A stretch of DNA of 54,189 bases from an uncultured Agathobacter sp. (GTDB taxonomy: Bacteria > Bacillota > Clostridia > Lachnospirales > Lachnospiraceae). A program made the translations under genes and the position numbers. Below, piece after piece: positions 1 to 54,189 of the stretch (position 1 is the stretch's first letter; each line of letters begins with the position of its first letter). The DNA is taken from assembly GCA_945910395.1 (NCBI GenBank), contig CAMDYX010000015.1:1-54189 (forward strand). The letters run 5' to 3'. The notes below the pieces were generated by a model, which was not told where the DNA came from, made no database searches, and was given only the letters and a program-made list of their open reading frames with translations.

Positions 1-48
1 GCCAGATTGTGGCTCTGGAGGCCCAGGGTTCGAATCCCTGTATCCACC
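1..48 (+). tRNA. tRNA-His (GTG), 5' part cut off by the window start
   Basis: The 3' half of a tRNA is visible. The anticodon stem CCAGA/TCTGG encloses the loop TTGTGGC, giving anticodon GTG (His). The T arm is CAGGG-TTCGAAT-CCCTG, and the 3' acceptor strand TATCCAC is followed by a C at the discriminator position, as expected for bacterial tRNA-His. CCA is not encoded. The D arm and 5' acceptor strand lie before base 1. Confidence 0.9.
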
Positions 49-122
49 CTGTTGCAAGTGCAACAAACGTGTCGTGCGCACTTAGTTGATGCGCAGCCGC
101 GCAGCGCACGGGTATTCACTCT

Positions 123-194
123 AGGGCTATCGCCAAGCGGTAAGGCACAGGATTTTGATTCCTGCATTCGTTGGTTCGAATCCAACTAGCCCTG
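123..194 (+). tRNA. tRNA-Gln (TTG)
   Basis: A full cloverleaf can be drawn. The acceptor pairs AGGGCTA with TAGCCCT, the anticodon stem CAGGA/TCCTG holds the loop TTTTGAT (anticodon TTG), and the T arm is GTTGG-TTCGAAT-CCAAC. It is the second member of a His-Gln-Lys tRNA cluster and is probably co-transcribed with both neighbours. CCA is not encoded. Confidence 0.95.
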
Positions 195-225
195 CTACTT
201 CTAAGAAGTAAACAAATAAATATAT

Positions 226-298
226 GGGATACTAGCTCAGGTGGTAGAGCACTTGACTTTTAATCAAGTTGTCGGGGGTTCGAATCCCCCGTGTCTCA
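226..298 (+). tRNA. tRNA-Lys (TTT)
   Basis: The anticodon stem CTTGA/TCAAG encloses CTTTTAA, giving anticodon TTT. The T arm is GGGGG-TTCGAAT-CCCCC. The acceptor GGGATAC pairs with GTGTCTC using two G-T wobbles. It is the last tRNA of the cluster and is followed at once by an intrinsic terminator. Confidence 0.95.
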
Positions 299-306
299 TT
301 AAAAAG

Positions 307-342
307 TAGAGGATAAGCAGAAGGCTTATCCTCTATTTTTTT
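307..342 (+). terminator. Intrinsic terminator of the tRNA cluster
   Basis: A perfect 12-bp stem (TAGAGGATAAGC / GCTTATCCTCTA) with a 5-nt loop is followed by a run of seven T, directly after tRNA-Lys. Confidence 0.9.
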
Positions 343-401
343 AATGATATAAGGGATACGAATCCCCCGTTTTTGGCACATTTCATATCATAAATTTCTC
401 C

Positions 402-598
402 CTATACCTAATTTCAATGAAAAAAGCGCTTAAAAACCCTGTTTTTGCAGTCAATTGTATGTTTTTACGACTTCAATTTCGCTGTGTACCTAAGGATGTG
501 CCAATTCTTAGGTACAGACGAAAATGCAACCGCTTAAATTATACAATTAGGCTCCAAAACAGGAAAAAGGCGGTCATTTTTCATTGATTTTAGGTATG
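402..598 (+). repeat. Family 2 palindromic repeat, copy 1
   Basis: About 200 bp with nested inverted repeats. The outer arms are TACCTAA plus CAATGAAAAA and TTTTTCATTG plus TTAGGTA. Inner arms are AATTGTATG and its diverged partner TTATACAATT. A central hairpin GTACCTAAG...CTTAGGTAC lies at about 497-523. The copies at 23939-24136 and 44437-44640 share the same plan and much of the sequence. No protein is encoded. An 8-bp hairpin (AAGAAGCC/GGCTTCTT, 644-669) follows but has no T-run. Confidence 0.75.
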
Positions 599-719
599 GC
601 GAAAGATTTGCATCGCGAAATAAGACAATTCCGGCGAAAAGCAAAGAAGCCAGCATCAACCGGCTTCTTAGGAGAAAATGTTATAAATAATAAGAAAGTA
701 GATATATATGAACTAGTGA

Positions 720-872
720 TTGGCTAGAGAATTTTTTGGCGGAGCTGACAAAGTAGTGAACAAAATCAACGACTTAACAACTCCTTTTGATAAAAACATT
801 GTATGTAATATTTGTGTCGGAAATATGTACGGATTTGAAAAACTTTATAAAGAATTCTTAAGATTTTCATAA
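720..872 (+). pseudogene. Short gene-like remnant (about 50 codons)
   Basis: The 809-bp stretch between the tRNA cluster and the first full gene holds two repeats and this open frame. It reads from a TTG just after tandem stops TAG-TGA, begins with residues like AREFFGGADK and ends EKLYKEFLRFS. The composition looks protein-like (Gly-Ala-Asp-Lys, a Cys-x-x-Cys, amphipathic tail), but there is no ribosome-binding site. An ATG at 708 in the same frame is stopped after one codon. It may be the 3' remnant of a decayed gene. I do not recognise the family. Confidence 0.3.
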
Positions 873-939
873 ATACATTTTTCGGGTGGCAATGTTTGGA
901 GAATGTGATACAATTCTTCTATAATAAATAATAAGAATA

Positions 940-1120
940 CTCCCATTTCGAATTTGCTTTCCTAAATGAATTTGCATATTCGAATCAGAACACGCTCCTG
1001 CTTCGTAAAAAGCGTAGCGGTACTAAATTCGCAATGAATTGCTCATTAAGTGCCGACGCTTTTTAAAAGTTCTGCTTCGAATAGCAAAATTCATTCTCAG
1101 GAATGCCAATCTGAAATAGG
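940..1120 (+). repeat. Family 1 palindromic element, copy 1 (forward)
   Basis: It starts CTCCCATTTCG and ends with a degraded CTGAAATAGG. The interior has the family hallmarks: AATTTGCATATTCGAATCAGAAC, the core hairpin AAAAAGCGT...ACGCTTTTT around GGTACTAAATTCGC, and TTCGAATAGCAAAATTCATTC. The whole element folds as one imperfect palindrome. It ends 31 nt before the start codon of the next gene. Confidence 0.85.
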
Positions 1121-1151
1121 TGTAAAAAAGTAATTGATAGGAGAAAATCAT

Positions 1152-2018
1152 ATGAAGATAGCAGTAACCTACGATAAAGAGAATCATTCCGTATGGCAGC
1201 ATTTCGGAAGAACAGAGGCTTTTAAGGTATATGATGTGGAGGGCGGCAGTATTACACACAGCGAGGTGGTCTCAACAAATGGAAACGGACACGGAGCATT
1301 GCCGGGATTTATCAAAAGCCTAGGGGCGGATGTTGTAATCTGCGGAGGCTTAGGAGCTCCGCTTGTGGATATGATTCATTCCCTTGGTATGGAGCTGTAT
1401 CCGGGAGTTACGGGAGATGCAGATAAAGCAGCAGAAAAATTCCTCTCGGGAGAACTGCAGACCAACGAGGAAGCGGTACATGTAGGTTGTCATCATGGAC
1501 ACGACGAGCATGAGGAGGGGCATTCTTGTGGCTGTCACCACGACGAAGGACATTCTCATGAGGAGGGATTTTCCTGCGGTTGTCATACTCCGGTGGGAAA
1601 TGAAGGAAAAACCTGCAGAGTACACTATGAGGGCACCTTCAATAACGGAGAAAAATTTGATTCTTCCTACGACCGGGGCGAAACACTGGAGTTTGTCTGC
1701 GGTGCAGGAATGATGATCAAGGGCTTCGATGAAGCGGTAAAGGAAATGAAGATCGGTGAGATAAAAAATGTGCATCTGATGCCGGAAGACGCTTATGGAC
1801 TGCCGGATCCGGCCGCCATTTTCAATGTGGATATCAGTGAGCTTCCGGGTTCTGAGAATCTGGAGGAAGGGCAGCAGGTGTATCTTACGAATCAATTTGG
1901 ACAGCCGATTCCGGTTACAGTTGCAGCAAAGGATGAGACAACCATTACTTTTGACGCAAACCATGAGATGGCCGGAAAGGAACTTAATTTTAAGATTGAG
2001 CTTGTAGAAGTGCTATAA
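1152..2018 (+). CDS. NifX-like (dinitrogenase Fe-Mo cofactor) domain / His-Cys-rich linker / SlyD-type FKBP prolyl isomerase fusion
   Basis: This 288-residue protein has three parts. Residues 1-105 resemble the NifX/NifB/YpsA-associated Fe-Mo cofactor domain (KIAVTYDKENHSVWQHFGR, GADVVICGGLG). Residues 110-145 form a metal-ligand-rich linker with 11 His and 5 Cys. Residues 152-288 are a SlyD-like FKBP with the insert-in-flap domain (CRVHYEGTF, KGFDEAVKEMK, PEDAYG). SlyD proteins bind Ni and other metals and act as prolyl isomerase chaperones. A cytoplasmic metallochaperone or metal-cofactor role is therefore inferred. The ATG at 1152 is preferred over an upstream GTG-like frame start because AGGAG lies 8 nt before it. 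A single-gene unit is likely, with a terminator at 2048. Confidence 0.85.
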   Translation: MKIAVTYDKENHSVWQHFGRTEAFKVYDVEGGSITHSEVVSTNGNGHGALPGFIKSLGADVVICGGLGAPLVDMIHSLGMELYPGVTGDADKAAEKFLSGELQTNEEAVHVGCHHGHDEHEEGHSCGCHHDEGHSHEEGFSCGCHTPVGNEGKTCRVHYEGTFNNGEKFDSSYDRGETLEFVCGAGMMIKGFDEAVKEMKIGEIKNVHLMPEDAYGLPDPAAIFNVDISELPGSENLEEGQQVYLTNQFGQPIPVTVAAKDETTITFDANHEMAGKELNFKIELVEVL

Positions 2019-2047
2019 CAAGGAATTTTATCCAAACAGGAATTAAG

Positions 2048-2083
2048 AAAGATTCGTCCCTGATTCAAGGATGAGTCTTTTTT
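2048..2083 (+). terminator. Intrinsic terminator after the NifX-SlyD fusion gene
   Basis: A 12-bp stem with two wobbles (AAAGATTCGTCC / GGATGAGTCTTT), a 9-nt loop and T-run. Confidence 0.8.
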
Positions 2084-2107
2084 ATTAGCTGCAGGAAGGA
2101 GTTTGGT

Positions 2108-2818
2108 ATGCTGCGGGACAAGGATATCAGGGAGCCACTGTTCGATTTTTTAGAAGAAACCTACGGGAAGGTGCGGATCATTGAAGAGAAAAATGTGGGA
2201 AATTCAAGAGCGGATGTTGTCATGGTGGCGCCGGATGCCCTATATGGCATTGAAATCAAGAGCGATGCCGATACCTATACCAGACTTGCAACCCAGGTAA
2301 AGGATTACGACAAATACTTTGACTACAATTTTGCCGTGGTGGGAACAAGCCACGCCTTCCACATCAGGGAGCATATACCAAAGTATTGGGGAGTGATTAC
2401 CGTAGAGGAAACGGAGGGTGGGCCTGACTTTTATATGCTGCAAAAACCACAGCAAAATCCGAAGGCTTCCTGGAGAAAAAAACTGGAGATTTTGTGGAGA
2501 CCTGAGCTTGCCAAAATTCAGGAGTGGAACCAGATGCCTAAATATAAGGAAAAGAGTAAGCACTTCGTAGTTACAAAGATTGCAGAAAAGGTACCGGATA
2601 AAATTTCCGAACAAGCATTAAAGGAACAGGTCAGCAAGCTTCTTATGGAGAGAGACTATAATGCGGTAGAGGAGCTGCTTGCAGAGTACCGCAAGGGGGA
2701 GATACAAAAACAATTGGAGAGGAAAGAAAATCCCGAAAAGCAGCTTGAATGGATGATGGAGCAGAGTGCCGCAAAAGCAAATTTTAAGCGGAAACGGCAC
2801 AAATCAAAACGCAGGTAA
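2108..2818 (+). CDS. sce7726-family protein (PD-(D/E)XK nuclease-like fold)
   Basis: A 236-residue cytoplasmic protein. The N-terminal third (MLRDKDIREPLFDFL, SRADVVMV, GIEIKSDADTYTRLATQVKDY) matches the sce7726 family, whose D...E-x-K pattern resembles restriction-endonuclease-fold nucleases. Here the candidate residues are the Asp of ADVV and Glu/Lys of EIKSD. The C-terminal tail from about 195 is strongly basic and charged (QKQLERKENPEKQ, KRKRHKSKRR), which would suit nucleic-acid contact. No restriction or phage genes are nearby. It has an AGGAAGGAG site before ATG. The biochemical activity is unproven. Confidence 0.75.
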   Translation: MLRDKDIREPLFDFLEETYGKVRIIEEKNVGNSRADVVMVAPDALYGIEIKSDADTYTRLATQVKDYDKYFDYNFAVVGTSHAFHIREHIPKYWGVITVEETEGGPDFYMLQKPQQNPKASWRKKLEILWRPELAKIQEWNQMPKYKEKSKHFVVTKIAEKVPDKISEQALKEQVSKLLMERDYNAVEELLAEYRKGEIQKQLERKENPEKQLEWMMEQSAAKANFKRKRHKSKRR

Positions 2819-2960
2819 GGACAAGCAGTTGTGGTACAAGCAGCTACTAAATAAGCAGTTACTAAACAACTCGAAACATCTTGCTATTTTTGGGGAAACC
2901 GATTAGTATAGTATGTAAGGAACTTATGCACTATAAAATGTAAGGGTTTGGGGAAACACT

Positions 2961-4829
2961 ATGGAAAAAAAGGTAAAAAAAGAGAAAACTCCGAAGGCGG
3001 CAAAAGCTGTGAAAGCACCAAAGACACCGAAGGAACCAAAATTACCGAAAAAAGCGAAGCAACAGAAGGAGAAGAAAGCCGGTAAGGCCGTAAGAGGAAA
3101 AAGTGTAGCAACGATGTTTACGGTGGTGCTGATTGTCATTGCACTGGTTGCTACTTTATCGAACTTAATGAACTATACTGCTCTAAAAGGAATGGGAAGC
3201 AGTATTGATAAGATCACACAAATCGGACTGGCAAATACAGAGCTGATCAGTGATGTAAAGTGCACTATTGAAGCAATTCAGAAGGATTTCTACGGGTATT
3301 CTTCTACCGGTGCGAAAACGGATGCCCATTCGAATTTTGGTGTAAATTACGATTTGGATACCCAGCATCTGGATAAGCTGCTGGTGCAGATGGCAGAACA
3401 GGGCTGGGATAGTGAGGTCGCGGATTTACAAGCGAATCTGGAGGAGATGTATGATAACATGTCAAAGATCATGTATTATGCAGATCTTGAGGACTCAGTA
3501 AATGACACCTCTATTGTTGCAGCACAGAAGGTCGTACAGCTGAATACCATTCAAAATGTCATTGATAATATGAATGCGAGTCTGGACTTACTTGCCGCAG
3601 CCTGTGATGAACAGACTGCAAAGGCCATTGCAGAAGCAGAAAGTCTGCAGACCCGGATGATGGCAGTTAGTCTGGTTATGATTCTGCTTACCATTGTCTT
3701 CAGCGTTGCGGGAGGCTTTTTCTCTTACGCAAGAATAGCAAAGCCACTGAAAAAAGCGGCAAAGGATTTGGGAGTAATCATTGCAGATATCCGTGAGGGA
3801 CACGGGGATCTGACAAATCATATTAAGTACGACGGACAAGATGAAATCGGACTTATGGTAGGTGGCTTTAATGAATTTATTGACGTTCTGAAGGATATGA
3901 TCGACAAGATCAAGAGTGGATCTTACCAGTTAGAAGAGGCAGCAGAGCTTGTAAATGAAGGAGTACGGGCTGCCGGTGACAAGATCTCAAGCACCTCCGC
4001 TACGATGCAGGAGCTTACTGCAAGTATGGAGGAAGCAACGGCTTCCATGGAGCGCATTTCTCATAATATCGAGCAGATCGGGCATGAAATTGTGGCTATG
4101 GCGGATCAGACAAATGAAGGTCTGGATTTTGCGGATAATATCAGGCAACGTGCGGATGAGATGAAGGAGAATGCGGAGGTTAGCCAGAATCAGGCAAACG
4201 GTATAGTAGGGGAGATTTCCGAACAGCTTGAGAATGCCATTGAGCAGAGTAAGCAGGTTGCCAAGATCAATGAGCTTACCGACGAAATCCTTTCGATTTC
4301 TTCTCAGACGAACTTACTGGCATTAAACGCATCTATTGAGGCAGCCAGGGCCGGGGAAGCTGGACGAGGATTTGCGGTTGTTGCAGAGGAAATCCGTAAC
4401 CTTGCAGACCAAAGCAGAAGCACGGCGAACGGTATTCAGGATATCAGCGCCCTCGTTATTCAGTCTGTGGAGGCACTTGCCAATAACGCAAAACGTATGC
4501 TTCAGTTTGTAAACGAGGATGTACTTTTAGCTTATCAGAACATGGTGCAGAATGGTGTCACCTATCATGAGGATGCCAACCAGATGAATCAGATGATGCA
4601 AATGCTTCAGGAGGCGACGGAACAGCTTCGTGCAGCAGCGGACGAGATTACACTTGCAGCCACCGGAGTTACAGAGGCCGTGAACCAGAGTGCCCTTGGC
4701 ATCGGAAATGCTGCTGAATACACGGGTGAGGTTGCGGAGCATATGCAGCTCATCAATGAATCTGTGGAGCAGAATCTTTCCATTGCCGATTCCTTAAAGG
4801 ATGAAGTAAAAGGCTTCAAATGTGAATAG
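2961..4829 (+). CDS. Methyl-accepting chemotaxis protein with Lys/Pro-rich N-terminal tail
   Basis: A 622-residue transmembrane chemoreceptor. Residues 1-48 are a repetitive Lys/Ala/Pro tail ([19 protein letters not shown]) that precedes TM1 (about 49-71). An extracytoplasmic helical sensor follows, then TM2 (about 233-255), a HAMP domain (about 256-310) and the MCP signalling domain. Its hairpin tip lies near 446-486 ([20 protein letters not shown]). The protein would relay an extracellular ligand signal to CheA/CheW, neither of which is in this window. The Lys-rich cytoplasmic extension is unusual. The next genes encode a substrate-binding-protein importer, so a link to its ligand is possible but only inferred. 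Confidence 0.93.
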
Positions 4830-4978
4830 TATAATTAGCATAGAGATATTCCGAAAGGGTATCTCTATTCTTATTGCAGGAGATCCTTTCCAAAGCTTTT
4901 TACATGGAATTGTTTTTCTGAAGGAACATAGCTTGACTTTGGGGTATGCGTTCAATAAAATGAGACACAATAAAAAAA

Positions 4979-5049
4979 TCCCATTTCGAAAAAGTGTTCC
5001 TGAGAATGAATTATGCAAATTCATTCAGGAACACAATTCCGAAATGCGA
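4979..5049 (+). repeat. Family 1 element, internally deleted mini-copy
   Basis: Only the terminal arms are present: CCCATTTCGAAAAAGTGTTCC...GAATGAATT joined straight to TGCAAATTCATTCAGGAACA...TTCCGAAATG. The core hairpin and inner arms (about 110 bp) are missing. It forms a compact hairpin and ends 35 nt before the next start codon. Confidence 0.85.
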
Positions 5050-5084
5050 TATAAAAAATTGAAAAACTTGGAAAAGAGGGACTT

Positions 5085-6173
5085 ATGAAAAAGAAAGTAT
5101 TATGTATGTTAGCAGCAGCTACTATGATGGCAACCATGCTTGCAGGATGCAAAAGCAGCGGGCAGGAGGAACAGAGCACCACAGAAAATACCGCAGAGGT
5201 GGTAACCCAGACGGAGAGTGAAGCAGTAAGCAACGAAGGTGCAGAAAATGAAGCGGTAGAAGTAACAGAGGAGAGCGCTGTAGTTCGTATCGGAGCAATG
5301 AGTGGCCCAACTGCAATGGGAATGGTTAAGCTTATGAGCGATGCAGAAGCCGGAAATACCACAAACAAATATGAATTTGCTGAGCTTTCTACAGATGCAT
5401 CTGCATTTGTTGCGCCTCTTGCAAAGGGAGAGCTTGATATCGCAGCAGTTCCATCAAATCTTGCCGCAACGGTATATAACAATACAGAAGGTAAGATTGA
5501 AGTTCTCGCAATCAATAATAACGGCGTTCTTGCAGTAGTAGAGCGGGGTGAGGATGTCAACACCCTCGCCGATCTTGCAGGAAAGACTGTATATGCAACA
5601 GGACAGGGAGCAGTACCGGAGTACAGCATCCGTTATCTGCTTTCTGAAAATGGAGTAGACCCGGATTCCGATGTAACGATTCAGTGGTGCTCGGATACAA
5701 CGGAAGCTCTTTCCTATATTAATAATGATGAGCATGCGGTAGCAATTTTACCACAGCCTTTCGTAACGGCGGCCTGTGCCCAGGTAGAGGGACTTCGTGT
5801 GGCAATCGATCTGAATGATGAGTGGGCTGCCCTTAACAATGGTTCAAGCATGGTAATCGGAGTTGTGGTTGTCCGCAAAGAATTTGCAGAGGCTCACCCG
5901 GTGGAGGTGGCTGTATTTATGGATGAATATGCAGAATCTGTTGCCTACGCAAAAGAGGATGTGGAAGGTGCCGCAGCTTTGATTGAGCAGTATGGCATTG
6001 TGGGAAAAGCAGCCATTGCACAGAAGGCTTTGCCGGGCTGTCATTTATCAGGAGTTACCGGAGAAGAGATGAAGAATGAACTTAAGGGATTCTTACAGGT
6101 TCTTTACGACCAGAACCCTCAGTCAGTAGGTGGCGCAATGCCGGGAGAAGATTTTTATTTTGAAACCTATTAA
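5085..6173 (+). CDS. ABC transporter substrate-binding lipoprotein (SsuA/NMT1-like)
   Basis: A 362-residue secreted lipoprotein with a basic N-terminus, hydrophobic stretch and lipobox MLAGC (Cys22), then an acidic Thr/Glu/Ser-rich linker. From about residue 68 it resembles periplasmic-binding proteins of the nitrate/sulfonate/taurine/thiamine-precursor class (GAMSGPTAMGMVKLM, KGELDIAAVPSNLAATVY, LADLAGKTVYATGQG). It is the first gene of a three-gene importer with the permease and ATPase downstream. The substrate cannot be fixed: no TPP, cobalamin or other riboswitch is visible upstream. An AGAGGGA site precedes the ATG. Confidence 0.9.
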   Translation: MKKKVLCMLAAATMMATMLAGCKSSGQEEQSTTENTAEVVTQTESEAVSNEGAENEAVEVTEESAVVRIGAMSGPTAMGMVKLMSDAEAGNTTNKYEFAELSTDASAFVAPLAKGELDIAAVPSNLAATVYNNTEGKIEVLAINNNGVLAVVERGEDVNTLADLAGKTVYATGQGAVPEYSIRYLLSENGVDPDSDVTIQWCSDTTEALSYINNDEHAVAILPQPFVTAACAQVEGLRVAIDLNDEWAALNNGSSMVIGVVVVRKEFAEAHPVEVAVFMDEYAESVAYAKEDVEGAAALIEQYGIVGKAAIAQKALPGCHLSGVTGEEMKNELKGFLQVLYDQNPQSVGGAMPGEDFYFETY

Positions 6174-6885
6174 AAAAATTGCAGCAGTACTGTTTGCACT
6201 TCTGGTGTGGCAGCTTGTGGCCATGGAGATTCACGAAAAGATCCTTTTGGTGACACCGATAGAGGTGCTTATGCGAATGTTTACAATTTGGCAGGTGGAG
6301 GGCTTCTGGTCCTCCATTTGGTTTACCTTTTACCATATTGCCGGAGGATTTCTGTTGGGGCTGGGCCTTGGGATTATTCTTGCAATTCTGGCTGCAAAAT
6401 TTCCGTTTCTGGAGACGCTGCTGTGGCCCTGGATGGCGGTAATCAAATCGGTTCCTGTGGCTTCCTTTGTGGTGATCTGCCTGATATGGCTCTCTGCCAG
6501 AAATCTTTCTGTGTTCATTTCATTTCTGATCGTCCTGCCCATTATTTACCAGAATATGCTGGTGGGAATCCGGGCAGAAAATAAGGAAATGAAAGAAATG
6601 GCGCAGATTTTTAAGATTGGCTTATGGAAGCGGACGCGATACATAACCATACCACAGATCCGTCCCTATTTGATTTCTGCCTGTGCCGTTACAACGGGAA
6701 TGGCCTGGAAAGCCGGTATCGCGGCAGAGATTATTGGTACACCGAATGGCTCCATAGGAAAAATGCTGTATCTTGCAAAAATTACGCTGGATACGGATGA
6801 CCTGCTGGCATGGACGGTGATTATCGTGGCAATTAGTGTAGCAACCGAAAAGCTGTTTATGTGGGGGCTTAAGAAAATCTTATGA
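6160..6885 (+). CDS. ABC transporter permease (SsuC/TauC-like)
   Basis: About 241 residues with around six membrane helices and the binding-protein-dependent permease signature region (KEMAQIFKIGLWKRTRYITIPQIRPYL). It forms the channel of the importer encoded by the flanking genes. The start is uncertain. A GTG at 6130 opens the frame but has no ribosome-binding site. A TTG at 6160, giving MKPIKKIAAVLF, has GGGAGAAG about 9-12 nt upstream and is preferred. Either start overlaps the end of the lipoprotein gene, so the two are translationally coupled. Confidence 0.88.
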   Translation: MKPIKKIAAVLFALLVWQLVAMEIHEKILLVTPIEVLMRMFTIWQVEGFWSSIWFTFYHIAGGFLLGLGLGIILAILAAKFPFLETLLWPWMAVIKSVPVASFVVICLIWLSARNLSVFISFLIVLPIIYQNMLVGIRAENKEMKEMAQIFKIGLWKRTRYITIPQIRPYLISACAVTTGMAWKAGIAAEIIGTPNGSIGKMLYLAKITLDTDDLLAWTVIIVAISVATEKLFMWGLKKIL

Positions 6886-7490
6886 ATGTAGTGTTGGAAA
6901 AGATAGAAAAAGCATACGAGGGGAAGGTTGTGTTATCCGATTTTTCAGCCGTTTTTGAAGAAAAGAAAACGACTGCAGTTATGGGGGCTTCCGGTAGTGG
7001 AAAAACGACGCTCCTTCGAATTCTGATGGGGTTGGAAGCACCGGATGGCGGGAGCATAAGGGGAGTGCCCAAGCGCTTTTTTGCGGTTTTTCAGGAAGAC
7101 CGGCTGTGTGAAGAGTTTACGGTAGAAGAAAATATCCGGATGGTACTGTCGAAACCCTATGATGTTAAGAAAATCGAGGAATGTCTGGAACAGCTTGGTA
7201 TATCGGAGTGCCAAAAGCAGTCTGTAAATCAGTTGAGTGGCGGAATGAAGCGCCGTGTTGCAATTGCAAGAGCCATCCTTTCTGCTGATGAAGCAGCAGA
7301 GAATTCGGAAAGCTCAGATGGAATGATCGTGTTGGATGAACCCTTTAAAGGACTGGATGAGGAAACAAAGCAGAAAGTGATGGCATACGTTAAGCGTATG
7401 ACTGCCGGGAAAACCACCATTCTGGTCACTCACGAAAAGCTCGAAGCGGATGAGCTGGCGGATACGGTTTTTTATCTGGAAGGGCAATAG
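6882..7490 (+). CDS. ABC transporter ATP-binding protein (SsuB/TauB-like)
   Basis: A 202-residue ATPase, slightly shorter than the usual 240-260. It has Walker A GASGSGKTTLL (about residue 33), a Q-loop (FAVFQEDRL), the signature LSGGMKRRVAIARA and Walker B MIVLDEPFKGLD. The ATG overlaps the permease stop (ATGA), so translation is coupled. It would energise uptake of the ligand bound by the upstream lipoprotein. A Ser/Glu-rich insert (AAENSESSDG) sits between the signature and Walker B, which is uncommon. Confidence 0.92.
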   Translation: MNVVLEKIEKAYEGKVVLSDFSAVFEEKKTTAVMGASGSGKTTLLRILMGLEAPDGGSIRGVPKRFFAVFQEDRLCEEFTVEENIRMVLSKPYDVKKIEECLEQLGISECQKQSVNQLSGGMKRRVAIARAILSADEAAENSESSDGMIVLDEPFKGLDEETKQKVMAYVKRMTAGKTTILVTHEKLEADELADTVFYLEGQ

Positions 7491-7510
7491 TATAGGAATG
7501 CTCAGCGAGA

Positions 7511-7552
7511 TAGTGCGTAAAAAATAAAAATTTTTTTATGCACTATTTTCTT
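7511..7552 (+). terminator. Terminator of the SsuA-type importer operon
   Basis: A 14-bp stem with one wobble (TAGTGCGTAAAAAA / TTTTTTATGCACTA) followed by TTTTC and more T. Its A/T-rich flanks could allow use in both directions. It begins the 351-bp gap that also holds the promoter and leader of the next operon. Confidence 0.75.
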
Positions 7553-7642
7553 TTTTATGGCAAAATGCGGATAAATATACAAAAAATGTGAAAGATAATG
7601 TATAATTATTCGAAAAATCATAGATTAGGAAAAATGTTACAT

Positions 7643-7670
7643 TTGACAAATCAAGGATTCTTTGTATAAT
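7643..7670 (+). promoter_or_regulatory. Sigma-A promoter of the first peptide-transporter operon
   Basis: A perfect -35 TTGACA (7643-7648) and perfect -10 TATAAT (7665-7670) are separated by 16 bp. Transcription would begin near 7677 and give a leader of about 165 nt. Confidence 0.85.
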
Positions 7671-7714
7671 AGTAAAAGATTGTTTGCGTAAAGCGTACAA
7701 CTGTATTTGTGTGT

Positions 7715-7750
7715 AGTGCAATGGGTAAAGAGGCTCATGGCACTTTTTTT
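7715..7750 (+). terminator. Leader terminator (possible attenuator) before the first peptide-transporter operon
   Basis: A stem of AGTGCAATG / CATGGCACT with one mismatch is followed by seven T. It lies inside the 5' leader, between the promoter at 7643 and the lipoprotein gene at 7842. A terminator in this position would prevent expression unless it is read through. The second peptide-transporter operon has an analogous arrangement. No known riboswitch or T-box motif was recognised. Confidence 0.6.
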
Positions 7751-7841
7751 GGTTATACCCCAAAAATTCAACACGGCAATGCAATGACACTTTAACGCGG
7801 AGAATCGAGCTATGCTTATATTTTTATAGGAGGAAAAAGAA

Positions 7842-9908
7842 ATGAAAAAGAAAGTAATTTCTGTATTGCTTGTTAGTGCAATGGTTGCTTCAATGGCAGC
7901 AGGCTGCGGTAACAATGCAAACAATGTCAGCTCAACAGAGAGCGGCAGTACAAGTACTGACAACGGCGCTGTATCTACAAGTACTTACGATACACTCGTA
8001 ATCGGTACCCAGTCTTTGGATGGCGTATTCAGCCCATTCTTCTATACAAGTGCTTACGATTCACAGGTTGCTATCGATCCTGTATTTGCAAGCGTTTGTA
8101 CCTTAAACCCAAATGGCGAGCTTGTTGACAATGCCGGTCATTGTGAGATTGAGGAAGTAACCGCAGAGGATGGAAGCACAAAGTATGTGTACACCATCTC
8201 TATTCAGGAAGGTATGGTTTTCTCTGATGGAGAGCCGGTTACCATCGACGACTTAATTTTCAGCTACTATGTATATGCAGATCCGACTTATGATGGAATG
8301 AGCACATTTGCTACTCTTGACATCGAGGGTCTTGATGCATACAAGAATTCAGCAGCTCCACTTTGGAAGGTTCTTATGAACGCTGGTTCTGACAATACTG
8401 ATTTTACAAACTGGGATGAGGATACTCAGAAGGCATTCTTCGAGACCGATCTTCCTACCGCAGGTGCAGCATTTGCTCAGGAAATCGTTGATTACTGTGT
8501 TGAGGCTGGAGCTGCAGCAGGTCCTGAAGATGTTGCAACCGCAGCAACCGCTTGGGGATTTGAGACAGCAGCTGATGCTACTGCAGAGGATTTCTTCTTT
8601 GTAATGGTAGAAGCATACGGCGGAGACCTTCTTAGCTTATCCAACACAGAGTCTGCAGGATCTTCTTTATTTGATCTGTTAGACGCAAAGTATGCTGAGA
8701 CAGTTGAACTTTCTGATGTTGATACTATTTCAGGTATTGTAAGAGTAGATGACTATACATGTACTGTAACATTTAACTCTGCAAACATTTCTGCAGACAA
8801 GCAGATTGCATGGCTTCCACTTGTACCGGAGCACTACTATGGTGAGAACTTCACAAAGGGTGACCTTTCCGGCGTTAAGGCTAAGAACTCTGCTCCTTTA
8901 GGATCAGGTGCTTACATCTTTGAAAGCTATGAGAACAACATCGTTACCTTAAAGGCAAATGAGAATTACTTCAAGGGATGTCCAAAGATTCCTAACTTAA
9001 AGTTCCAGGTTATCGATGAGAATACAAAAGTTGACCTTGTATTAAATGGAGAAATTGATATCACAGATCCAGCTGCTTCTCTTGAAATCGTTGCTCAGTT
9101 AGATGAGAATGCAGATATTGCTTCTTACTCATTAGTTGATTACCCGGGATACGGATATATCGGAATCAATGCAGAAAACGTTCCGGATCTCAATGTACGT
9201 AAGGGACTTATGTGCTTAATGAACAGAGAGCCTGCAGTTCAGTCTTACTTTGGAGAGCTTGGTAAGGTTATCGAGCGTCCGATGACTCCTACCTTAGCAG
9301 AGTACCCAAGAGATGCAAAGGCATACTACACCTATGATCCTGCAAAGGCTTTAGAGTATTTTGAAGCAGCTGGATATACACAGAAGGATGGCAAGCTTGT
9401 AAATGCAGATGGCGAGCAGTTAGTAATCAACGCTGGTATCGGTGATGCTTCCTCACATCCTTCAACTCCAATCTTAACCCAGATGGCAAACGATATGGCT
9501 GCTATGGGTGCTGAGCTTGTTGTTAACGACCTTGAGTTCTCTGTACTTTCTACCAAGGTTCAGGCAGGAGAGCTTGATATGTGGGTAATGGCATGGGGCA
9601 ATTCTACAGACTGTGACCTTACTCAGATCTTCGGTAGCGAAGGTGGTTCAAACTACCAGCACTACTATGATCCAAAGATCGATGCTATTCAGGCTGAGAT
9701 TTTACAGACTGTTGATTTTGATAAGAGATGTGAGCTTGTTGCAGAGGAACTTGATATGATCATGGAGGCAGCTGTTTATATGCCTATTTACCAGAGAAAG
9801 AACATGGAAATCTACAACAATACTACCCTTAATACTGCAACTCTTCCGGAAGAGACTACAACATATTACAACTATGCTTCACAGTATGAGAAGTTAGAGA
9901 TGAACTAA
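7842..9908 (+). CDS. Peptide ABC transporter substrate-binding lipoprotein (family 5, OppA-like)
   Basis: A 688-residue lipoprotein with lipobox MAAGC (Cys22) and a Ser/Thr-rich linker. It then has the solute-binding family 5 fold (TLVIGTQSLDGVFSPFFY, ISIQEGMVFSDGEPVTIDDLIFSYYVYADP). It captures peptides outside the cell for the OppBCDF genes that follow. It is about 100 residues longer than typical OppA. The extra length is an Ala/Asp/Glu-rich insert around residues 170-290 (TAGAAFAQEIVDYC, AATAWGFETAADATAEDF). The codon choice looks optimised for high expression. TAGGAGGA lies upstream of the ATG. Confidence 0.93.
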   Translation: MKKKVISVLLVSAMVASMAAGCGNNANNVSSTESGSTSTDNGAVSTSTYDTLVIGTQSLDGVFSPFFYTSAYDSQVAIDPVFASVCTLNPNGELVDNAGHCEIEEVTAEDGSTKYVYTISIQEGMVFSDGEPVTIDDLIFSYYVYADPTYDGMSTFATLDIEGLDAYKNSAAPLWKVLMNAGSDNTDFTNWDEDTQKAFFETDLPTAGAAFAQEIVDYCVEAGAAAGPEDVATAATAWGFETAADATAEDFFFVMVEAYGGDLLSLSNTESAGSSLFDLLDAKYAETVELSDVDTISGIVRVDDYTCTVTFNSANISADKQIAWLPLVPEHYYGENFTKGDLSGVKAKNSAPLGSGAYIFESYENNIVTLKANENYFKGCPKIPNLKFQVIDENTKVDLVLNGEIDITDPAASLEIVAQLDENADIASYSLVDYPGYGYIGINAENVPDLNVRKGLMCLMNREPAVQSYFGELGKVIERPMTPTLAEYPRDAKAYYTYDPAKALEYFEAAGYTQKDGKLVNADGEQLVINAGIGDASSHPSTPILTQMANDMAAMGAELVVNDLEFSVLSTKVQAGELDMWVMAWGNSTDCDLTQIFGSEGGSNYQHYYDPKIDAIQAEILQTVDFDKRCELVAEELDMIMEAAVYMPIYQRKNMEIYNNTTLNTATLPEETTTYYNYASQYEKLEMN

Positions 9909-9921
9909 AAATGATAGTATT

Positions 9922-9951
9922 GCACGGTATCAGTGAAGGCTGATGCCGTGC
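9922..9951 (+). other. Intercistronic hairpin between binding-protein and permease genes
   Basis: A 12-bp stem with one wobble (GCACGGTATCAG / CTGATGCCGTGC) and a 6-nt loop, not followed by a T-run. In binding-protein transporter operons such hairpins commonly protect the 3' end of the highly expressed binding-protein message. That role is inferred here. Confidence 0.6.
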
Positions 9952-9978
9952 ATATTGCAGTTTAGATAGGGGACGAAC

Positions 9979-10944
9979 ATGAAAAAGTATATTATTAAGC
10001 GAGTTTTAATCAGCTTTGTAGTTCTCTTTGGTGTATCGATTTTGCTTTATGGTATTGCAAGAGCGGTACCGGGGGATTATGTATCAAATATTACGGCGGG
10101 AAATCAGAACGTTACTCCGGAAATGGAGCAGCGTATGAGAGAACTGTATGGACTGGATAAGGGGATCGTGGAAGGATATCTTTCCTGGCTCGGGGACGCT
10201 CTTCACGGAGATTTCGGAACCTCCTTTATTTACCAGAAGCCTGTTGTTGAGGTAATTAAATCTTATATGGCGCCTACATTGGCCCTGGCAGGAATCTCCA
10301 TGATTTTTGAGATTCTTCTTGCAATTCCTTTCGGAATTATTGCCGCAAGAAAACAGTATTCACTCACAGACTATACCATTGTTGCAATCGCAATTATGGG
10401 TATTTCTCTGCCATCCTTTTTCTTTGCTTCCGTGCTTAGAAGAGTATTTTCCATCGGACTGGGATGGCTTCCGATTTCCGGTATGGTAACTGCACGTATG
10501 AATTACCAGGGCTGGGATTTGTTTGTGGACTATGCAAGACATTTTGCACTTCCGATTATTGTATTCGTCATTACAGGTGTCGGTGGTCTTCTTCGTTATG
10601 TGCGTACCAATATGCTGGAGGTTTTAAGTGCCGATTATGTACGTACAGCAAGAGCAAAGGGACTTCCGGAATACAAGGTTATCGGCAAGCATGCATTTCG
10701 TAATACACTGATTCCAATCGTTACCATGGTTGGAGGAATGATTCCGGGACTTTTCTCCGGAGCAGTTATCACAGAGGGTATCTTCTCCTTGGAAGGCTTG
10801 GGAAATGTGGCTCTTAAGGCAGTATACAGCGGAGACATTCCATACCTTATGGGATTTAACATGTTTATCGCTGCACTTACGCTTATTGGAACGTTGGTTT
10901 CTGATATTCTTTATGCAGTTGTTGACCCACGTGTAAGATATTAA
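9979..10944 (+). CDS. Peptide ABC transporter permease (OppB/DppB-like)
   Basis: A 321-residue inner-membrane permease. It has an N-terminal helix (KRVLISFVVLFGVSILLYGIA), the OppB-type extracytoplasmic loop (PEMEQRMRELYGLDKGIVEGYLSWL) and around six helices. The EAA-like coupling loop reads LSADYVRTARAKGLPEYKVIGKH. It pairs with the next permease to form the channel. It is the second gene of the A-B-C-D-F operon, 70 bp after the binding-protein gene, and has a TAGGGGA site. Confidence 0.95.
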   Translation: MKKYIIKRVLISFVVLFGVSILLYGIARAVPGDYVSNITAGNQNVTPEMEQRMRELYGLDKGIVEGYLSWLGDALHGDFGTSFIYQKPVVEVIKSYMAPTLALAGISMIFEILLAIPFGIIAARKQYSLTDYTIVAIAIMGISLPSFFFASVLRRVFSIGLGWLPISGMVTARMNYQGWDLFVDYARHFALPIIVFVITGVGGLLRYVRTNMLEVLSADYVRTARAKGLPEYKVIGKHAFRNTLIPIVTMVGGMIPGLFSGAVITEGIFSLEGLGNVALKAVYSGDIPYLMGFNMFIAALTLIGTLVSDILYAVVDPRVRY

Positions 10945-10958
10945 GGAGGTGGATCATA

Positions 10959-11963
10959 ATGGAAGAAAATAAAGAGTTATTAGAACAAAATCAAAAAGAA
11001 CAAGATGAATTTGAACAAAATCAGGTAATCATGACTCCGGGACAGCTCGTTATGAAGAGATTTTTCCGTAATAAGCTGGCTGTTATAGGACTTGTTATTA
11101 TCATCGTTATGGCTCTGTTTTGTATTATCGGACCATTTTTAAGCCCTTACGGAGAATATGAGATCTTTTATATAGACATGGAAACCGGTATTGAACATCG
11201 TATGACGGAAAGCGGTCTTGGCGCAGCATCTATGGGTGTCAACGTAAAGGCTCCGATTTCCTCTGCGCACTGGCTTGGAACAGATCCGGACGGCCGTGAT
11301 GTATTTACACGTCTGATGTATGGCGGAAGAATTTCCCTCACCGTTGGATTCGTGGTAGTAATCATCGAGCTTATCGTTGGTATTATTCTTGGAGGTCTTG
11401 CAGGCTACTATGGTGGCATTGTGGATATGATTATCATGCGACTGGTGGAGGTATTCTACTGTCTGCCTTTCGTTCCGCTTATGCTTATTTTGTCATCCCT
11501 GTTTTTAGGATATGGCATTTCTCCGCGCTATAAGATTTACTTTATTATGATTGTAATGGGTATTCTTTACTGGGCAGGAGTAGCCCGGAATGTGCGTGCC
11601 CAGATTCTTTCCCTCCGTGAGATGGAATACATGCAGGCAGCAGAGGCTACGGGTATTCGGACCACAAGAAAGATTTTTAAGCACCTGATTCCAAATACAA
11701 TCCCAATCATTATTCTGATTGCAACCATGGATGTGGGTGGCGTGATTCTTACCGAATCCGTATTAAGCTTCCTTGGAGTAGGTATTGCATGGCCTTATGC
11801 ATCCTGGGGAAATATGGCAAATGCGGTAACGGATTCTATTATTTTAAAGAACTATCCGAATATCTGGGCGCCACCCGGAATTCTAATTCTTCTTACCGTA
11901 TTGGCGTTTAACTTTATCGGTGATGGTATGCGTGATGCCTTCGATCCGAGAATGAAAAGGTAG
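10959..11963 (+). CDS. Peptide ABC transporter permease (OppC/DppC-like)
   Basis: A 334-residue second permease. It has a Gln/Glu-rich cytoplasmic N-terminus (ENKELLEQNQKEQDEFEQNQ) and the OppC N-terminal membrane region (FFRNKLAVIGLVIIIVMALF). The motif HWLGTDPDGRDVFTRLMYGGRISL is typical of OppC/DppC, and the coupling loop is MEYMQAAEATGIRTTRKIFKH. An extended AAGGAGGTGGATC ribosome-binding site lies just before the ATG. It is in the same operon as its neighbours. Confidence 0.95.
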   Translation: MEENKELLEQNQKEQDEFEQNQVIMTPGQLVMKRFFRNKLAVIGLVIIIVMALFCIIGPFLSPYGEYEIFYIDMETGIEHRMTESGLGAASMGVNVKAPISSAHWLGTDPDGRDVFTRLMYGGRISLTVGFVVVIIELIVGIILGGLAGYYGGIVDMIIMRLVEVFYCLPFVPLMLILSSLFLGYGISPRYKIYFIMIVMGILYWAGVARNVRAQILSLREMEYMQAAEATGIRTTRKIFKHLIPNTIPIIILIATMDVGGVILTESVLSFLGVGIAWPYASWGNMANAVTDSIILKNYPNIWAPPGILILLTVLAFNFIGDGMRDAFDPRMKR

Positions 11964-11972
11964 GTGAGAGCT

Positions 11973-13112
11973 TTGGCAGACAAAAAACAAAAAGAACGCA
12001 TGAAAGATATCAAAAAGTTCAATGCGAAGAAATATAAAGAATTTAATAAGAAGTCAAAAAGAAAGCGTATTCCTGAGTCAGAGTATATCACCGAAATGAA
12101 GGACCCAAAGAATATCGTGGAATTTGATGACTTAAAGACTTATTTTTATACGGATACAGGAACGGTAAAGGCCGTTGACGGTGTTTCCTTCGAAATTGAA
12201 AAAGGAAAGACCATTGGTGTGGTAGGAGAGTCCGGCTGCGGAAAATCCGTAACCAGTCTTTCTGTTATGGGACTTTTACAGGGACCTACCGGTCAGATTG
12301 CAGGTGGAAGCATCCGCTACAATCAGGAGAAAAGGGGTCGTGCTGTAGACCTTACCAGGATCTCAAGAAAAGAGTATGAGAAAATCCGTGGAAATGAAAT
12401 TTCAATGATTTTCCAGGAGCCTATGACTACCTTAAATCCGGTATTTACCATCGGAAATCAGCTGTGCGAGTGTATCTCCCTCCACAATCCGAAGATGAAG
12501 AAAAAGGATGTGGAGGCAAGAGCTCTTGAGACCTTAGAGCTTGTAGGAATTAAGAGAGAGGGAATTTTGAATAACTATCCTCATGAGCTTTCCGGAGGTA
12601 TGAGACAGCGTGTCGTTATCGCTATGGCGCTGGCATGTAACCCACAGCTGATCATTGCAGATGAGCCTACCACAGCCCTTGATGTTACCATTCAGGCACA
12701 GATTTTGGACCTCCTTCGGGACCTTAAGGACAAGATCAATGCTTCTATCATGCTGATTACCCACGATCTGGGTGTAGTAGCGGAGATGGCAGATTATGTT
12801 GTGGTTATGTATGCGGGACGTGTCGTTGAACAGGGAACCGCAGATGATATTTTCCATCATCCTGCACATCCCTATACTATTGGTCTTATGAAATCTAAGC
12901 CAATGATCAACGAGAAGGTAGACCGTCTGTATTCAATCCCGGGTAATGTTCCAAACCCTATCAATCTTCCGGAGCATTGTTATTTCAAGAATCGCTGTGA
13001 GTCCTGCGTGGATGCTTGTAGCGGCGCATATCCGCAGCTTGTTTCGATTTCAGATACACATAAGGTAAGCTGCTATTTATGTAATGCAAAAAAGGAAGGG
13101 GGAAATGAATAA
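11973..13112 (+). CDS. Peptide ABC transporter ATP-binding protein (OppD-like)
   Basis: About 379 residues. A Lys-rich N-terminal extension of about 45 residues precedes the nucleotide-binding domain: Walker A GESGCGKSVTS, Q-loop FQEPMTTLNPVFTIG, signature [14 protein letters not shown], Walker [13 protein letters not shown], switch His in LITHDLG. The C-terminus carries the OppD/F zinc- or FeS-like Cys cluster (CYFKNRCESCVDAC). I prefer TTG at 11973, which has GGTGAG 4-5 nt upstream. A GTG at 11964, directly after the OppC stop, is the alternative. It pairs with the following ATPase. Confidence 0.93.
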   Translation: MADKKQKERMKDIKKFNAKKYKEFNKKSKRKRIPESEYITEMKDPKNIVEFDDLKTYFYTDTGTVKAVDGVSFEIEKGKTIGVVGESGCGKSVTSLSVMGLLQGPTGQIAGGSIRYNQEKRGRAVDLTRISRKEYEKIRGNEISMIFQEPMTTLNPVFTIGNQLCECISLHNPKMKKKDVEARALETLELVGIKREGILNNYPHELSGGMRQRVVIAMALACNPQLIIADEPTTALDVTIQAQILDLLRDLKDKINASIMLITHDLGVVAEMADYVVVMYAGRVVEQGTADDIFHHPAHPYTIGLMKSKPMINEKVDRLYSIPGNVPNPINLPEHCYFKNRCESCVDACSGAYPQLVSISDTHKVSCYLCNAKKEGGNE

Positions 13113-14100
13113 GATGGAAAACAATAACAATGAAATCGTTGTTGATGTGGAAAACCTAAAAAAATATTTCCCTATCAAGGATGGTGTCCTTCAGAGAACT
13201 GTCGGACATGTCCGGGCTGTTGATGGAGTAAGCCTTCAGATAAAAAAAGGACAGACCTTTGGTCTTGTAGGAGAGTCCGGATGTGGTAAGTCTACCTTAG
13301 GAAGAACCATGCTTCGTCTGATCGAGCCGACGGAAGGAACCGTTAAGATCAACGGAATTGATATGGTCAATATGAAAAAGAGTGAGCTTAGAAGGAATCG
13401 TCCCAGCATGCAGATGATTTTCCAGGATCCATTCTCTTCCCTTGACCCACGTATGCCGGTTGGTGAGATTATCGGAGAGGCAGTCAGGGAGCACGGCATC
13501 GTTCCAAAGAGTGAATACCGTGATTATATCTTGAAAATTATGGAAGACTGTGGACTAAGACCGTACTATATCGATCGTTATCCCCATGAATTTTCTGGTG
13601 GACAGAGACAGCGTATCTGTATCGCAAGAGCCCTTGCCCTAAACCCGTCCTTCATCGTATGTGACGAGCCGGTTTCTGCCCTTGATGTGTCTATCCAGGC
13701 ACAGATCATCAACTTAATGAAGGATCTGCAGGAGCAGAGAGATCTGACGTATCTTTTCATCTCCCATGACCTTTCTGTAGTAGAACATATCTCAGATGCC
13801 ATTGGCGTTATGTATCTTGGAACCATGGTGGAGACAGGAACCAAGGAGGACATCTTTGCAGAACCGCTTCATCCGTATACCAAGGCACTCTTTAGTGCAG
13901 TACCGGTTGCAGATCCGGATTACAAGATGAACCGGATTCTTCTTGAGGGGGATATTCCTTCACCGGCAAATCCGCCTAAGGGATGTAAGTTCCATACAAG
14001 ATGTAAGGAATGCATGGAAATCTGTAAGTGTCAGGAACCTCAGGAAAAGGATATGGGAAATGGACATATCGTAAAGTGTCACTTATACAATGATAAATAA
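13105..14100 (+). CDS. Peptide ABC transporter ATP-binding protein (OppF-like)
   Basis: About 331 residues. It has Walker A GESGCGKSTLGR, Q-loop FQDPFSSLDPRMPVGEI, signature [14 protein letters not shown], Walker [13 protein letters not shown], switch LFISHDLSVV, and a C-terminal OppF tail with CKFHTRCKECMEIC. GAAGGGGG lies before the ATG at 13105, which overlaps the OppD stop by 8 bp and indicates coupling. A second ATG at 13114 is possible. It closes the A-B-C-D-F operon; a strong terminator follows. Confidence 0.94.
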   Translation: MNKMENNNNEIVVDVENLKKYFPIKDGVLQRTVGHVRAVDGVSLQIKKGQTFGLVGESGCGKSTLGRTMLRLIEPTEGTVKINGIDMVNMKKSELRRNRPSMQMIFQDPFSSLDPRMPVGEIIGEAVREHGIVPKSEYRDYILKIMEDCGLRPYYIDRYPHEFSGGQRQRICIARALALNPSFIVCDEPVSALDVSIQAQIINLMKDLQEQRDLTYLFISHDLSVVEHISDAIGVMYLGTMVETGTKEDIFAEPLHPYTKALFSAVPVADPDYKMNRILLEGDIPSPANPPKGCKFHTRCKECMEICKCQEPQEKDMGNGHIVKCHLYNDK

Positions 14101-14130
14101 AAATACCCGCTTTATGGCGGCATGAAAAAA

Positions 14131-14163
14131 GCTCTGTGTGGCGGATGCCACACAGAGCTTTTT
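14131..14163 (+). terminator. Terminator of the first peptide-transporter operon
   Basis: A perfect 12-bp stem (GCTCTGTGTGGC / GCCACACAGAGC) with a GGAT loop and a T-run. The preceding A-run makes it usable in reverse for the convergent tRNA-Leu gene. Confidence 0.92.
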
Positions 14164-14166
14164 AAA

Positions 14167-14246
14167 TACGGGCGACAGGACTTGAACCTGCACGGTCTCC
14201 CACTAGAACCTAAATCTAGCGCGTCTGCCAATTCCGCCACGCCCGC
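14167..14246 (-). tRNA. tRNA-Leu (TAG)
   Basis: On the minus strand the acceptor GCGGGCG pairs with CGCCCGT. The anticodon stem CTAGA/TCTAG holds TTTAGGT (anticodon TAG). A long variable arm (GTGGGAGACCGT) and a T arm CAGG-TTCAAGT-CCTG mark a class II leucine tRNA. It is convergent with the peptide-transporter operon. Confidence 0.93.
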
Positions 14247-14300
14247 AAAATACTTTTACATTATATCTACTTTGGTGTAAAATAGCAAGTAGAACTTTTA

Positions 14301-14482
14301 ATCCCATTTCGGAAAAGTGTTCCCGAATGAATTTGCATATTTGAATCAGAACCCACTCTCGTTTGTAAAAAGCGTAACGGTACTAAATTCGCAAGTACTT
14401 GCTCATTAAGTGCCGACGCTTTTTAAACGTTCTGATTCAAATAGCAAAATTCATTCTCAGGAACAACATTCCGAAATGGGAT
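14301..14482 (+). repeat. Family 1 palindromic element, copy 3 (forward)
   Basis: A well-kept copy bounded by ATCCCATTTCGG and CCGAAATGGGAT. Inner arms are TTTGCATATTTGAATCAGAAC and GTTCTGATTCAAATAGC; the core hairpin is AAAAAGCGT...ACGCTTTTT. It ends 25 nt before the next start codon. Confidence 0.92.
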
Positions 14483-14507
14483 ATTAGAAAAGAAAGGATT
14501 GGAGATT

Positions 14508-15635
14508 ATGAAAAAGGTGATTATGAAAATGCCAAAGGTGTGTGCTGTCCTTATAGGCCTTGTAGCCACAGCAGCATTTTTGGGAGTGCTGAATCTGGTA
14601 GGAAGGGTAGGAGAAGCGTATCTTCCCTCACTTACGGAGTATGGCTATGCGACACAGCTGATCGGAGAGCTTTTCGCATGTGCTTTTTCGGTAATCATTT
14701 TAGCTGTATTTGGATATCTTGGCGTATTGAAAGAGAAGGGTGTCGGATTTGGAAAAAGTGCTTATGTCGGCGGCTTTTTCATCGGATACTTTGGGTATGT
14801 GCTGGTGGCACAGCTGATGGTCAATCTGATTAATGTGAATAGTAAGCTGCAAAGCTTTCCAATGATACTGATCTTTGTGATTACCATGCTCTTAGTTGGT
14901 GCCGCAGAAGAAATTCTGTTCCGCGGAGCAATTTTAAATCTTCTTCTGGATCGTTTTCCCAATACAAAAGGAGGAATTTTACTGGCGGTTCTTTTGGATG
15001 GATTGATTTTTGGATGTGCACATTTTGGGAATCTCTCCACAGGGGTAAAATTTTCAAGTATTTTCATCCAGGTAATTACGGCAGGAATGTTAGGTGCCGT
15101 TTTTGCAATTATATATGCAAGAACCAGAAATATCTGGTATGTCATTGTGGCACATGCGGCAGTGGATTTCGCGGCATTGTTAGGCGGCGGAATTTTTGGA
15201 AACGGAGATCTGATTGACGCGTTGGGAAGCTATTCTGCCAAAAATCTGATTGCGGTTCCGATACTTCTGATTCCTCTTATTGTGCTTTGCAGAAAGAGCA
15301 GACTTGAGGAAGCGGTGAACATGCGGGAGGGACAGGAAATTGTGCCTACCGAAAAGGATGCAAAGCGGGATGGAATCGTATCTCTGGTGCTTGGTATCAT
15401 CAGTATTGTAACAAGCTGTATCGGTATGAGCTTTGGACTGGGAATCGTAGGCTGCATTGCTGCGGTTAGTTCAAAGAAGGCAAAGAGGGAAGATAACGGA
15501 ATTGCAATTGCGGGGCTTATTACCTCCATTATCGGAACTGCACTTGGTATTCTTATGGCAATCTGTCTGCTGTTTGTTTATGCCTCTATGGATAGCATGA
15601 GCAAGGCCCTTCTCTGGGAACAGATGGGCATGTAA
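14508..15635 (+). CDS. CPBP-family intramembrane metalloprotease with C-terminal DUF4190-like domain
   Basis: A 375-residue membrane protein. Residues 1-260 form the CPBP (CAAX protease/bacteriocin-processing) core. Its motifs are EEILFRGAIL (Glu-Glu...Arg), a first His in FGCAHFGN and a second His in VIVAHAAVDF. From about 285 a second module looks like DUF4190: two hydrophobic stretches around SKKAKREDNGIAIAGLI. CPBP proteins cleave or bind membrane substrates; the substrate here is unknown. The ATG at 14508 has AAAGGA 9 nt upstream. The frame could extend upstream into the repeat, but this would translate non-coding DNA. Confidence 0.87.
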   Translation: MKKVIMKMPKVCAVLIGLVATAAFLGVLNLVGRVGEAYLPSLTEYGYATQLIGELFACAFSVIILAVFGYLGVLKEKGVGFGKSAYVGGFFIGYFGYVLVAQLMVNLINVNSKLQSFPMILIFVITMLLVGAAEEILFRGAILNLLLDRFPNTKGGILLAVLLDGLIFGCAHFGNLSTGVKFSSIFIQVITAGMLGAVFAIIYARTRNIWYVIVAHAAVDFAALLGGGIFGNGDLIDALGSYSAKNLIAVPILLIPLIVLCRKSRLEEAVNMREGQEIVPTEKDAKRDGIVSLVLGIISIVTSCIGMSFGLGIVGCIAAVSSKKAKREDNGIAIAGLITSIIGTALGILMAICLLFVYASMDSMSKALLWEQMGM

Positions 15636-15665
15636 TGCGATAAGTAATGGAATAGAAAAATCCTC

Positions 15666-15694
15666 TTGACGAATGAAGGAAAATCTTGTAATAT
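15666..15694 (+). promoter_or_regulatory. Sigma-A promoter of tRNA-Ile
   Basis: -35 TTGACG (15666-15671) and -10 TAATAT (15689-15694) with a 17-bp spacer, about 20 bp before the tRNA. Confidence 0.75.
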
Positions 15695-15713
15695 ATACTT
15701 CGTTCGTGAAGAT

Positions 15714-15787
<74 letters not shown>

Positions 15788-15790
15788 TGA

Positions 15791-15836
15791 AAAAGACGGA
15801 TGAGAACCATTATGGTTTCTCATCCGTCTTTTGTTT
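15791..15836 (+). terminator. Bidirectional terminator between tRNA-Ile and the convergent small gene
   Basis: A stem of AAGACGGATGAGAACCAT with ATGGTTTCTCATCCGTCTT (one bulge), A-run before and T-run after. The stop codon of the minus-strand gene lies in the loop region, so the hairpin serves both strands. Confidence 0.85.
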
Positions 15837-16127
15837 TGGCCAAAGACTGGCGTGCTCTTCATACTGGCTGTTAATCCAGTCCACTGCCTGCCTCTTTCCC
15901 TCCTCGGTAAAGGGAAACTGGGCAGTAAGTTTCTTTTCAGCAGGAGTCTCACTAAAGATATAGGGACCTGGCCAGACCCATACATGAAAAAACGGGGCTA
16001 TTGGCTCCTGACCTTCCGGGACCTCCGGCTGCTCCCGTTTGATTAAGAATCGCATGCCGCCCATCCAACCGGTATAGGTTGTCTTCTTATAATAATTCAT
16101 GTTCAATACTTCTTCGTAGGTTAACAT
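15810..16127 (-). CDS. Small conserved-looking hypothetical protein
   Basis: A 105-residue soluble protein with no signal or membrane segment. It is rich in aromatic residues and Pro (MNYYKKTTYTGWMGGMRFLIKREQ, FFHVWVWPGPYIF, QAVDWINSQYEEH). AAGGAGA lies 6-7 nt before the ATG, so it is a genuine gene. The family is not recognised and no function is assigned. It stands alone on the minus strand between tRNA-Ile and the second peptide-transporter operon. Confidence 0.75.
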   Translation of the reverse strand: MLTYEEVLNMNYYKKTTYTGWMGGMRFLIKREQPEVPEGQEPIAPFFHVWVWPGPYIFSETPAEKKLTAQFPFTEEGKRQAVDWINSQYEEHASLWPKQKTDEKP

Positions 16128-16161
16128 CGAATATCTCCTTATGAATTTTTTCCTTTTCTTC

Positions 16162-16335
16162 TATTTCGGAATTGTGTTCCCGAATGAATTTGCACATTTG
16201 AATCCAAACCCACTCTTGTTTGTAAAAAGCGTAACGGTACTAAATTCGCAATAAATTGCTCATTAAGTGCCGACGCTTTTTAAACGTTTAGATTCAAATA
16301 GCAAAATTCATTCGGGAACACAATTCCGAAATGCG
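16162..16335 (+). repeat. Family 1 palindromic element, copy 4 (forward)
   Basis: Bounded by TATTTCGGAATTGTG and CACAATTCCGAAATG, with the standard core (AAAAAGCGTAACGGTACTAAATTCGC...GCCGACGCTTTTT). It lies 34 nt upstream of the minus-strand gene start. The 435-bp gap up to 16562 also holds the next operon's promoter and leader. Confidence 0.92.
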
Positions 16336-16398
16336 ACTTCCTTTACAAAATATTACCAAATATTTGTATTTTTGTATACATTTTACCGCTAAAGTTCA

Positions 16399-16426
16399 TT
16401 GACAAATAAAAAAAGTATGATATTAT
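16399..16426 (+). promoter_or_regulatory. Sigma-A promoter of the second peptide-transporter operon
   Basis: -35 TTGACA (16399-16404) with -10 TATTAT (16421-16426) at 16-bp spacing, in an A/T-rich stretch. Transcription should begin near 16433, giving a leader of about 130 nt. Confidence 0.75.
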
Positions 16427-16478
16427 AACAAAAGAAAAAAACAAAAGATAAGTGTGAGTATAAAGTTTGGTTCGTACA

Positions 16479-16518
16479 ATGGGGTGCAGAGCTTATGTTA
16501 TGCGCCCCATTTTTATTT
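16479..16518 (+). terminator. Leader terminator (possible attenuator) before the second peptide-transporter operon
   Basis: A 10-bp stem (ATGGGGTGCA / TGCGCCCCAT, one wobble) followed by TTTTTATTT, inside the leader between promoter and OppB. Flanking segments GATAAGTGTGA (from about 16447) and TCACACTTTATC (from about 16524) could pair around it. Position and design match the leader terminator at 7715-7750 in the first operon. Confidence 0.65.
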
Positions 16519-16562
16519 GACTTTCACACTTTATCAATGTGAAGAGAGATAGGGGAAAAGTA

Positions 16563-17474
16563 ATGGGTAAGTATGTTGTAAAAAGAGTATTGCTTGCAAT
16601 TCTTACGGTAATCGTCATAAGTATGATTACATTTTTTGCCATGAATGCGATTCCGGGCGGACCTTTTAATAAGGAAAAGGCATCCAGTCCGGCCGTAATT
16701 GCAGCATTAGAGGCTAGATACAATTTGGATAAGCCGGTGACGCAGCAGTATGTTCTTTATATGAAGAATCTCATGCACGGCGAATTCGGCGTCAGCTTAA
16801 AGAATGGCCGGGAGATTTCAGCAATCATCGGAGAGAGCTTTCCAATATCAGCAAAACTAGGACTTCTTGCTGCTGCTTTTGCAATTGTTGCGGGAATCGT
16901 ATTAGGATCTACCGCAGCCTTGATGCGAAACAGATGGCCAGACCGGGTGATTGTATTTTTTATTACCTTGATTACTGCGATGCCGTCCTTTGTTGTTGCA
17001 ACGCTTCTGCTTTATTTCTTTTGCATGAAGCTTGGCTGGGTTTCCGCATTTAATGCAGGAAGCAATATGACGCTTCTTCCTGTTGTTGCCCTTTCCATGT
17101 CACCGATGGCATATATCACTCGTCTTACAAAGACCTCCATGTTAGATGCATTGGGACAGGATTACATCCGTACCGCAAAGGCCAAGGGTGTGTCACAGCT
17201 TAAGGTTATTTTTATTCACGGACTTCGAAATGCACTGATTCCGGTCATTACCTATGTGGGTCCGATGATTGCCGGTATACTTACAGGCTCCATGGTTGTG
17301 GAGAGCATTTTTAATATCGGTGGTTTAGGATCTAAGTTCGTTAGTGCAATTACAAACCGTGATTATACACTGATTATGGCAACCACCATTTTTCTTGCAG
17401 TAATCATGGTCATTGCAAATCTGATTACAGATATTATTTACAAAATTGTTGATCCGCGTATTAAGCTTGACTAG
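16563..17474 (+). CDS. Peptide ABC transporter permease (OppB/DppB-like), second system
   Basis: A 303-residue permease with N-terminal helix KRVLLAILTVIVISMITFFAM. The OppB loop is PAVIAALEARYNLDKPVTQQY, and the coupling loop is LGQDYIRTAKAKGVSQLKVIFIH. The C-terminal motif IVDPRIKLD ends the protein. It is the first structural gene of a B-C-D-F-A operon. The ATG at 16563 follows ATAGGGGA; an in-frame upstream ATG at 16539 has no such site. Confidence 0.95.
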   Translation: MGKYVVKRVLLAILTVIVISMITFFAMNAIPGGPFNKEKASSPAVIAALEARYNLDKPVTQQYVLYMKNLMHGEFGVSLKNGREISAIIGESFPISAKLGLLAAAFAIVAGIVLGSTAALMRNRWPDRVIVFFITLITAMPSFVVATLLLYFFCMKLGWVSAFNAGSNMTLLPVVALSMSPMAYITRLTKTSMLDALGQDYIRTAKAKGVSQLKVIFIHGLRNALIPVITYVGPMIAGILTGSMVVESIFNIGGLGSKFVSAITNRDYTLIMATTIFLAVIMVIANLITDIIYKIVDPRIKLD

Positions 17475-17486
17475 GAGGAGACGAAA

Positions 17487-18545
17487 ATGAGTGATAATTT
17501 GAAAAGAGCGCCTTTCTCAGCACAGATTGATCTGAGCAAGTTTAACATGAAGGATTTTACAAAGGCGACAGAGGAAGAAAAGAAGCAGCAGGATGTTATG
17601 GGCGAGTCTACTACTTTTTTTAAGGATGGCATGAGAAGACTTCGCAAAAATCCTTTGGCAATGGGATCCATTGTAGTTCTTGTTCTTATTGTATTAATTA
17701 TTCTTTTGGCACCAAAGATTGTTCCTTACGGATATGCGGATATCGTTAAGGGTTCAAGTAACCTCGCACCATTTGAGTACAGTAAGGCGGAGCTTGCAAA
17801 AATTGATAAGGGAGAGAAGGTCTTTCCTCACATTTTTGGTACAGATTCCCTGGGGCGTGATTATTTTATCCGTGTTGTATATGGAGCGAGAGTTTCTCTT
17901 GGAGTTGGTATTTTCGCATCACTCCTTGTACTTATCATCGGAATGCTCTACGGCTCCATTTCCGGATATCTTGGCGGAAAGGTGGACATGGTCATGATGC
18001 GTATCGTAGATATCATCTACTCTCTTCCGGACATGCTGATGATTATCCTTCTTGCCGTAGTTTTAAATGAGACACTGACACCGATCATCGCCGGAACGGT
18101 TCTGGCAAAGCTTGGTGTCAATATGATCGCACTTTTTATTGTATTTGGTCTTCTGTACTGGGTTGGAATGGCCAGACTGATTCGTGGGCAGATTCTTTCC
18201 ATTAAGCAGAATGAATATGTGCTTGCTGCAAAGTGTATCGGAACATCCACTCCGAGAATCATCCGTAAGCATATTCTGCCGAACTGCCTGTCTGTCATTA
18301 TTATTACAACGGCACTTCAGATACCATCTGCGATTTTTACAGAGAGCTACCTTTCCTTCGTAGGACTTGGAGTTTCTGCTCCGATGCCTTCCCTTGGTTC
18401 CCTGGCAAATGAGGCGAGAAGCGGATTGCAGACCTATCCGTCGAGACTTATTTTCCCGGCTATGGCAATCTGTCTGATCGTATTAGCGTTAAATCTTTTG
18501 GGTGATGGTCTTCGTGATGCATTTGATCCGAAGCTTTCAAGATAA
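17487..18545 (+). CDS. Peptide ABC transporter permease (OppC/DppC-like), second system
   Basis: A 352-residue permease. A cytoplasmic N-terminal region of about 60 residues precedes the first helix (LAMGSIVVLVLIVLIILLAP). The OppC motif reads HIFGTDSLGRDYFIRVVYGARVSLGVG, and the coupling loop is NEYVLAAKCIGTSTPRIIRKH. TAGGAGGAG lies before the ATG, 12 bp after the OppB stop. It forms the channel with that protein. Confidence 0.95.
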   Translation: MSDNLKRAPFSAQIDLSKFNMKDFTKATEEEKKQQDVMGESTTFFKDGMRRLRKNPLAMGSIVVLVLIVLIILLAPKIVPYGYADIVKGSSNLAPFEYSKAELAKIDKGEKVFPHIFGTDSLGRDYFIRVVYGARVSLGVGIFASLLVLIIGMLYGSISGYLGGKVDMVMMRIVDIIYSLPDMLMIILLAVVLNETLTPIIAGTVLAKLGVNMIALFIVFGLLYWVGMARLIRGQILSIKQNEYVLAAKCIGTSTPRIIRKHILPNCLSVIIITTALQIPSAIFTESYLSFVGLGVSAPMPSLGSLANEARSGLQTYPSRLIFPAMAICLIVLALNLLGDGLRDAFDPKLSR

Positions 18546-18557
18546 GGGGGCAGCAGA

Positions 18558-19562
18558 ATGGAGAATTATAAGTACATTTTAGAGGTACAGGATCTGCATA
18601 CCACCTTCAAGACGGATAACGGTGAAGTACATGCAGTAAATGGTATCAATTTTAATTTAGAGCCGGGAAAAACCCTTGGTATCGTAGGAGAATCCGGATC
18701 CGGCAAATCCGTTACTGCCTATTCGGTAATGCAGATTTTAGCAGATAACGGTAATATTTCAGGGGGAAAAGTTCTTTATAAAGGCGAAGACATCGTACAG
18801 TGGGATAAGAAAAAAATGTCAGAGTTCCGCGGAAAATGCTGTTCCATTATTTTCCAGGATCCAATGACCTCCTTAAATCCGGTATATACGGTGGGATATC
18901 AGTTAGAGGAAGCAATTCTGCTTCATACCAACCGGACGAAGAAGGAAGCAAAGGCCCGGGCGGTAGAGATGCTTACTCTTGTAGGGGTCAATGAACCGGA
19001 AAAGAGAGTAAAACAGTATCCCCATGAGTTGTCCGGAGGTATGAGACAACGTGTAATGATTGCCATGGCTTTGGCCTGTGAACCGGACATCCTGATTGCC
19101 GATGAGCCTACTACAGCTCTTGATGTGACCATTCAGGCTCAGATTCTTGAGCTGATGCAGGAACTTCAGAAAAAGCTTGGAATGGCAATCATCATGGTTA
19201 CCCATGATCTTGGTGTGATTGCTTCCATGTGCGATGAGATTATTGTTATGTACGGCGGTCGGGTATGTGAACGGGGAACCGCAGATGATATTTTCTACAG
19301 TCCCGCCCATGAATATACAAAGGGGCTTCTGCGTTCCATCCCTACAACGTCAAACAGCGGGGAACGTCTGGTCCCCATCGGCGGAACACCGATTAACCTT
19401 TTGAATATGCCACAGGGCTGTGCATTCTGCCCGCGTTGTGACGAAGCTATGAAGATTTGTCTGTCAGAGGTTCCGGAGGAAATCCGCATCAGTGACAGTC
19501 ATCTGGCGGCCTGCTGGATGAATATCAAGAATATGTATGAGGAGGGAAATGCAGATGAGTAA
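18558..19562 (+). CDS. Peptide ABC transporter ATP-binding protein (OppD-like), second system
   Basis: A 334-residue ATPase. It has Walker [15 protein letters not shown]-loop [15 protein letters not shown], signature [14 protein letters not shown], Walker [13 protein letters not shown], switch MVTHDLG, and the C-terminal Cys-containing OppD tail ([15 protein letters not shown]). It lacks the Lys-rich N-terminal extension of the first-system paralogue. An AAGGGGG site precedes the ATG. Its end overlaps the start of OppF. Confidence 0.95.
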
Positions 19563-20538
19563 CGAAAATGAATACGTACTTAAAGTCGATCATCTAAAGC
19601 AGTATTTCCCAATCCGAAGCGGTCTAAAAACCATTCCTCTTAAGGCAGTAGATGATGTTTCCTTTGCAATTAAGCCGGGAGAGACCCTTGGACTTGTGGG
19701 AGAGTCCGGCTGTGGAAAGACAACGGTAGGCCGTTCGATTCTTCGACTTTATCAGCCAACTGCCGGCCGAATTGAATTTGACGGAAATGTGATTTTTGAC
19801 AGCGAAGAAAAAATCAACAAAAATATGCAGCCATACCGCAAACAGATGCAGATGGTGTTCCAGGATCCGTATTCTTCCTTAAACCCTCGTATGACGGTGG
19901 AGGATATCATCGGAGAACCTTTGGATGTGCATAAATTGTATAAAAACAAGGCAGAACGTCATGATAAGATTATAGAGCTTATGGAGACGGTAGGCTTAAA
20001 TGCAGAGCATGCTACCAGATATGCCCATGAGTTTTCCGGAGGACAGAGACAGCGTATCGGTATTGCAAGAGCCCTTGCTGTAGATCCGAAATTCATCGTT
20101 TGCGATGAGCCGGTATCTGCATTGGATGTTTCCATTCAGGCACAGGTGGTTAATATGTTTGAGGATTTACAGAAGCAGAGAGGAATGGCATACCTCTTTA
20201 TCGCCCATGACCTGCTTGTGGTTCAGCATATCTCTGATCGTATTGCTGTTATGTATCTTGGACATATGATGGAGCTTGCGGATGCAGATGAGCTTATGAA
20301 TCATCCGGTGCATCCATATACCGAGTCACTTCTTTCTGCGGTTCCGATTCCGGATCCAAAGACTGCAAGAAACAGTAAGCGTATTATTTTGGAAGGGGAT
20401 GTACCATCACCACTTCATATGCCTACCGGCTGTCCATTCAGAACGCGCTGCAAATATGCAACAGAGCAGTGCGCAAATGAAAGACCGGAGCTTGCTGATA
20501 GAGGAGATGGTCATCTGGTTGCCTGCTGGAATCGATAA
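19555..20538 (+). CDS. Peptide ABC transporter ATP-binding protein (OppF-like), second system
   Basis: About 327 residues. It has Walker [15 protein letters not shown]-loop [17 protein letters not shown], signature [14 protein letters not shown], Walker [13 protein letters not shown], and a C-terminal [14 protein letters not shown] tail. Of three close ATGs, the one at 19555 (MSNENEY) has GGAGG at 9-nt spacing and is chosen; 19549 is only 3 nt from the site. It overlaps the OppD stop, so translation is coupled. Confidence 0.94.
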
Positions 20539-20610
20539 TCCGGCATTTTACATTGGTTCTATCCCAAATGGGTTGAACATATATCCAAAATTTTTAGGAG
20601 GAAAAACATT

Positions 20611-22359
20611 ATGAAAAAGAAACTTGTTTCACTTGTACTTGTTGCTTCTATGGCACTTGGACTTGCTGCATGTGGAAGTTCTTCAGCTCCTGCATCAACA
20701 GAAAGCGGTTCTGCTTCAGCATCAACAGATGGTGCAGCTGATTCAGCATCTGCAGTTACCAAGGCTGATGCAACCACACTTAACATTTTTATGGCATCTG
20801 AGCCGGATCATCTCGATCCAGCACTGAACAGCACTGTGGACGGCGGATGTCTTGCTGTTAACAGCTTTGAAGGATTGATGCGTTACAATGAGAATGGAGA
20901 GTTAGAGCCAGCCTGTGCTGAGAGCTATACGGTATCTGAGGATGGTACTGTATACACCTTCACTCTTCGCGATGGCTTAAAGTGGTCTAACGGAGAGCCT
21001 TTAGATGCTACTGATTTTGTTTACTCTTGGAAGAGAGCTGCATCTCCGGAGGTTGCAGCTGACTACAGCTACCTTTGCGAGATGTTCCCAAGCTTTACTT
21101 ATGAGAACGGCTTAGGAGATGAGGACGTAGTTGCTTCTGAGGATGGTAAGACTCTTACTGTTACTCTTGCAGCAGTTTGCCCATACTTCCTTGACCTTTG
21201 TGCATTCCCATTCTTTTTCCCTGTATGCGAGGAGGCTGTTGAGCCAACCGCAACTACCGATAACCCGGCAGGAACCTGGGCTTTGGATGCAGGCGATGCA
21301 TTTGTATGTAATGGTGCATATGTACTGTCAGCATGGAATCATGATTCTGATATGACTTATGTAAAGAATGACAATTACTGGGATGCAGATTCCGTAAGTA
21401 TCACTACTTTAAATGTTATGTTAACATCTGATGATGTTGCTGCTTACACCGCTTACCAGACCGGAGACCTTGATTTTATTGATTCTATTCCAAATGATGA
21501 GATGGAAACCGCTATGCAGTCTGATGAGTTTGTCATTCTTGACCAGCTTGGAACCTACTATGTAGGCTTTAACTACAACTCTGATCTTTATGCATCCCTT
21601 GGATTAGATGAAGAGCAGGCAGTTGTATTCCGTAAGGCACTCAACTTACTGATTGACCGTCAGTATATCTGTGATACCATTGGACAGACCGGTCAGGTTC
21701 CGGCTACCACCTTTATTCCTGCAGGTGCTTCCGATGGTAACGGCGGAGAATTCAAGAACAAGGATTACTTCGGAACCGATTACGAAGCAAACGTAGAGGA
21801 AGCTAAGAGCTTACTTGAGTCTATCGGATTATATGATACTGCTACAGGTGCATTAACACAGACAGTATCCTTTACTTACCTTACAAACAACTCTGAAGGA
21901 AATGTAAAGATTGCTGAGGCTATTCAGGCTGACTTCGCTCAGGTTGGCATTGAGATGAACATCGACCAGCAGGAGTGGAACGTATTCTTAAATACACGTA
22001 AGAACGGAGACTTTGATATCGCTCGTGAAGGATGGGTTATGGACTACAACGATCCAATCAACATGCTTGAGATGTGGGTAACAGAGTCCGGAAACAACGA
22101 CTGCCAGTTTGGTCGTGATGCTTCTAAGTCTCTTGACTGGGCAAGCTACGATGAGCTGATCAGCGAGATCCGTACCACTGCAGACCTTGCAGCCCGTGCA
22201 GAGAAGATGCATGAGGCAGAGGATATCCTTATGGATACCGGATGTATCGTTCCAATCTACTACTACAACGATCCATACATGGTAAAGAGCTATGTTAAGG
22301 GCGTATATGGTACTGTAGAAGGAATGAAGTACTTCTATCATGCAACCATCGAGCAGTAA
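20611..22359 (+). CDS. Peptide ABC transporter substrate-binding lipoprotein (OppA family 5), second system
   Basis: A 582-residue lipoprotein of classic OppA length, with lipobox GLAAC (Cys21) and a Ser/Ala-rich linker. The binding fold follows: LNIFMASEPDHLDPALNSTVDG, YTFTLRDGLKWSNGEPLDATDFVYSWKRA. It is the last gene of its operon, whereas in the first system the binding protein comes first. A TAGGAGGA site precedes the ATG, and codon use looks optimised. A terminator lies 35 bp downstream. Confidence 0.95.
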   Translation: MKKKLVSLVLVASMALGLAACGSSSAPASTESGSASASTDGAADSASAVTKADATTLNIFMASEPDHLDPALNSTVDGGCLAVNSFEGLMRYNENGELEPACAESYTVSEDGTVYTFTLRDGLKWSNGEPLDATDFVYSWKRAASPEVAADYSYLCEMFPSFTYENGLGDEDVVASEDGKTLTVTLAAVCPYFLDLCAFPFFFPVCEEAVEPTATTDNPAGTWALDAGDAFVCNGAYVLSAWNHDSDMTYVKNDNYWDADSVSITTLNVMLTSDDVAAYTAYQTGDLDFIDSIPNDEMETAMQSDEFVILDQLGTYYVGFNYNSDLYASLGLDEEQAVVFRKALNLLIDRQYICDTIGQTGQVPATTFIPAGASDGNGGEFKNKDYFGTDYEANVEEAKSLLESIGLYDTATGALTQTVSFTYLTNNSEGNVKIAEAIQADFAQVGIEMNIDQQEWNVFLNTRKNGDFDIAREGWVMDYNDPINMLEMWVTESGNNDCQFGRDASKSLDWASYDELISEIRTTADLAARAEKMHEAEDILMDTGCIVPIYYYNDPYMVKSYVKGVYGTVEGMKYFYHATIEQ

Positions 22360-22394
22360 TCTGTAATTTTTTATAGAATATACAACGCTTATCC

Positions 22395-22438
22395 TAGAGC
22401 CTTTGTTTACGGAAATCCGTAAACAGAGGCTCTATTTT
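22395..22438 (+). terminator. Terminator of the second peptide-transporter operon
   Basis: A near-perfect 19-bp stem (TAGAGCCTTTGTTTACGGA / TCCGTAAACAGAGGCTCTA) with a tiny loop, followed by TTTT. Confidence 0.92.
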
Positions 22439-22513
22439 GCTATATTTATCCTTTTACTGCCTCCTATTTTTGTGTATAATGGAAGAAAATAGTTGGGAAG
22501 AAGGATTTTATTC

Positions 22514-23170
22514 ATGTTTGGCGAGGATCGTAGGATCAGGGAATTGAAAAGACGATTGTCACAGGCCGGCTGTGATATGGAGGTCGTAAAAAACTGGCAG
22601 CGACAGCTCGAGCGCATGCAAAAGCAGTATCCTGTGCAATGTCAGCAGTTTGACAATGCAAGAAAGAGTCTTCTTGAAGTGGAAGCCTATGCCAAGAATA
22701 TAGAAGCCCTGCTTGTAAGAAGGGATGCCTGGACACCGGATAAAAAAAGAGAGCTTTTTTCTATCCAGAAGGAATTGAAAAAAAGAAAAAATGCCTATAT
22801 CCATGAATTTCTGGTAAGTAAAGAGGATAAGGATTTTCATCTGACCTATGAGACGATGATTAAGCTCATCGATCAATTTGATGGATCTGGCGACCACGCA
22901 ATCATTTTACAGAGTGAAACAGAAAACCTGCTTGCTATGATCAAGGAGGATCTGGAAAAGGAGATTCCGGATATGCTGGCACTTACCTATTTTTATATTG
23001 TCGGGTCCGATCGGGAGCTTGTTGACCTGCCGCCCAAAGAGCGTTTGGAAAAAATAAAAAAGGTATATGAGATGGAATTTATACGTCCCATGGAGCGTCA
23101 GCTTACAATCGCAAAGGATATGACAGCAGAACAGCTTCATGCATGGATTCAAGAAATTTGCACAGAGTAA
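22514..23170 (+). CDS. Hypothetical coiled-coil protein
   Basis: A 218-residue soluble, highly charged and mostly helical protein. The N-terminal 100 residues look coiled-coil (RIRELKRRLSQAGCDMEVVKNW, KRELFSIQKELKKRKNAY). The C-terminal half is predicted helical with no recognised motif. The ATG at 22514 has AAGAAGGA about 8 nt upstream; an in-frame TTG at 22493 is unlikely. A TATAAT at 22475-22480 may be the -10. It is 12 bp ahead of the next gene, so the two likely form an operon. No function is assigned. Confidence 0.75.
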   Translation: MFGEDRRIRELKRRLSQAGCDMEVVKNWQRQLERMQKQYPVQCQQFDNARKSLLEVEAYAKNIEALLVRRDAWTPDKKRELFSIQKELKKRKNAYIHEFLVSKEDKDFHLTYETMIKLIDQFDGSGDHAIILQSETENLLAMIKEDLEKEIPDMLALTYFYIVGSDRELVDLPPKERLEKIKKVYEMEFIRPMERQLTIAKDMTAEQLHAWIQEICTE

Positions 23171-23182
23171 AAGGAGAGAATT

Positions 23183-23701
23183 ATGGCATCATTTTTAACG
23201 TTTATTTTATTTGCAGTCATCATATTCCGCGTAGTGATGAAATCCAGCCAGGCACAAAAGCCAAACAGGCCAAATCAGTACCCGGGACAGCAGCCACAGA
23301 ATCAGCCCGTATACCAGAGTCAGCCGGTAAGACAGCAGCAAAGACAGCAGCAAAAACATCTGCAAAGAAACCAGACGATTGTGGATCGTGCAAAGCAGAA
23401 TACGGCAAGGTATCAGGCTGACACAACAAAGCAGCAGATGGAGAGCGAGCACAGACATTCGGAGTCTGTAAAGTCCACCGGAGTAAAGGAATATGCAGCG
23501 GCACAGAAGGAAGCACATCCTCATGATGCAGCCCATGTAGCTAGGGAACTGGATGCACAGGAAGGCACCCTTCTTGCCACAGTAGAGGATCTGATGGTAA
23601 AAGGGGTGGATACAAGCTTAAGCTTTGAGAGGGATTTTGTCGGAGAGGCCATGGATATGATCAATTCCTTTGCTATGCCGAATACGGAATCCGGAAAATA
23701 G
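23183..23701 (+). CDS. Hypothetical membrane-anchored Gln-rich protein
   Basis: A 172-residue protein. One N-terminal membrane segment (ASFLTFILFAVIIFRVVM) is followed by a low-complexity Gln/Pro region (PGQQPQNQPVYQSQPVRQQQ) and a charged C-terminal domain (LDAQEGTLLATVEDLMVKGV). AAGGAGAG precedes the ATG. It is probably co-transcribed with the coiled-coil gene upstream. The C-terminal domain could face the cytoplasm. The family is not recognised. Confidence 0.75.
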   Translation: MASFLTFILFAVIIFRVVMKSSQAQKPNRPNQYPGQQPQNQPVYQSQPVRQQQRQQQKHLQRNQTIVDRAKQNTARYQADTTKQQMESEHRHSESVKSTGVKEYAAAQKEAHPHDAAHVARELDAQEGTLLATVEDLMVKGVDTSLSFERDFVGEAMDMINSFAMPNTESGK

Positions 23702-23710
23702 ATTTCATAT

Positions 23711-23890
23711 ATCCCATTTCGGAAAAGTGTTCCCGAATGAATTTGCATATTTGAATCAGAACCCACTCTCGTTTGTAAAAAGCGTAACGGTACTAAATTC
23801 GCAATAAATTGCTCATTAAGTGCCGACGCTTTTTAAACGTTCTGATTCAAATAGCAAAATTCATTCTCAGGAACACAATTCCGAAATGAG
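23711..23890 (+). repeat. Family 1 palindromic element, copy 5 (forward)
   Basis: ATCCCATTTCGG to CCGAAATGAGA, full core, beginning 9 bp after the preceding stop codon. The preceding operon shows no other terminator, so the core hairpin plus T-run (ACGCTTTTT) may serve as one. The 487-bp gap up to 24188 consists of this copy and a family 2 copy. Confidence 0.92.
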
Positions 23891-23938
23891 AGTTAAGAAA
23901 TATAAGGAATTGTATTATTTGGCTGTGGAAATTTTTCA

Positions 23939-24136
23939 CTGTACCTAAAAACCTTGAAAAAAGCCGTCATTTTTGCCTTTTTCAAGGAGAATTGTATGTA
24001 TTTGCAAGATGATTTTTGCTCTGTACCTAAGAAATGAGGATTTTTAGGTATACGGTGAAAAGGGAGCTAAGAAAACATACAATTTGCCGGTTTGAGAGGG
24101 AATTTGGAGCTGTTTTTCGGGAAAATTAGGTATACG
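23939..24136 (+). repeat. Family 2 palindromic repeat, copy 2
   Basis: It begins TGTACCTAAAA and ends TTAGGTATAC. The middle carries CTGTACCTAAG...TTTTTAGGTATAC, and the inner arms are AATTGTATG and CATACAATT. The left arm also contains its own hairpin (CCTTGAAAAA...TTTTTCAAGG). It ends 52 nt before the next start codon. Confidence 0.8.
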
Positions 24137-24188
24137 GGAGTTTTTATAGCTCAATATCAGACAAATTAAGAAAAGGATATCGTGTAAT

Positions 24189-24800
24189 ATGGATCGAACA
24201 GTAAGAACGGGCGAGATTTACCGTCATTTTAAGAATAAATTGTATCAGATTGTTACCGTAGCAGAGCATTCGGAAAGCAGGGAAATGCTGGTAATCTACC
24301 AGGCCTTGTACGGAGACTTTAAGGTGTATGCAAGACCTCTGGAGATGTTTTTAAGCGAAGTGGACCATGAGAAATACCCGCAGGTGACACAGAAATACCG
24401 GTTTGAGCGGGTGGATGACAGAGAAATTTTAGGCAATGAGGATAGAAAAATAAACCAGCAGGACTGCAAAGAAAACAGTGAAGAGGCGAATACTCTGCAG
24501 AGGGAACAAGAACTGCAGGACGAATCTCATATGCAGAACGAATCTCATATGCAGGAGGAATCCGGAACACAGGGAGTCAGCGAAAAACTGATGGAATTTT
24601 TAGATGCCGATACCATGGAGGCAAGGTACAATATTTTGGTTTCCATGAGAGATGAGATTACGGATCAGCTGATTGACAATATGGCGGTGGTTGTGGATGT
24701 GGTTATCCCGGAGGGTGATCTGTATGACCGCTATGATGAGCTGAAAAATGCGATTCGCACAAGACAAAGATATGAATATGCGAATCGCTTAAGAAGCTAA
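24189..24800 (+). CDS. DUF1653-domain protein
   Basis: A 203-residue soluble protein. Residues 4-75 match DUF1653 ([48 protein letters not shown]), a small beta-rich domain of unknown function. A hydrophilic linker contains an imperfect 18-bp tandem duplication (DESHMQ / NESHMQ / EES). The C-terminal helical region (about 135-203) looks conserved in kind ([20 protein letters not shown]). AAAAGGA precedes the ATG. Its stop overlaps by 4 bp the stop of the convergent CYTH gene. Confidence 0.85.
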
Positions 24801-25261
24801 AAGTCAAGTCCTATTAGACCGTTCCGGCTTAGGGAACTGTTCTGATATTCAGGATGACCGGTGACATCCCGGCCAAACCATTCCGGGGCGATAAATTGAT
24901 TGGAGGCTTCAACGGAAGGAAACTCCACTTCGACATATTGAAGTGGAAAAAGCTCTCCTTCGAACAGGTCAAGCTCAGCAATAAGTCCATTTTCTAAAGG
25001 AATTTCGTATCTGGTCTTCTGGATCAGAATGCCATCAATTTTTTCAGACAGATGCTCATAGGCTTCTTTGGTAAGAGGAAGATTGTATTCTTCTCTTTCA
25101 AGGAGGCCTTTTCCTTTGTAGGTCATATAGTATTCGTCGTCCGAACGACGGATGCGGACAACCGGTGCGGTGCATAGATACCCCTGAGATATTTTGCATT
25201 TTTTGTAATCGGATAGATCAGATGGAACTTCTTTTACCAGATATTTTCGTTCGATTTCCAT
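24797..25261 (-). CDS. CYTH-domain protein (class IV adenylate cyclase / triphosphatase family)
   Basis: A 154-residue soluble protein. The hallmark ExExK motif is at the start (MEIERKYLV: Glu2, Glu4, Lys6). Conserved basic residues ([14 protein letters not shown]) and acidic strands ([25 protein letters not shown]) complete the triphosphate tunnel. Most single-domain bacterial members hydrolyse inorganic triphosphate rather than make cAMP, so a triphosphatase is the likelier activity. An AGAGAGGG site precedes the ATG. Confidence 0.9.
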
Positions 25262-25381
25262 AAAGTAACCCTCTCTGTGTATAAAATTATTCGATAACGC
25301 TTAATAATATATGTATTATAACAGATTTACTGGAAATATTTTGTTTTTTTTGATATAATACCCGCTAACACAATGAAAACT

Positions 25382-25557
25382 TTATTTCGGAAATGTGTTT
25401 TTAAAAATGAATTTTGCTATTTGAATCAGAACGTTTAAAAAGCGTCGGCACTTAATGAGCAATTTATTGCGAATTTAGTACCGCTACGCTTTTTACAAAC
25501 GAGAGTGTGTGCTGATTTAAATATGCAAATTCATTTAGAAACACATTCCCGAAATGA
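25382..25557 (-). repeat. Family 1 palindromic element, copy 6 (reverse)
   Basis: In reverse orientation: GAATTTTGCTATTTGAATCAG, GTTTAAAAAGCGTCGGCAC, then GCGAATTTAGTACCGCTACGC. The terminal arms TTATTTCGG and CCCGAAATGA are slightly degraded. It fills most of the 354-bp gap between the CYTH gene and the DJ-1 gene, ending 58 nt before the latter's start. Confidence 0.9.
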
Positions 25558-25615
25558 CGGAGAGATTGGTACTGTTTTGGAATGACCAAAATGAATTTGG
25601 AAAGGATCTGATTGT

Positions 25616-26164
25616 ATGAGCAAGCTTGGAATTTTTATGGCAAATGGTTGCGAGGAGATAGAGGGACTTACGGTTGTAGATATCGCAAGACGTGCAGGAA
25701 TGGAAATTGATATGATTTCTATCAATGCAACAAAGGATGTAGTAGGATCACATGGGATAGCATTCGCGGCAGATAAGACAAAAGCGGAAGCAGATTTTGA
25801 TTCTTATGACGGAATTATTCTGCCGGGAGGAATGCCGGGAACCTTAAATCTGGGAGCCGACGAAGTAGTTACACATACCATCCGGGATTTTGCAAGACAG
25901 GGAAAGCTGGTGGCAGCAATTTGTGCAGCGCCAAGCGTGCTGGGAGAGAACCATCTTCTGGAAGGAAAGTGTGCAACCTGTCACCCGGGATTTGAGGAAA
26001 AGCTTCTTGGGGCAAAGTTTGTTGAGACTCCGGTGATGGTGGACGGCAATATCATTACCAGCCGCGGTATGGGAACGGCAATTGATTTTGCCCTGGCAAT
26101 CGTAAGATATTTTACGGATGATGCCACGGTGGCAAAAATCAAAGGTGGACTGGTATACGCATAA
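25616..26164 (+). CDS. DJ-1/PfpI family protein (YajL/ThiJ-like)
   Basis: A 182-residue cytoplasmic protein with the DJ-1 fold. It has NGCEEIEGLTVVDIARRAG with the conserved Glu near residue 14, then ILPGGMPGTLNL. The nucleophile elbow AAICAAPSVLG places the reactive Cys at about 103. The length and the GMGTAIDFALAI C-terminus fit YajL/DJ-1 proper, not PfpI protease. Members act as redox-linked chaperones or glyoxalase/deglycase-type enzymes; the exact activity is disputed for the family. AAAGGATC precedes the ATG. Confidence 0.92.
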   Translation: MSKLGIFMANGCEEIEGLTVVDIARRAGMEIDMISINATKDVVGSHGIAFAADKTKAEADFDSYDGIILPGGMPGTLNLGADEVVTHTIRDFARQGKLVAAICAAPSVLGENHLLEGKCATCHPGFEEKLLGAKFVETPVMVDGNIITSRGMGTAIDFALAIVRYFTDDATVAKIKGGLVYA

Positions 26165-26180
26165 GCTGCGGTTTTTCTGC

Positions 26181-26228
26181 AAAAAAAATCCCTGTTTACA
26201 CAATGGCTGTGCAAACAAGGATTTTTCC
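26181..26228 (+). terminator. Bidirectional terminator between the DJ-1 gene and the SASP gene
   Basis: A-run, then AATCCCTGTTTACACA paired with TGTGCAAACAAGGATT, then TTTTT. It can terminate both convergent genes. Confidence 0.85.
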
Positions 26229-26265
26229 TTTTTGCTATTTCAATAGAAAAGTGCAAAGGATAGGA

Positions 26266-26490
26266 TTATCTCATCTGCTCTTCCTGCTTCTGAATCATCT
26301 TCTTGACCATCTCGCCACCGATTGAACCAGCCTGACGTGAGGTAAGATCTCCGTTGTATCCATCCTTAAGTGGTACACCAAGCTCTGAAGCTACTTCCTC
26401 TTTAAAACGATTCATTGCATCCTTTGCTTCCGGAACTGCCATACGGCCTGAACCGGACTTGTTGTTTGAACCTGAACTTGAATTTGTCAT
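26266..26490 (-). CDS. Small acid-soluble spore protein, alpha/beta type
   Basis: A 74-residue DNA-binding spore protein. It has the alpha/beta SASP signature: AMNRFKEEVASELGVPL, the germination-protease-type site around the first motif, and GYNGDLTSRQAGSIGGEMVKKMI. It coats and protects DNA in the dormant spore and is degraded at germination. The ATG at 26490 has a full AAGGAGGTGA site 6 nt upstream. A sigma-G-like promoter lies ahead. It is direct evidence that the organism forms spores. Confidence 0.96.
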   Translation of the reverse strand: MTNSSSGSNNKSGSGRMAVPEAKDAMNRFKEEVASELGVPLKDGYNGDLTSRQAGSIGGEMVKKMIQKQEEQMR

Positions 26491-26513
26491 TGTGTTCACC
26501 TCCTTTACAGTAC

Positions 26514-26543
26514 ATATCATGTCTCGTATGGGAAAAAATATTA
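26514..26543 (-). promoter_or_regulatory. Forespore (sigma-G-like) promoter of the SASP gene
   Basis: On the minus strand a -10 CATGATA (26514-26520) matches the sigma-G/F pattern CATnnTA. GTAAT (26539-26543) sits 18 nt upstream, an imperfect match to the GnATR -35. The promoter is 24 bp ahead of the start codon, as expected for SASP genes. Confidence 0.6.
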
Positions 26544-26552
26544 CAAAAGGCT

Positions 26553-26581
26553 GTTGACAATAATTGGCAGTTGTGATTAAC
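26553..26581 (+). promoter_or_regulatory. Probable promoter of the leader ORF / ABC exporter operon
   Basis: A perfect TTGACA (26553-26558) lies 67 bp before the leader ORF. The -10 is poor: TTAAC-type around 26576-26581 at 17-bp spacing. It is divergent from the SASP promoter. Confidence 0.45.
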
Positions 26582-26624
26582 TGATAAAGTATTCTAAAAA
26601 ATAAAAAGAAAGTGAGGTAAAACT

Positions 26625-26696
26625 ATGTTTAGAATTACGAATTTAATGAAACTGAATAATAAGCATGAGATTACCTCGGTGACATACATTTTCTAA
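26625..26696 (+). CDS. 23-residue leader peptide upstream of the ABC exporter (BmrB-like position)
   Basis: A short ORF, MFRITNLMKLNNKHEITSVTYIF, with a GTGAGGT ribosome-binding site at suitable spacing and stop TAA at 26694. It is followed by an intrinsic terminator 41 nt on, and then by a two-gene heterodimeric ABC exporter. In Bacillus subtilis the leader ORF bmrB controls bmrCD by ribosome-mediated transcription attenuation in response to ribosome-targeting antibiotics. The same logic is inferred here from layout only; the peptide itself shows no recognised similarity. Confidence 0.6.
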   Translation: MFRITNLMKLNNKHEITSVTYIF

Positions 26697-26736
26697 TAGG
26701 ATTTTCGGTAAATGAGAATTTTATAAGGAACATTTG

Positions 26737-26769
26737 GCCCAGGCAATTTTTTGCTTGGGCTTCTTTTTT
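26737..26769 (+). terminator. Leader terminator (attenuator) before the ABC exporter
   Basis: A stem of GCCCAGGCA / TGCTTGGGC (one wobble) with a short T-rich loop, followed by TTCTTTTTT. It lies between the leader ORF and the GTG start at 26862, so it would stop most transcription unless an alternative fold forms. ATTACC (about 26671) and GGTAAAT (about 26709) might take part in such a fold. Confidence 0.75.
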
Positions 26770-26861
26770 GTCTATCCTGTGTTGTGATAAAAAGGAAGCC
26801 TAAGATATGTAAATTGTCCGGGCCTTTTTGTATGGCATCGAAAAGATGGGAGGAGTTATTT

Positions 26862-28583
26862 GTGAAAAAAATTACAACGTATATTGGTGAGCACATTGGT
26901 TCATATCTTTTTGCCATGTTCTGTCTGGTTACTGCCATTGTGCTTGATATGATATATCCACAGATTACACAGCGGATCGTAGATGATGTAATCATGGATG
27001 GAAAGGCAGAACTTTTAACAAAATTATTAATTGGTATTCTTCTGGTGGGAATCGGAAGATGTATCTGCGGATACTTTAAAGAATTTACCTTCGACCGCAT
27101 GGGGGCAACCATCGGATCAGATATGCGAAAGGATCTGTTTTCACATATCCAGTCCCTGTCCATGGACTATTTCCACAATACAAATACCGGTGAACTCATG
27201 GCGAGGGTAAAGGACGACATCGACAGAATCTGGGGTGCCTTCGGATATGTGAGCATGCTTTTAATCGAGGTGATTATCCATATCATCATGATTCTGTGCT
27301 GCATGTTCCGCTTAAACTGGAAGCTGGCGTTTTTGCCCCTTGCCTTCATGAGTGTGTGCGGTGCTTTTGCGGTGATTATGGAAAGAAAGCTGGATCAGGT
27401 ATTTGAGCAGATCAGCGAGGAAAATTCCGTACTTACAACAGTAGCGGAGGAAAATCTTGCAGGGGTAAGAACCGTAAAGGCTTTTGCAAGGGAGGGTCAT
27501 GAGATTGCCAAGTTTTTGAAGCATAACAGGAGATATTATGATCTGAATATGCAGCAGTCCAAGGTGATGGTAAAATACAATCCGATTTTTTCCTTTGCGG
27601 GAAGAGTGCTTCCGGTCTGTACGGCAATTCTCGGAGGCTATTCAGTTATGAAGGGGGAGATGACCCTTGGAGCCTTAGTGGCCTTTGTGGAGTACACAAG
27701 AAATTGTACCTGGCCGGTGGAAATGATCGGATGGCTTCCCAATGAGCTTGCCGCAGCAATTGCATCCTATAAAAAAATCAAAAAAATCTACGGGGTAACA
27801 TCATCGGTCAAAGAGCCGGAAGCTCCGGTAATCCTGAATCATGTAGAGGGCAATGTAAGCTTTGAGCATGTGTCCTTTGAAATTGATAATAAAGAGATTT
27901 TGTCAGATATTTCGTTTACGATTCCGGCAGGAAAAACCCTTGGAATCATGGGGGCTACCGGCTCCGGAAAATCCTCCATCATCAATCTGCTCCAGAGATT
28001 TTATGACACAACGGAAGGAAGCATCAAACTGGATGGCGTAGATATCCGAAAGCTTTCCTTAGGACAGCTGCGAAGCAGCGCGGCGGTGGTGATGCAGGAT
28101 GTCTTTTTGTTTTCCGATACGATTTCGGAGAACATTAAGATGGGACTTCGAAATGAAATCACAAGCGCCCAGGTGCAGAAGGCTGCCCATGATGCTCAGG
28201 CCGCACACTTTATCGAAAAGCTGGATGACAAATATGAGACGGTCATCGGAGAGCGTGGAGTTGGACTTTCCGGTGGACAGAAGCAAAGAATCAGCATTGC
28301 AAGAGCCCTTGCAAAGCACGCACCGATTCTGGTTCTTGATGATTCCACCTCTGCCCTTGATATGGAGACCGAGCATGAAGTCCAGATGATGCTAAAGCAG
28401 CTGGAAGATACAACAAAAATCATTATTGCACACCGGATTTCTGCAGTTCGCCACGCAGATGAGATCCTCTTTTTACAGGATGGAAAAGTGGCAGAGCGGG
28501 GAACCCACGAAGAACTGCTGGAAAAGAAGGGCTTGTATTATGAGACCTTTATGGCTCAGTACGGCACGTTTCTGGCATCTTAA
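26862..28583 (+). CDS. Heterodimeric ABC exporter, first half-transporter (BmrC-like, degenerate site)
   Basis: A 573-residue ABC exporter half: a six-helix transmembrane domain, then a nucleotide-binding domain. The ATPase has Walker A GATGSGKSSI (about 364), signature LSGGQKQRIS (about 469), and Walker B ILVLDDSTSALD. The catalytic Glu is replaced by Asp (DD for DE), the usual mark of the degenerate site in heterodimers such as BmrC/BmrD or TM287/288. GTG at 26862 is chosen because GGGAGGAG lies 9 nt upstream; an ATG at 26832 has no such site. Drug or toxin efflux is likely, with the substrate unknown. Confidence 0.9.
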   Translation: MKKITTYIGEHIGSYLFAMFCLVTAIVLDMIYPQITQRIVDDVIMDGKAELLTKLLIGILLVGIGRCICGYFKEFTFDRMGATIGSDMRKDLFSHIQSLSMDYFHNTNTGELMARVKDDIDRIWGAFGYVSMLLIEVIIHIIMILCCMFRLNWKLAFLPLAFMSVCGAFAVIMERKLDQVFEQISEENSVLTTVAEENLAGVRTVKAFAREGHEIAKFLKHNRRYYDLNMQQSKVMVKYNPIFSFAGRVLPVCTAILGGYSVMKGEMTLGALVAFVEYTRNCTWPVEMIGWLPNELAAAIASYKKIKKIYGVTSSVKEPEAPVILNHVEGNVSFEHVSFEIDNKEILSDISFTIPAGKTLGIMGATGSGKSSIINLLQRFYDTTEGSIKLDGVDIRKLSLGQLRSSAAVVMQDVFLFSDTISENIKMGLRNEITSAQVQKAAHDAQAAHFIEKLDDKYETVIGERGVGLSGGQKQRISIARALAKHAPILVLDDSTSALDMETEHEVQMMLKQLEDTTKIIIAHRISAVRHADEILFLQDGKVAERGTHEELLEKKGLYYETFMAQYGTFLAS

Positions 28584-28600
28584 GAAAGGAGGCCTTTTCG

Positions 28601-30391
28601 ATGGCTGTTAATTCGTTTCGTGAAGACGAACAGATGTCGGGCATGGATCAGATGAAGATCGTAAAACGTCTGGTTGCCTATCTGTTTGCATATAAAGGGC
28701 AGATCGCATGTGTATTTTTATGCATGGCTGTCGCAATCGCCATTTCACTGATCAATCCGCTTCTGATTGAGGACGCCCTTGATATTTATGTTGCAAATGG
28801 CGATATGCCGGGACTTCTTAAGCTGGGAGTTCTGGCAATTGTAATCAACCTGGTCTATATACTGGTTGTAAAGATCAGAATGCTTCTTATGGCAAAAATG
28901 ACAAATAAGATTCTGATGAATATCCGTCAGAATCTGTACGAGCATATTCAGACGCTGTCCTTTTCCTTCTTTGACAGCAGACCCTCCGGAAAGATTCTGG
29001 CGAGAATCATCGGAGATGTCAATTCACTGAAGGATCTGTTCAACAACTTTGTAACGACCCTGCTTCCTGAGCTGATCACGGTTGTGGGCGTTGTAGTGAT
29101 CATGTTTGTAAAGGACTGGAGGCTTGCTCTTGCATCCCTCTGTACCATTCCGGTTCTGGCAGCAGGGATCTGTTTTATCCAGAAAAAGGGAGAGATCCGT
29201 TGGAGAATTTTCCGTAAGAAATCCTCCAACCTGAATGCTTATGTACATGAGGACATTGCGGGAATTTCCGTGGTACAGAGTCTGCATGCACAAAAGGAGA
29301 CCAAGCAGACCTTCGGAGAGCTTACGGATGAGCACAAGGCAGCATTTATGTCTGCTGTAACTTATTCGGATATGTTTTTTCCGATTGTAGATTTTTCCTG
29401 GGGAATTGGCGTAATGATGCTCTATCTTGTGGCGGTAAAGGTGCTTCGGATTCAGGTGGATTCTGTGGGAATTCTGGTGGCCTTCAGTGCCTATGTCAAC
29501 ATGTTCTGGAATCCGATTTCGAACCTGAGTAATTTTTATAACAATCTGGTTACCAATCTGTCTGCAGCAGAACGTATCTTTGATATTCTCGATACACAGC
29601 CGGATATCAAGGATAACGAGAATGCAATAGAGCTTCCGGAGGCTGCCGGTGCGGTGGACTTTTCTAATGTCAGCTTTACCTACGACCGGGGAACACCGGC
29701 GGAGACAAAGGTGCTTGAAAACGTCAGCTTTCACGTAAATCCGGGAGAGACCATTGCGCTTGTGGGACCTACCGGTGCAGGAAAGACAACGATTGTAAAT
29801 CTGATCAGCCGTTTCTATGATATTGAAGAGGGAACAATCTGTATTGATGGTTACGACCTGACGAAGGTTTCCATTCCAAGCTTAAGAAACCAGATGGGAG
29901 TGATGACTCAGGATAATTTCATTTTCCATGGAACGGTACGGGAAAATATTCTGTATGGAAAACTGGATGCAACGGAAGAGGAAGTTATAGCAGCTGCAAA
30001 GGCAGTTAGCGCCCATGACTTTATCATGAAGATGGAAAAGGGCTATGACACCGTGCTCAAGGAGCAGGGGGCAGGACTTTCCATCGGTCAGCGCCAGCTG
30101 ATTGCATTTGCAAGAACCATGATCTCCAAACCGTCCATTCTGATTCTGGATGAGGCAACCTCAAGCATCGATACCCATACCGAGCTTCTGGTACAGAAAG
30201 GAATCGAGGCTCTGCTATCTGGAAGAACCAGTTTTGTCATTGCACACAGACTTTCCACCATTCAGAATGCAGACCGGATATTTGTCATTGACCAGGGTGG
30301 AATTTTAGAGCAGGGCACCCCAAAGGAGCTTATGGCAAAGAAGGGGGCATACTACGACTTGTATATGGCACAATTTGCGGAAGTCGTGTAA
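28601..30391 (+). CDS. Heterodimeric ABC exporter, second half-transporter (BmrD-like, catalytic site)
   Basis: A 596-residue partner half-transporter. A transmembrane domain with six helices (YLFAYKGQIACVFLCMAVAIAI) precedes the ATPase: Walker A GPTGAGKTTI (about 388), signature LSIGQRQLIAFARTM (about 493), Walker B ILILDEATSSID with the catalytic Glu intact, and switch His in VIAHRLSTI. It complements the degenerate site of the upstream subunit. AAAGGAGG precedes the ATG, 17 bp after the first gene's stop. Confidence 0.94.
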   Translation: MAVNSFREDEQMSGMDQMKIVKRLVAYLFAYKGQIACVFLCMAVAIAISLINPLLIEDALDIYVANGDMPGLLKLGVLAIVINLVYILVVKIRMLLMAKMTNKILMNIRQNLYEHIQTLSFSFFDSRPSGKILARIIGDVNSLKDLFNNFVTTLLPELITVVGVVVIMFVKDWRLALASLCTIPVLAAGICFIQKKGEIRWRIFRKKSSNLNAYVHEDIAGISVVQSLHAQKETKQTFGELTDEHKAAFMSAVTYSDMFFPIVDFSWGIGVMMLYLVAVKVLRIQVDSVGILVAFSAYVNMFWNPISNLSNFYNNLVTNLSAAERIFDILDTQPDIKDNENAIELPEAAGAVDFSNVSFTYDRGTPAETKVLENVSFHVNPGETIALVGPTGAGKTTIVNLISRFYDIEEGTICIDGYDLTKVSIPSLRNQMGVMTQDNFIFHGTVRENILYGKLDATEEEVIAAAKAVSAHDFIMKMEKGYDTVLKEQGAGLSIGQRQLIAFARTMISKPSILILDEATSSIDTHTELLVQKGIEALLSGRTSFVIAHRLSTIQNADRIFVIDQGGILEQGTPKELMAKKGAYYDLYMAQFAEVV

Positions 30392-30443
30392 AAAAGTACT
30401 AGCCAAGCCAAAACTCTTGTGTTATAATCCTTAAATGACTGTA

Positions 30444-30490
30444 GTGGTCGTATTATGCCCTTTTGAAAGAACGACCACCCCGAATACGAC
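30444..30490 (+). other. Leader of tig with two mutually exclusive hairpins
   Basis: GTGGTCGT (30444-30451) can pair with ACGACCAC (30471-30478). The overlapping GTCGTATT (30447-30454) can pair with AATACGAC (30483-30490). Both are perfect 8-bp stems sharing bases, so only one can form at a time. A TATAAT at 30423-30428 would place this segment at the start of the tig mRNA; no good -35 is seen. Confidence 0.4.
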
Positions 30491-30531
30491 GTACATGATA
30501 TTCATATATATTAAGGAGGAACAAATAAGTA

Positions 30532-31872
30532 ATGAGTGTACAGGTTGAGAAGTTAGAGAAGAACATGGCGAAGCTTACCATCGAAGTTTCTGCTGAAGAG
30601 TTAGAGAAAGCATTAGAGGCAGCTTACCAGAAGGAGAAGAATAAAATCAGTATCCCTGGTTTCCGTAAGGGTAAGGTTCCGAGAGCTATGGTTGAGAAGA
30701 TGTATGGTGCAGGAATCTTTTACGAGGATGCAGCGAATACCTTAATGCAGCAGAACTATCCTGCAGCAGTTGATGAGAGCGGTGTGGATATCGTTTCACG
30801 TCCTACTGTAGATATTGTTCAGATCGAAAAAGGCAAGCCATTTATTTTTACGGCAGAGGTTGCTGTACGCCCAGAGGTTACTCTTGGAAAATATACAGGT
30901 GTTACCGTAACTAAGATAGATACAACTGTAACAGATGCTGAGGTTGATGAAGCCTTAGAGCAGGAGAGAAATAAGAACGCCAGAGACATTTCCGTAACCG
31001 ACCGTGCTGTTTGTGATGGCGATACAGCAGTCATCGACTTTGAGGGATTTGTAGACGGAGTTGCATTTGAAGGTGGAAAGGGCGAGAATCATCCCCTTGT
31101 AATCGGATCTCATTCCTTTATTGATACCTTCGAGGATCAGATTATCGGCAAGAATGTCGGCGACGAGTTCGATGTAAACGTAACCTTCCCGGAGCAGTAT
31201 CAGGCTGCTGACCTTGCAGGAAAGCCGGCTGTATTCAAGGTAAAGGTTAACGAAATCAAGTCCAAGGAGCTTCCGGAACTGAATGATGAGTTCGCACAGG
31301 ATGTATCTGAGTTCGATACTCTTGCTGAGTACAAGGAAGACCTTAAGAAGAACCTTGAGAAGAAGAAGGAAGACGAAGCTAAGAGAACCAAAGAGGACGA
31401 GGCAATTGCAAAGATTGTTGAGAAGTCCAAGATGGAGATTCCGGATGCAATGATCGATACCCAGTGTGAGAACATGATTGATGAGTTTGCACAGAGAATC
31501 GCACAGAGCGGACTTTCCATGGAGCAGTACATGCAGTTCTCAGGAATGACTATTGATTCCTTAAAGGAGCAGGTTCGTCCGGAAGCAATCACACGTATTC
31601 AGACAAGTCTTGTACTTGAGCAGATTGCAAAGGAAGAGAACATTGAGATTTCCGATGAAGATATTGATGCTGAAATCGAGAAGATGGCAGCTTCATATGG
31701 AATGGAAGCAGATAAGCTGAAAGAGTACATGGGAGATGCTGAGAAGAATTCCATGAAGCGTGAGCTTTCCATTACAAAGGCAATCGACATCATTATGAGC
31801 AGCACAAAGGAAAGAGCAAAAGCAAAGTCTAAGAAAGAGAAAGACGCTGACGCTGAAGAAACAGAAGAATAA
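30532..31872 (+). CDS. tig: Trigger factor (ribosome-associated chaperone, prolyl isomerase)
   Basis: A 446-residue three-domain trigger factor. The N-terminal ribosome-binding domain contains the signature GFRKGKVPR (about residues 43-51). The central FKBP domain (about 150-245) includes GDTAVIDFEGFVDGVAFEGG. The C-terminal helical chaperone arms end in a Lys/Glu-rich tail. It folds nascent chains at the ribosome exit. AAGGAGGAAC lies before the ATG. It heads the proteostasis cluster with clpP, clpX and lon, an order common in Firmicutes. Confidence 0.98.
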   Translation: MSVQVEKLEKNMAKLTIEVSAEELEKALEAAYQKEKNKISIPGFRKGKVPRAMVEKMYGAGIFYEDAANTLMQQNYPAAVDESGVDIVSRPTVDIVQIEKGKPFIFTAEVAVRPEVTLGKYTGVTVTKIDTTVTDAEVDEALEQERNKNARDISVTDRAVCDGDTAVIDFEGFVDGVAFEGGKGENHPLVIGSHSFIDTFEDQIIGKNVGDEFDVNVTFPEQYQAADLAGKPAVFKVKVNEIKSKELPELNDEFAQDVSEFDTLAEYKEDLKKNLEKKKEDEAKRTKEDEAIAKIVEKSKMEIPDAMIDTQCENMIDEFAQRIAQSGLSMEQYMQFSGMTIDSLKEQVRPEAITRIQTSLVLEQIAKEENIEISDEDIDAEIEKMAASYGMEADKLKEYMGDAEKNSMKRELSITKAIDIIMSSTKERAKAKSKKEKDADAEETEE

Positions 31873-31975
31873 AAGCAAAAAGTGCCTCTCATTTTTGCAA
31901 AATGAATTTTTTGCGAATTGGGGGGCAAAACTTTTTTTAATTCTGCATAAGTAATATTAAAGGAGGCTTTTTATC

Positions 31976-32560
31976 ATGAGTTTAGTACCTTATGTCATTG
32001 AACAAACCGGACGGGGAGAGCGCAATTATGATATTTACTCTCGTCTGTTAAAGGATCGTATCATTTTTTTGGGAGAGGAGGTCAATGAGACAACGGCCAG
32101 TCTTGTAGTTGCCCAGCTGTTGTTTTTGGAATCTGAAGACCCGAGCAAGGACATTCATTTATACATCAATTCGCCGGGAGGAATGGTAACTGCCGGACTT
32201 GCAATTTATGATACCATGCAGTATATCAAATGTGATGTATCCACCATTTGCCTTGGAATGGCTGCAAGTATGGGAGCTTTTCTTCTTGCAGGTGGAGCGA
32301 AAGGTAAGAGATATGCCCTTCCGAATGCAGAAATCATGATTCATCAGCCTTCCGGAGGAGCAAAGGGACAGGCAACCGAAATCCAGATTGCAGCAGAAAA
32401 TATATTAAAGACCAAGAAACGGTTAAATGAAATCTTAGCTGCGAATACAGGAAAGCCATATGACGTAGTGGCTGCGGACACCGAGCGTGATTATTACATG
32501 TCTGCGGAGGAAGCAAAGGAATATGGTCTGATTGATAGCGTAATTACCAACAGACAGTAA
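31976..32560 (+). CDS. clpP: ATP-dependent Clp protease proteolytic subunit
   Basis: A 194-residue serine protease with the catalytic triad visible: Ser98 in [11 protein letters not shown], His123 in [10 protein letters not shown], and Asp172 in TERDYYMS. The N-terminal segment [14 protein letters not shown] is typical of the short axial loop. It forms a tetradecameric barrel that degrades proteins fed by ClpX, encoded next. An AAGGAGG site precedes the ATG. It lies 103 bp after tig; a weak A/T-rich hairpin near 31900-31940 is not a convincing terminator. Confidence 0.98.
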
Positions 32561-32632
32561 CAAAGACAGAGGGTAGCCCGTAATCTGGGATACCCTTTTG
32601 CAGCTTAAATATGAAGGTATTGGAGAATAGAA

Positions 32633-33928
32633 ATGGCAGGAAAAAATAACGGAGATGTTTCGAATTCAGTAGTGCGCTGCTCCTTTTGCGGAAAAACGCA
32701 GAATCAGGTGGGAAGACTGATTTCGGGACCGAATGGCGCATTTATCTGCGACCATTGTGTAGACGTATGTGCAGAAATCATTGAAGAAGAGGAAATGGAG
32801 GAAGGAAAAGCGACGGCTTCCGATGAGATTAACCTTTTGAAGCCGGAAGAACTGAAAAGCTTTCTGGATGACTATGTAATTGGACAGGACCAGGCAAAGA
32901 AGGTATTGTCTGTTGCTGTATATAATCATTATAAGAGAGTTCTGGCAGGGGGCGATCTTGCAGGGGTGGAGCTTCAAAAGAGTAACATTCTGATGCTTGG
33001 ACCAACCGGTTCGGGAAAGACACTTCTGGCCCAGACCTTAGCAAGGGTATTGAATGTGCCCTTTGCAATTGCGGATGCCACCACTCTTACCGAGGCAGGA
33101 TATGTAGGTGAGGATGTGGAGAACATTTTGCTAAAGCTGATTCAGGCTGCAGATTATGATATTGATCGTGCCGAGCATGGAATTATCTATATCGATGAAA
33201 TTGATAAGATTACCAAGAAGTCCGAAAACGTATCCATTACCAGAGATGTATCCGGTGAGGGCGTTCAGCAGGCACTTCTTAAAATCTTAGAGGGGACGGT
33301 TGCCTCTGTTCCTCCTCAGGGAGGAAGAAAGCATCCGCAGCAGGAGCTGATTCCAATCGATACCACCAATATTCTTTTTATCTGCGGAGGAGCCTTTGAC
33401 GGACTGGAAAAAATAATTGAAAGCCGCAGGGATAAGAAGGCAATTGGATTTAATTCCGAGGTGAAAGCAAAGAGCGAGATGAATGTAGGGGAGTCCTTTA
33501 AGCATGCGCTTCCTCAGGATTTTGTAAAGTTTGGACTGATACCGGAATTTATCGGACGTGTTCCGATTACCGTTTCCTTAGACTCTCTGGATAAGGAAGC
33601 CTTGATCCGAATCCTGAGAGAGCCGAAGAATTCCCTTGTAAAGCAGTACGAAAAGCTCTTTGAGCTGGATGGTGTGGGACTGGAATTTTCGGAGGATGCC
33701 ATTGAAGCAATTGCAGATAAGGCTCTTGAGAGAGAGACCGGTGCAAGAGGACTTCGTGCAATCATGGAGAATGTGATGCTGGATTTGATGTATCGGATTC
33801 CGTCTGACGAGTCCATCAGCAGATGTGTAATTACAAAAGAGATCGTTGAGAAAAATCTTGCCATTGACGGCGAGGATGCCCTTCCTGCTTCATCCTTAGA
33901 GGATGAAAAGAAGGAAATGGCGTCATAG
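32633..33928 (+). CDS. clpX: ClpX ATPase, unfoldase subunit of ClpXP
   Basis: A 431-residue AAA+ unfoldase. The N-terminal C4 zinc-binding domain uses Cys16, Cys19, Cys39 and Cys42 (CSFC...CDHC). Walker A is GPTGSGKT (about 123), Walker B is [10 protein letters not shown], and the ClpP-docking IGF loop (KKAIGFNSE) is near 268. The C-terminal AAA lid follows ([15 protein letters not shown]). It recognises, unfolds and passes substrates to ClpP. It is in an operon with clpP and lon. Confidence 0.98.
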
Positions 33929-33943
33929 TTTAGGAGAATAAAC

Positions 33944-36292
33944 GTGAGAGATATTGTATTGACCATGCCGGCAGTTGCATTACGCGGTATGACGATCCTG
34001 CCGGGAATGATCGCTCATTTTGATATTAGCCGCTCAAAGTCCATAAGGGCTGTGGAAGAGGCAATGTCAAAAGACCAGCAGATTTTTCTGGTGACACAAA
34101 AGGATGTGGAGCAGGAAAATCCCAATACGGAAGACCTGTATAAGGTTGGCATTCTGGCTCAGATCAAGCAGATTGTGAAGCTGCAGAAGGATATTGTCCG
34201 TATTTTGGTGGAAGGGGAAAGACGGGCAGAAATATTAGGCTTTACGGAAAAAACAGATTACCTGGAAGCAGACATTATCGTGTATTCCGAGGATGGGACA
34301 GATGACGTTGTCCCGGAGGCGAAGGAGGCCATGCTTTCCAGCGTGAAGGAAAACTTTAAGAAGTATGCCAAGGAAAACGGAAAATTTGGAAGTGAAGTAG
34401 TAAAGGGCACAGAAGAGATTTATGACATCGCAAAGCTTTTGGATTACGTTGCCAACAATCTTCCGGTTTCCTATGAGAAAAAGCAGAAGGTGCTGGAGGC
34501 GGTTACGCTGACAGAGCGCTATGAGGTGTTGCTGGCTCTTTTACTGAAGGAGATGGAGGTTGTTGCAATTAAGAACGATTTCCAGAAGAAGGTAAGAGCA
34601 AAAGTAGACAAGCACCAGAAGGAATATCTGCTTAGAGAACAGATGGGCGTAATCCGGGAAGAATTAGGTGAGGATACTACGGGATCGGATGCGGATGAAT
34701 ATCTGGAAAAGACCGAAAAACTGGATGCTTCGGATGAGGTAAAGGAGCGCCTGAAAAAGGAAATTGCCAGATTTAAGAGTATCAGTGGCAGCTCTTCTGA
34801 GAGTGCCGTAAGCCGCGGATATATTGAGACACTGTTGGAGCTGCCATGGAATAAGGCATCTGTGGACAACACGGATTTGGACCACGCGGAGGAAATCTTA
34901 GATAAGGAGCATTACGGCCTAAAGCAGGTAAAAGAGCGTATGCTGGAATTTTTGGCTGTGCGCAATCTGACAAGCAAGGGTGAAAGCCCGATTATTTGTC
35001 TTGTGGGCCCCCCGGGAACAGGTAAGACCAGCATCGCAAGGTCCATTGCAAGGGCACTGGATAAAAAGTATGTCCGGATATGCTTGGGCGGTGTCCGGGA
35101 CGAAGCGGAAATCCGGGGACATCGCAAAACCTATGTGGGAGCAATGCCCGGCCGTATTATTAACGGATTAAAGCAGGCAGGGGTAAATAACCCACTGATG
35201 CTTCTGGATGAAATTGATAAAGTAAGCAGCGATTATAAAGGGGATACTGCATCGGCGCTTCTTGAAGTACTAGACGCAGAACAGAATAACAAATTCTGCG
35301 ACCATTATGTGGAGCTTCCGGTGGATTTGTCTGAGGTTCTGTTTCTTGCAACCGCAAATTCCACTCAGGATATCCCAAAGCCTCTTTTGGACCGTATGGA
35401 GGTCATTGAGGTAAACAGCTATACCGAAAATGAAAAGTTCCATATTGCAAAGGATTATCTGATTTCAAAGCAGATGGAAAAGAACGGCCTTAAGGAGGAT
35501 ATGCTCTCCATCAGTGACGGTGCGATCCGGGATATGATTGCCTTTTATACCAAGGAAGCCGGAGTGCGGCAGCTAGAGCGGACCATCGGTGAAGTCTGTC
35601 GGAAGGCAGCTAGGACTATTTATCAGAAAAAGGCAGAAAAAATTTCTGTCACCACCACAAATCTGAAAAAATATCTTGGAAAAGAAAAGTACCGCAGGGA
35701 AAAGAAAAATGATACCAATGAGATCGGTATTGTCCGTGGACTTGCCTGGACGAGCGTCGGTGGAGTGACCTTAGAGGTTGAAGTGAATATCCTGCCCGGA
35801 AGCGGAGAGTGCAGGCTCACCGGAAAAATGGGGGATGTCATGAAGGAGTCTGCACAGGCTGCGGTAAGCTACGTCCGGTCTATTAGTGATGCATATCAGA
35901 TTCCAAAGGAATTTTACAAGGAACATGATATCCATGTACATATTCCGGAGGGCGCTGTACCAAAGGACGGACCATCCGCAGGAATTACCATGGCAACGGC
36001 AATCCTTTCAGCGGTAGCCCGGATTCCGGTTCGTGCGGAGGTTGCAATGACAGGGGAAATCACACTTCGGGGAAGAGTTCTTCCCATCGGAGGCTTGAAG
36101 GAAAAGCTTCTTGCGGCAAAGAATGCGGGAATCACCTGCGTGTGTGTGCCCAAGGATAACGAGAAGGATGTGGAAGAAATTTCAAAGGAAATTGTAGGCG
36201 GCATGCAGATCGTTTTCGTGGAGAAGCTGGATGAAGTATTAGATGTGGCTTTTGTAAAGGAAACCAAAAAGAATGGTAGTAAAAAACGTTGA
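33944..36292 (+). CDS. lon: Lon endopeptidase (ATP-dependent protease La)
   Basis: A 782-residue LonA protease: an N-terminal substrate domain ([23 protein letters not shown]), a central AAA+ module with GPPGTGKT (about 354-361), and a C-terminal Ser-Lys protease domain. The latter has KDGPSAGIT (Ser about 679) and the Lys region [16 protein letters not shown]. It degrades misfolded and regulatory proteins. GTG is the start, with AGGAG 8 nt upstream. The last 20 bp overlap yihA. Confidence 0.98.
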
Positions 36293-37055
36293 TCTTGAAA
36301 TTGTCTGTGGCGTTACAAGCGAAATCCCGGATACTGCGTACGGCGAAGTGGCATTTGCAGGGAAATCCAATGTGGGAAAATCCTCGCTGATCAATGCACT
36401 TTTAAATCGGAAATCCTTAGCGAGAACCTCTTCCCAGCCGGGAAAAACACAGACCATCAATTTTTACAATGTAAACGACAAAATGTATCTGGTAGATCTT
36501 CCGGGATACGGATATGCTACGGCAAATGAAGAGATAAAAGCAAAGTGGGGTGTGATGATTGAAAATTATCTGCATACCTCTAAGCAGCTTAAGGCAGTAT
36601 TTCTTCTTATTGATATCCGGCATGAGCCTTCGGAAAATGATAAACTGATGTATGAGTGGATGGTAAATCAGGGATATGCTCCCATCATCATCGCAACAAA
36701 GGCAGATAAGCTAAAGCCCGGGCAGATTCCGGCCCATGTGGAGCAGATCAAGGACGTTCTTTCGGTAGAACCGGACACGGTTGTGATTCCCTTTTCTGCG
36801 GAGTCAAAGCTGGGAAAGGAAGATATCTGGGAGCTGATTGATTCTTTGGTATTAAGCAGAGAAGAGCTTACAGAAATGCTTTTGGAACAGGAACGGAAAA
36901 AAGCTGAAAAACGCAAAAAAGCACAGAAAGCGCCGGAGATTCTAGAAAACGGAAGGAAGGCCAGATGGAAGGCCAGCGGACATCCGGTGGCAAAGAAAAC
37001 CCAGAAGAAGGCGAAAGAAAAGAAGCTGGCGGGAAAGAAAGGAAAGAAGAGATAG
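36273..37055 (+). CDS. yihA: Ribosome biogenesis GTPase YihA/YsxC (EngB)
   Basis: A 260-residue GTPase. It has G1 [13 protein letters not shown]3 DLPGYGYA, G4 [10 protein letters not shown] and G5 [11 protein letters not shown], with the family-typical [13 protein letters not shown] switch. It acts in late 50S subunit assembly. Its length exceeds the usual 195-200 residues by about 60: the C-terminal extension is strongly basic and repetitive ([30 protein letters not shown]). It might help rRNA binding, which is inferred. The start codon lies inside lon, so the genes are coupled. Confidence 0.95.
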
Positions 37056-37137
37056 CTATTGCGCTTTTTTCGAAACATAGTTATAATTAGTACTAAAGTA
37101 GTTGGGTATTTAGCATAATTGTTTGGGGGAAAAACTT

Positions 37138-37914
37138 ATGATGAAAATTCAGGAATTTTGTGATATGGAGAAATTTGAGAGTATCATGAATAACTGGGCA
37201 AAGAGTACGGGACTTGCTACTGTTGCGGTTGGCGCTGACGGGGAATATATCAGTGGCTGTTACAATTTTACAGAGTTCTGTATTAATCTTACCAGAGGGT
37301 GTCCGGAGGGGGCGCGTCGTTGTGAGAAGTGTGACAGAGAAGGCGTTGGCGTATATCCGTGTCATGCTGGCCTGGTTGATTTTGGTATTCCCATTACTTT
37401 GGCAGATGGGACGGTACTCGGAAGTGTAATCGGAGGACAGGTTCTTCCGGAGGAGCCGGATGAGGAAAAATTCCGTGCTACGGCAAGAGAGCTGGGAATT
37501 GATGAAGACACCTATATTAAGGCTCTTCACAAGGTAAGCGTAAAGACAAAGGATGAGATTGAGGCATCTGCAAATCTTCTTGGGGATGTTATCAATATGT
37601 ATGTCAGGGCCTGCTACGAGGAGCAGATCAGCGGATCACTTCTTACCAGACTGCAGGGTGGAATTGAGAAAGCCGCACAGCAGATTGATGCAGCAAATCA
37701 GAGTACATCCGTAATCGCCGGATACAGTAAGAAGCAGAATATTCTGGCACTGAATGCTTCCATTGAGGCAGCCCGCGCAGGAGAAGCCGGAAAGGGCTTT
37801 GCGGTTGTAGCCTCTGAGGTACAGAAGCTGGCTGAGGGTATGGCAGTGACCAGCAAAGAAATTACCACCATTCTCGGACAACTCCATGCAACCATCCAGG
37901 ATATGGAGAATTAA
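37138..37914 (+). CDS. Soluble chemoreceptor with PocR-type sensory domain and short MCP signalling tip
   Basis: About 258 residues with no membrane segment. Residues 1-165 form a PocR-type domain ([24 protein letters not shown]) with a Cys cluster ([24 protein letters not shown]). PocR domains sense small molecules such as 1,2-propanediol, or may bind metal. The remaining part is a much shortened MCP domain. It has the conserved tip [26 protein letters not shown] but only brief coiled coil on each side. It could signal to CheA in the cytoplasm. GGGGGAAAAA lies before ATG 37138; a TTG at 37123 is unlikely. Confidence 0.85.
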
Positions 37915-37936
37915 TAACCTTTATTGTAAAATCTCA

Positions 37937-37970
37937 GGAGATGATTTCAACAGAAATCATCTCCTTTTTT
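37937..37970 (+). terminator. Terminator after the PocR-type chemoreceptor gene
   Basis: A perfect 11-bp stem (GGAGATGATTT / AAATCATCTCC), a 6-nt loop and six T. Confidence 0.92.
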
Positions 37971-37978
37971 CATATGAC

Positions 37979-38019
37979 GAAAAGGAACAAGGACAATGTG
38001 TCGGCCCTTGTTCTTTTTG
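37979..38019 (+). terminator. Second hairpin with T-run, overlapping the ispE -35
   Basis: AAAAGGAACAAGG pairs with CCTTGTTCTTTTT. It lies directly after the first terminator and its 3' arm contains the -35 of the ispE promoter. It looks like a back-up terminator. Confidence 0.6.
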
Positions 38020-38036
38020 TACAAAAATGGTATAAT
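38008..38036 (+). promoter_or_regulatory. Sigma-A promoter of ispE
   Basis: -35 TTGTTC (38008-38013), 17-bp spacer, perfect -10 TATAAT (38031-38036), 33 bp ahead of the start codon. Confidence 0.7.
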
Positions 38037-38068
38037 GAATATTGTATACAAAATACAGAGGTGAACAT

Positions 38069-38944
38069 ATGGACAAAATTTCGTTAAAGGCACTGGCAAA
38101 AATCAATCTTGGTCTGGATGTGATTCGAAGAAGAGAAGATGGGTATCATGAAGTAAAGATGATCATGCAGACGATTCACCTGTTCGACAGACTTGATATC
38201 AAAAAGATTGCGGAACCTAAAATTGTAATCAAAACAAATCTGTCCTTTTTGCCGGTAAATGAGAATAATCTGGTATATAAGGCGGGAAAACTTCTTATGG
38301 ATGAGTTCTCCATCCGTGAGGGTGTGGAGGTCAACTTAAATAAGAAGATTCCGGTGGCGGCGGGAATGGCAGGCGGAAGTACAGACGCTGCAGCCATGCT
38401 CTATGGAATGAATGAGCTTTTTGATTTGAAGCTAAAGAAAAATGAACTGATGGAGCGGGGAGTAAAGCTTGGAGCTGATGTGCCCTATTGCCTTATGAGA
38501 GGGACTGCCCTTGCAGAGGGGATTGGAGAAAAGCTGACAGCTCTGTCTCCGATGGTAAAATGTCCGGTTCTGATTGCAAAGCCACAGATTTCCGTATCAA
38601 CGAAATTTGTGTACCAGAATTTAAAGCTGGATGAGACAACGCTGCATCCGGATATTAACCGGTTGATTTTGGATATTGAGAATAAGGAGCTTTCTGCAAT
38701 AGCAGAGCATATGGGAAATGTGCTTGAGACGGTTACGATTCCAAACTATCCGATTATTGATGAGATTAAAAAACAGATGATAAAGTCGGGAGCCATAGGT
38801 GCCATGATGAGCGGAAGCGGCCCCACGGTTTTTGGCTTGTTTTCGGATGAGGAGACTGCACAGAAGGCCTATGAGGATATGTTAACTTCGGGGCTTGCAA
38901 AACAGGTATACGTAACTTCGATTTATAATAACCGCAGAGAGTAA
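38069..38944 (+). CDS. ispE: 4-diphosphocytidyl-2-C-methyl-D-erythritol kinase
   Basis: A 291-residue GHMP kinase of the non-mevalonate isoprenoid pathway. The substrate motif is KALAKINLGLDVIRRREDGYHE, the ATP-binding loop is PVAAGMAGGSTDAAAML, and the third motif is GAMMSGSGPTVFGLF. It phosphorylates CDP-methylerythritol. ATG 38069 is chosen because GAGGTGA lies just upstream; the frame opens earlier at 38042. A GntR regulator follows 30 bp downstream, as is often seen in Lachnospiraceae. Confidence 0.97.
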   Translation: MDKISLKALAKINLGLDVIRRREDGYHEVKMIMQTIHLFDRLDIKKIAEPKIVIKTNLSFLPVNENNLVYKAGKLLMDEFSIREGVEVNLNKKIPVAAGMAGGSTDAAAMLYGMNELFDLKLKKNELMERGVKLGADVPYCLMRGTALAEGIGEKLTALSPMVKCPVLIAKPQISVSTKFVYQNLKLDETTLHPDINRLILDIENKELSAIAEHMGNVLETVTIPNYPIIDEIKKQMIKSGAIGAMMSGSGPTVFGLFSDEETAQKAYEDMLTSGLAKQVYVTSIYNNRRE

Positions 38945-38974
38945 TACGCGGCCGATACAAAAAGAGGAAAAACC

Positions 38975-39655
38975 ATGACAGACAATTTGAAATTAGACAT
39001 GAATGAATATCTTCCCCTTCGGGATGTGGTCTTTAAGACACTCCGGGAGGCGATTCTAAGAGGGGACTTAAAGCCGGGGGAGAGGCTTATGGAGCTTCAG
39101 CTTGCAGCAAAGCTTGGGGTAAGCCGTACTCCGATCCGTGAGGCCATCCGTATGCTTGAGCAGGAGGGACTTGCGGTTACCGTGCCCAGAAAGGGGGCAG
39201 AGGTGGCGCAGATGACCCTGAAGGATATGGAGGATGTGCTGGAGGTCCGCGAGGTGCTGGATGAGCTGGCGGTGAAGCTTGCCTGCACAAAGGTCAATGA
39301 GGAACAGCTGGCAAGACTGATTAAGGTTCAGGAAGAATTTGAGCTTAGTACCGTGGGCGATGATGTAAAGAAAATCGCGGAGGCGGATGTGGCATTCCAT
39401 GAAGTGATTTATGAAATCGCGGACAATCCAAAGCTGGTGAGCATCCTGAATAATTTAAGGGAGCAGGTGTACAGATACCGGGTGGAGTATGTAAAGGACC
39501 CGAAGAACTATCCGGTGCTGATTCGGGAGCATGAGAATATTGTGGAGGGCTTAAAAGCAAAGGATGTAAGGATGGCAACCCATGCCATGCATGAGCATGT
39601 GGAAAATCAGGCGGTTGCAGTGAAGGCGGTAATTGAGAGCCAGGATATATACTAA
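38975..39655 (+). CDS. GntR-family transcriptional regulator (FCD/FadR subgroup)
   Basis: A 226-residue regulator. The N-terminal winged helix-turn-helix reads LRGDLKPGERLMELQLAAKLGVSRTPIREAIRMLEQEG. The FCD ligand-binding domain (about 90-220) carries probable metal ligands in ADVAFHEVIYE, REHENIVEGL and HAMHEHVENQ. It probably responds to a small carboxylate; the target genes are unknown. It is likely co-transcribed with ispE. A terminator follows at 39694. Confidence 0.94.
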   Translation: MTDNLKLDMNEYLPLRDVVFKTLREAILRGDLKPGERLMELQLAAKLGVSRTPIREAIRMLEQEGLAVTVPRKGAEVAQMTLKDMEDVLEVREVLDELAVKLACTKVNEEQLARLIKVQEEFELSTVGDDVKKIAEADVAFHEVIYEIADNPKLVSILNNLREQVYRYRVEYVKDPKNYPVLIREHENIVEGLKAKDVRMATHAMHEHVENQAVAVKAVIESQDIY

Positions 39656-39693
39656 AATCGCAAGAGTATATTATTTTAATAACGAAGCATACT

Positions 39694-39724
39694 AGAGGCA
39701 GGAATAATCCTGTCTCTATTTTTG
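39694..39724 (+). terminator. Terminator of the ispE-gntR unit
   Basis: A perfect 10-bp stem (AGAGGCAGGA / TCCTGTCTCT), ATAA loop, then ATTTTTG. Confidence 0.88.
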
Positions 39725-39734
39725 TGCTTTTAAA

Positions 39735-39923
39735 TACTCCCATTTCGGAAATATGTTCCTAAGAATGAATTTGCATATTTGAATCAGAACCCACTCTCGT
39801 TTGTAAAAAGCGTAGCGGTACTAAATTCGCAATGAATTGCTCATTAAGTGCCGACGCTTTTTAAACGTTCTGATTCAAATAGCAAAATTCATTCTTAGGA
39901 ACATATTTCCGAAATGGGAGTAT
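39735..39923 (+). repeat. Family 1 palindromic element, copy 7 (forward)
   Basis: The best-preserved copy. Its ends pair almost perfectly (TACTCCCATTTCGGAAATATGTTCC / GGAACATATTTCCGAAATGGGAGTA, given here as short arms). It has the full core hairpin. It starts 11 bp after a terminator and ends 30 nt before the Ger operon start codon. Confidence 0.94.
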
Positions 39924-39953
39924 AGAAATGCAAAGACATGCAAGGAAAAAGGA

Positions 39954-41450
39954 ATGGCTGAGTATATGCAAAAAACGAAGGTTTCAAATAACATCGACAA
40001 AAATATTGCGCGTTTTGGGGAAATTTTTTCGGAGTGCTCCGATATCAAGATGCAGGAAATGTGCATCGGTTCCCATGGAAATATCAAGTGCCATCTTTCT
40101 TATATTGAAGTGGCTATCAGCAATACGACATTAAGGGATACCGCCATCGGAAAAGCGCTGGCATTTCTGGAAAAACAGAATGTTGTTGAGATGAAGAAGC
40201 AGCTGGATGGCAATGGGATGGGTATTGCGGACATTACCTGGTATGAGTTTGTGGAAGATGCGGCTCTGGGGCTTTTGACCGGAGATGCCATTCTTTTTGT
40301 GGACGGGTACGATAAAGCAATTAAGATTGCGGATGAAGGATATCCCGGAATGGGGATTCAGGAGCCGGATTCCGAGAAGGTGGTAAGGGGCTCTAAAGAG
40401 GGCTTTGCGGATTCTGTAAAAATAAATACCTCCCTGCTTCGGAAAAGAATTCGTTCTACAAAATTATGCGTGAAGGAAAAAAAGCTTGGAGTCCGCTCCC
40501 ACACCTTAGTAAATCTTGTGTATATGAAGGATCTGGTTCGAAGACCGCTCCTTGAGGAAATCGAAAGACGATTGGAGCAATACGAGATCGACGGGGTGCT
40601 TGACAGCGGAATCATAGAGCAGCTTTCAGAGGAAAAGTGGTATTCTCCCTTTCCACAGTTTGCCACCACACAGCGTCCGGACAAGGCTGCAACAGCAATA
40701 TTAGAGGGGCGAATCGTGCTTTTTTCGGACAATTCTCCCACAGCGCTGATACTGCCTACGGATTTTAATTCCTTTTTACAGACAAGCGATGACTACTACA
40801 ATCGTTTTGAGATTGCTTCCTTTGCAAGGATTCTAAGATATATCGCCGTCTTTTTTGCCATGACGCTTCCGGGGCTTTATATTGCAGTAACAAATTTTCA
40901 TACACAGATATTGCCCACAACACTACTTTTGGCATTTCAGGAAGCACGCTTCGGGGTGGCATTTCCGGCGGCTCTTGAGGTGATTCTGATGGAAATCGCC
41001 TTTGAAATGCTCCGGGAGGCCGGAGTACGGCTGCCGGGAACCATGGGAAATACCATCGGAATTGTGGGAGGGCTGATTATCGGGCAGGCTGCGGTGGATG
41101 CGAATCTGGTCAGTCCGATTATTGTAATCGTGGTGGCCTTTACCGCCCTGTGCTCCTTTGCCATTCCCAGTGAGGAATTCGCCTTCGCATTTCGGCTGCT
41201 GAAGTTTTTCTTTATTGCGCTGTGTGCCTGGGAAGGATATTTTGGATTCCTGATCGGAATCATGATGGTGCTCATTCACTTGTCAAAGCTGAAAAGCTTT
41301 GGACTGAATTACCTGACTCCCTTTGTGGGGCCAGAGCAGTATAAGGGGGATGGGAAAAAGGATGCTATTGTGCGTTTCCCCCTTCGGCTGTTGAAAAAAC
41401 GTCCGATTTATGCGAGAGAGGAAGAAAAGATAAAGCTAAAAAAGAGGTAA
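39954..41450 (+). CDS. Spore germination protein, GerAA/GerKA family (germinant receptor A subunit)
   Basis: A 498-residue receptor subunit. A hydrophilic N-terminal domain (about 1-270, NIDKNIARFGEIFSECSDIK, GDAILFVDGYDKAI) is followed by membrane helices with the conserved region RPDKAATAILEGRIVLFSDNSPTALILP and the GNTIGIVGGLIIGQAAV segment. It sits in the spore inner membrane and detects germinants with the B and C subunits. ATG 39954 has AAGGA 7 nt upstream. A longer frame from 39837 would run through the repeat and is rejected. It is the first gene of the Ger operon. Confidence 0.92.
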   Translation: MAEYMQKTKVSNNIDKNIARFGEIFSECSDIKMQEMCIGSHGNIKCHLSYIEVAISNTTLRDTAIGKALAFLEKQNVVEMKKQLDGNGMGIADITWYEFVEDAALGLLTGDAILFVDGYDKAIKIADEGYPGMGIQEPDSEKVVRGSKEGFADSVKINTSLLRKRIRSTKLCVKEKKLGVRSHTLVNLVYMKDLVRRPLLEEIERRLEQYEIDGVLDSGIIEQLSEEKWYSPFPQFATTQRPDKAATAILEGRIVLFSDNSPTALILPTDFNSFLQTSDDYYNRFEIASFARILRYIAVFFAMTLPGLYIAVTNFHTQILPTTLLLAFQEARFGVAFPAALEVILMEIAFEMLREAGVRLPGTMGNTIGIVGGLIIGQAAVDANLVSPIIVIVVAFTALCSFAIPSEEFAFAFRLLKFFFIALCAWEGYFGFLIGIMMVLIHLSKLKSFGLNYLTPFVGPEQYKGDGKKDAIVRFPLRLLKKRPIYAREEEKIKLKKR

Positions 41451-41453
41451 GTG

Positions 41454-42542
41454 ATGTTTTTGGATAATCAAAGGATATCGTTTCGACAAGTATATCGATT
41501 GTATCTATTTTCCCTGGTGGGAATCAGTACGCTGGTCATTCCGGGAAAAATCGCGGAAAAAAATGGGGTATACGGAGTGATCAGTATATTACTCGGCGGG
41601 GCACTGGCCTTTCTGTACCTGTTCTACTTAAAGCGGGTAGCAAAAAATATGGAGACGGATCTGATCACCTATCTTGATAGGAGAGAAGGGGGAGGAAATC
41701 TGCTAAAGCGGGGGGCGCTTTTTTATCTGGCAGGCTCTGCAGTGATGACGGCAGGATATGTGGCCTTCGTATTTTCAAAGCTTGTTCAAAAAAGCCTGAC
41801 AGCGGAGGAGAATTATCTTTTGATTCTTGCACTTATTGTGCTGGTGGGGGGATATGCGGTCGTAGGCGGAATTGAAAGCCGGGCCAGAGTGTATGAGGTT
41901 ATGTTTTGGTTTGTCCTCATTCCCATGTTTTTACTGCTTCTGATTTCTCTAAAGGGAATCAATTTTATCTATTTTGACTTCCACCGTGCCCCTGACTATG
42001 GAAAAATGCTGCAGGATGGATACCTTTGCTTTCTGCCCTTTCAGACATTGTTTTTTGCCCTGCTGCTTCCAAAGTATGTAAAGAAGGACTACAACCGATT
42101 ATTTTTTAGCATAGGACTGGCTCTTTTTTGCGGGGTGGGAATTCTGATTGCATTCTTTTTGATTTTGGTGGGAACCTTTGGTGCAGAGGCTCTTTCCAAA
42201 ATGGAATTTCCTGCGGTGACTTTTCTGAACAATGTTCAGTTTACGGGAGGATTTTTTAAACGACTGGATGCAATTATGATGGGAATCTGGTTTTTTACCC
42301 TTTTTGCCCTTATGAATATGAATATCCATTACGGTGGTATCCTGCTAAAGGAAAGTGTAAAAAAAGGAGGGGGAAAACGGTATCTGCTTGGCATTTTAGC
42401 AGTGGTCTATCTTTTGGCGGCAGGGCTTTCATATGTGGAACCGATGCAGGAGTTCTTTTTTAATTTCTTCTTGTTTTTTGGTGTTCCTATGTATGTGCTG
42501 CTGCCGGGAATTTTTTTAGCTATGGGGAGGAAGAGGGCTTGA
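41454..42542 (+). CDS. Spore germination protein, GerAB/GerKB family (endospore germination permease, B subunit)
   Basis: About 362 residues, ten or so hydrophobic segments, of the amino-acid/polyamine permease-like GerAB family (ISFRQVYRLYLFSLVGISTLVIPG at the start). It probably contributes the germinant-binding pocket. The frame opens at GTG 41451, but ATG 41454 with AAAGAGGTAA upstream is preferred. It follows the A subunit with only 3 bp between. Its stop overlaps the start of the C subunit gene. Confidence 0.92.
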   Translation: MFLDNQRISFRQVYRLYLFSLVGISTLVIPGKIAEKNGVYGVISILLGGALAFLYLFYLKRVAKNMETDLITYLDRREGGGNLLKRGALFYLAGSAVMTAGYVAFVFSKLVQKSLTAEENYLLILALIVLVGGYAVVGGIESRARVYEVMFWFVLIPMFLLLLISLKGINFIYFDFHRAPDYGKMLQDGYLCFLPFQTLFFALLLPKYVKKDYNRLFFSIGLALFCGVGILIAFFLILVGTFGAEALSKMEFPAVTFLNNVQFTGGFFKRLDAIMMGIWFFTLFALMNMNIHYGGILLKESVKKGGGKRYLLGILAVVYLLAAGLSYVEPMQEFFFNFFLFFGVPMYVLLPGIFLAMGRKRA

Positions 42543-43114
42543 AAAAACTGATTCGGATATGCAGTCTGCTCCTGCTGTTGGCAGGATGCGGGGGGCTGTG
42601 TGGATGTAAAGCGGTGGAATTGGAGGACCGAAGCTTCCCGATGATGGTTGCGGTGGAATTGTCGGATATGAAACAAACTCAGTTTCGTTATGTTTTTGCC
42701 AATGAATGGTCGGATATCAATTCCTACTTGGATTATAACCATTTGAAGGTGGTTCTGATAGAGGAAGAATTTCTGGAGGATGAAAAAAAGTATCAGGATT
42801 TTTTGACTGAAATTCAAAAGGAAGAGACTTTTCCGAGAAATACCTACGTGTGTGTAACCCCAGATGCCGATGAGATTTGCGACACCGGGGAAGCTCTTGC
42901 AATTGATGTGGGAACCTATATTGAAAATATGCTGCAGACCAAGGAGCGATTGGAAAAGAACCATCTTCCTACCATTGGGGATCTGCTGGATGATAAGGAA
43001 AATCAGATGCGCATATGGAAGCTGCCCGTTCTTTCGGCAAAAGACGGGCAGATAGAGATTACGGATTACTATCAAATTGCATATGGAAGCCCTTCGGCTT
43101 TGCGTGAATCTTGA
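42539..43114 (+). CDS. Short Ger(x)C-family germinant receptor lipoprotein (C subunit)
   Basis: A 191-residue lipoprotein with lipobox LLAGC and the GerAC-type opening (KAVELEDRSFPMMVAVEL). It covers only the N-terminal part of the family, whose members are usually about 370-400 residues. The C-terminal domain is missing. A TTG start at 42539 follows GGGGAGGAAG and overlaps the B-subunit stop. The 3' end overlaps the convergent DUF1934 gene by 56 bp. It is either a truncated but working subunit, or a decayed one. Confidence 0.8.
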   Translation: MKKLIRICSLLLLLAGCGGLCGCKAVELEDRSFPMMVAVELSDMKQTQFRYVFANEWSDINSYLDYNHLKVVLIEEEFLEDEKKYQDFLTEIQKEETFPRNTYVCVTPDADEICDTGEALAIDVGTYIENMLQTKERLEKNHLPTIGDLLDDKENQMRIWKLPVLSAKDGQIEITDYYQIAYGSPSALRES

Positions 43115-43511
43115 TATGGCAATTGGCTATAAATTCACAATTGATCTCTAAGCCGTATTCCACATCGATCAGGATAGAGTCCTCTGTCTCAAACACATCC
43201 ACCCGGGTGGCATCGATACCGATTTGCAGACTCCCGTAAGGGGTATAGTAGTAGGTAATGTTCTTTTGGTTCTTTTCGAAAACCATATGTACGTTTACAA
43301 CCCCTTTTTTGGTAAGCTCCATATAGTTTGGAGCGGCCTTGATTACGTTTTTGGTTGGCTTGGCAAAGCCTTCGGTTACCTCCTCATACAGAAGGTAATG
43401 CTTATCATTTCGGTAATAGTATTCGCCGGAGGTAATCAGTTCTACCGTATCGCTGCCATCCTCCGGAGACATTTGAAGTCCCTGAACAGATAATAGTACA
43501 TCTTTGACCAT
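43059..43511 (-). CDS. DUF1934 (YwiB-like) beta-barrel protein
   Basis: A 150-residue soluble protein. It matches DUF1934 in order and length (VELITSGEYYYRNDKHYLLYEE, GVVNVHMVFEKNQKNITYYYTPYGSLQIGI), a lipocalin-like beta-barrel family of unknown function. AAGGAGA lies before ATG 43511; an upstream frame extension to 43553 has no ribosome-binding site. It is followed on the minus strand upstream by spoIIR. Its C-terminal codons overlap the end of the Ger C-subunit gene. Confidence 0.88.
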   Translation of the reverse strand: MVKDVLLSVQGLQMSPEDGSDTVELITSGEYYYRNDKHYLLYEEVTEGFAKPTKNVIKAAPNYMELTKKGVVNVHMVFEKNQKNITYYYTPYGSLQIGIDATRVDVFETEDSILIDVEYGLEINCEFIANCHIKIHAKPKGFHMQFDSNP

Positions 43512-43572
43512 GATGTTCTCCTTTATCCTGCGTTTGCAATTGTCTGGTTGCACTTAGGCTATTGTAGCGTGT

Positions 43573-44217
43573 TTACCGGAAATATTCAAGGAGTTTGAAA
43601 CGGATCTTATAGTTGCCGCTTTTTATGACTGCCTCATATTCCTCTGAGGACAAAACCTTGCGGAGCGCTTTCCCGGAATCAGTGTCTACGACCTCGTATA
43701 CGCTGCCGCGAAAGCACATATTCGGATAGAGCACGCACCACCAGTTGTGACCGCCCCCCTCACCAAGGGTGATGTTTAGAGCATCATAGGTGCCGGGGGG
43801 AAAGGTGTATGATCCGTAGTTTTTTTCCGGAAAGTCCGTGGAAGAGATTTTGGCTGTGGCACCATAATCGTATCCATTTTCCAATAGGGTTTCATTTGCA
43901 ATTTCTACAATCTGCTCCAGATTTTCAGACACAATACGTTCACAGGATTCTTTTGTCCGGGAGTTTTCCAGCAGAGGCTCCAAGTATGTACCAACGGCAT
44001 CCCGGACCCTAAGCTTTACCGCCTGATCCTTTGGACTGTTGCTGTTGGCAAGAACGTGGAAGCGCAGAACCTTGTCCGCGATGGAAGGCTGCAGGCTCTG
44101 TGCCCGGATGGTTGCGGTCTTACCTATAACCTGATCTGATATTTGGGGATAGCTTACAATTCCAAGGAAAAGTAGGATATAAAAGAGATAAATGCTGATT
44201 TTTATGTAAGGTTTCAT
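43573..44217 (-). CDS. spoIIR: Stage II sporulation protein R
   Basis: A 214-residue exported protein. An N-terminal membrane/signal segment (ISIYLFYILLFLGIVSYP) is followed by the family motifs LRFHVLANSNSPKDQAVKLRVRDAV and GGGHNWWCVLYPNMCF. Made in the forespore under sigma-F, it crosses to the intermembrane space and triggers SpoIIGA-dependent processing of pro-sigma-E. No clear sigma-F promoter was seen; the region upstream is filled with repeats. GGAG precedes the ATG. Confidence 0.95.
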   Translation of the reverse strand: MKPYIKISIYLFYILLFLGIVSYPQISDQVIGKTATIRAQSLQPSIADKVLRFHVLANSNSPKDQAVKLRVRDAVGTYLEPLLENSRTKESCERIVSENLEQIVEIANETLLENGYDYGATAKISSTDFPEKNYGSYTFPPGTYDALNITLGEGGGHNWWCVLYPNMCFRGSVYEVVDTDSGKALRKVLSSEEYEAVIKSGNYKIRFKLLEYFR

Positions 44218-44250
44218 ATATCTGCTCCAATCTGATTCATTTTGCTTGGC

Positions 44251-44278
44251 CCATTCAGAAACACAATTCCGAAATGGA
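44251..44278. repeat. Family 1 terminal fragment
   Basis: An isolated end: CCCATTCAGAAACACAATTCCGAAATGGA. It matches the right end of family 1 and lacks core and left end. It lies 34 bp upstream of spoIIR. Confidence 0.6.
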
Positions 44279-44328
44279 GCTTTTGCTTGTAATCAGAGTT
44301 TAGACAGATCAAAGAGTTTTATTCATAA

Positions 44329-44719
44329 TCCCTTTTCGGAATTACGAATTTAGTACCGTTACGCTTTTTACAAACGAAAGCGGCTTGTTCTTCATGCTTG
44401 ATTGGCAAATTGTATCATTTCGCCGGTTGATTTCCTTCCAGTACCTAAAATCTATGAAAAAAGCGGCATTTTAAGCGTTTTTTGTGGTCAATTGTATGTT
44501 TTCACCGGATCAATTTTAGCCTGTACCTAAGAAATTGCAAATATTAGGTATACGGCAAAGTCCACTCCTCAAAATAATACAATTCCCAGGAAAAATCCGC
44601 AATTTGAAGCTGTTTTTCAAGGATTTTAGGTATACGACAGTTTCGGCACCTCAAATCTTTCCAAATTCCACTGTTCTGATTCAAATAATTCATTCGGGAA
44701 CACTTTTCCGAAATGGGAT
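44329..44719 (-). repeat. Family 1 element, copy 8 (reverse), internally deleted and interrupted by family 2
   Basis: The left piece (44329-44384) joins TCCCTTTTCGGAATTA to GCGAATTTAGTACCGTTACGC, dropping about 100 bp. The right piece (about 44672-44719) resumes with GTTCTGATTCAAAT and ends ACTTTTCCGAAATGGGA. Between them lie unrelated bases and a family 2 copy. It accounts for most of the 556-bp gap between spoIIR and the next gene. Confidence 0.75.
44437..44640 (+). repeat. Family 2 palindromic repeat, copy 3 (nested in family 1)
   Basis: Starts AGTACCTAAAATC and ends GGATTTTAGGTATAC. The central pair is CTGTACCTAAG...TATTAGGTATAC, and the inner arms are CAATTGTATGTTTT and AATAATACAATT. 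It sits between two pieces of a family 1 copy. Confidence 0.8.
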
Positions 44720-44729
44720 TATTCATAAA

Positions 44730-44766
44730 AATACCCCGGGGGAATGAATGATTCCTCTCCGGGGCA
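44730..44766 (-). terminator. Terminator of the minus-strand membrane-protein gene
   Basis: On the minus strand GCCCCGGAGAGGAAT pairs with ATTCCCCCGGGGT and is followed by ATTTTT. Two mismatches lie within the stem. Confidence 0.8.
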
Positions 44767-44773
44767 GTATAAA

Positions 44774-45274
44774 TTACTTCTTCTTGGATTTCTTTGCGTT
44801 CTCCTCGGCTTTTGCCTCTGCGTTTACTTCGTTGTATTTGGCACGAAGCTTAGCACGGAAGCCCTTTTTCTTTTCCGGTTTTTCAAGCGGTCCGCGAAGA
44901 CCCTTTACGCCGGTAATGTAAAGACCGCTTACGGTTGCCTTTACCTCCTTTTTGACTGGGATATCGTCAAAAACAGCTTCATCTGCAATCAGGGACATTA
45001 CCTTTGGACCAACCTTTGCTTTTACGATTGGAAGCTTTGAACGACGAAGCAGCTTAGGTGTCTGTTCAATCACCTGCTGCGGAAGTCCTGCATCTTTTAA
45101 GCGCATTCGCTTTTTATCGATAATCAGCATTGTGACAGTCTGTGCGGCTGCGGCAAGCTGGGCATCCTGTTCATCCTTTCTTTTTTGTGCTTTCTTTCCA
45201 AGGAAATAAAGTACAATAATTGCTGCAATCATAACAATGGCGATTACAAGCAATGCTATTTGCCATCCGGTCAT
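44774..45274 (-). CDS. Hypothetical single-pass membrane protein
   Basis: A 166-residue protein. An N-terminal membrane segment (ALLVIAIVMIAAIIVLYFLG) is followed by a basic cytoplasmic domain (MLIIDKKRMRLKDAGLPQQVIEQTPKLLRRSKLPIVKAKVG) and a Lys/Ala/Glu-rich tail (AEENAKKSKKK). It looks like a small conserved Lachnospiraceae protein, but I cannot name the family. AAAGGAGGAG precedes the ATG. It is transcribed alone. Confidence 0.8.
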   Translation of the reverse strand: MTGWQIALLVIAIVMIAAIIVLYFLGKKAQKRKDEQDAQLAAAAQTVTMLIIDKKRMRLKDAGLPQQVIEQTPKLLRRSKLPIVKAKVGPKVMSLIADEAVFDDIPVKKEVKATVSGLYITGVKGLRGPLEKPEKKKGFRAKLRAKYNEVNAEAKAEENAKKSKKK

Positions 45275-45434
45275 GGAAAATCTCCTCCTTTATGTTCATT
45301 GAATGCTATTTTACCATTGATTATGTGAAAAATCAATGAATTATGAAGCCAATTGTTTGTATTTTCAAAAGAAGTGTGGTATTGTATTTGAAGCGCATTT
45401 TGCGCCAGGGATTTGAAAAAGAAAGGATATATAT

Positions 45435-46631
45435 ATGAAAAAGAAAATTGTTACTGTGCTCTTATGCGCAGCAGTTGCAACATCCCTTCTTGCCTGTGGC
45501 AATAAGGAAAATAATACACAGACAACAGAGGCTGCTACAGAGTCTGTTGCAGAGCCAACAACAGAAGGGGAGACCCAAGAAGTGACAGAGGAGACGATAA
45601 ACAGTCTTTCCTTTGATATTGATGCTACAAGCTGTGTAACCACCCTTGCGGATTATACAAATGTAGAGGTATCTTTAACCGGAGATTATGAAGTGCCCCA
45701 GGATTATGTGGATCAGGCCTTGGAGGGACTGTTGGAATCCGTTGGACTGACAGAACAGGAAGTGACGGATCGCGATGAGGTTCAGGAAGGAGATATCGCA
45801 AATATTGACTATACCGGCTACTTTAATGACGAAGCCTTTGAAGGCGGGACAGATACCGGATATGATCTGGCAATCGGATCAGGAGCCTTTGTGCCGGGCT
45901 TTGAAGAGGGATTGATCGGGGCAAAGGTCGGAGAGACGGTTACCATCGATGTAACATTTCCGGAAACCTACACCAATAACCCGGATCTTGCCGGACAGCT
46001 GACCCAGTTCGTCGTGACCATCAACAGCATAAAGGTGCCGGTTACCATTGATATGCTTAACGATGAACAGGTGGCAGAATATTTTGGCGATACCTATGAG
46101 ATTACTACAGTACAGGAGCTTTCCGATTATGCTGTAGGCTACGTAGAGGAGCAGGCTGTCACAAGCAGCATTATCGAGTATATGCTTACAAACAGTACCG
46201 TAGAGGTTCCGGAGGATTACTTAAATGCAAGAGTGGATGAGTATGTTGCACAGGCAGCAGCATACTACGGACTTGACATGGCATCTTTTGCGTCTATGAT
46301 GGAAGCATACGGTTCTTCTTTGGATGGCTACAAAGAAGAGATCAGGGAAAGCATAAGAGAGAGTATTGCCCAGGAGCTTATTTTTGAAGCAATCGGAATT
46401 CAGGAAGGATTTGACTCATACGGAGAAGAGTACGACGCGTTCATTCAGAAGAATCTGGATGAAAGCGCTTATTCTACCGCAGAGGACTTATACGATATCC
46501 TTGGTGATGGAAATCCTGAGTATGGCGAAAAGTATGCAAAACGTATGTATGTAATGAACCAGGCCTTGGATTTTGTAAAGAAAAATGCAACCGTTTCAGG
46601 AGCAAAAGTGTACACCTACAAGGAGCAGTAA
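45435..46631 (+). CDS. Exported trigger-factor-like lipoprotein with FKBP prolyl isomerase domain
   Basis: A 398-residue lipoprotein with lipobox LLAC (Cys21) and a Thr/Glu-rich linker. Its body reads like the second and third domains of trigger factor: an FKBP domain (about 95-195, GDIANIDYTGYFNDEAFEGGTDTGYDLAIGSGAFVPGFEEGLIGAKVGE) and a helical TF C-terminal domain (about 200-380). The ribosome-binding domain is absent. It probably folds secreted proteins at the membrane surface, a role analogous to PrsA. The cytoplasmic tig is at 30532. AAAGGA precedes the ATG. Confidence 0.9.
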   Translation: MKKKIVTVLLCAAVATSLLACGNKENNTQTTEAATESVAEPTTEGETQEVTEETINSLSFDIDATSCVTTLADYTNVEVSLTGDYEVPQDYVDQALEGLLESVGLTEQEVTDRDEVQEGDIANIDYTGYFNDEAFEGGTDTGYDLAIGSGAFVPGFEEGLIGAKVGETVTIDVTFPETYTNNPDLAGQLTQFVVTINSIKVPVTIDMLNDEQVAEYFGDTYEITTVQELSDYAVGYVEEQAVTSSIIEYMLTNSTVEVPEDYLNARVDEYVAQAAAYYGLDMASFASMMEAYGSSLDGYKEEIRESIRESIAQELIFEAIGIQEGFDSYGEEYDAFIQKNLDESAYSTAEDLYDILGDGNPEYGEKYAKRMYVMNQALDFVKKNATVSGAKVYTYKEQ

Positions 46632-46677
46632 TTGCTGTCTGTAGTTAATTAGGGGATTAAGAAGCGAGGAGAAAATT

Positions 46678-48069
46678 ATGGAACTGATCAATGTAAGAGA
46701 AATTTTCCGAAACCAGAAAGAGTATGAAAATAAGGAAATCACCATCGGCGGATGGGTCAGAAGCAACCGGAATTCCAAGAATTTTGGATTTATCGTTGTA
46801 AATGACGGAACCTTTTTTGAGCCGATACAGGTTGTTTATGGAAACGGACTTTCCAACTATGATGAGATTAGCAAAATCAACGTAGGCGCGGCAATCATTG
46901 TCCGGGGACAGCTGGTTTTGACACCGGAGGCAAAACAGCCCTTCGAATTGCAGGCAACAGAGGTTGTGATTGAAGGTGCATCTACACCGGATTATCCATT
47001 GCAGAAAAAACGCCATACCTTAGAGTATCTGCGGACGATTTCACACCTTCGACCAAGAACGAATACCTTCGAGGCGGTATTCCGTGTGCGTTCACTTTGT
47101 GCATACGCAATTCATCAGTTTTTCCAGGAGCGGGATTTCGTGTATGTTCATACACCGCTGATCACAGGCAGTGACTGTGAGGGGGCAGGAGAGATGTTCC
47201 AGGTTACTACGTTAGACTTAAACAACATTCCTTTGACGGAAGAGGGAAAGGTTGATTTTTCAAAGGATTTCTTTAACAAGCCTACGAATCTTACGGTGTC
47301 CGGTCAGCTAAACGGCGAGACCTACGCAATGGCATTTAAGAATATTTATACCTTCGGACCGACATTTCGGGCGGAAAATTCCAATACCACCCGTCATGCT
47401 GCTGAGTTCTGGATGATTGAGCCGGAGATTGCCTTTGCTGACCTTGAGGACGATATGATCCTGGCTGAGAGCATGCTAAAATATGTCATCAATTATGTGT
47501 TAGAGCATGCGCCGGAGGAGATGCGCTTCTTCAACAGCTTTGTGGATCAGGGACTTCTTGAGAGATTGAACAATGTTGTAAGCAATGATTTTGCAAGAGT
47601 TACCTACACGGAAGCAATTGAGATTCTTTCTAAGAATAACGATAAATTCGATTACAAGGTATCCTGGGGCTGTGACCTTCAGACAGAGCATGAGCGGTAT
47701 CTGACAGAGGAGGTATTTAAGCGTCCGGTATTCGTAACGGATTATCCAAAGGAAATCAAAGCCTTTTATATGAAGCTTAACGAGGACGGAAAAACCGTTG
47801 CAGCAGTAGACTGTCTTGTTCCGGGAATCGGAGAAATCATCGGTGGAAGTCAGCGTGAGGATGATTACGACAAGCTTCTTAACCGAATTACAGAGCTCGG
47901 ACTTAAGGAGGAGGATTACAAGTTCTACCTCGACTTAAGAAAGTATGGCTCTGCAAGACATGCAGGCTTTGGACTTGGATTTGAGCGCTGCGTGATGTAC
48001 CTTACCGGAATGAGCAATATCCGTGATGTCATTCCATTCCCTAGAACTGTAAATAACTGTGAATTATAA
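46678..48069 (+). CDS. asnS: Asparaginyl-tRNA synthetase
   Basis: A 463-residue class IIb synthetase. An N-terminal OB-fold anticodon-binding domain ([25 protein letters not shown]) is followed by the class II catalytic core: motif 2 [22 protein letters not shown], motif 3 [13 protein letters not shown]. The ending [15 protein letters not shown] is typical of AsnRS and separates it from AspRS. It charges tRNA-Asn in the cytoplasm. AGCGAGGAG precedes the ATG. No T-box was seen upstream. Confidence 0.98.
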
Positions 48070-48074
48070 TTTTA

Positions 48075-48257
48075 GCCCTTCTCCGGAATCGTGTTCCTGA
48101 GAATGAATTTTGCTATTTGAATCAGAACGTTTAAAAAGCGTCGGCACTTAATGAGCAATTTATTGCGAATTTAGTACCGTTACGCTTTTTACAAACGAGA
48201 GTGGGTTCTGATTCAAATATGCAAATTCATTCAGGAACACTTTTCCGAAATGGGAGT
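48075..48257 (-). repeat. Family 1 palindromic element, copy 9 (reverse)
   Basis: Starts CCCTTCTCCGGAATCGTGTTCC and ends ACTTTTCCGAAATGGGAG. The reverse-order core reads GTTTAAAAAGCGTCGGCAC...GCGAATTTAGTACCGTTACGC. It starts 5 bp after the asnS stop. Confidence 0.93.
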
Positions 48258-48311
48258 AATTTTAATAGTGAAAGTGTGACTTTCGATTCCTGAAAAAGTA
48301 CTAATTTTCTT

Positions 48312-48358
48312 CCCTCCCACATATAGTCTTAATAGACAAAACTGTGGGAGGGATTTTT
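48312..48358 (+). promoter_or_regulatory. Hairpin with T-run whose 3' arm is the ribosome-binding site of the next gene
   Basis: CCCTCCCACA (48312-48321) pairs perfectly with TGTGGGAGGG (48343-48352), and ATTTTTATTT follows. GGGAGGG is also the only good Shine-Dalgarno sequence for ATG 48363. The structure could end asnS transcription and, if read through, hide the ribosome-binding site. Confidence 0.6.
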
Positions 48359-48362
48359 ATTT

Positions 48363-48731
48363 ATGAAACTGTACAGGGAGCGATGGATGTATATCCTCAC
48401 TACACTTTTTCTGATGTATCTGCTTACGGTGCTGCTTTTGCTGGTTCTTACACTCTTGGTGTATCAATTGGATCTTGCGGGATGGATCGCCCAGCTTGGG
48501 GTGACCGTGGTCTATGTGATCAGCGGCTATTTCGGCGGGGTTCTGCTGGGGAAAAAAATACAGCACCAGCGTTTTTTCTGGGGAATGGGAATCGGAGGAC
48601 TGTATTTTGTGACGCTTCTGATTGCATCCCTGGTGGCAAACGGAGGTGCACTGAAAAAGGGATGGGTATGTATTTTCATATTTATTCTGTGTACCCTGTC
48701 AGCAGTATGCGGTGAAATGACGCGAAAATAG
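48363..48731 (+). CDS. TIGR04086-family membrane protein
   Basis: A 122-residue protein with four hydrophobic segments (YILTTLFLMYLLTVLLLLVLTLLVY, GVTVVYVISGYFGGVLLG). It matches TIGR04086, a family found in Clostridia next to SCIFF genes, as here. The function is unknown. Its ribosome-binding site lies in a hairpin arm. It stands between asnS and the SCIFF peptide gene. Confidence 0.88.
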   Translation: MKLYRERWMYILTTLFLMYLLTVLLLLVLTLLVYQLDLAGWIAQLGVTVVYVISGYFGGVLLGKKIQHQRFFWGMGIGGLYFVTLLIASLVANGGALKKGWVCIFIFILCTLSAVCGEMTRK

Positions 48732-48778
48732 GGCATCAGTATCATAAAAAAATGCTTCCCATATGCAAATACTTGTGC

Positions 48779-48784
48779 TATAAT
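48779..48784 (+). promoter_or_regulatory. Probable -10 of the SCIFF peptide promoter
   Basis: A perfect TATAAT preceded by TTGTGC, with only a poor -35 candidate (TTCCCA) 17 bp upstream. It lies 57 bp before the scfA start codon. Confidence 0.45.
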
Positions 48785-48841
48785 ACCAAAGATAGGCGAG
48801 CCATGTGCTCCCCAAGAAGAGCGAAAAAGGAGTGAAATCTT

Positions 48842-48985
48842 ATGAAGCACGTAAAGACACTTAATACAAGAAAATTACAGAACACCATCAAGAAGGGTGG
48901 CTGTGGTGAGTGCCAGACCTCTTGCCAGTCCGCTTGCAAGACTTCTTGTACAGTAGGAAACCAGACCTGCGAGCAGTACAAATAA
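48842..48985 (+). CDS. scfA: SCIFF ranthipeptide precursor (six cysteines in forty-five residues)
   Basis: A 47-residue peptide. A leader (KHVKTLNTRKLQNTIKKGG) is followed by a core with six Cys (GGCGECQTSCQSACKTSCTV...TCEQYK). Each Cys can be cross-linked by a thioether to an upstream residue by the radical SAM enzyme encoded next. SCIFF is nearly universal in Clostridia; its function is unsettled. AAAGGAG lies before the ATG. A terminator between it and the maturase suggests that the peptide mRNA is more abundant. Confidence 0.96.
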   Translation: MKHVKTLNTRKLQNTIKKGGCGECQTSCQSACKTSCTVGNQTCEQYK

Positions 48986-49014
48986 GACTGTACGAATTCA
49001 ATATGTTATTGTAG

Positions 49015-49047
49015 AAAACGACCGCACGCATCGCGAACGGTCGTTTT
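49015..49047 (+). terminator. Terminator between the SCIFF peptide and maturase genes
   Basis: A perfect 10-bp stem (AAAACGACCG / CGGTCGTTTT), followed by GTT. The T-run overlaps the stem. Confidence 0.75.
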
Positions 49048-49099
49048 GTTCGCAAAGCATAAAATTAAGATAAGAGAATAGAAAGAGAGGAATATTATA

Positions 49100-50464
49100 G
49101 TGGTTCATCAGTATAAGAACAACGGCTATGATATTGTCCTGGATGTAAATAGCGGCGCAATTCACGTAGTGGATGATGTTACCTATGATGTCATCGCTTT
49201 ATTTGAAGAGTACTGTTCAGAGGAAATTGTAAAGAAGCTGTCAGCACAGTATCCGGAGAGTGAGATCAAAGAGGCAATCGACGAAGTACAGGCTTTAAAG
49301 GATGCCGGGGAGCTTTTTACCGAGGATGTCTACGAGAAGCATATCATCGATTTTAAAAAGCGTCAGATCGTGGTGAAGGCCCTTTGCTTACATATTGCCC
49401 ATGACTGTAATCTTGCCTGTAAGTATTGTTTTGCAGAAGAGGGAGAGTATCACGGCAGACGAGCTTTGATGTCCTATGAGACAGGAAAGCAGGCCCTTGA
49501 CTTTTTGATTGCAAACTCCGGTTCAAGAAGAAACCTTGAGGTTGACTTTTTCGGCGGAGAGCCTCTTTTGAATTTTGATGTGGTCAAGCAGCTCGTCGCA
49601 TACGGACGGGAACAGGAAACGCTTTTCGATAAGCATTTTCGTTTTACCCTTACGACAAACGGGGTGCTGTTAAATGACGATGTCATGGAATTTGCCAACA
49701 AAGAGATGGACAATGTGGTGTTGAGCATTGACGGACGAAAGGAAGTTCATGACCGCATGAGACCCTTCCGCAAGGGTGCGGGAAGCTACGACCTGATTGT
49801 TCCAAAGTTCCAGAAGCTGGCCGAGAGCCGTAATCAGGACAGGTATTACGTGCGTGGAACCTACACACATTTCAATACCGATTTTTCCAAGGATGTACTT
49901 CATCTTGCGGACCTTGGATTTAAGCAGATTTCCGTGGAGCCGGTTGTGGCGCAGCCGACGGATGAGTACGCATTGCAGGAATCGGATCTTCCGGTTCTTT
50001 TTGAAGAGTATGACAAGCTGGCAGCAGAAATGGTTCGCCGCAAGAAAGAAGGAAATGGATTTAATTTCTTCCATTTCATGATCGATCTTGAGGGCGGTCC
50101 CTGCGTGTACAAGCGTTTGTCCGGATGTGGTTCGGGAACGGAATACCTTGCGGTAACCCCATGGGGAGATTTGTACCCATGCCATCAGTTTGTAGGAAAT
50201 GAAGATTTCCTGATGGGAAATGTGTGGGATGGCATTAAAGCAACCGAGCTTCGGGATGAGTTCAAATGCTGTAATGTATACGCAAAGGAAAAGTGCAGAA
50301 ATTGTTTTGCAAGATTCTACTGCAGCGGTGGATGTGCTGCAAACTCCTACAATTTCCACGGAACCATCACAGATGCCTATGATTTGGGCTGTGAACTTCA
50401 GAAAAAGCGCATTGAATGTGCGATTATGATAAAAGCCGCAGAGGCAGATAATGAGGAAGAATAA
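49100..50464 (+). CDS. scfB: SCIFF maturase (radical SAM/SPASM thioether-forming enzyme)
   Basis: A 454-residue radical SAM enzyme. An N-terminal precursor-binding region (residues 1-90, NNGYDIVLDVNSGAIHVVDD) resembles a RiPP recognition element. The radical SAM motif is CNLACKYC (Cys103, Cys107, Cys110). The C-terminal SPASM Cys cluster reads CRNCFARFYCSGGCAAN, for auxiliary FeS clusters. It installs Cys thioether links in the SCIFF peptide. GTG at 49100 follows AGAGAGG. The secDF gene lies 15 bp downstream. Confidence 0.96.
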   Translation: MVHQYKNNGYDIVLDVNSGAIHVVDDVTYDVIALFEEYCSEEIVKKLSAQYPESEIKEAIDEVQALKDAGELFTEDVYEKHIIDFKKRQIVVKALCLHIAHDCNLACKYCFAEEGEYHGRRALMSYETGKQALDFLIANSGSRRNLEVDFFGGEPLLNFDVVKQLVAYGREQETLFDKHFRFTLTTNGVLLNDDVMEFANKEMDNVVLSIDGRKEVHDRMRPFRKGAGSYDLIVPKFQKLAESRNQDRYYVRGTYTHFNTDFSKDVLHLADLGFKQISVEPVVAQPTDEYALQESDLPVLFEEYDKLAAEMVRRKKEGNGFNFFHFMIDLEGGPCVYKRLSGCGSGTEYLAVTPWGDLYPCHQFVGNEDFLMGNVWDGIKATELRDEFKCCNVYAKEKCRNCFARFYCSGGCAANSYNFHGTITDAYDLGCELQKKRIECAIMIKAAEADNEEE

Positions 50465-50479
50465 AGGAAGGAAAAGAAA

Positions 50480-52786
50480 ATGAAAAAGAGTAGAGGATTC
50501 ATCGTCATTGCACTTATCCTCGCATTCCTGATCGGAATGGGATATCTTGCAGCGACAACGGTTTCTGTTACAAGCACCAGCCAGAAAAAGGGCGATGGTG
50601 TTACAGATGCAGCAGGAATCAAACTTGGTTTGGACTTATCCGGTGGTGTTTCAATTACATACCGCATAAAGGATGAGAACCCATCACAGACAGATATTGA
50701 CGACACCATTGCAAAGCTTGAACAGCGTATCGAAGGGGATAATACAATTGCAACAACCGAGTATTCGGTATACCAGATCGGAGACGATCGTATTGCAGTA
50801 GAGATTCCCGGTGTATATGATGCAAATGCAGTTCTTGCAAAGCTTGGTAATCCGGGAAATCTGTATTTTATCACACAGACCGATGCAGATGGCAATGCAA
50901 ACTATGAGTATGACAGCACCATCGCCACTGAGCATCCGGAATGGTCTCCGTATTCTCTGACATCAGATATCGAAACCTTAATTGCAAATGGTTCTGTTAT
51001 TCTGACCGGTGAGGATGTACAGTCTGCAAGCGCGGTTTATGAGACAAATTCAACTCTTGGAACCCAGGAGCCTGTGGTTTCCCTGCAGTTCAATGACAGC
51101 GCAGCAGATATTTTCGGACAGGCTACCACCGCAGCTTATGCGGCAGGACAGTCTATCGGTATCTACTATGACGGACATTTCATCAGCGTGCCACGTGTAA
51201 GTGCAGCAATTCTTGATGGAAAATGTGTCATTAACGGAATGGGCGATTTCGATGAAGCTAACGAGCTGGCAACCTTCATTCGTGTTGGTGCAATGAAGCT
51301 AGAGCTGGAAGAGTTAGAGTCCAATGTGGTAGGAGCGCAGCTTGGCGGACAGGCACTTTCTACCAGTGTTAAGGCTGCTTTGATCGGTCTTGCACTTGTT
51401 ATGATATTTATGATTATCATGTATGGTCTTTCCGGTGTGGTTGCATCCGTTGCACTTTTACTTTACACCGCACTTGTTGTGAACTTTATCTACTGGTTCG
51501 AAGTAACACTTACCTTACCAGGTATCGCCGGTGTCATCCTTGGTATCGGTATGGCAGTGGATGCCAATGTAATTATTTACTCACGTATCCGTGAGGAGAT
51601 TGCTTCCGGCAAGACAATCGCTGTTGCGATGACAGACGGATTTAAAAAATCTTCCTCTGCAATCCTTGATGGTCAGATCACAACCTTTATCGCAGCCGTT
51701 GTACTTATGTTCCTTGGCTCCGGTACAGTAAAGGGATTTGCTTATACCCTTATGATTTCCATCATTTTATCTCTGTTTACAGCACTTGTTGTGTCAAGAT
51801 TTTTAATGAAGGCTCTCTATGCAGTTGGATTTAAGTCAGAGAAGCTTTATGGAAGAGCAAAGGAGCGCAAGTCTATCGACTTTATGAAGCGCAGAATCCT
51901 TTATTTTGTGATTTCTCTGGTTGTGATCGTTGCCGGATTTATCGGTATGGCAGTTAATGCAGGCAGCGGAAACAGGGCACTAAATTACAGCCTTGAGTTT
52001 GTCGGTGGAACATCAACAACTGTTGATATGGGAAAGAACTACACCATTGAACAGGTGGAGAAAGAGGTTGTTCCTGTTGTGGCAGATGTGATTGGAGATA
52101 ACGCTATTCAGGCTACTACCGTAGATGGAACAACAAACGTAGTATTAAAGACACGTACCCTGACTCAGGAACAGCGTGAGGCTGTTGACAATGCTCTTGC
52201 TGATAACTTTGGAGCAGTCCTTGTGGAATCTCAGAGTATCAGTTCAACCATCAGCAGTGAGATGAGAGCAGATGCAATCCTTGCGGTTATAGTAGCATGT
52301 ATCTGTATGCTTCTTTACATCTGGTTCCGTTTCAAGGATATTCGTTTTGCAGCAAGTGCAATCGCAGCACTTGTACATGACGTACTTGTTGTACTTACCG
52401 CATATGCCCTGATTCGTATTTCTGTTGGTAATACCTTCATCGCATGTATGCTTACCATCGTAGGATATTCTGTCAACGATACCATTGTCATTTTTGACCG
52501 TATCCGAGAGAATATGCACAGTGTTACAACTCCGACTCCGGAGAACCTTGCTGCGGTTGCAAATAAGTCTCTTACCCAGACCTTATCAAGAAGTATCAAT
52601 ACTTCCATCACAACCTTTATCATGGTATTGTTCCTGTTTATCCTTGGTGTAGCATCTATCCGTGAGTTCGCACTTCCGCTGATGGTTGGTTTGATCTGCG
52701 GTTCCTACTCATCCATCTTCATTGCTACCGAGCTTTGGTACATCATGAAGCTTCATTTAGGAAAAGGTCGCCTGATTAAGAAATAA
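50480..52786 (+). CDS. secDF: Fused protein translocase subunit SecDF
   Basis: A 768-residue fusion of SecD (about 1-465) and SecF (about 470-768). Each half carries six membrane helices; the SecD part has the GLDLSGGVSITYRI motif and the large extracytoplasmic P1 domain. It uses the proton gradient to pull exported proteins through SecYEG. The SecD/SecF order and junction (KSIDFMKRRILYF) are complete, with no frameshift. AAGGAAGG precedes the ATG, 15 bp after scfB, so the two are co-transcribed. Confidence 0.97.
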   Translation: MKKSRGFIVIALILAFLIGMGYLAATTVSVTSTSQKKGDGVTDAAGIKLGLDLSGGVSITYRIKDENPSQTDIDDTIAKLEQRIEGDNTIATTEYSVYQIGDDRIAVEIPGVYDANAVLAKLGNPGNLYFITQTDADGNANYEYDSTIATEHPEWSPYSLTSDIETLIANGSVILTGEDVQSASAVYETNSTLGTQEPVVSLQFNDSAADIFGQATTAAYAAGQSIGIYYDGHFISVPRVSAAILDGKCVINGMGDFDEANELATFIRVGAMKLELEELESNVVGAQLGGQALSTSVKAALIGLALVMIFMIIMYGLSGVVASVALLLYTALVVNFIYWFEVTLTLPGIAGVILGIGMAVDANVIIYSRIREEIASGKTIAVAMTDGFKKSSSAILDGQITTFIAAVVLMFLGSGTVKGFAYTLMISIILSLFTALVVSRFLMKALYAVGFKSEKLYGRAKERKSIDFMKRRILYFVISLVVIVAGFIGMAVNAGSGNRALNYSLEFVGGTSTTVDMGKNYTIEQVEKEVVPVVADVIGDNAIQATTVDGTTNVVLKTRTLTQEQREAVDNALADNFGAVLVESQSISSTISSEMRADAILAVIVACICMLLYIWFRFKDIRFAASAIAALVHDVLVVLTAYALIRISVGNTFIACMLTIVGYSVNDTIVIFDRIRENMHSVTTPTPENLAAVANKSLTQTLSRSINTSITTFIMVLFLFILGVASIREFALPLMVGLICGSYSSIFIATELWYIMKLHLGKGRLIKK

Positions 52787-52819
52787 GACTTGGGAAATGC
52801 CTGGCATAGAAATGATAAT

Positions 52820-53003
52820 ACTCCCATTTCAGGAATGTGTTCCCAAATGAATTTGCATATTCGAGTCAGAACCCACTCTCGTTTGTAAAAAGCGTAGCGG
52901 TACTAAATTCGCAATAAATTGCTCATTAAGTGCCGACGCTTTTTAAACGTTCTGATTCGAATAGCAAAATTCATTCTAAGGAACACAAATCCGAAATGGG
53001 GTA
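52820..53003 (+). repeat. Family 1 palindromic element, copy 10 (forward)
   Basis: Starts ACTCCCATTTCAGGAATGTG and ends CACAAATCCGAAATGGGGT, with inner arms carrying TTCGAGTCAGAAC/GTTCTGATTCGAA and the standard core. It lies between secDF and its terminator. Confidence 0.92.
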
Positions 53004-53020
53004 TAGAATAAGGTGATTTT

Positions 53021-53078
53021 GTACCGGCCTCAAAAGTTGGACTAGACAGTTTGCTTTTGTAGGACCGGTACTTTTTTT
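53021..53078 (+). terminator. Terminator downstream of secDF
   Basis: GTACCGG and CAAAAG pair with CTTTTG and CCGGTAC across short bulges, followed by seven T. It is on the far side of the family 1 copy. Confidence 0.8.
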
Positions 53079-53103
53079 ACTGGCTGGCAAGGTCGGGAAA
53101 AGC

Positions 53104-53259
53104 AGTAAAATGAGCTAGTGAAGTCTCATATTACTGACGGAGTGAGAAAAAATGTCAGTAAGATGAGCTGGTGAAGTGTCATATTACTGACGGAGCGAGA
53201 AAAAGCGTCAGTAAAGTGAGCATGTAAAGAGCCTTATTACTGATAAAGGCAGAAAAAGC
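53104..53259 (+). repeat. Three tandem 53-bp repeats with overlapping hairpins
   Basis: Units at 53104-53156, 53157-53209 and 53210-53259 (last one 50 bp, more diverged). The first two are about 87% identical. Each carries CAGTAA..TGA...TCA..TTACTG, and neighbouring units also pair as TTACTGACG...CGTCAGTAA, so alternative hairpins overlap. The array fills the gap ahead of the DUF1294 gene and would lie in its leader. No promoter was recognised. Confidence 0.85.
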
Positions 53260-53286
53260 AGTATAACAGAGAAAGGTTGGTGAAAA

Positions 53287-53550
53287 ATGGAGCGTATCAT
53301 TTACATTTATCTGATTATCATAAATCTGGTCGGGGTTGCAGTGATGGGAATTGACAAAAGCAAAGCAAGGCGGCAGGCCTGGAGAATACCGGAAAAGACC
53401 CTATTTCTCATCAGTATACTTGGAGGAAGCATTGGGACATGGGCAGGAATGTATTTGTTCCGTCACAAAACAAAGCATTGGTACTTTGTTGTGGGAATGC
53501 CTCTCATTCTTTTCGTGCAGCTTGCATTGGTGTTCTGGTATATGCGATAA
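53287..53550 (+). CDS. DUF1294-family membrane protein
   Basis: An 87-residue protein. It has two or three hydrophobic segments and the DUF1294 core (VMGIDKSKARRQAWRIPEKTLFLISILGGSIGTWAGMYLFRHKTKHWYF). This short form is common; the function is unknown. GAAAGGTTGG precedes the ATG, preceded by the tandem 53-bp repeat array. Confidence 0.9.
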   Translation: MERIIYIYLIIINLVGVAVMGIDKSKARRQAWRIPEKTLFLISILGGSIGTWAGMYLFRHKTKHWYFVVGMPLILFVQLALVFWYMR

Positions 53551-53705
53551 GCCTCCTGGAGCTACTACTTCTATGATATTTCAGGAAAACCTTTCCAAAA
53601 TGAGAGATTTTTTTCCGGTTATGGATGGAAGAAAAATAAGAGAGTAAAAGTAAGGGAGTATTAATAAGAGGGTAAAAATGTGTATGCATACAAGGAGAAT
53701 GTGTT

Positions 53706-54068
53706 ATGAAGTATGACTGGATTGATGAATACTTACTTGCAAAAAAGGGCGTTAATAAGGATTTTAAAGAGGAATGGAACTGGCGAAGATATATGATAGA
53801 AGGTAAGATGTTTGTAGCAGTATGCTTTGACGATGATAATAAGGAATCCCTGATCACTTTAAAACTGGACCCGATTGAGGGAGATTTGTTAAGGCAGAGT
53901 TATCAGGACATCATTCCGGGATACTATATGAATAAGGTCCATTGGAATTCCATTAAGGTGGATGGAGACATTTCGGATGATATGATGATGGATTTGTTAG
54001 ATAAATCCTATGAGCTTGTGCTGGCTGGGTTTAGTAAAAAGAAACAGATGGAAATCTTAGGTCTGTAG
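53706..54068 (+). CDS. MmcQ/YjbR-family DNA-binding-like protein
   Basis: A 120-residue soluble protein. It matches the MmcQ/YjbR (CyaY-like fold) family: YLLAKKGVNKDFKEEWNWRRYMIEGKMFVAV, LKLDPIEGDLLRQSYQDIIPGYYMNKVHWNSIKVDGDISDD. The end, LLDKSYELVLAGFSKKKQ, is typical. Members have a double-wing DNA-binding-like shape, but no clear role is known. AAGGAG precedes the ATG. No terminator was found other than the family 1 copy that follows. Confidence 0.92.
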   Translation: MKYDWIDEYLLAKKGVNKDFKEEWNWRRYMIEGKMFVAVCFDDDNKESLITLKLDPIEGDLLRQSYQDIIPGYYMNKVHWNSIKVDGDISDDMMMDLLDKSYELVLAGFSKKKQMEILGL

Positions 54069-54098
54069 AGTTCAAAAAAAGAAGAGCCTTTAAATTAA

Positions 54099-54189
54099 TC
54101 CCTTTTCGGAATTGTGTTCCCAAATGAATTTTGCTATTTGAATCAGAACCCACTCTCGTTTGTAAAAAGCGTAATGGTACTAAATTCGC
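54099..54189 (+). repeat. Family 1 element, copy 11 (chimeric, cut by the window end)
   Basis: It opens TCCCTTTTCGGAATTGTGTTCC and continues GAATTTTGCTATTTGAATCAG, the arm normally found at the right end or in reverse copies. It then runs ACCCACTCTCGTTTGTAAAAAGC in forward core order. The rest lies beyond base 54189. Confidence 0.85.

Follow-up and report, generated by a model that had tools for sequence, protein, structure and literature searches.

A palindromic intergenic repeat with MITE-like ends and a covarying core in Lachnospiraceae genomes

Copies of the element in the window

A palindrome of about 180 bp recurs along the 54,189-nt stretch of DNA analysed here (the window). Is it a miniature inverted-repeat transposable element (MITE), a REP/BIME-like structure or a structured RNA, and what keeps its arms complementary? 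Repeat search, core pattern and covariance model agree on eight complete copies in the window, together with coreless, broken and contig-cut copies (Table 1). Every locus listed in the first-pass annotation holds the element or a piece of it, and copies lie in both orientations, as had been noted. The covariance model (R1) scored the eight complete copies at 72–81 bits, and the core pattern matched eight times, against no match in 100 shuffles.

From the outside inward, the element consists of the ends, arms of ~50–60 bp, a short stem, the side hairpin ACGCTYTCGCT, a variable stem and GTARCGGTAC, followed by a variable distal hairpin, TAAGTRCCGACG and then the return strand. Its size of ~180 bp makes it impossible for a transposase gene to lie inside it.

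Table 1. Element copies, fragments and selected parts in the window
Feature	Coordinates	Strand	Details
Complete copy	941..1118	+	Core 980-1085; repeat search, core pattern, model R1
Coreless derivative, two arms only (71 bp)	4979..5049	.	Repeat comparison
Complete copy	14301..14482	+	Core 14341-14446; repeat search, core pattern, model R1
Complete copy	16158..16338	+	Core 16198-16303; repeat search, core pattern, model R1
Complete copy, query of the genome search	23711..23892	+	Core 23751-23856; repeat search, core pattern, model R1
Side hairpin of copy 23711..23892	23765..23772	-	AC-GAGA-GT on the minus strand, a GNRA loop
Conserved centre of copy 23711..23892	23784..23828	+	GTAACGGTAC...TAAGTGCCGACG; core pattern
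Complete copy	25384..25560	-	Core 25415-25520; repeat search, core pattern, model R1
Complete copy	39736..39920	+	Core 39779-39884; repeat search, core pattern, model R1
Lone arm fragment	44234..44279	-	Repeat search
Composite of 390 bp: both ends, broken core, second repeat family inside	44329..44718	-	Flanked by TTATTCATAA at 44319-44328 and 44719-44728
Complete copy	48079..48259	-	Core 48111-48216; flanking repeat 8/9
Complete copy	52821..53002	+	Core 52861-52965; repeat search, core pattern, model R1
Copy truncated by contig end	54099..54189	+	Repeat search, model R1

Abundance and distribution

The window's own genome (G000) is a 3.14-Mb draft, 89% complete. The covariance-model search of this genome and its relatives that the first-pass annotation had proposed returned at least 150 matches in G000 (150 of 785 candidates were scored and all 150 match, three of them cut by contig ends) and a patchy distribution in the genus, 15 of whose 60 members carry matches while 45 have none. 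On seven G000 contigs, together 795 kb, we located 99 places, 57 with the core by the strict pattern and 42 without; among the latter are several full-length copies in which one core base is changed. By extrapolation, we estimate 200 or more copies for the 3.14 Mb. The claim that the element lies only between genes held in the 795 kb, where none of the 63 long copies falls inside an open reading frame of at least 150 aa; with the same crude ORF caller, 5 out of 96 copies in other genomes do so. On contig C1 of G000 no copy was found over 217 kb (79.5 to 296.5 kb), as if this stretch had been acquired after the element's main spread. A leading-strand preference in G000 (44 of 63 copies) was rejected as a signal, since it is explained by gene direction, convergent and divergent gaps showing 8 to 10. 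The copy-free part of contig C1 is, as a side observation, largely of low G+C.

A scan of a genome collection retrieved at least 113 matching stretches. Among the matches listed, and counted by titles, 57 are from Lachnospiraceae, while others include seven from Eubacteriaceae, three from Gastranaerophilales and one from Bacteroides; these out-of-family labels may be binning errors. The titles of the matches listed also name genera such as Butyrivibrio and Acetatifactor, which we take to be members of the Lachnospiraceae; cultured carriers among them include Butyrivibrio sp. M55 and Lachnospiraceae bacterium GAM79. A class-wide draw of 391 genomes gave 11 positives, all 11 in the window's family, with five negatives of the same family among the genomes listed. 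As to newness, for which a comparison with Rfam had been suggested, no Rfam family scored above its gathering threshold, the only matches being weak ones to plant and animal microRNAs far below it. The window's element matched nothing among phages and plasmids, the core pattern matched no viral contig, and searches of open-licence papers yielded no description of the element.

Ends, arms and target-site duplications

The suggestion that the element is a MITE is supported by its terminal inverted repeats and by target-site duplications. Allowing the ends to shift by a few bases, we found duplications at 8/9 or better around 16 of 63 copies in G000, whereas 200 shuffles averaged 2.4 and never exceeded 7; three duplications were exact, against 0.08 in the shuffles. 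With the ends pinned exactly, a duplication was found in 2 out of 20 copies (control 0.32). Copies with TAGGnnnTTGnGAAAC ends showed duplications of 9–12 bp in five of seven cases (three exact), and both copies with GTAACAGTTCA ends showed duplications of 8 bp (one exact), the controls giving none for either class. Repeats of at least 10 bp flank 17 of 166 copies, where ~3.2 would be expected. The composite in the window has a perfect 10-bp duplication even though its core is broken; unless this core broke after insertion, movement may not depend on an intact core in cis.

The first-pass annotation had also read paired substitutions in the arms as a sign of selection on folding or of recent arm homogenisation. 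Such substitutions are real but form the minority: across the 63 G000 copies, 115 outer-arm cells changed on both sides with pairing preserved, and 431 changed on one side only. Outside G000, mismatches in the outer arms are G-U in 107 cases and A-C in 103, without strand preference, and wider sets gave 150 against 171 and 176 against 196; in G000 alone, one-sided changes lean to the strand on which the element was first read (the reading strand; G-U 121, A-C 82). Since an RNA helix would strongly favour G-U, we read arm complementarity as a DNA-level property. The pairing of the outer arms is, because G-U and A-C are equally common outside G000, no argument for RNA folding, and it fits DNA symmetry or arm homogenisation. 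A strand test on the inner stem (G-U 53 against A-C 15; 59 against 16) had been taken to support the reading strand and was withdrawn, because many of the 'stems' are unpaired GCTC/GCTC; restricting it to copies with at least four of six pairs formed (57 of 104) leaves G-U 3 and A-C 5.

Search for a partner transposase

No transposase had been seen in the window, and the genome-wide search agrees: Y1_Tnp, DDE_Tnp_1, ISLre2 and IS66 were searched in G000 and are absent, no transposase with G000-type ends being found, and one reverse transcriptase domain is present. In the 795 kb, five inverted pairs of G000 ends lie 0.25–3.5 kb apart; no transposase was recognised there, the enclosed genes being unscanned. 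A strict end pattern gave no pair at insertion-sequence distance in three genomes. Across the 60 genomes of the genus, Y1_Tnp was rejected as a partner (present in four of the 15 carriers and 16 of the 45 non-carriers), as was a link to RVT_1 or retrons (8 of 15 against 21 of 45); ISLre2 was found in two of the 15 carriers and in ten of the other 45 genomes. Of the loci checked for element-like ends, none of the four with ISLre2 has them, and one of the two with IS66 does. The ends of the element for which no partner was found read TAGGnnnTTGCGAAAC and nTCCC(A/T)TTT. Lone end remnants in two further genomes (G017 and G022) adjoin ordinary genes.

One kind of end has a candidate partner. A sister genome in the genus (G074), which is 99% complete and has 22 matches, contains neither Y1_Tnp nor RVT_1, but it does contain one ISLre2 and one IS66 gene; among five genomes examined, IS66 is present in G079 and G074 and absent from G000, G004 and G067. 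Locus L297 of G074 contains an element of 2,208 bp that encodes an IS66 transposase domain; its ends, GTTACTGTTCA, agree with GTAACAGTTCA at 9/11 positions, and the 8-bp duplication around it, TGGGCAGG, is perfect. These two ends are the only windows of such likeness among 7,592 in the locus. This end class is shared with an IS66-type element, which differs from the repeat in having a transposase, lies in another genome of the genus and accounts for one end class only.

The conserved core

The core, of ~106 nt, covaries and recurs in elements whose ends are unlike: from lineage to lineage the ends and the lengths of the duplications change, and the core is retained. It is more constant than the ends, of which there are at least three kinds, and is spread over several genera of one family; because the inside is better conserved than the ends over this range, something appears to select the folded core. 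In 66 aligned sequences, 80.8% of cells form the core structure, against 66.5% in shuffled alignments and 34–36% in slid ones, although the structure was drawn from one of the 66 sequences, which gives it an advantage in the slide control. The first-pass annotation had made its folding argument depend on compensatory changes lasting in a larger alignment, and in the core they persist: both sides changed in 386 cells, where shuffles gave 172 ± 13. Two of five covariation measures are hardly above the shuffles, namely pairs with two-sided change (22 against 20.5) and pair types (81 against 76.4). RNAalifold alone recovered eight pairs, corresponding to the side hairpin and the GGTAC stem. Selection on folding is therefore supported for the core, by its covariation and the loop described below, and is not supported for the outer arms.

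With a pattern that left pairing free, the stem of the side hairpin was complementary in 103 out of 103 copies, in four pair combinations, 11 of 114 copies being unmatched by the pattern and left out. Of 95 non-redundant copies to which the side-hairpin window could be fitted, 94 carry on the opposite strand a GNRA tetraloop (GAAA, GAGA, GCAA, GGGA, GCGA or GGAA), and all 95 have a purine as third loop base. Because stem pairing and the flanking A and G raise the score of the fit, only the loop is an independent observation in this count. In G000, 80 of 83 copies have a GNRA loop. The fit failed for 9 of 104 copies, several of them with longer stems by eye, and for 6 of 89 in the G000 set. The GNRA-capped side hairpin is an RNA-like signature. 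No loop-receptor covariation was found for the GNRA loop, the only feature pair with p below 0.01 not involving it.

Strand comparisons point in both directions. The core folds better on the GNRA strand in 80 of 104 copies with RNA parameters (−46.7 against −43.2 kcal/mol) and in 74 of 104 with DNA parameters, the 104 copies being related to one another. At one core pair, T.G occurs in 83 of 195 copies and C.A in none, which suits the reading strand, and two whole elements folded slightly better on that strand. We regard the GNRA strand as the more likely one for the core.

Nature of the element

We favour, with moderate confidence, the view that the element is a non-autonomous palindromic DNA transposon (a MITE) carrying a conserved folded core. 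By its ends and duplications it is a MITE and not a REP. Bacterial MITEs are defined by their ends and are mostly regarded as decayed transposons; this one is unusual in that its inside is more constant than its ends. For the role of the core, our preference is an RNA module, which we would place before a DNA structure or host regulation. A bolder version, which we put forward tentatively, sees in the core a family-wide RNA class, hitherto undescribed, that persists through mobility: different sets of transposon ends would have captured, or maintained, a single folded module with its GNRA cap, and the constant of the element would be the RNA instead of the transposon end.

Alternatively, the core of the same MITE might act at the DNA level, single-stranded or as a cruciform, with a transposase or a replication or repair protein binding the hairpin. 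We consider this rather unlikely, although the arms show no strand preference, copies occur in both orientations with the core at the tip of a long DNA palindrome, and DNA parameters, too, give the opposite strand the better fold in 74 of 104 copies. GNA and GNNA loops make short DNA hairpins unusually stable. However, the invariant purine at the third loop position is needed by a GNRA RNA and is unexpected for a DNA loop, and the duplications contradict single-strand transposition of the Y1 type, no Y1 gene being present in G000. Less probable still is a host regulatory RNA that stabilises 3'-UTRs or terminates transcription; selection on the adjacent genes would then have spread it, and its mobility would be a side effect. 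The 5' end of the element lies, in G000, a median of 12.5 bp downstream of stop codons (44 cases), and between co-directional genes the reading strand is the sense strand in 35 of 44 copies, as such a role would suggest; in other species the same orientation test gave 26 to 29, that is, no bias, and for this reason we do not use the G000 bias as an argument. The patchy occurrence in the genus and the 217 kb without a copy also speak against regulation.

The REP/BIME-like interpretation of the first-pass annotation fared worst. If a RAYT (a Y1 tyrosine transposase) mobilised a REP-like element, that could account for a core that reads GTAR followed by an imperfect hairpin, in the manner of the GTAG-tagged hairpins; REPs are tagged GTAG or CGTC (PMC3733652), and both kinds are high-copy intergenic palindromes. 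Yet REPs measure 20–40 bp against ~180 bp here, the GT of the tag is paired in 66 of 66 aligned copies, so that the tag is partly paired, duplications are present, and Y1_Tnp is neither found in G000 nor associated with carriage in the genus. We regard this interpretation as highly improbable.

If the element is indeed a MITE with an RNA core, its mechanism might be as follows. Transposases acting in trans, and differing between lineages, would recognise the ends. The arms would stay complementary at the DNA level, through recognition of two alike ends and palindrome-templated repair and not through RNA pairing. The core would be selected as RNA on the strand opposite to the reading strand, as a stem with a GNRA-capped side hairpin, and this putative module could conceivably bind a host protein and help the element to persist where its site is transcribed.

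Among known systems, ERIC/RU-1, YPAL/RU-2 and NEMIS are palindromic MITEs of 100–200 bp that form a long stem-loop, lie between genes and have inverted ends and, in some cases, duplications (PMC2229807, in part). The present element shares their size class and all these features; unlike them as described there, it has a centre more constant than its ends, the ends come in three or more kinds, and its side hairpin covaries and is capped by a GNRA loop. A list of 250 candidate structured RNAs from the human microbiome includes intergenic, palindromic and covarying examples from gut bacteria, which our element resembles in each of these respects; the four palindromic examples by which the comparison was made, out of the 250, are mostly or wholly from Bacteroidetes (PMC8040213, in part), and an entry that overlaps with our element may be among the rest. 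Whether RNA structures in such repeats have an effect can be tested here, since hundreds of natural variants exist, the loop is defined and a covariance model is available. The finding also bears on annotation, as intergenic regions of gut bacteria are filled by an element that could pass for a terminator or a regulatory RNA.

Sequence variation and distribution of the element

One locus of Falcatimonas sp. MSJ-15 (L079, 7150-7830) contains two element copies, in inverted orientation and with 300 bp between them. The core and inner stem are common to both copies; the outer arms are entirely unlike, and those of each copy are internally complementary. Isolated end sequences resembling those of G000, the genome that contains the window, are retained in two other genomes, G022 and G017 (loci L033, L037 and L032), where no match to the core was detected. 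These lone ends would be remnants or relatives of the element.

In two members of the genus, RNase P RNA is encoded next to an element copy (L038, 1-370; L178, 1501-2090); the copy lies behind the gene in one genome and before it in the other. Contig C1 of G000 contains no copies over approximately 217 kb (79.5-296.5 kb; L247-L258). Much of this stretch has low G+C, and its gene content, including an ATPase, differs from that of its surroundings; it is perhaps an acquired island.

Palindromic repeats of a second family, GTACCTAA...TTAGGTATACG, were found within or adjoining copies of the ~180-bp element.

Repeats and protein genes in the window, with further G000 sites (contigs C2 and C3)
Feature	Location	Remark
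53-bp unit, three tandem copies	window 53103-53261	a short way behind the element copy at 52821
Gene with trigger factor similarity	window 30532-31872	
Second gene with trigger factor similarity	window 45435-46631	score under curated cut-off
Second palindromic family	window 442-632	
Second palindromic family	window 23908-24055	
Second palindromic family	window 44389-44690	
Second palindromic family	C2:106272-106658	further G000 site
Second palindromic family	C3:57062-57503	further G000 site
Second palindromic family	C3:93153-93571	further G000 site
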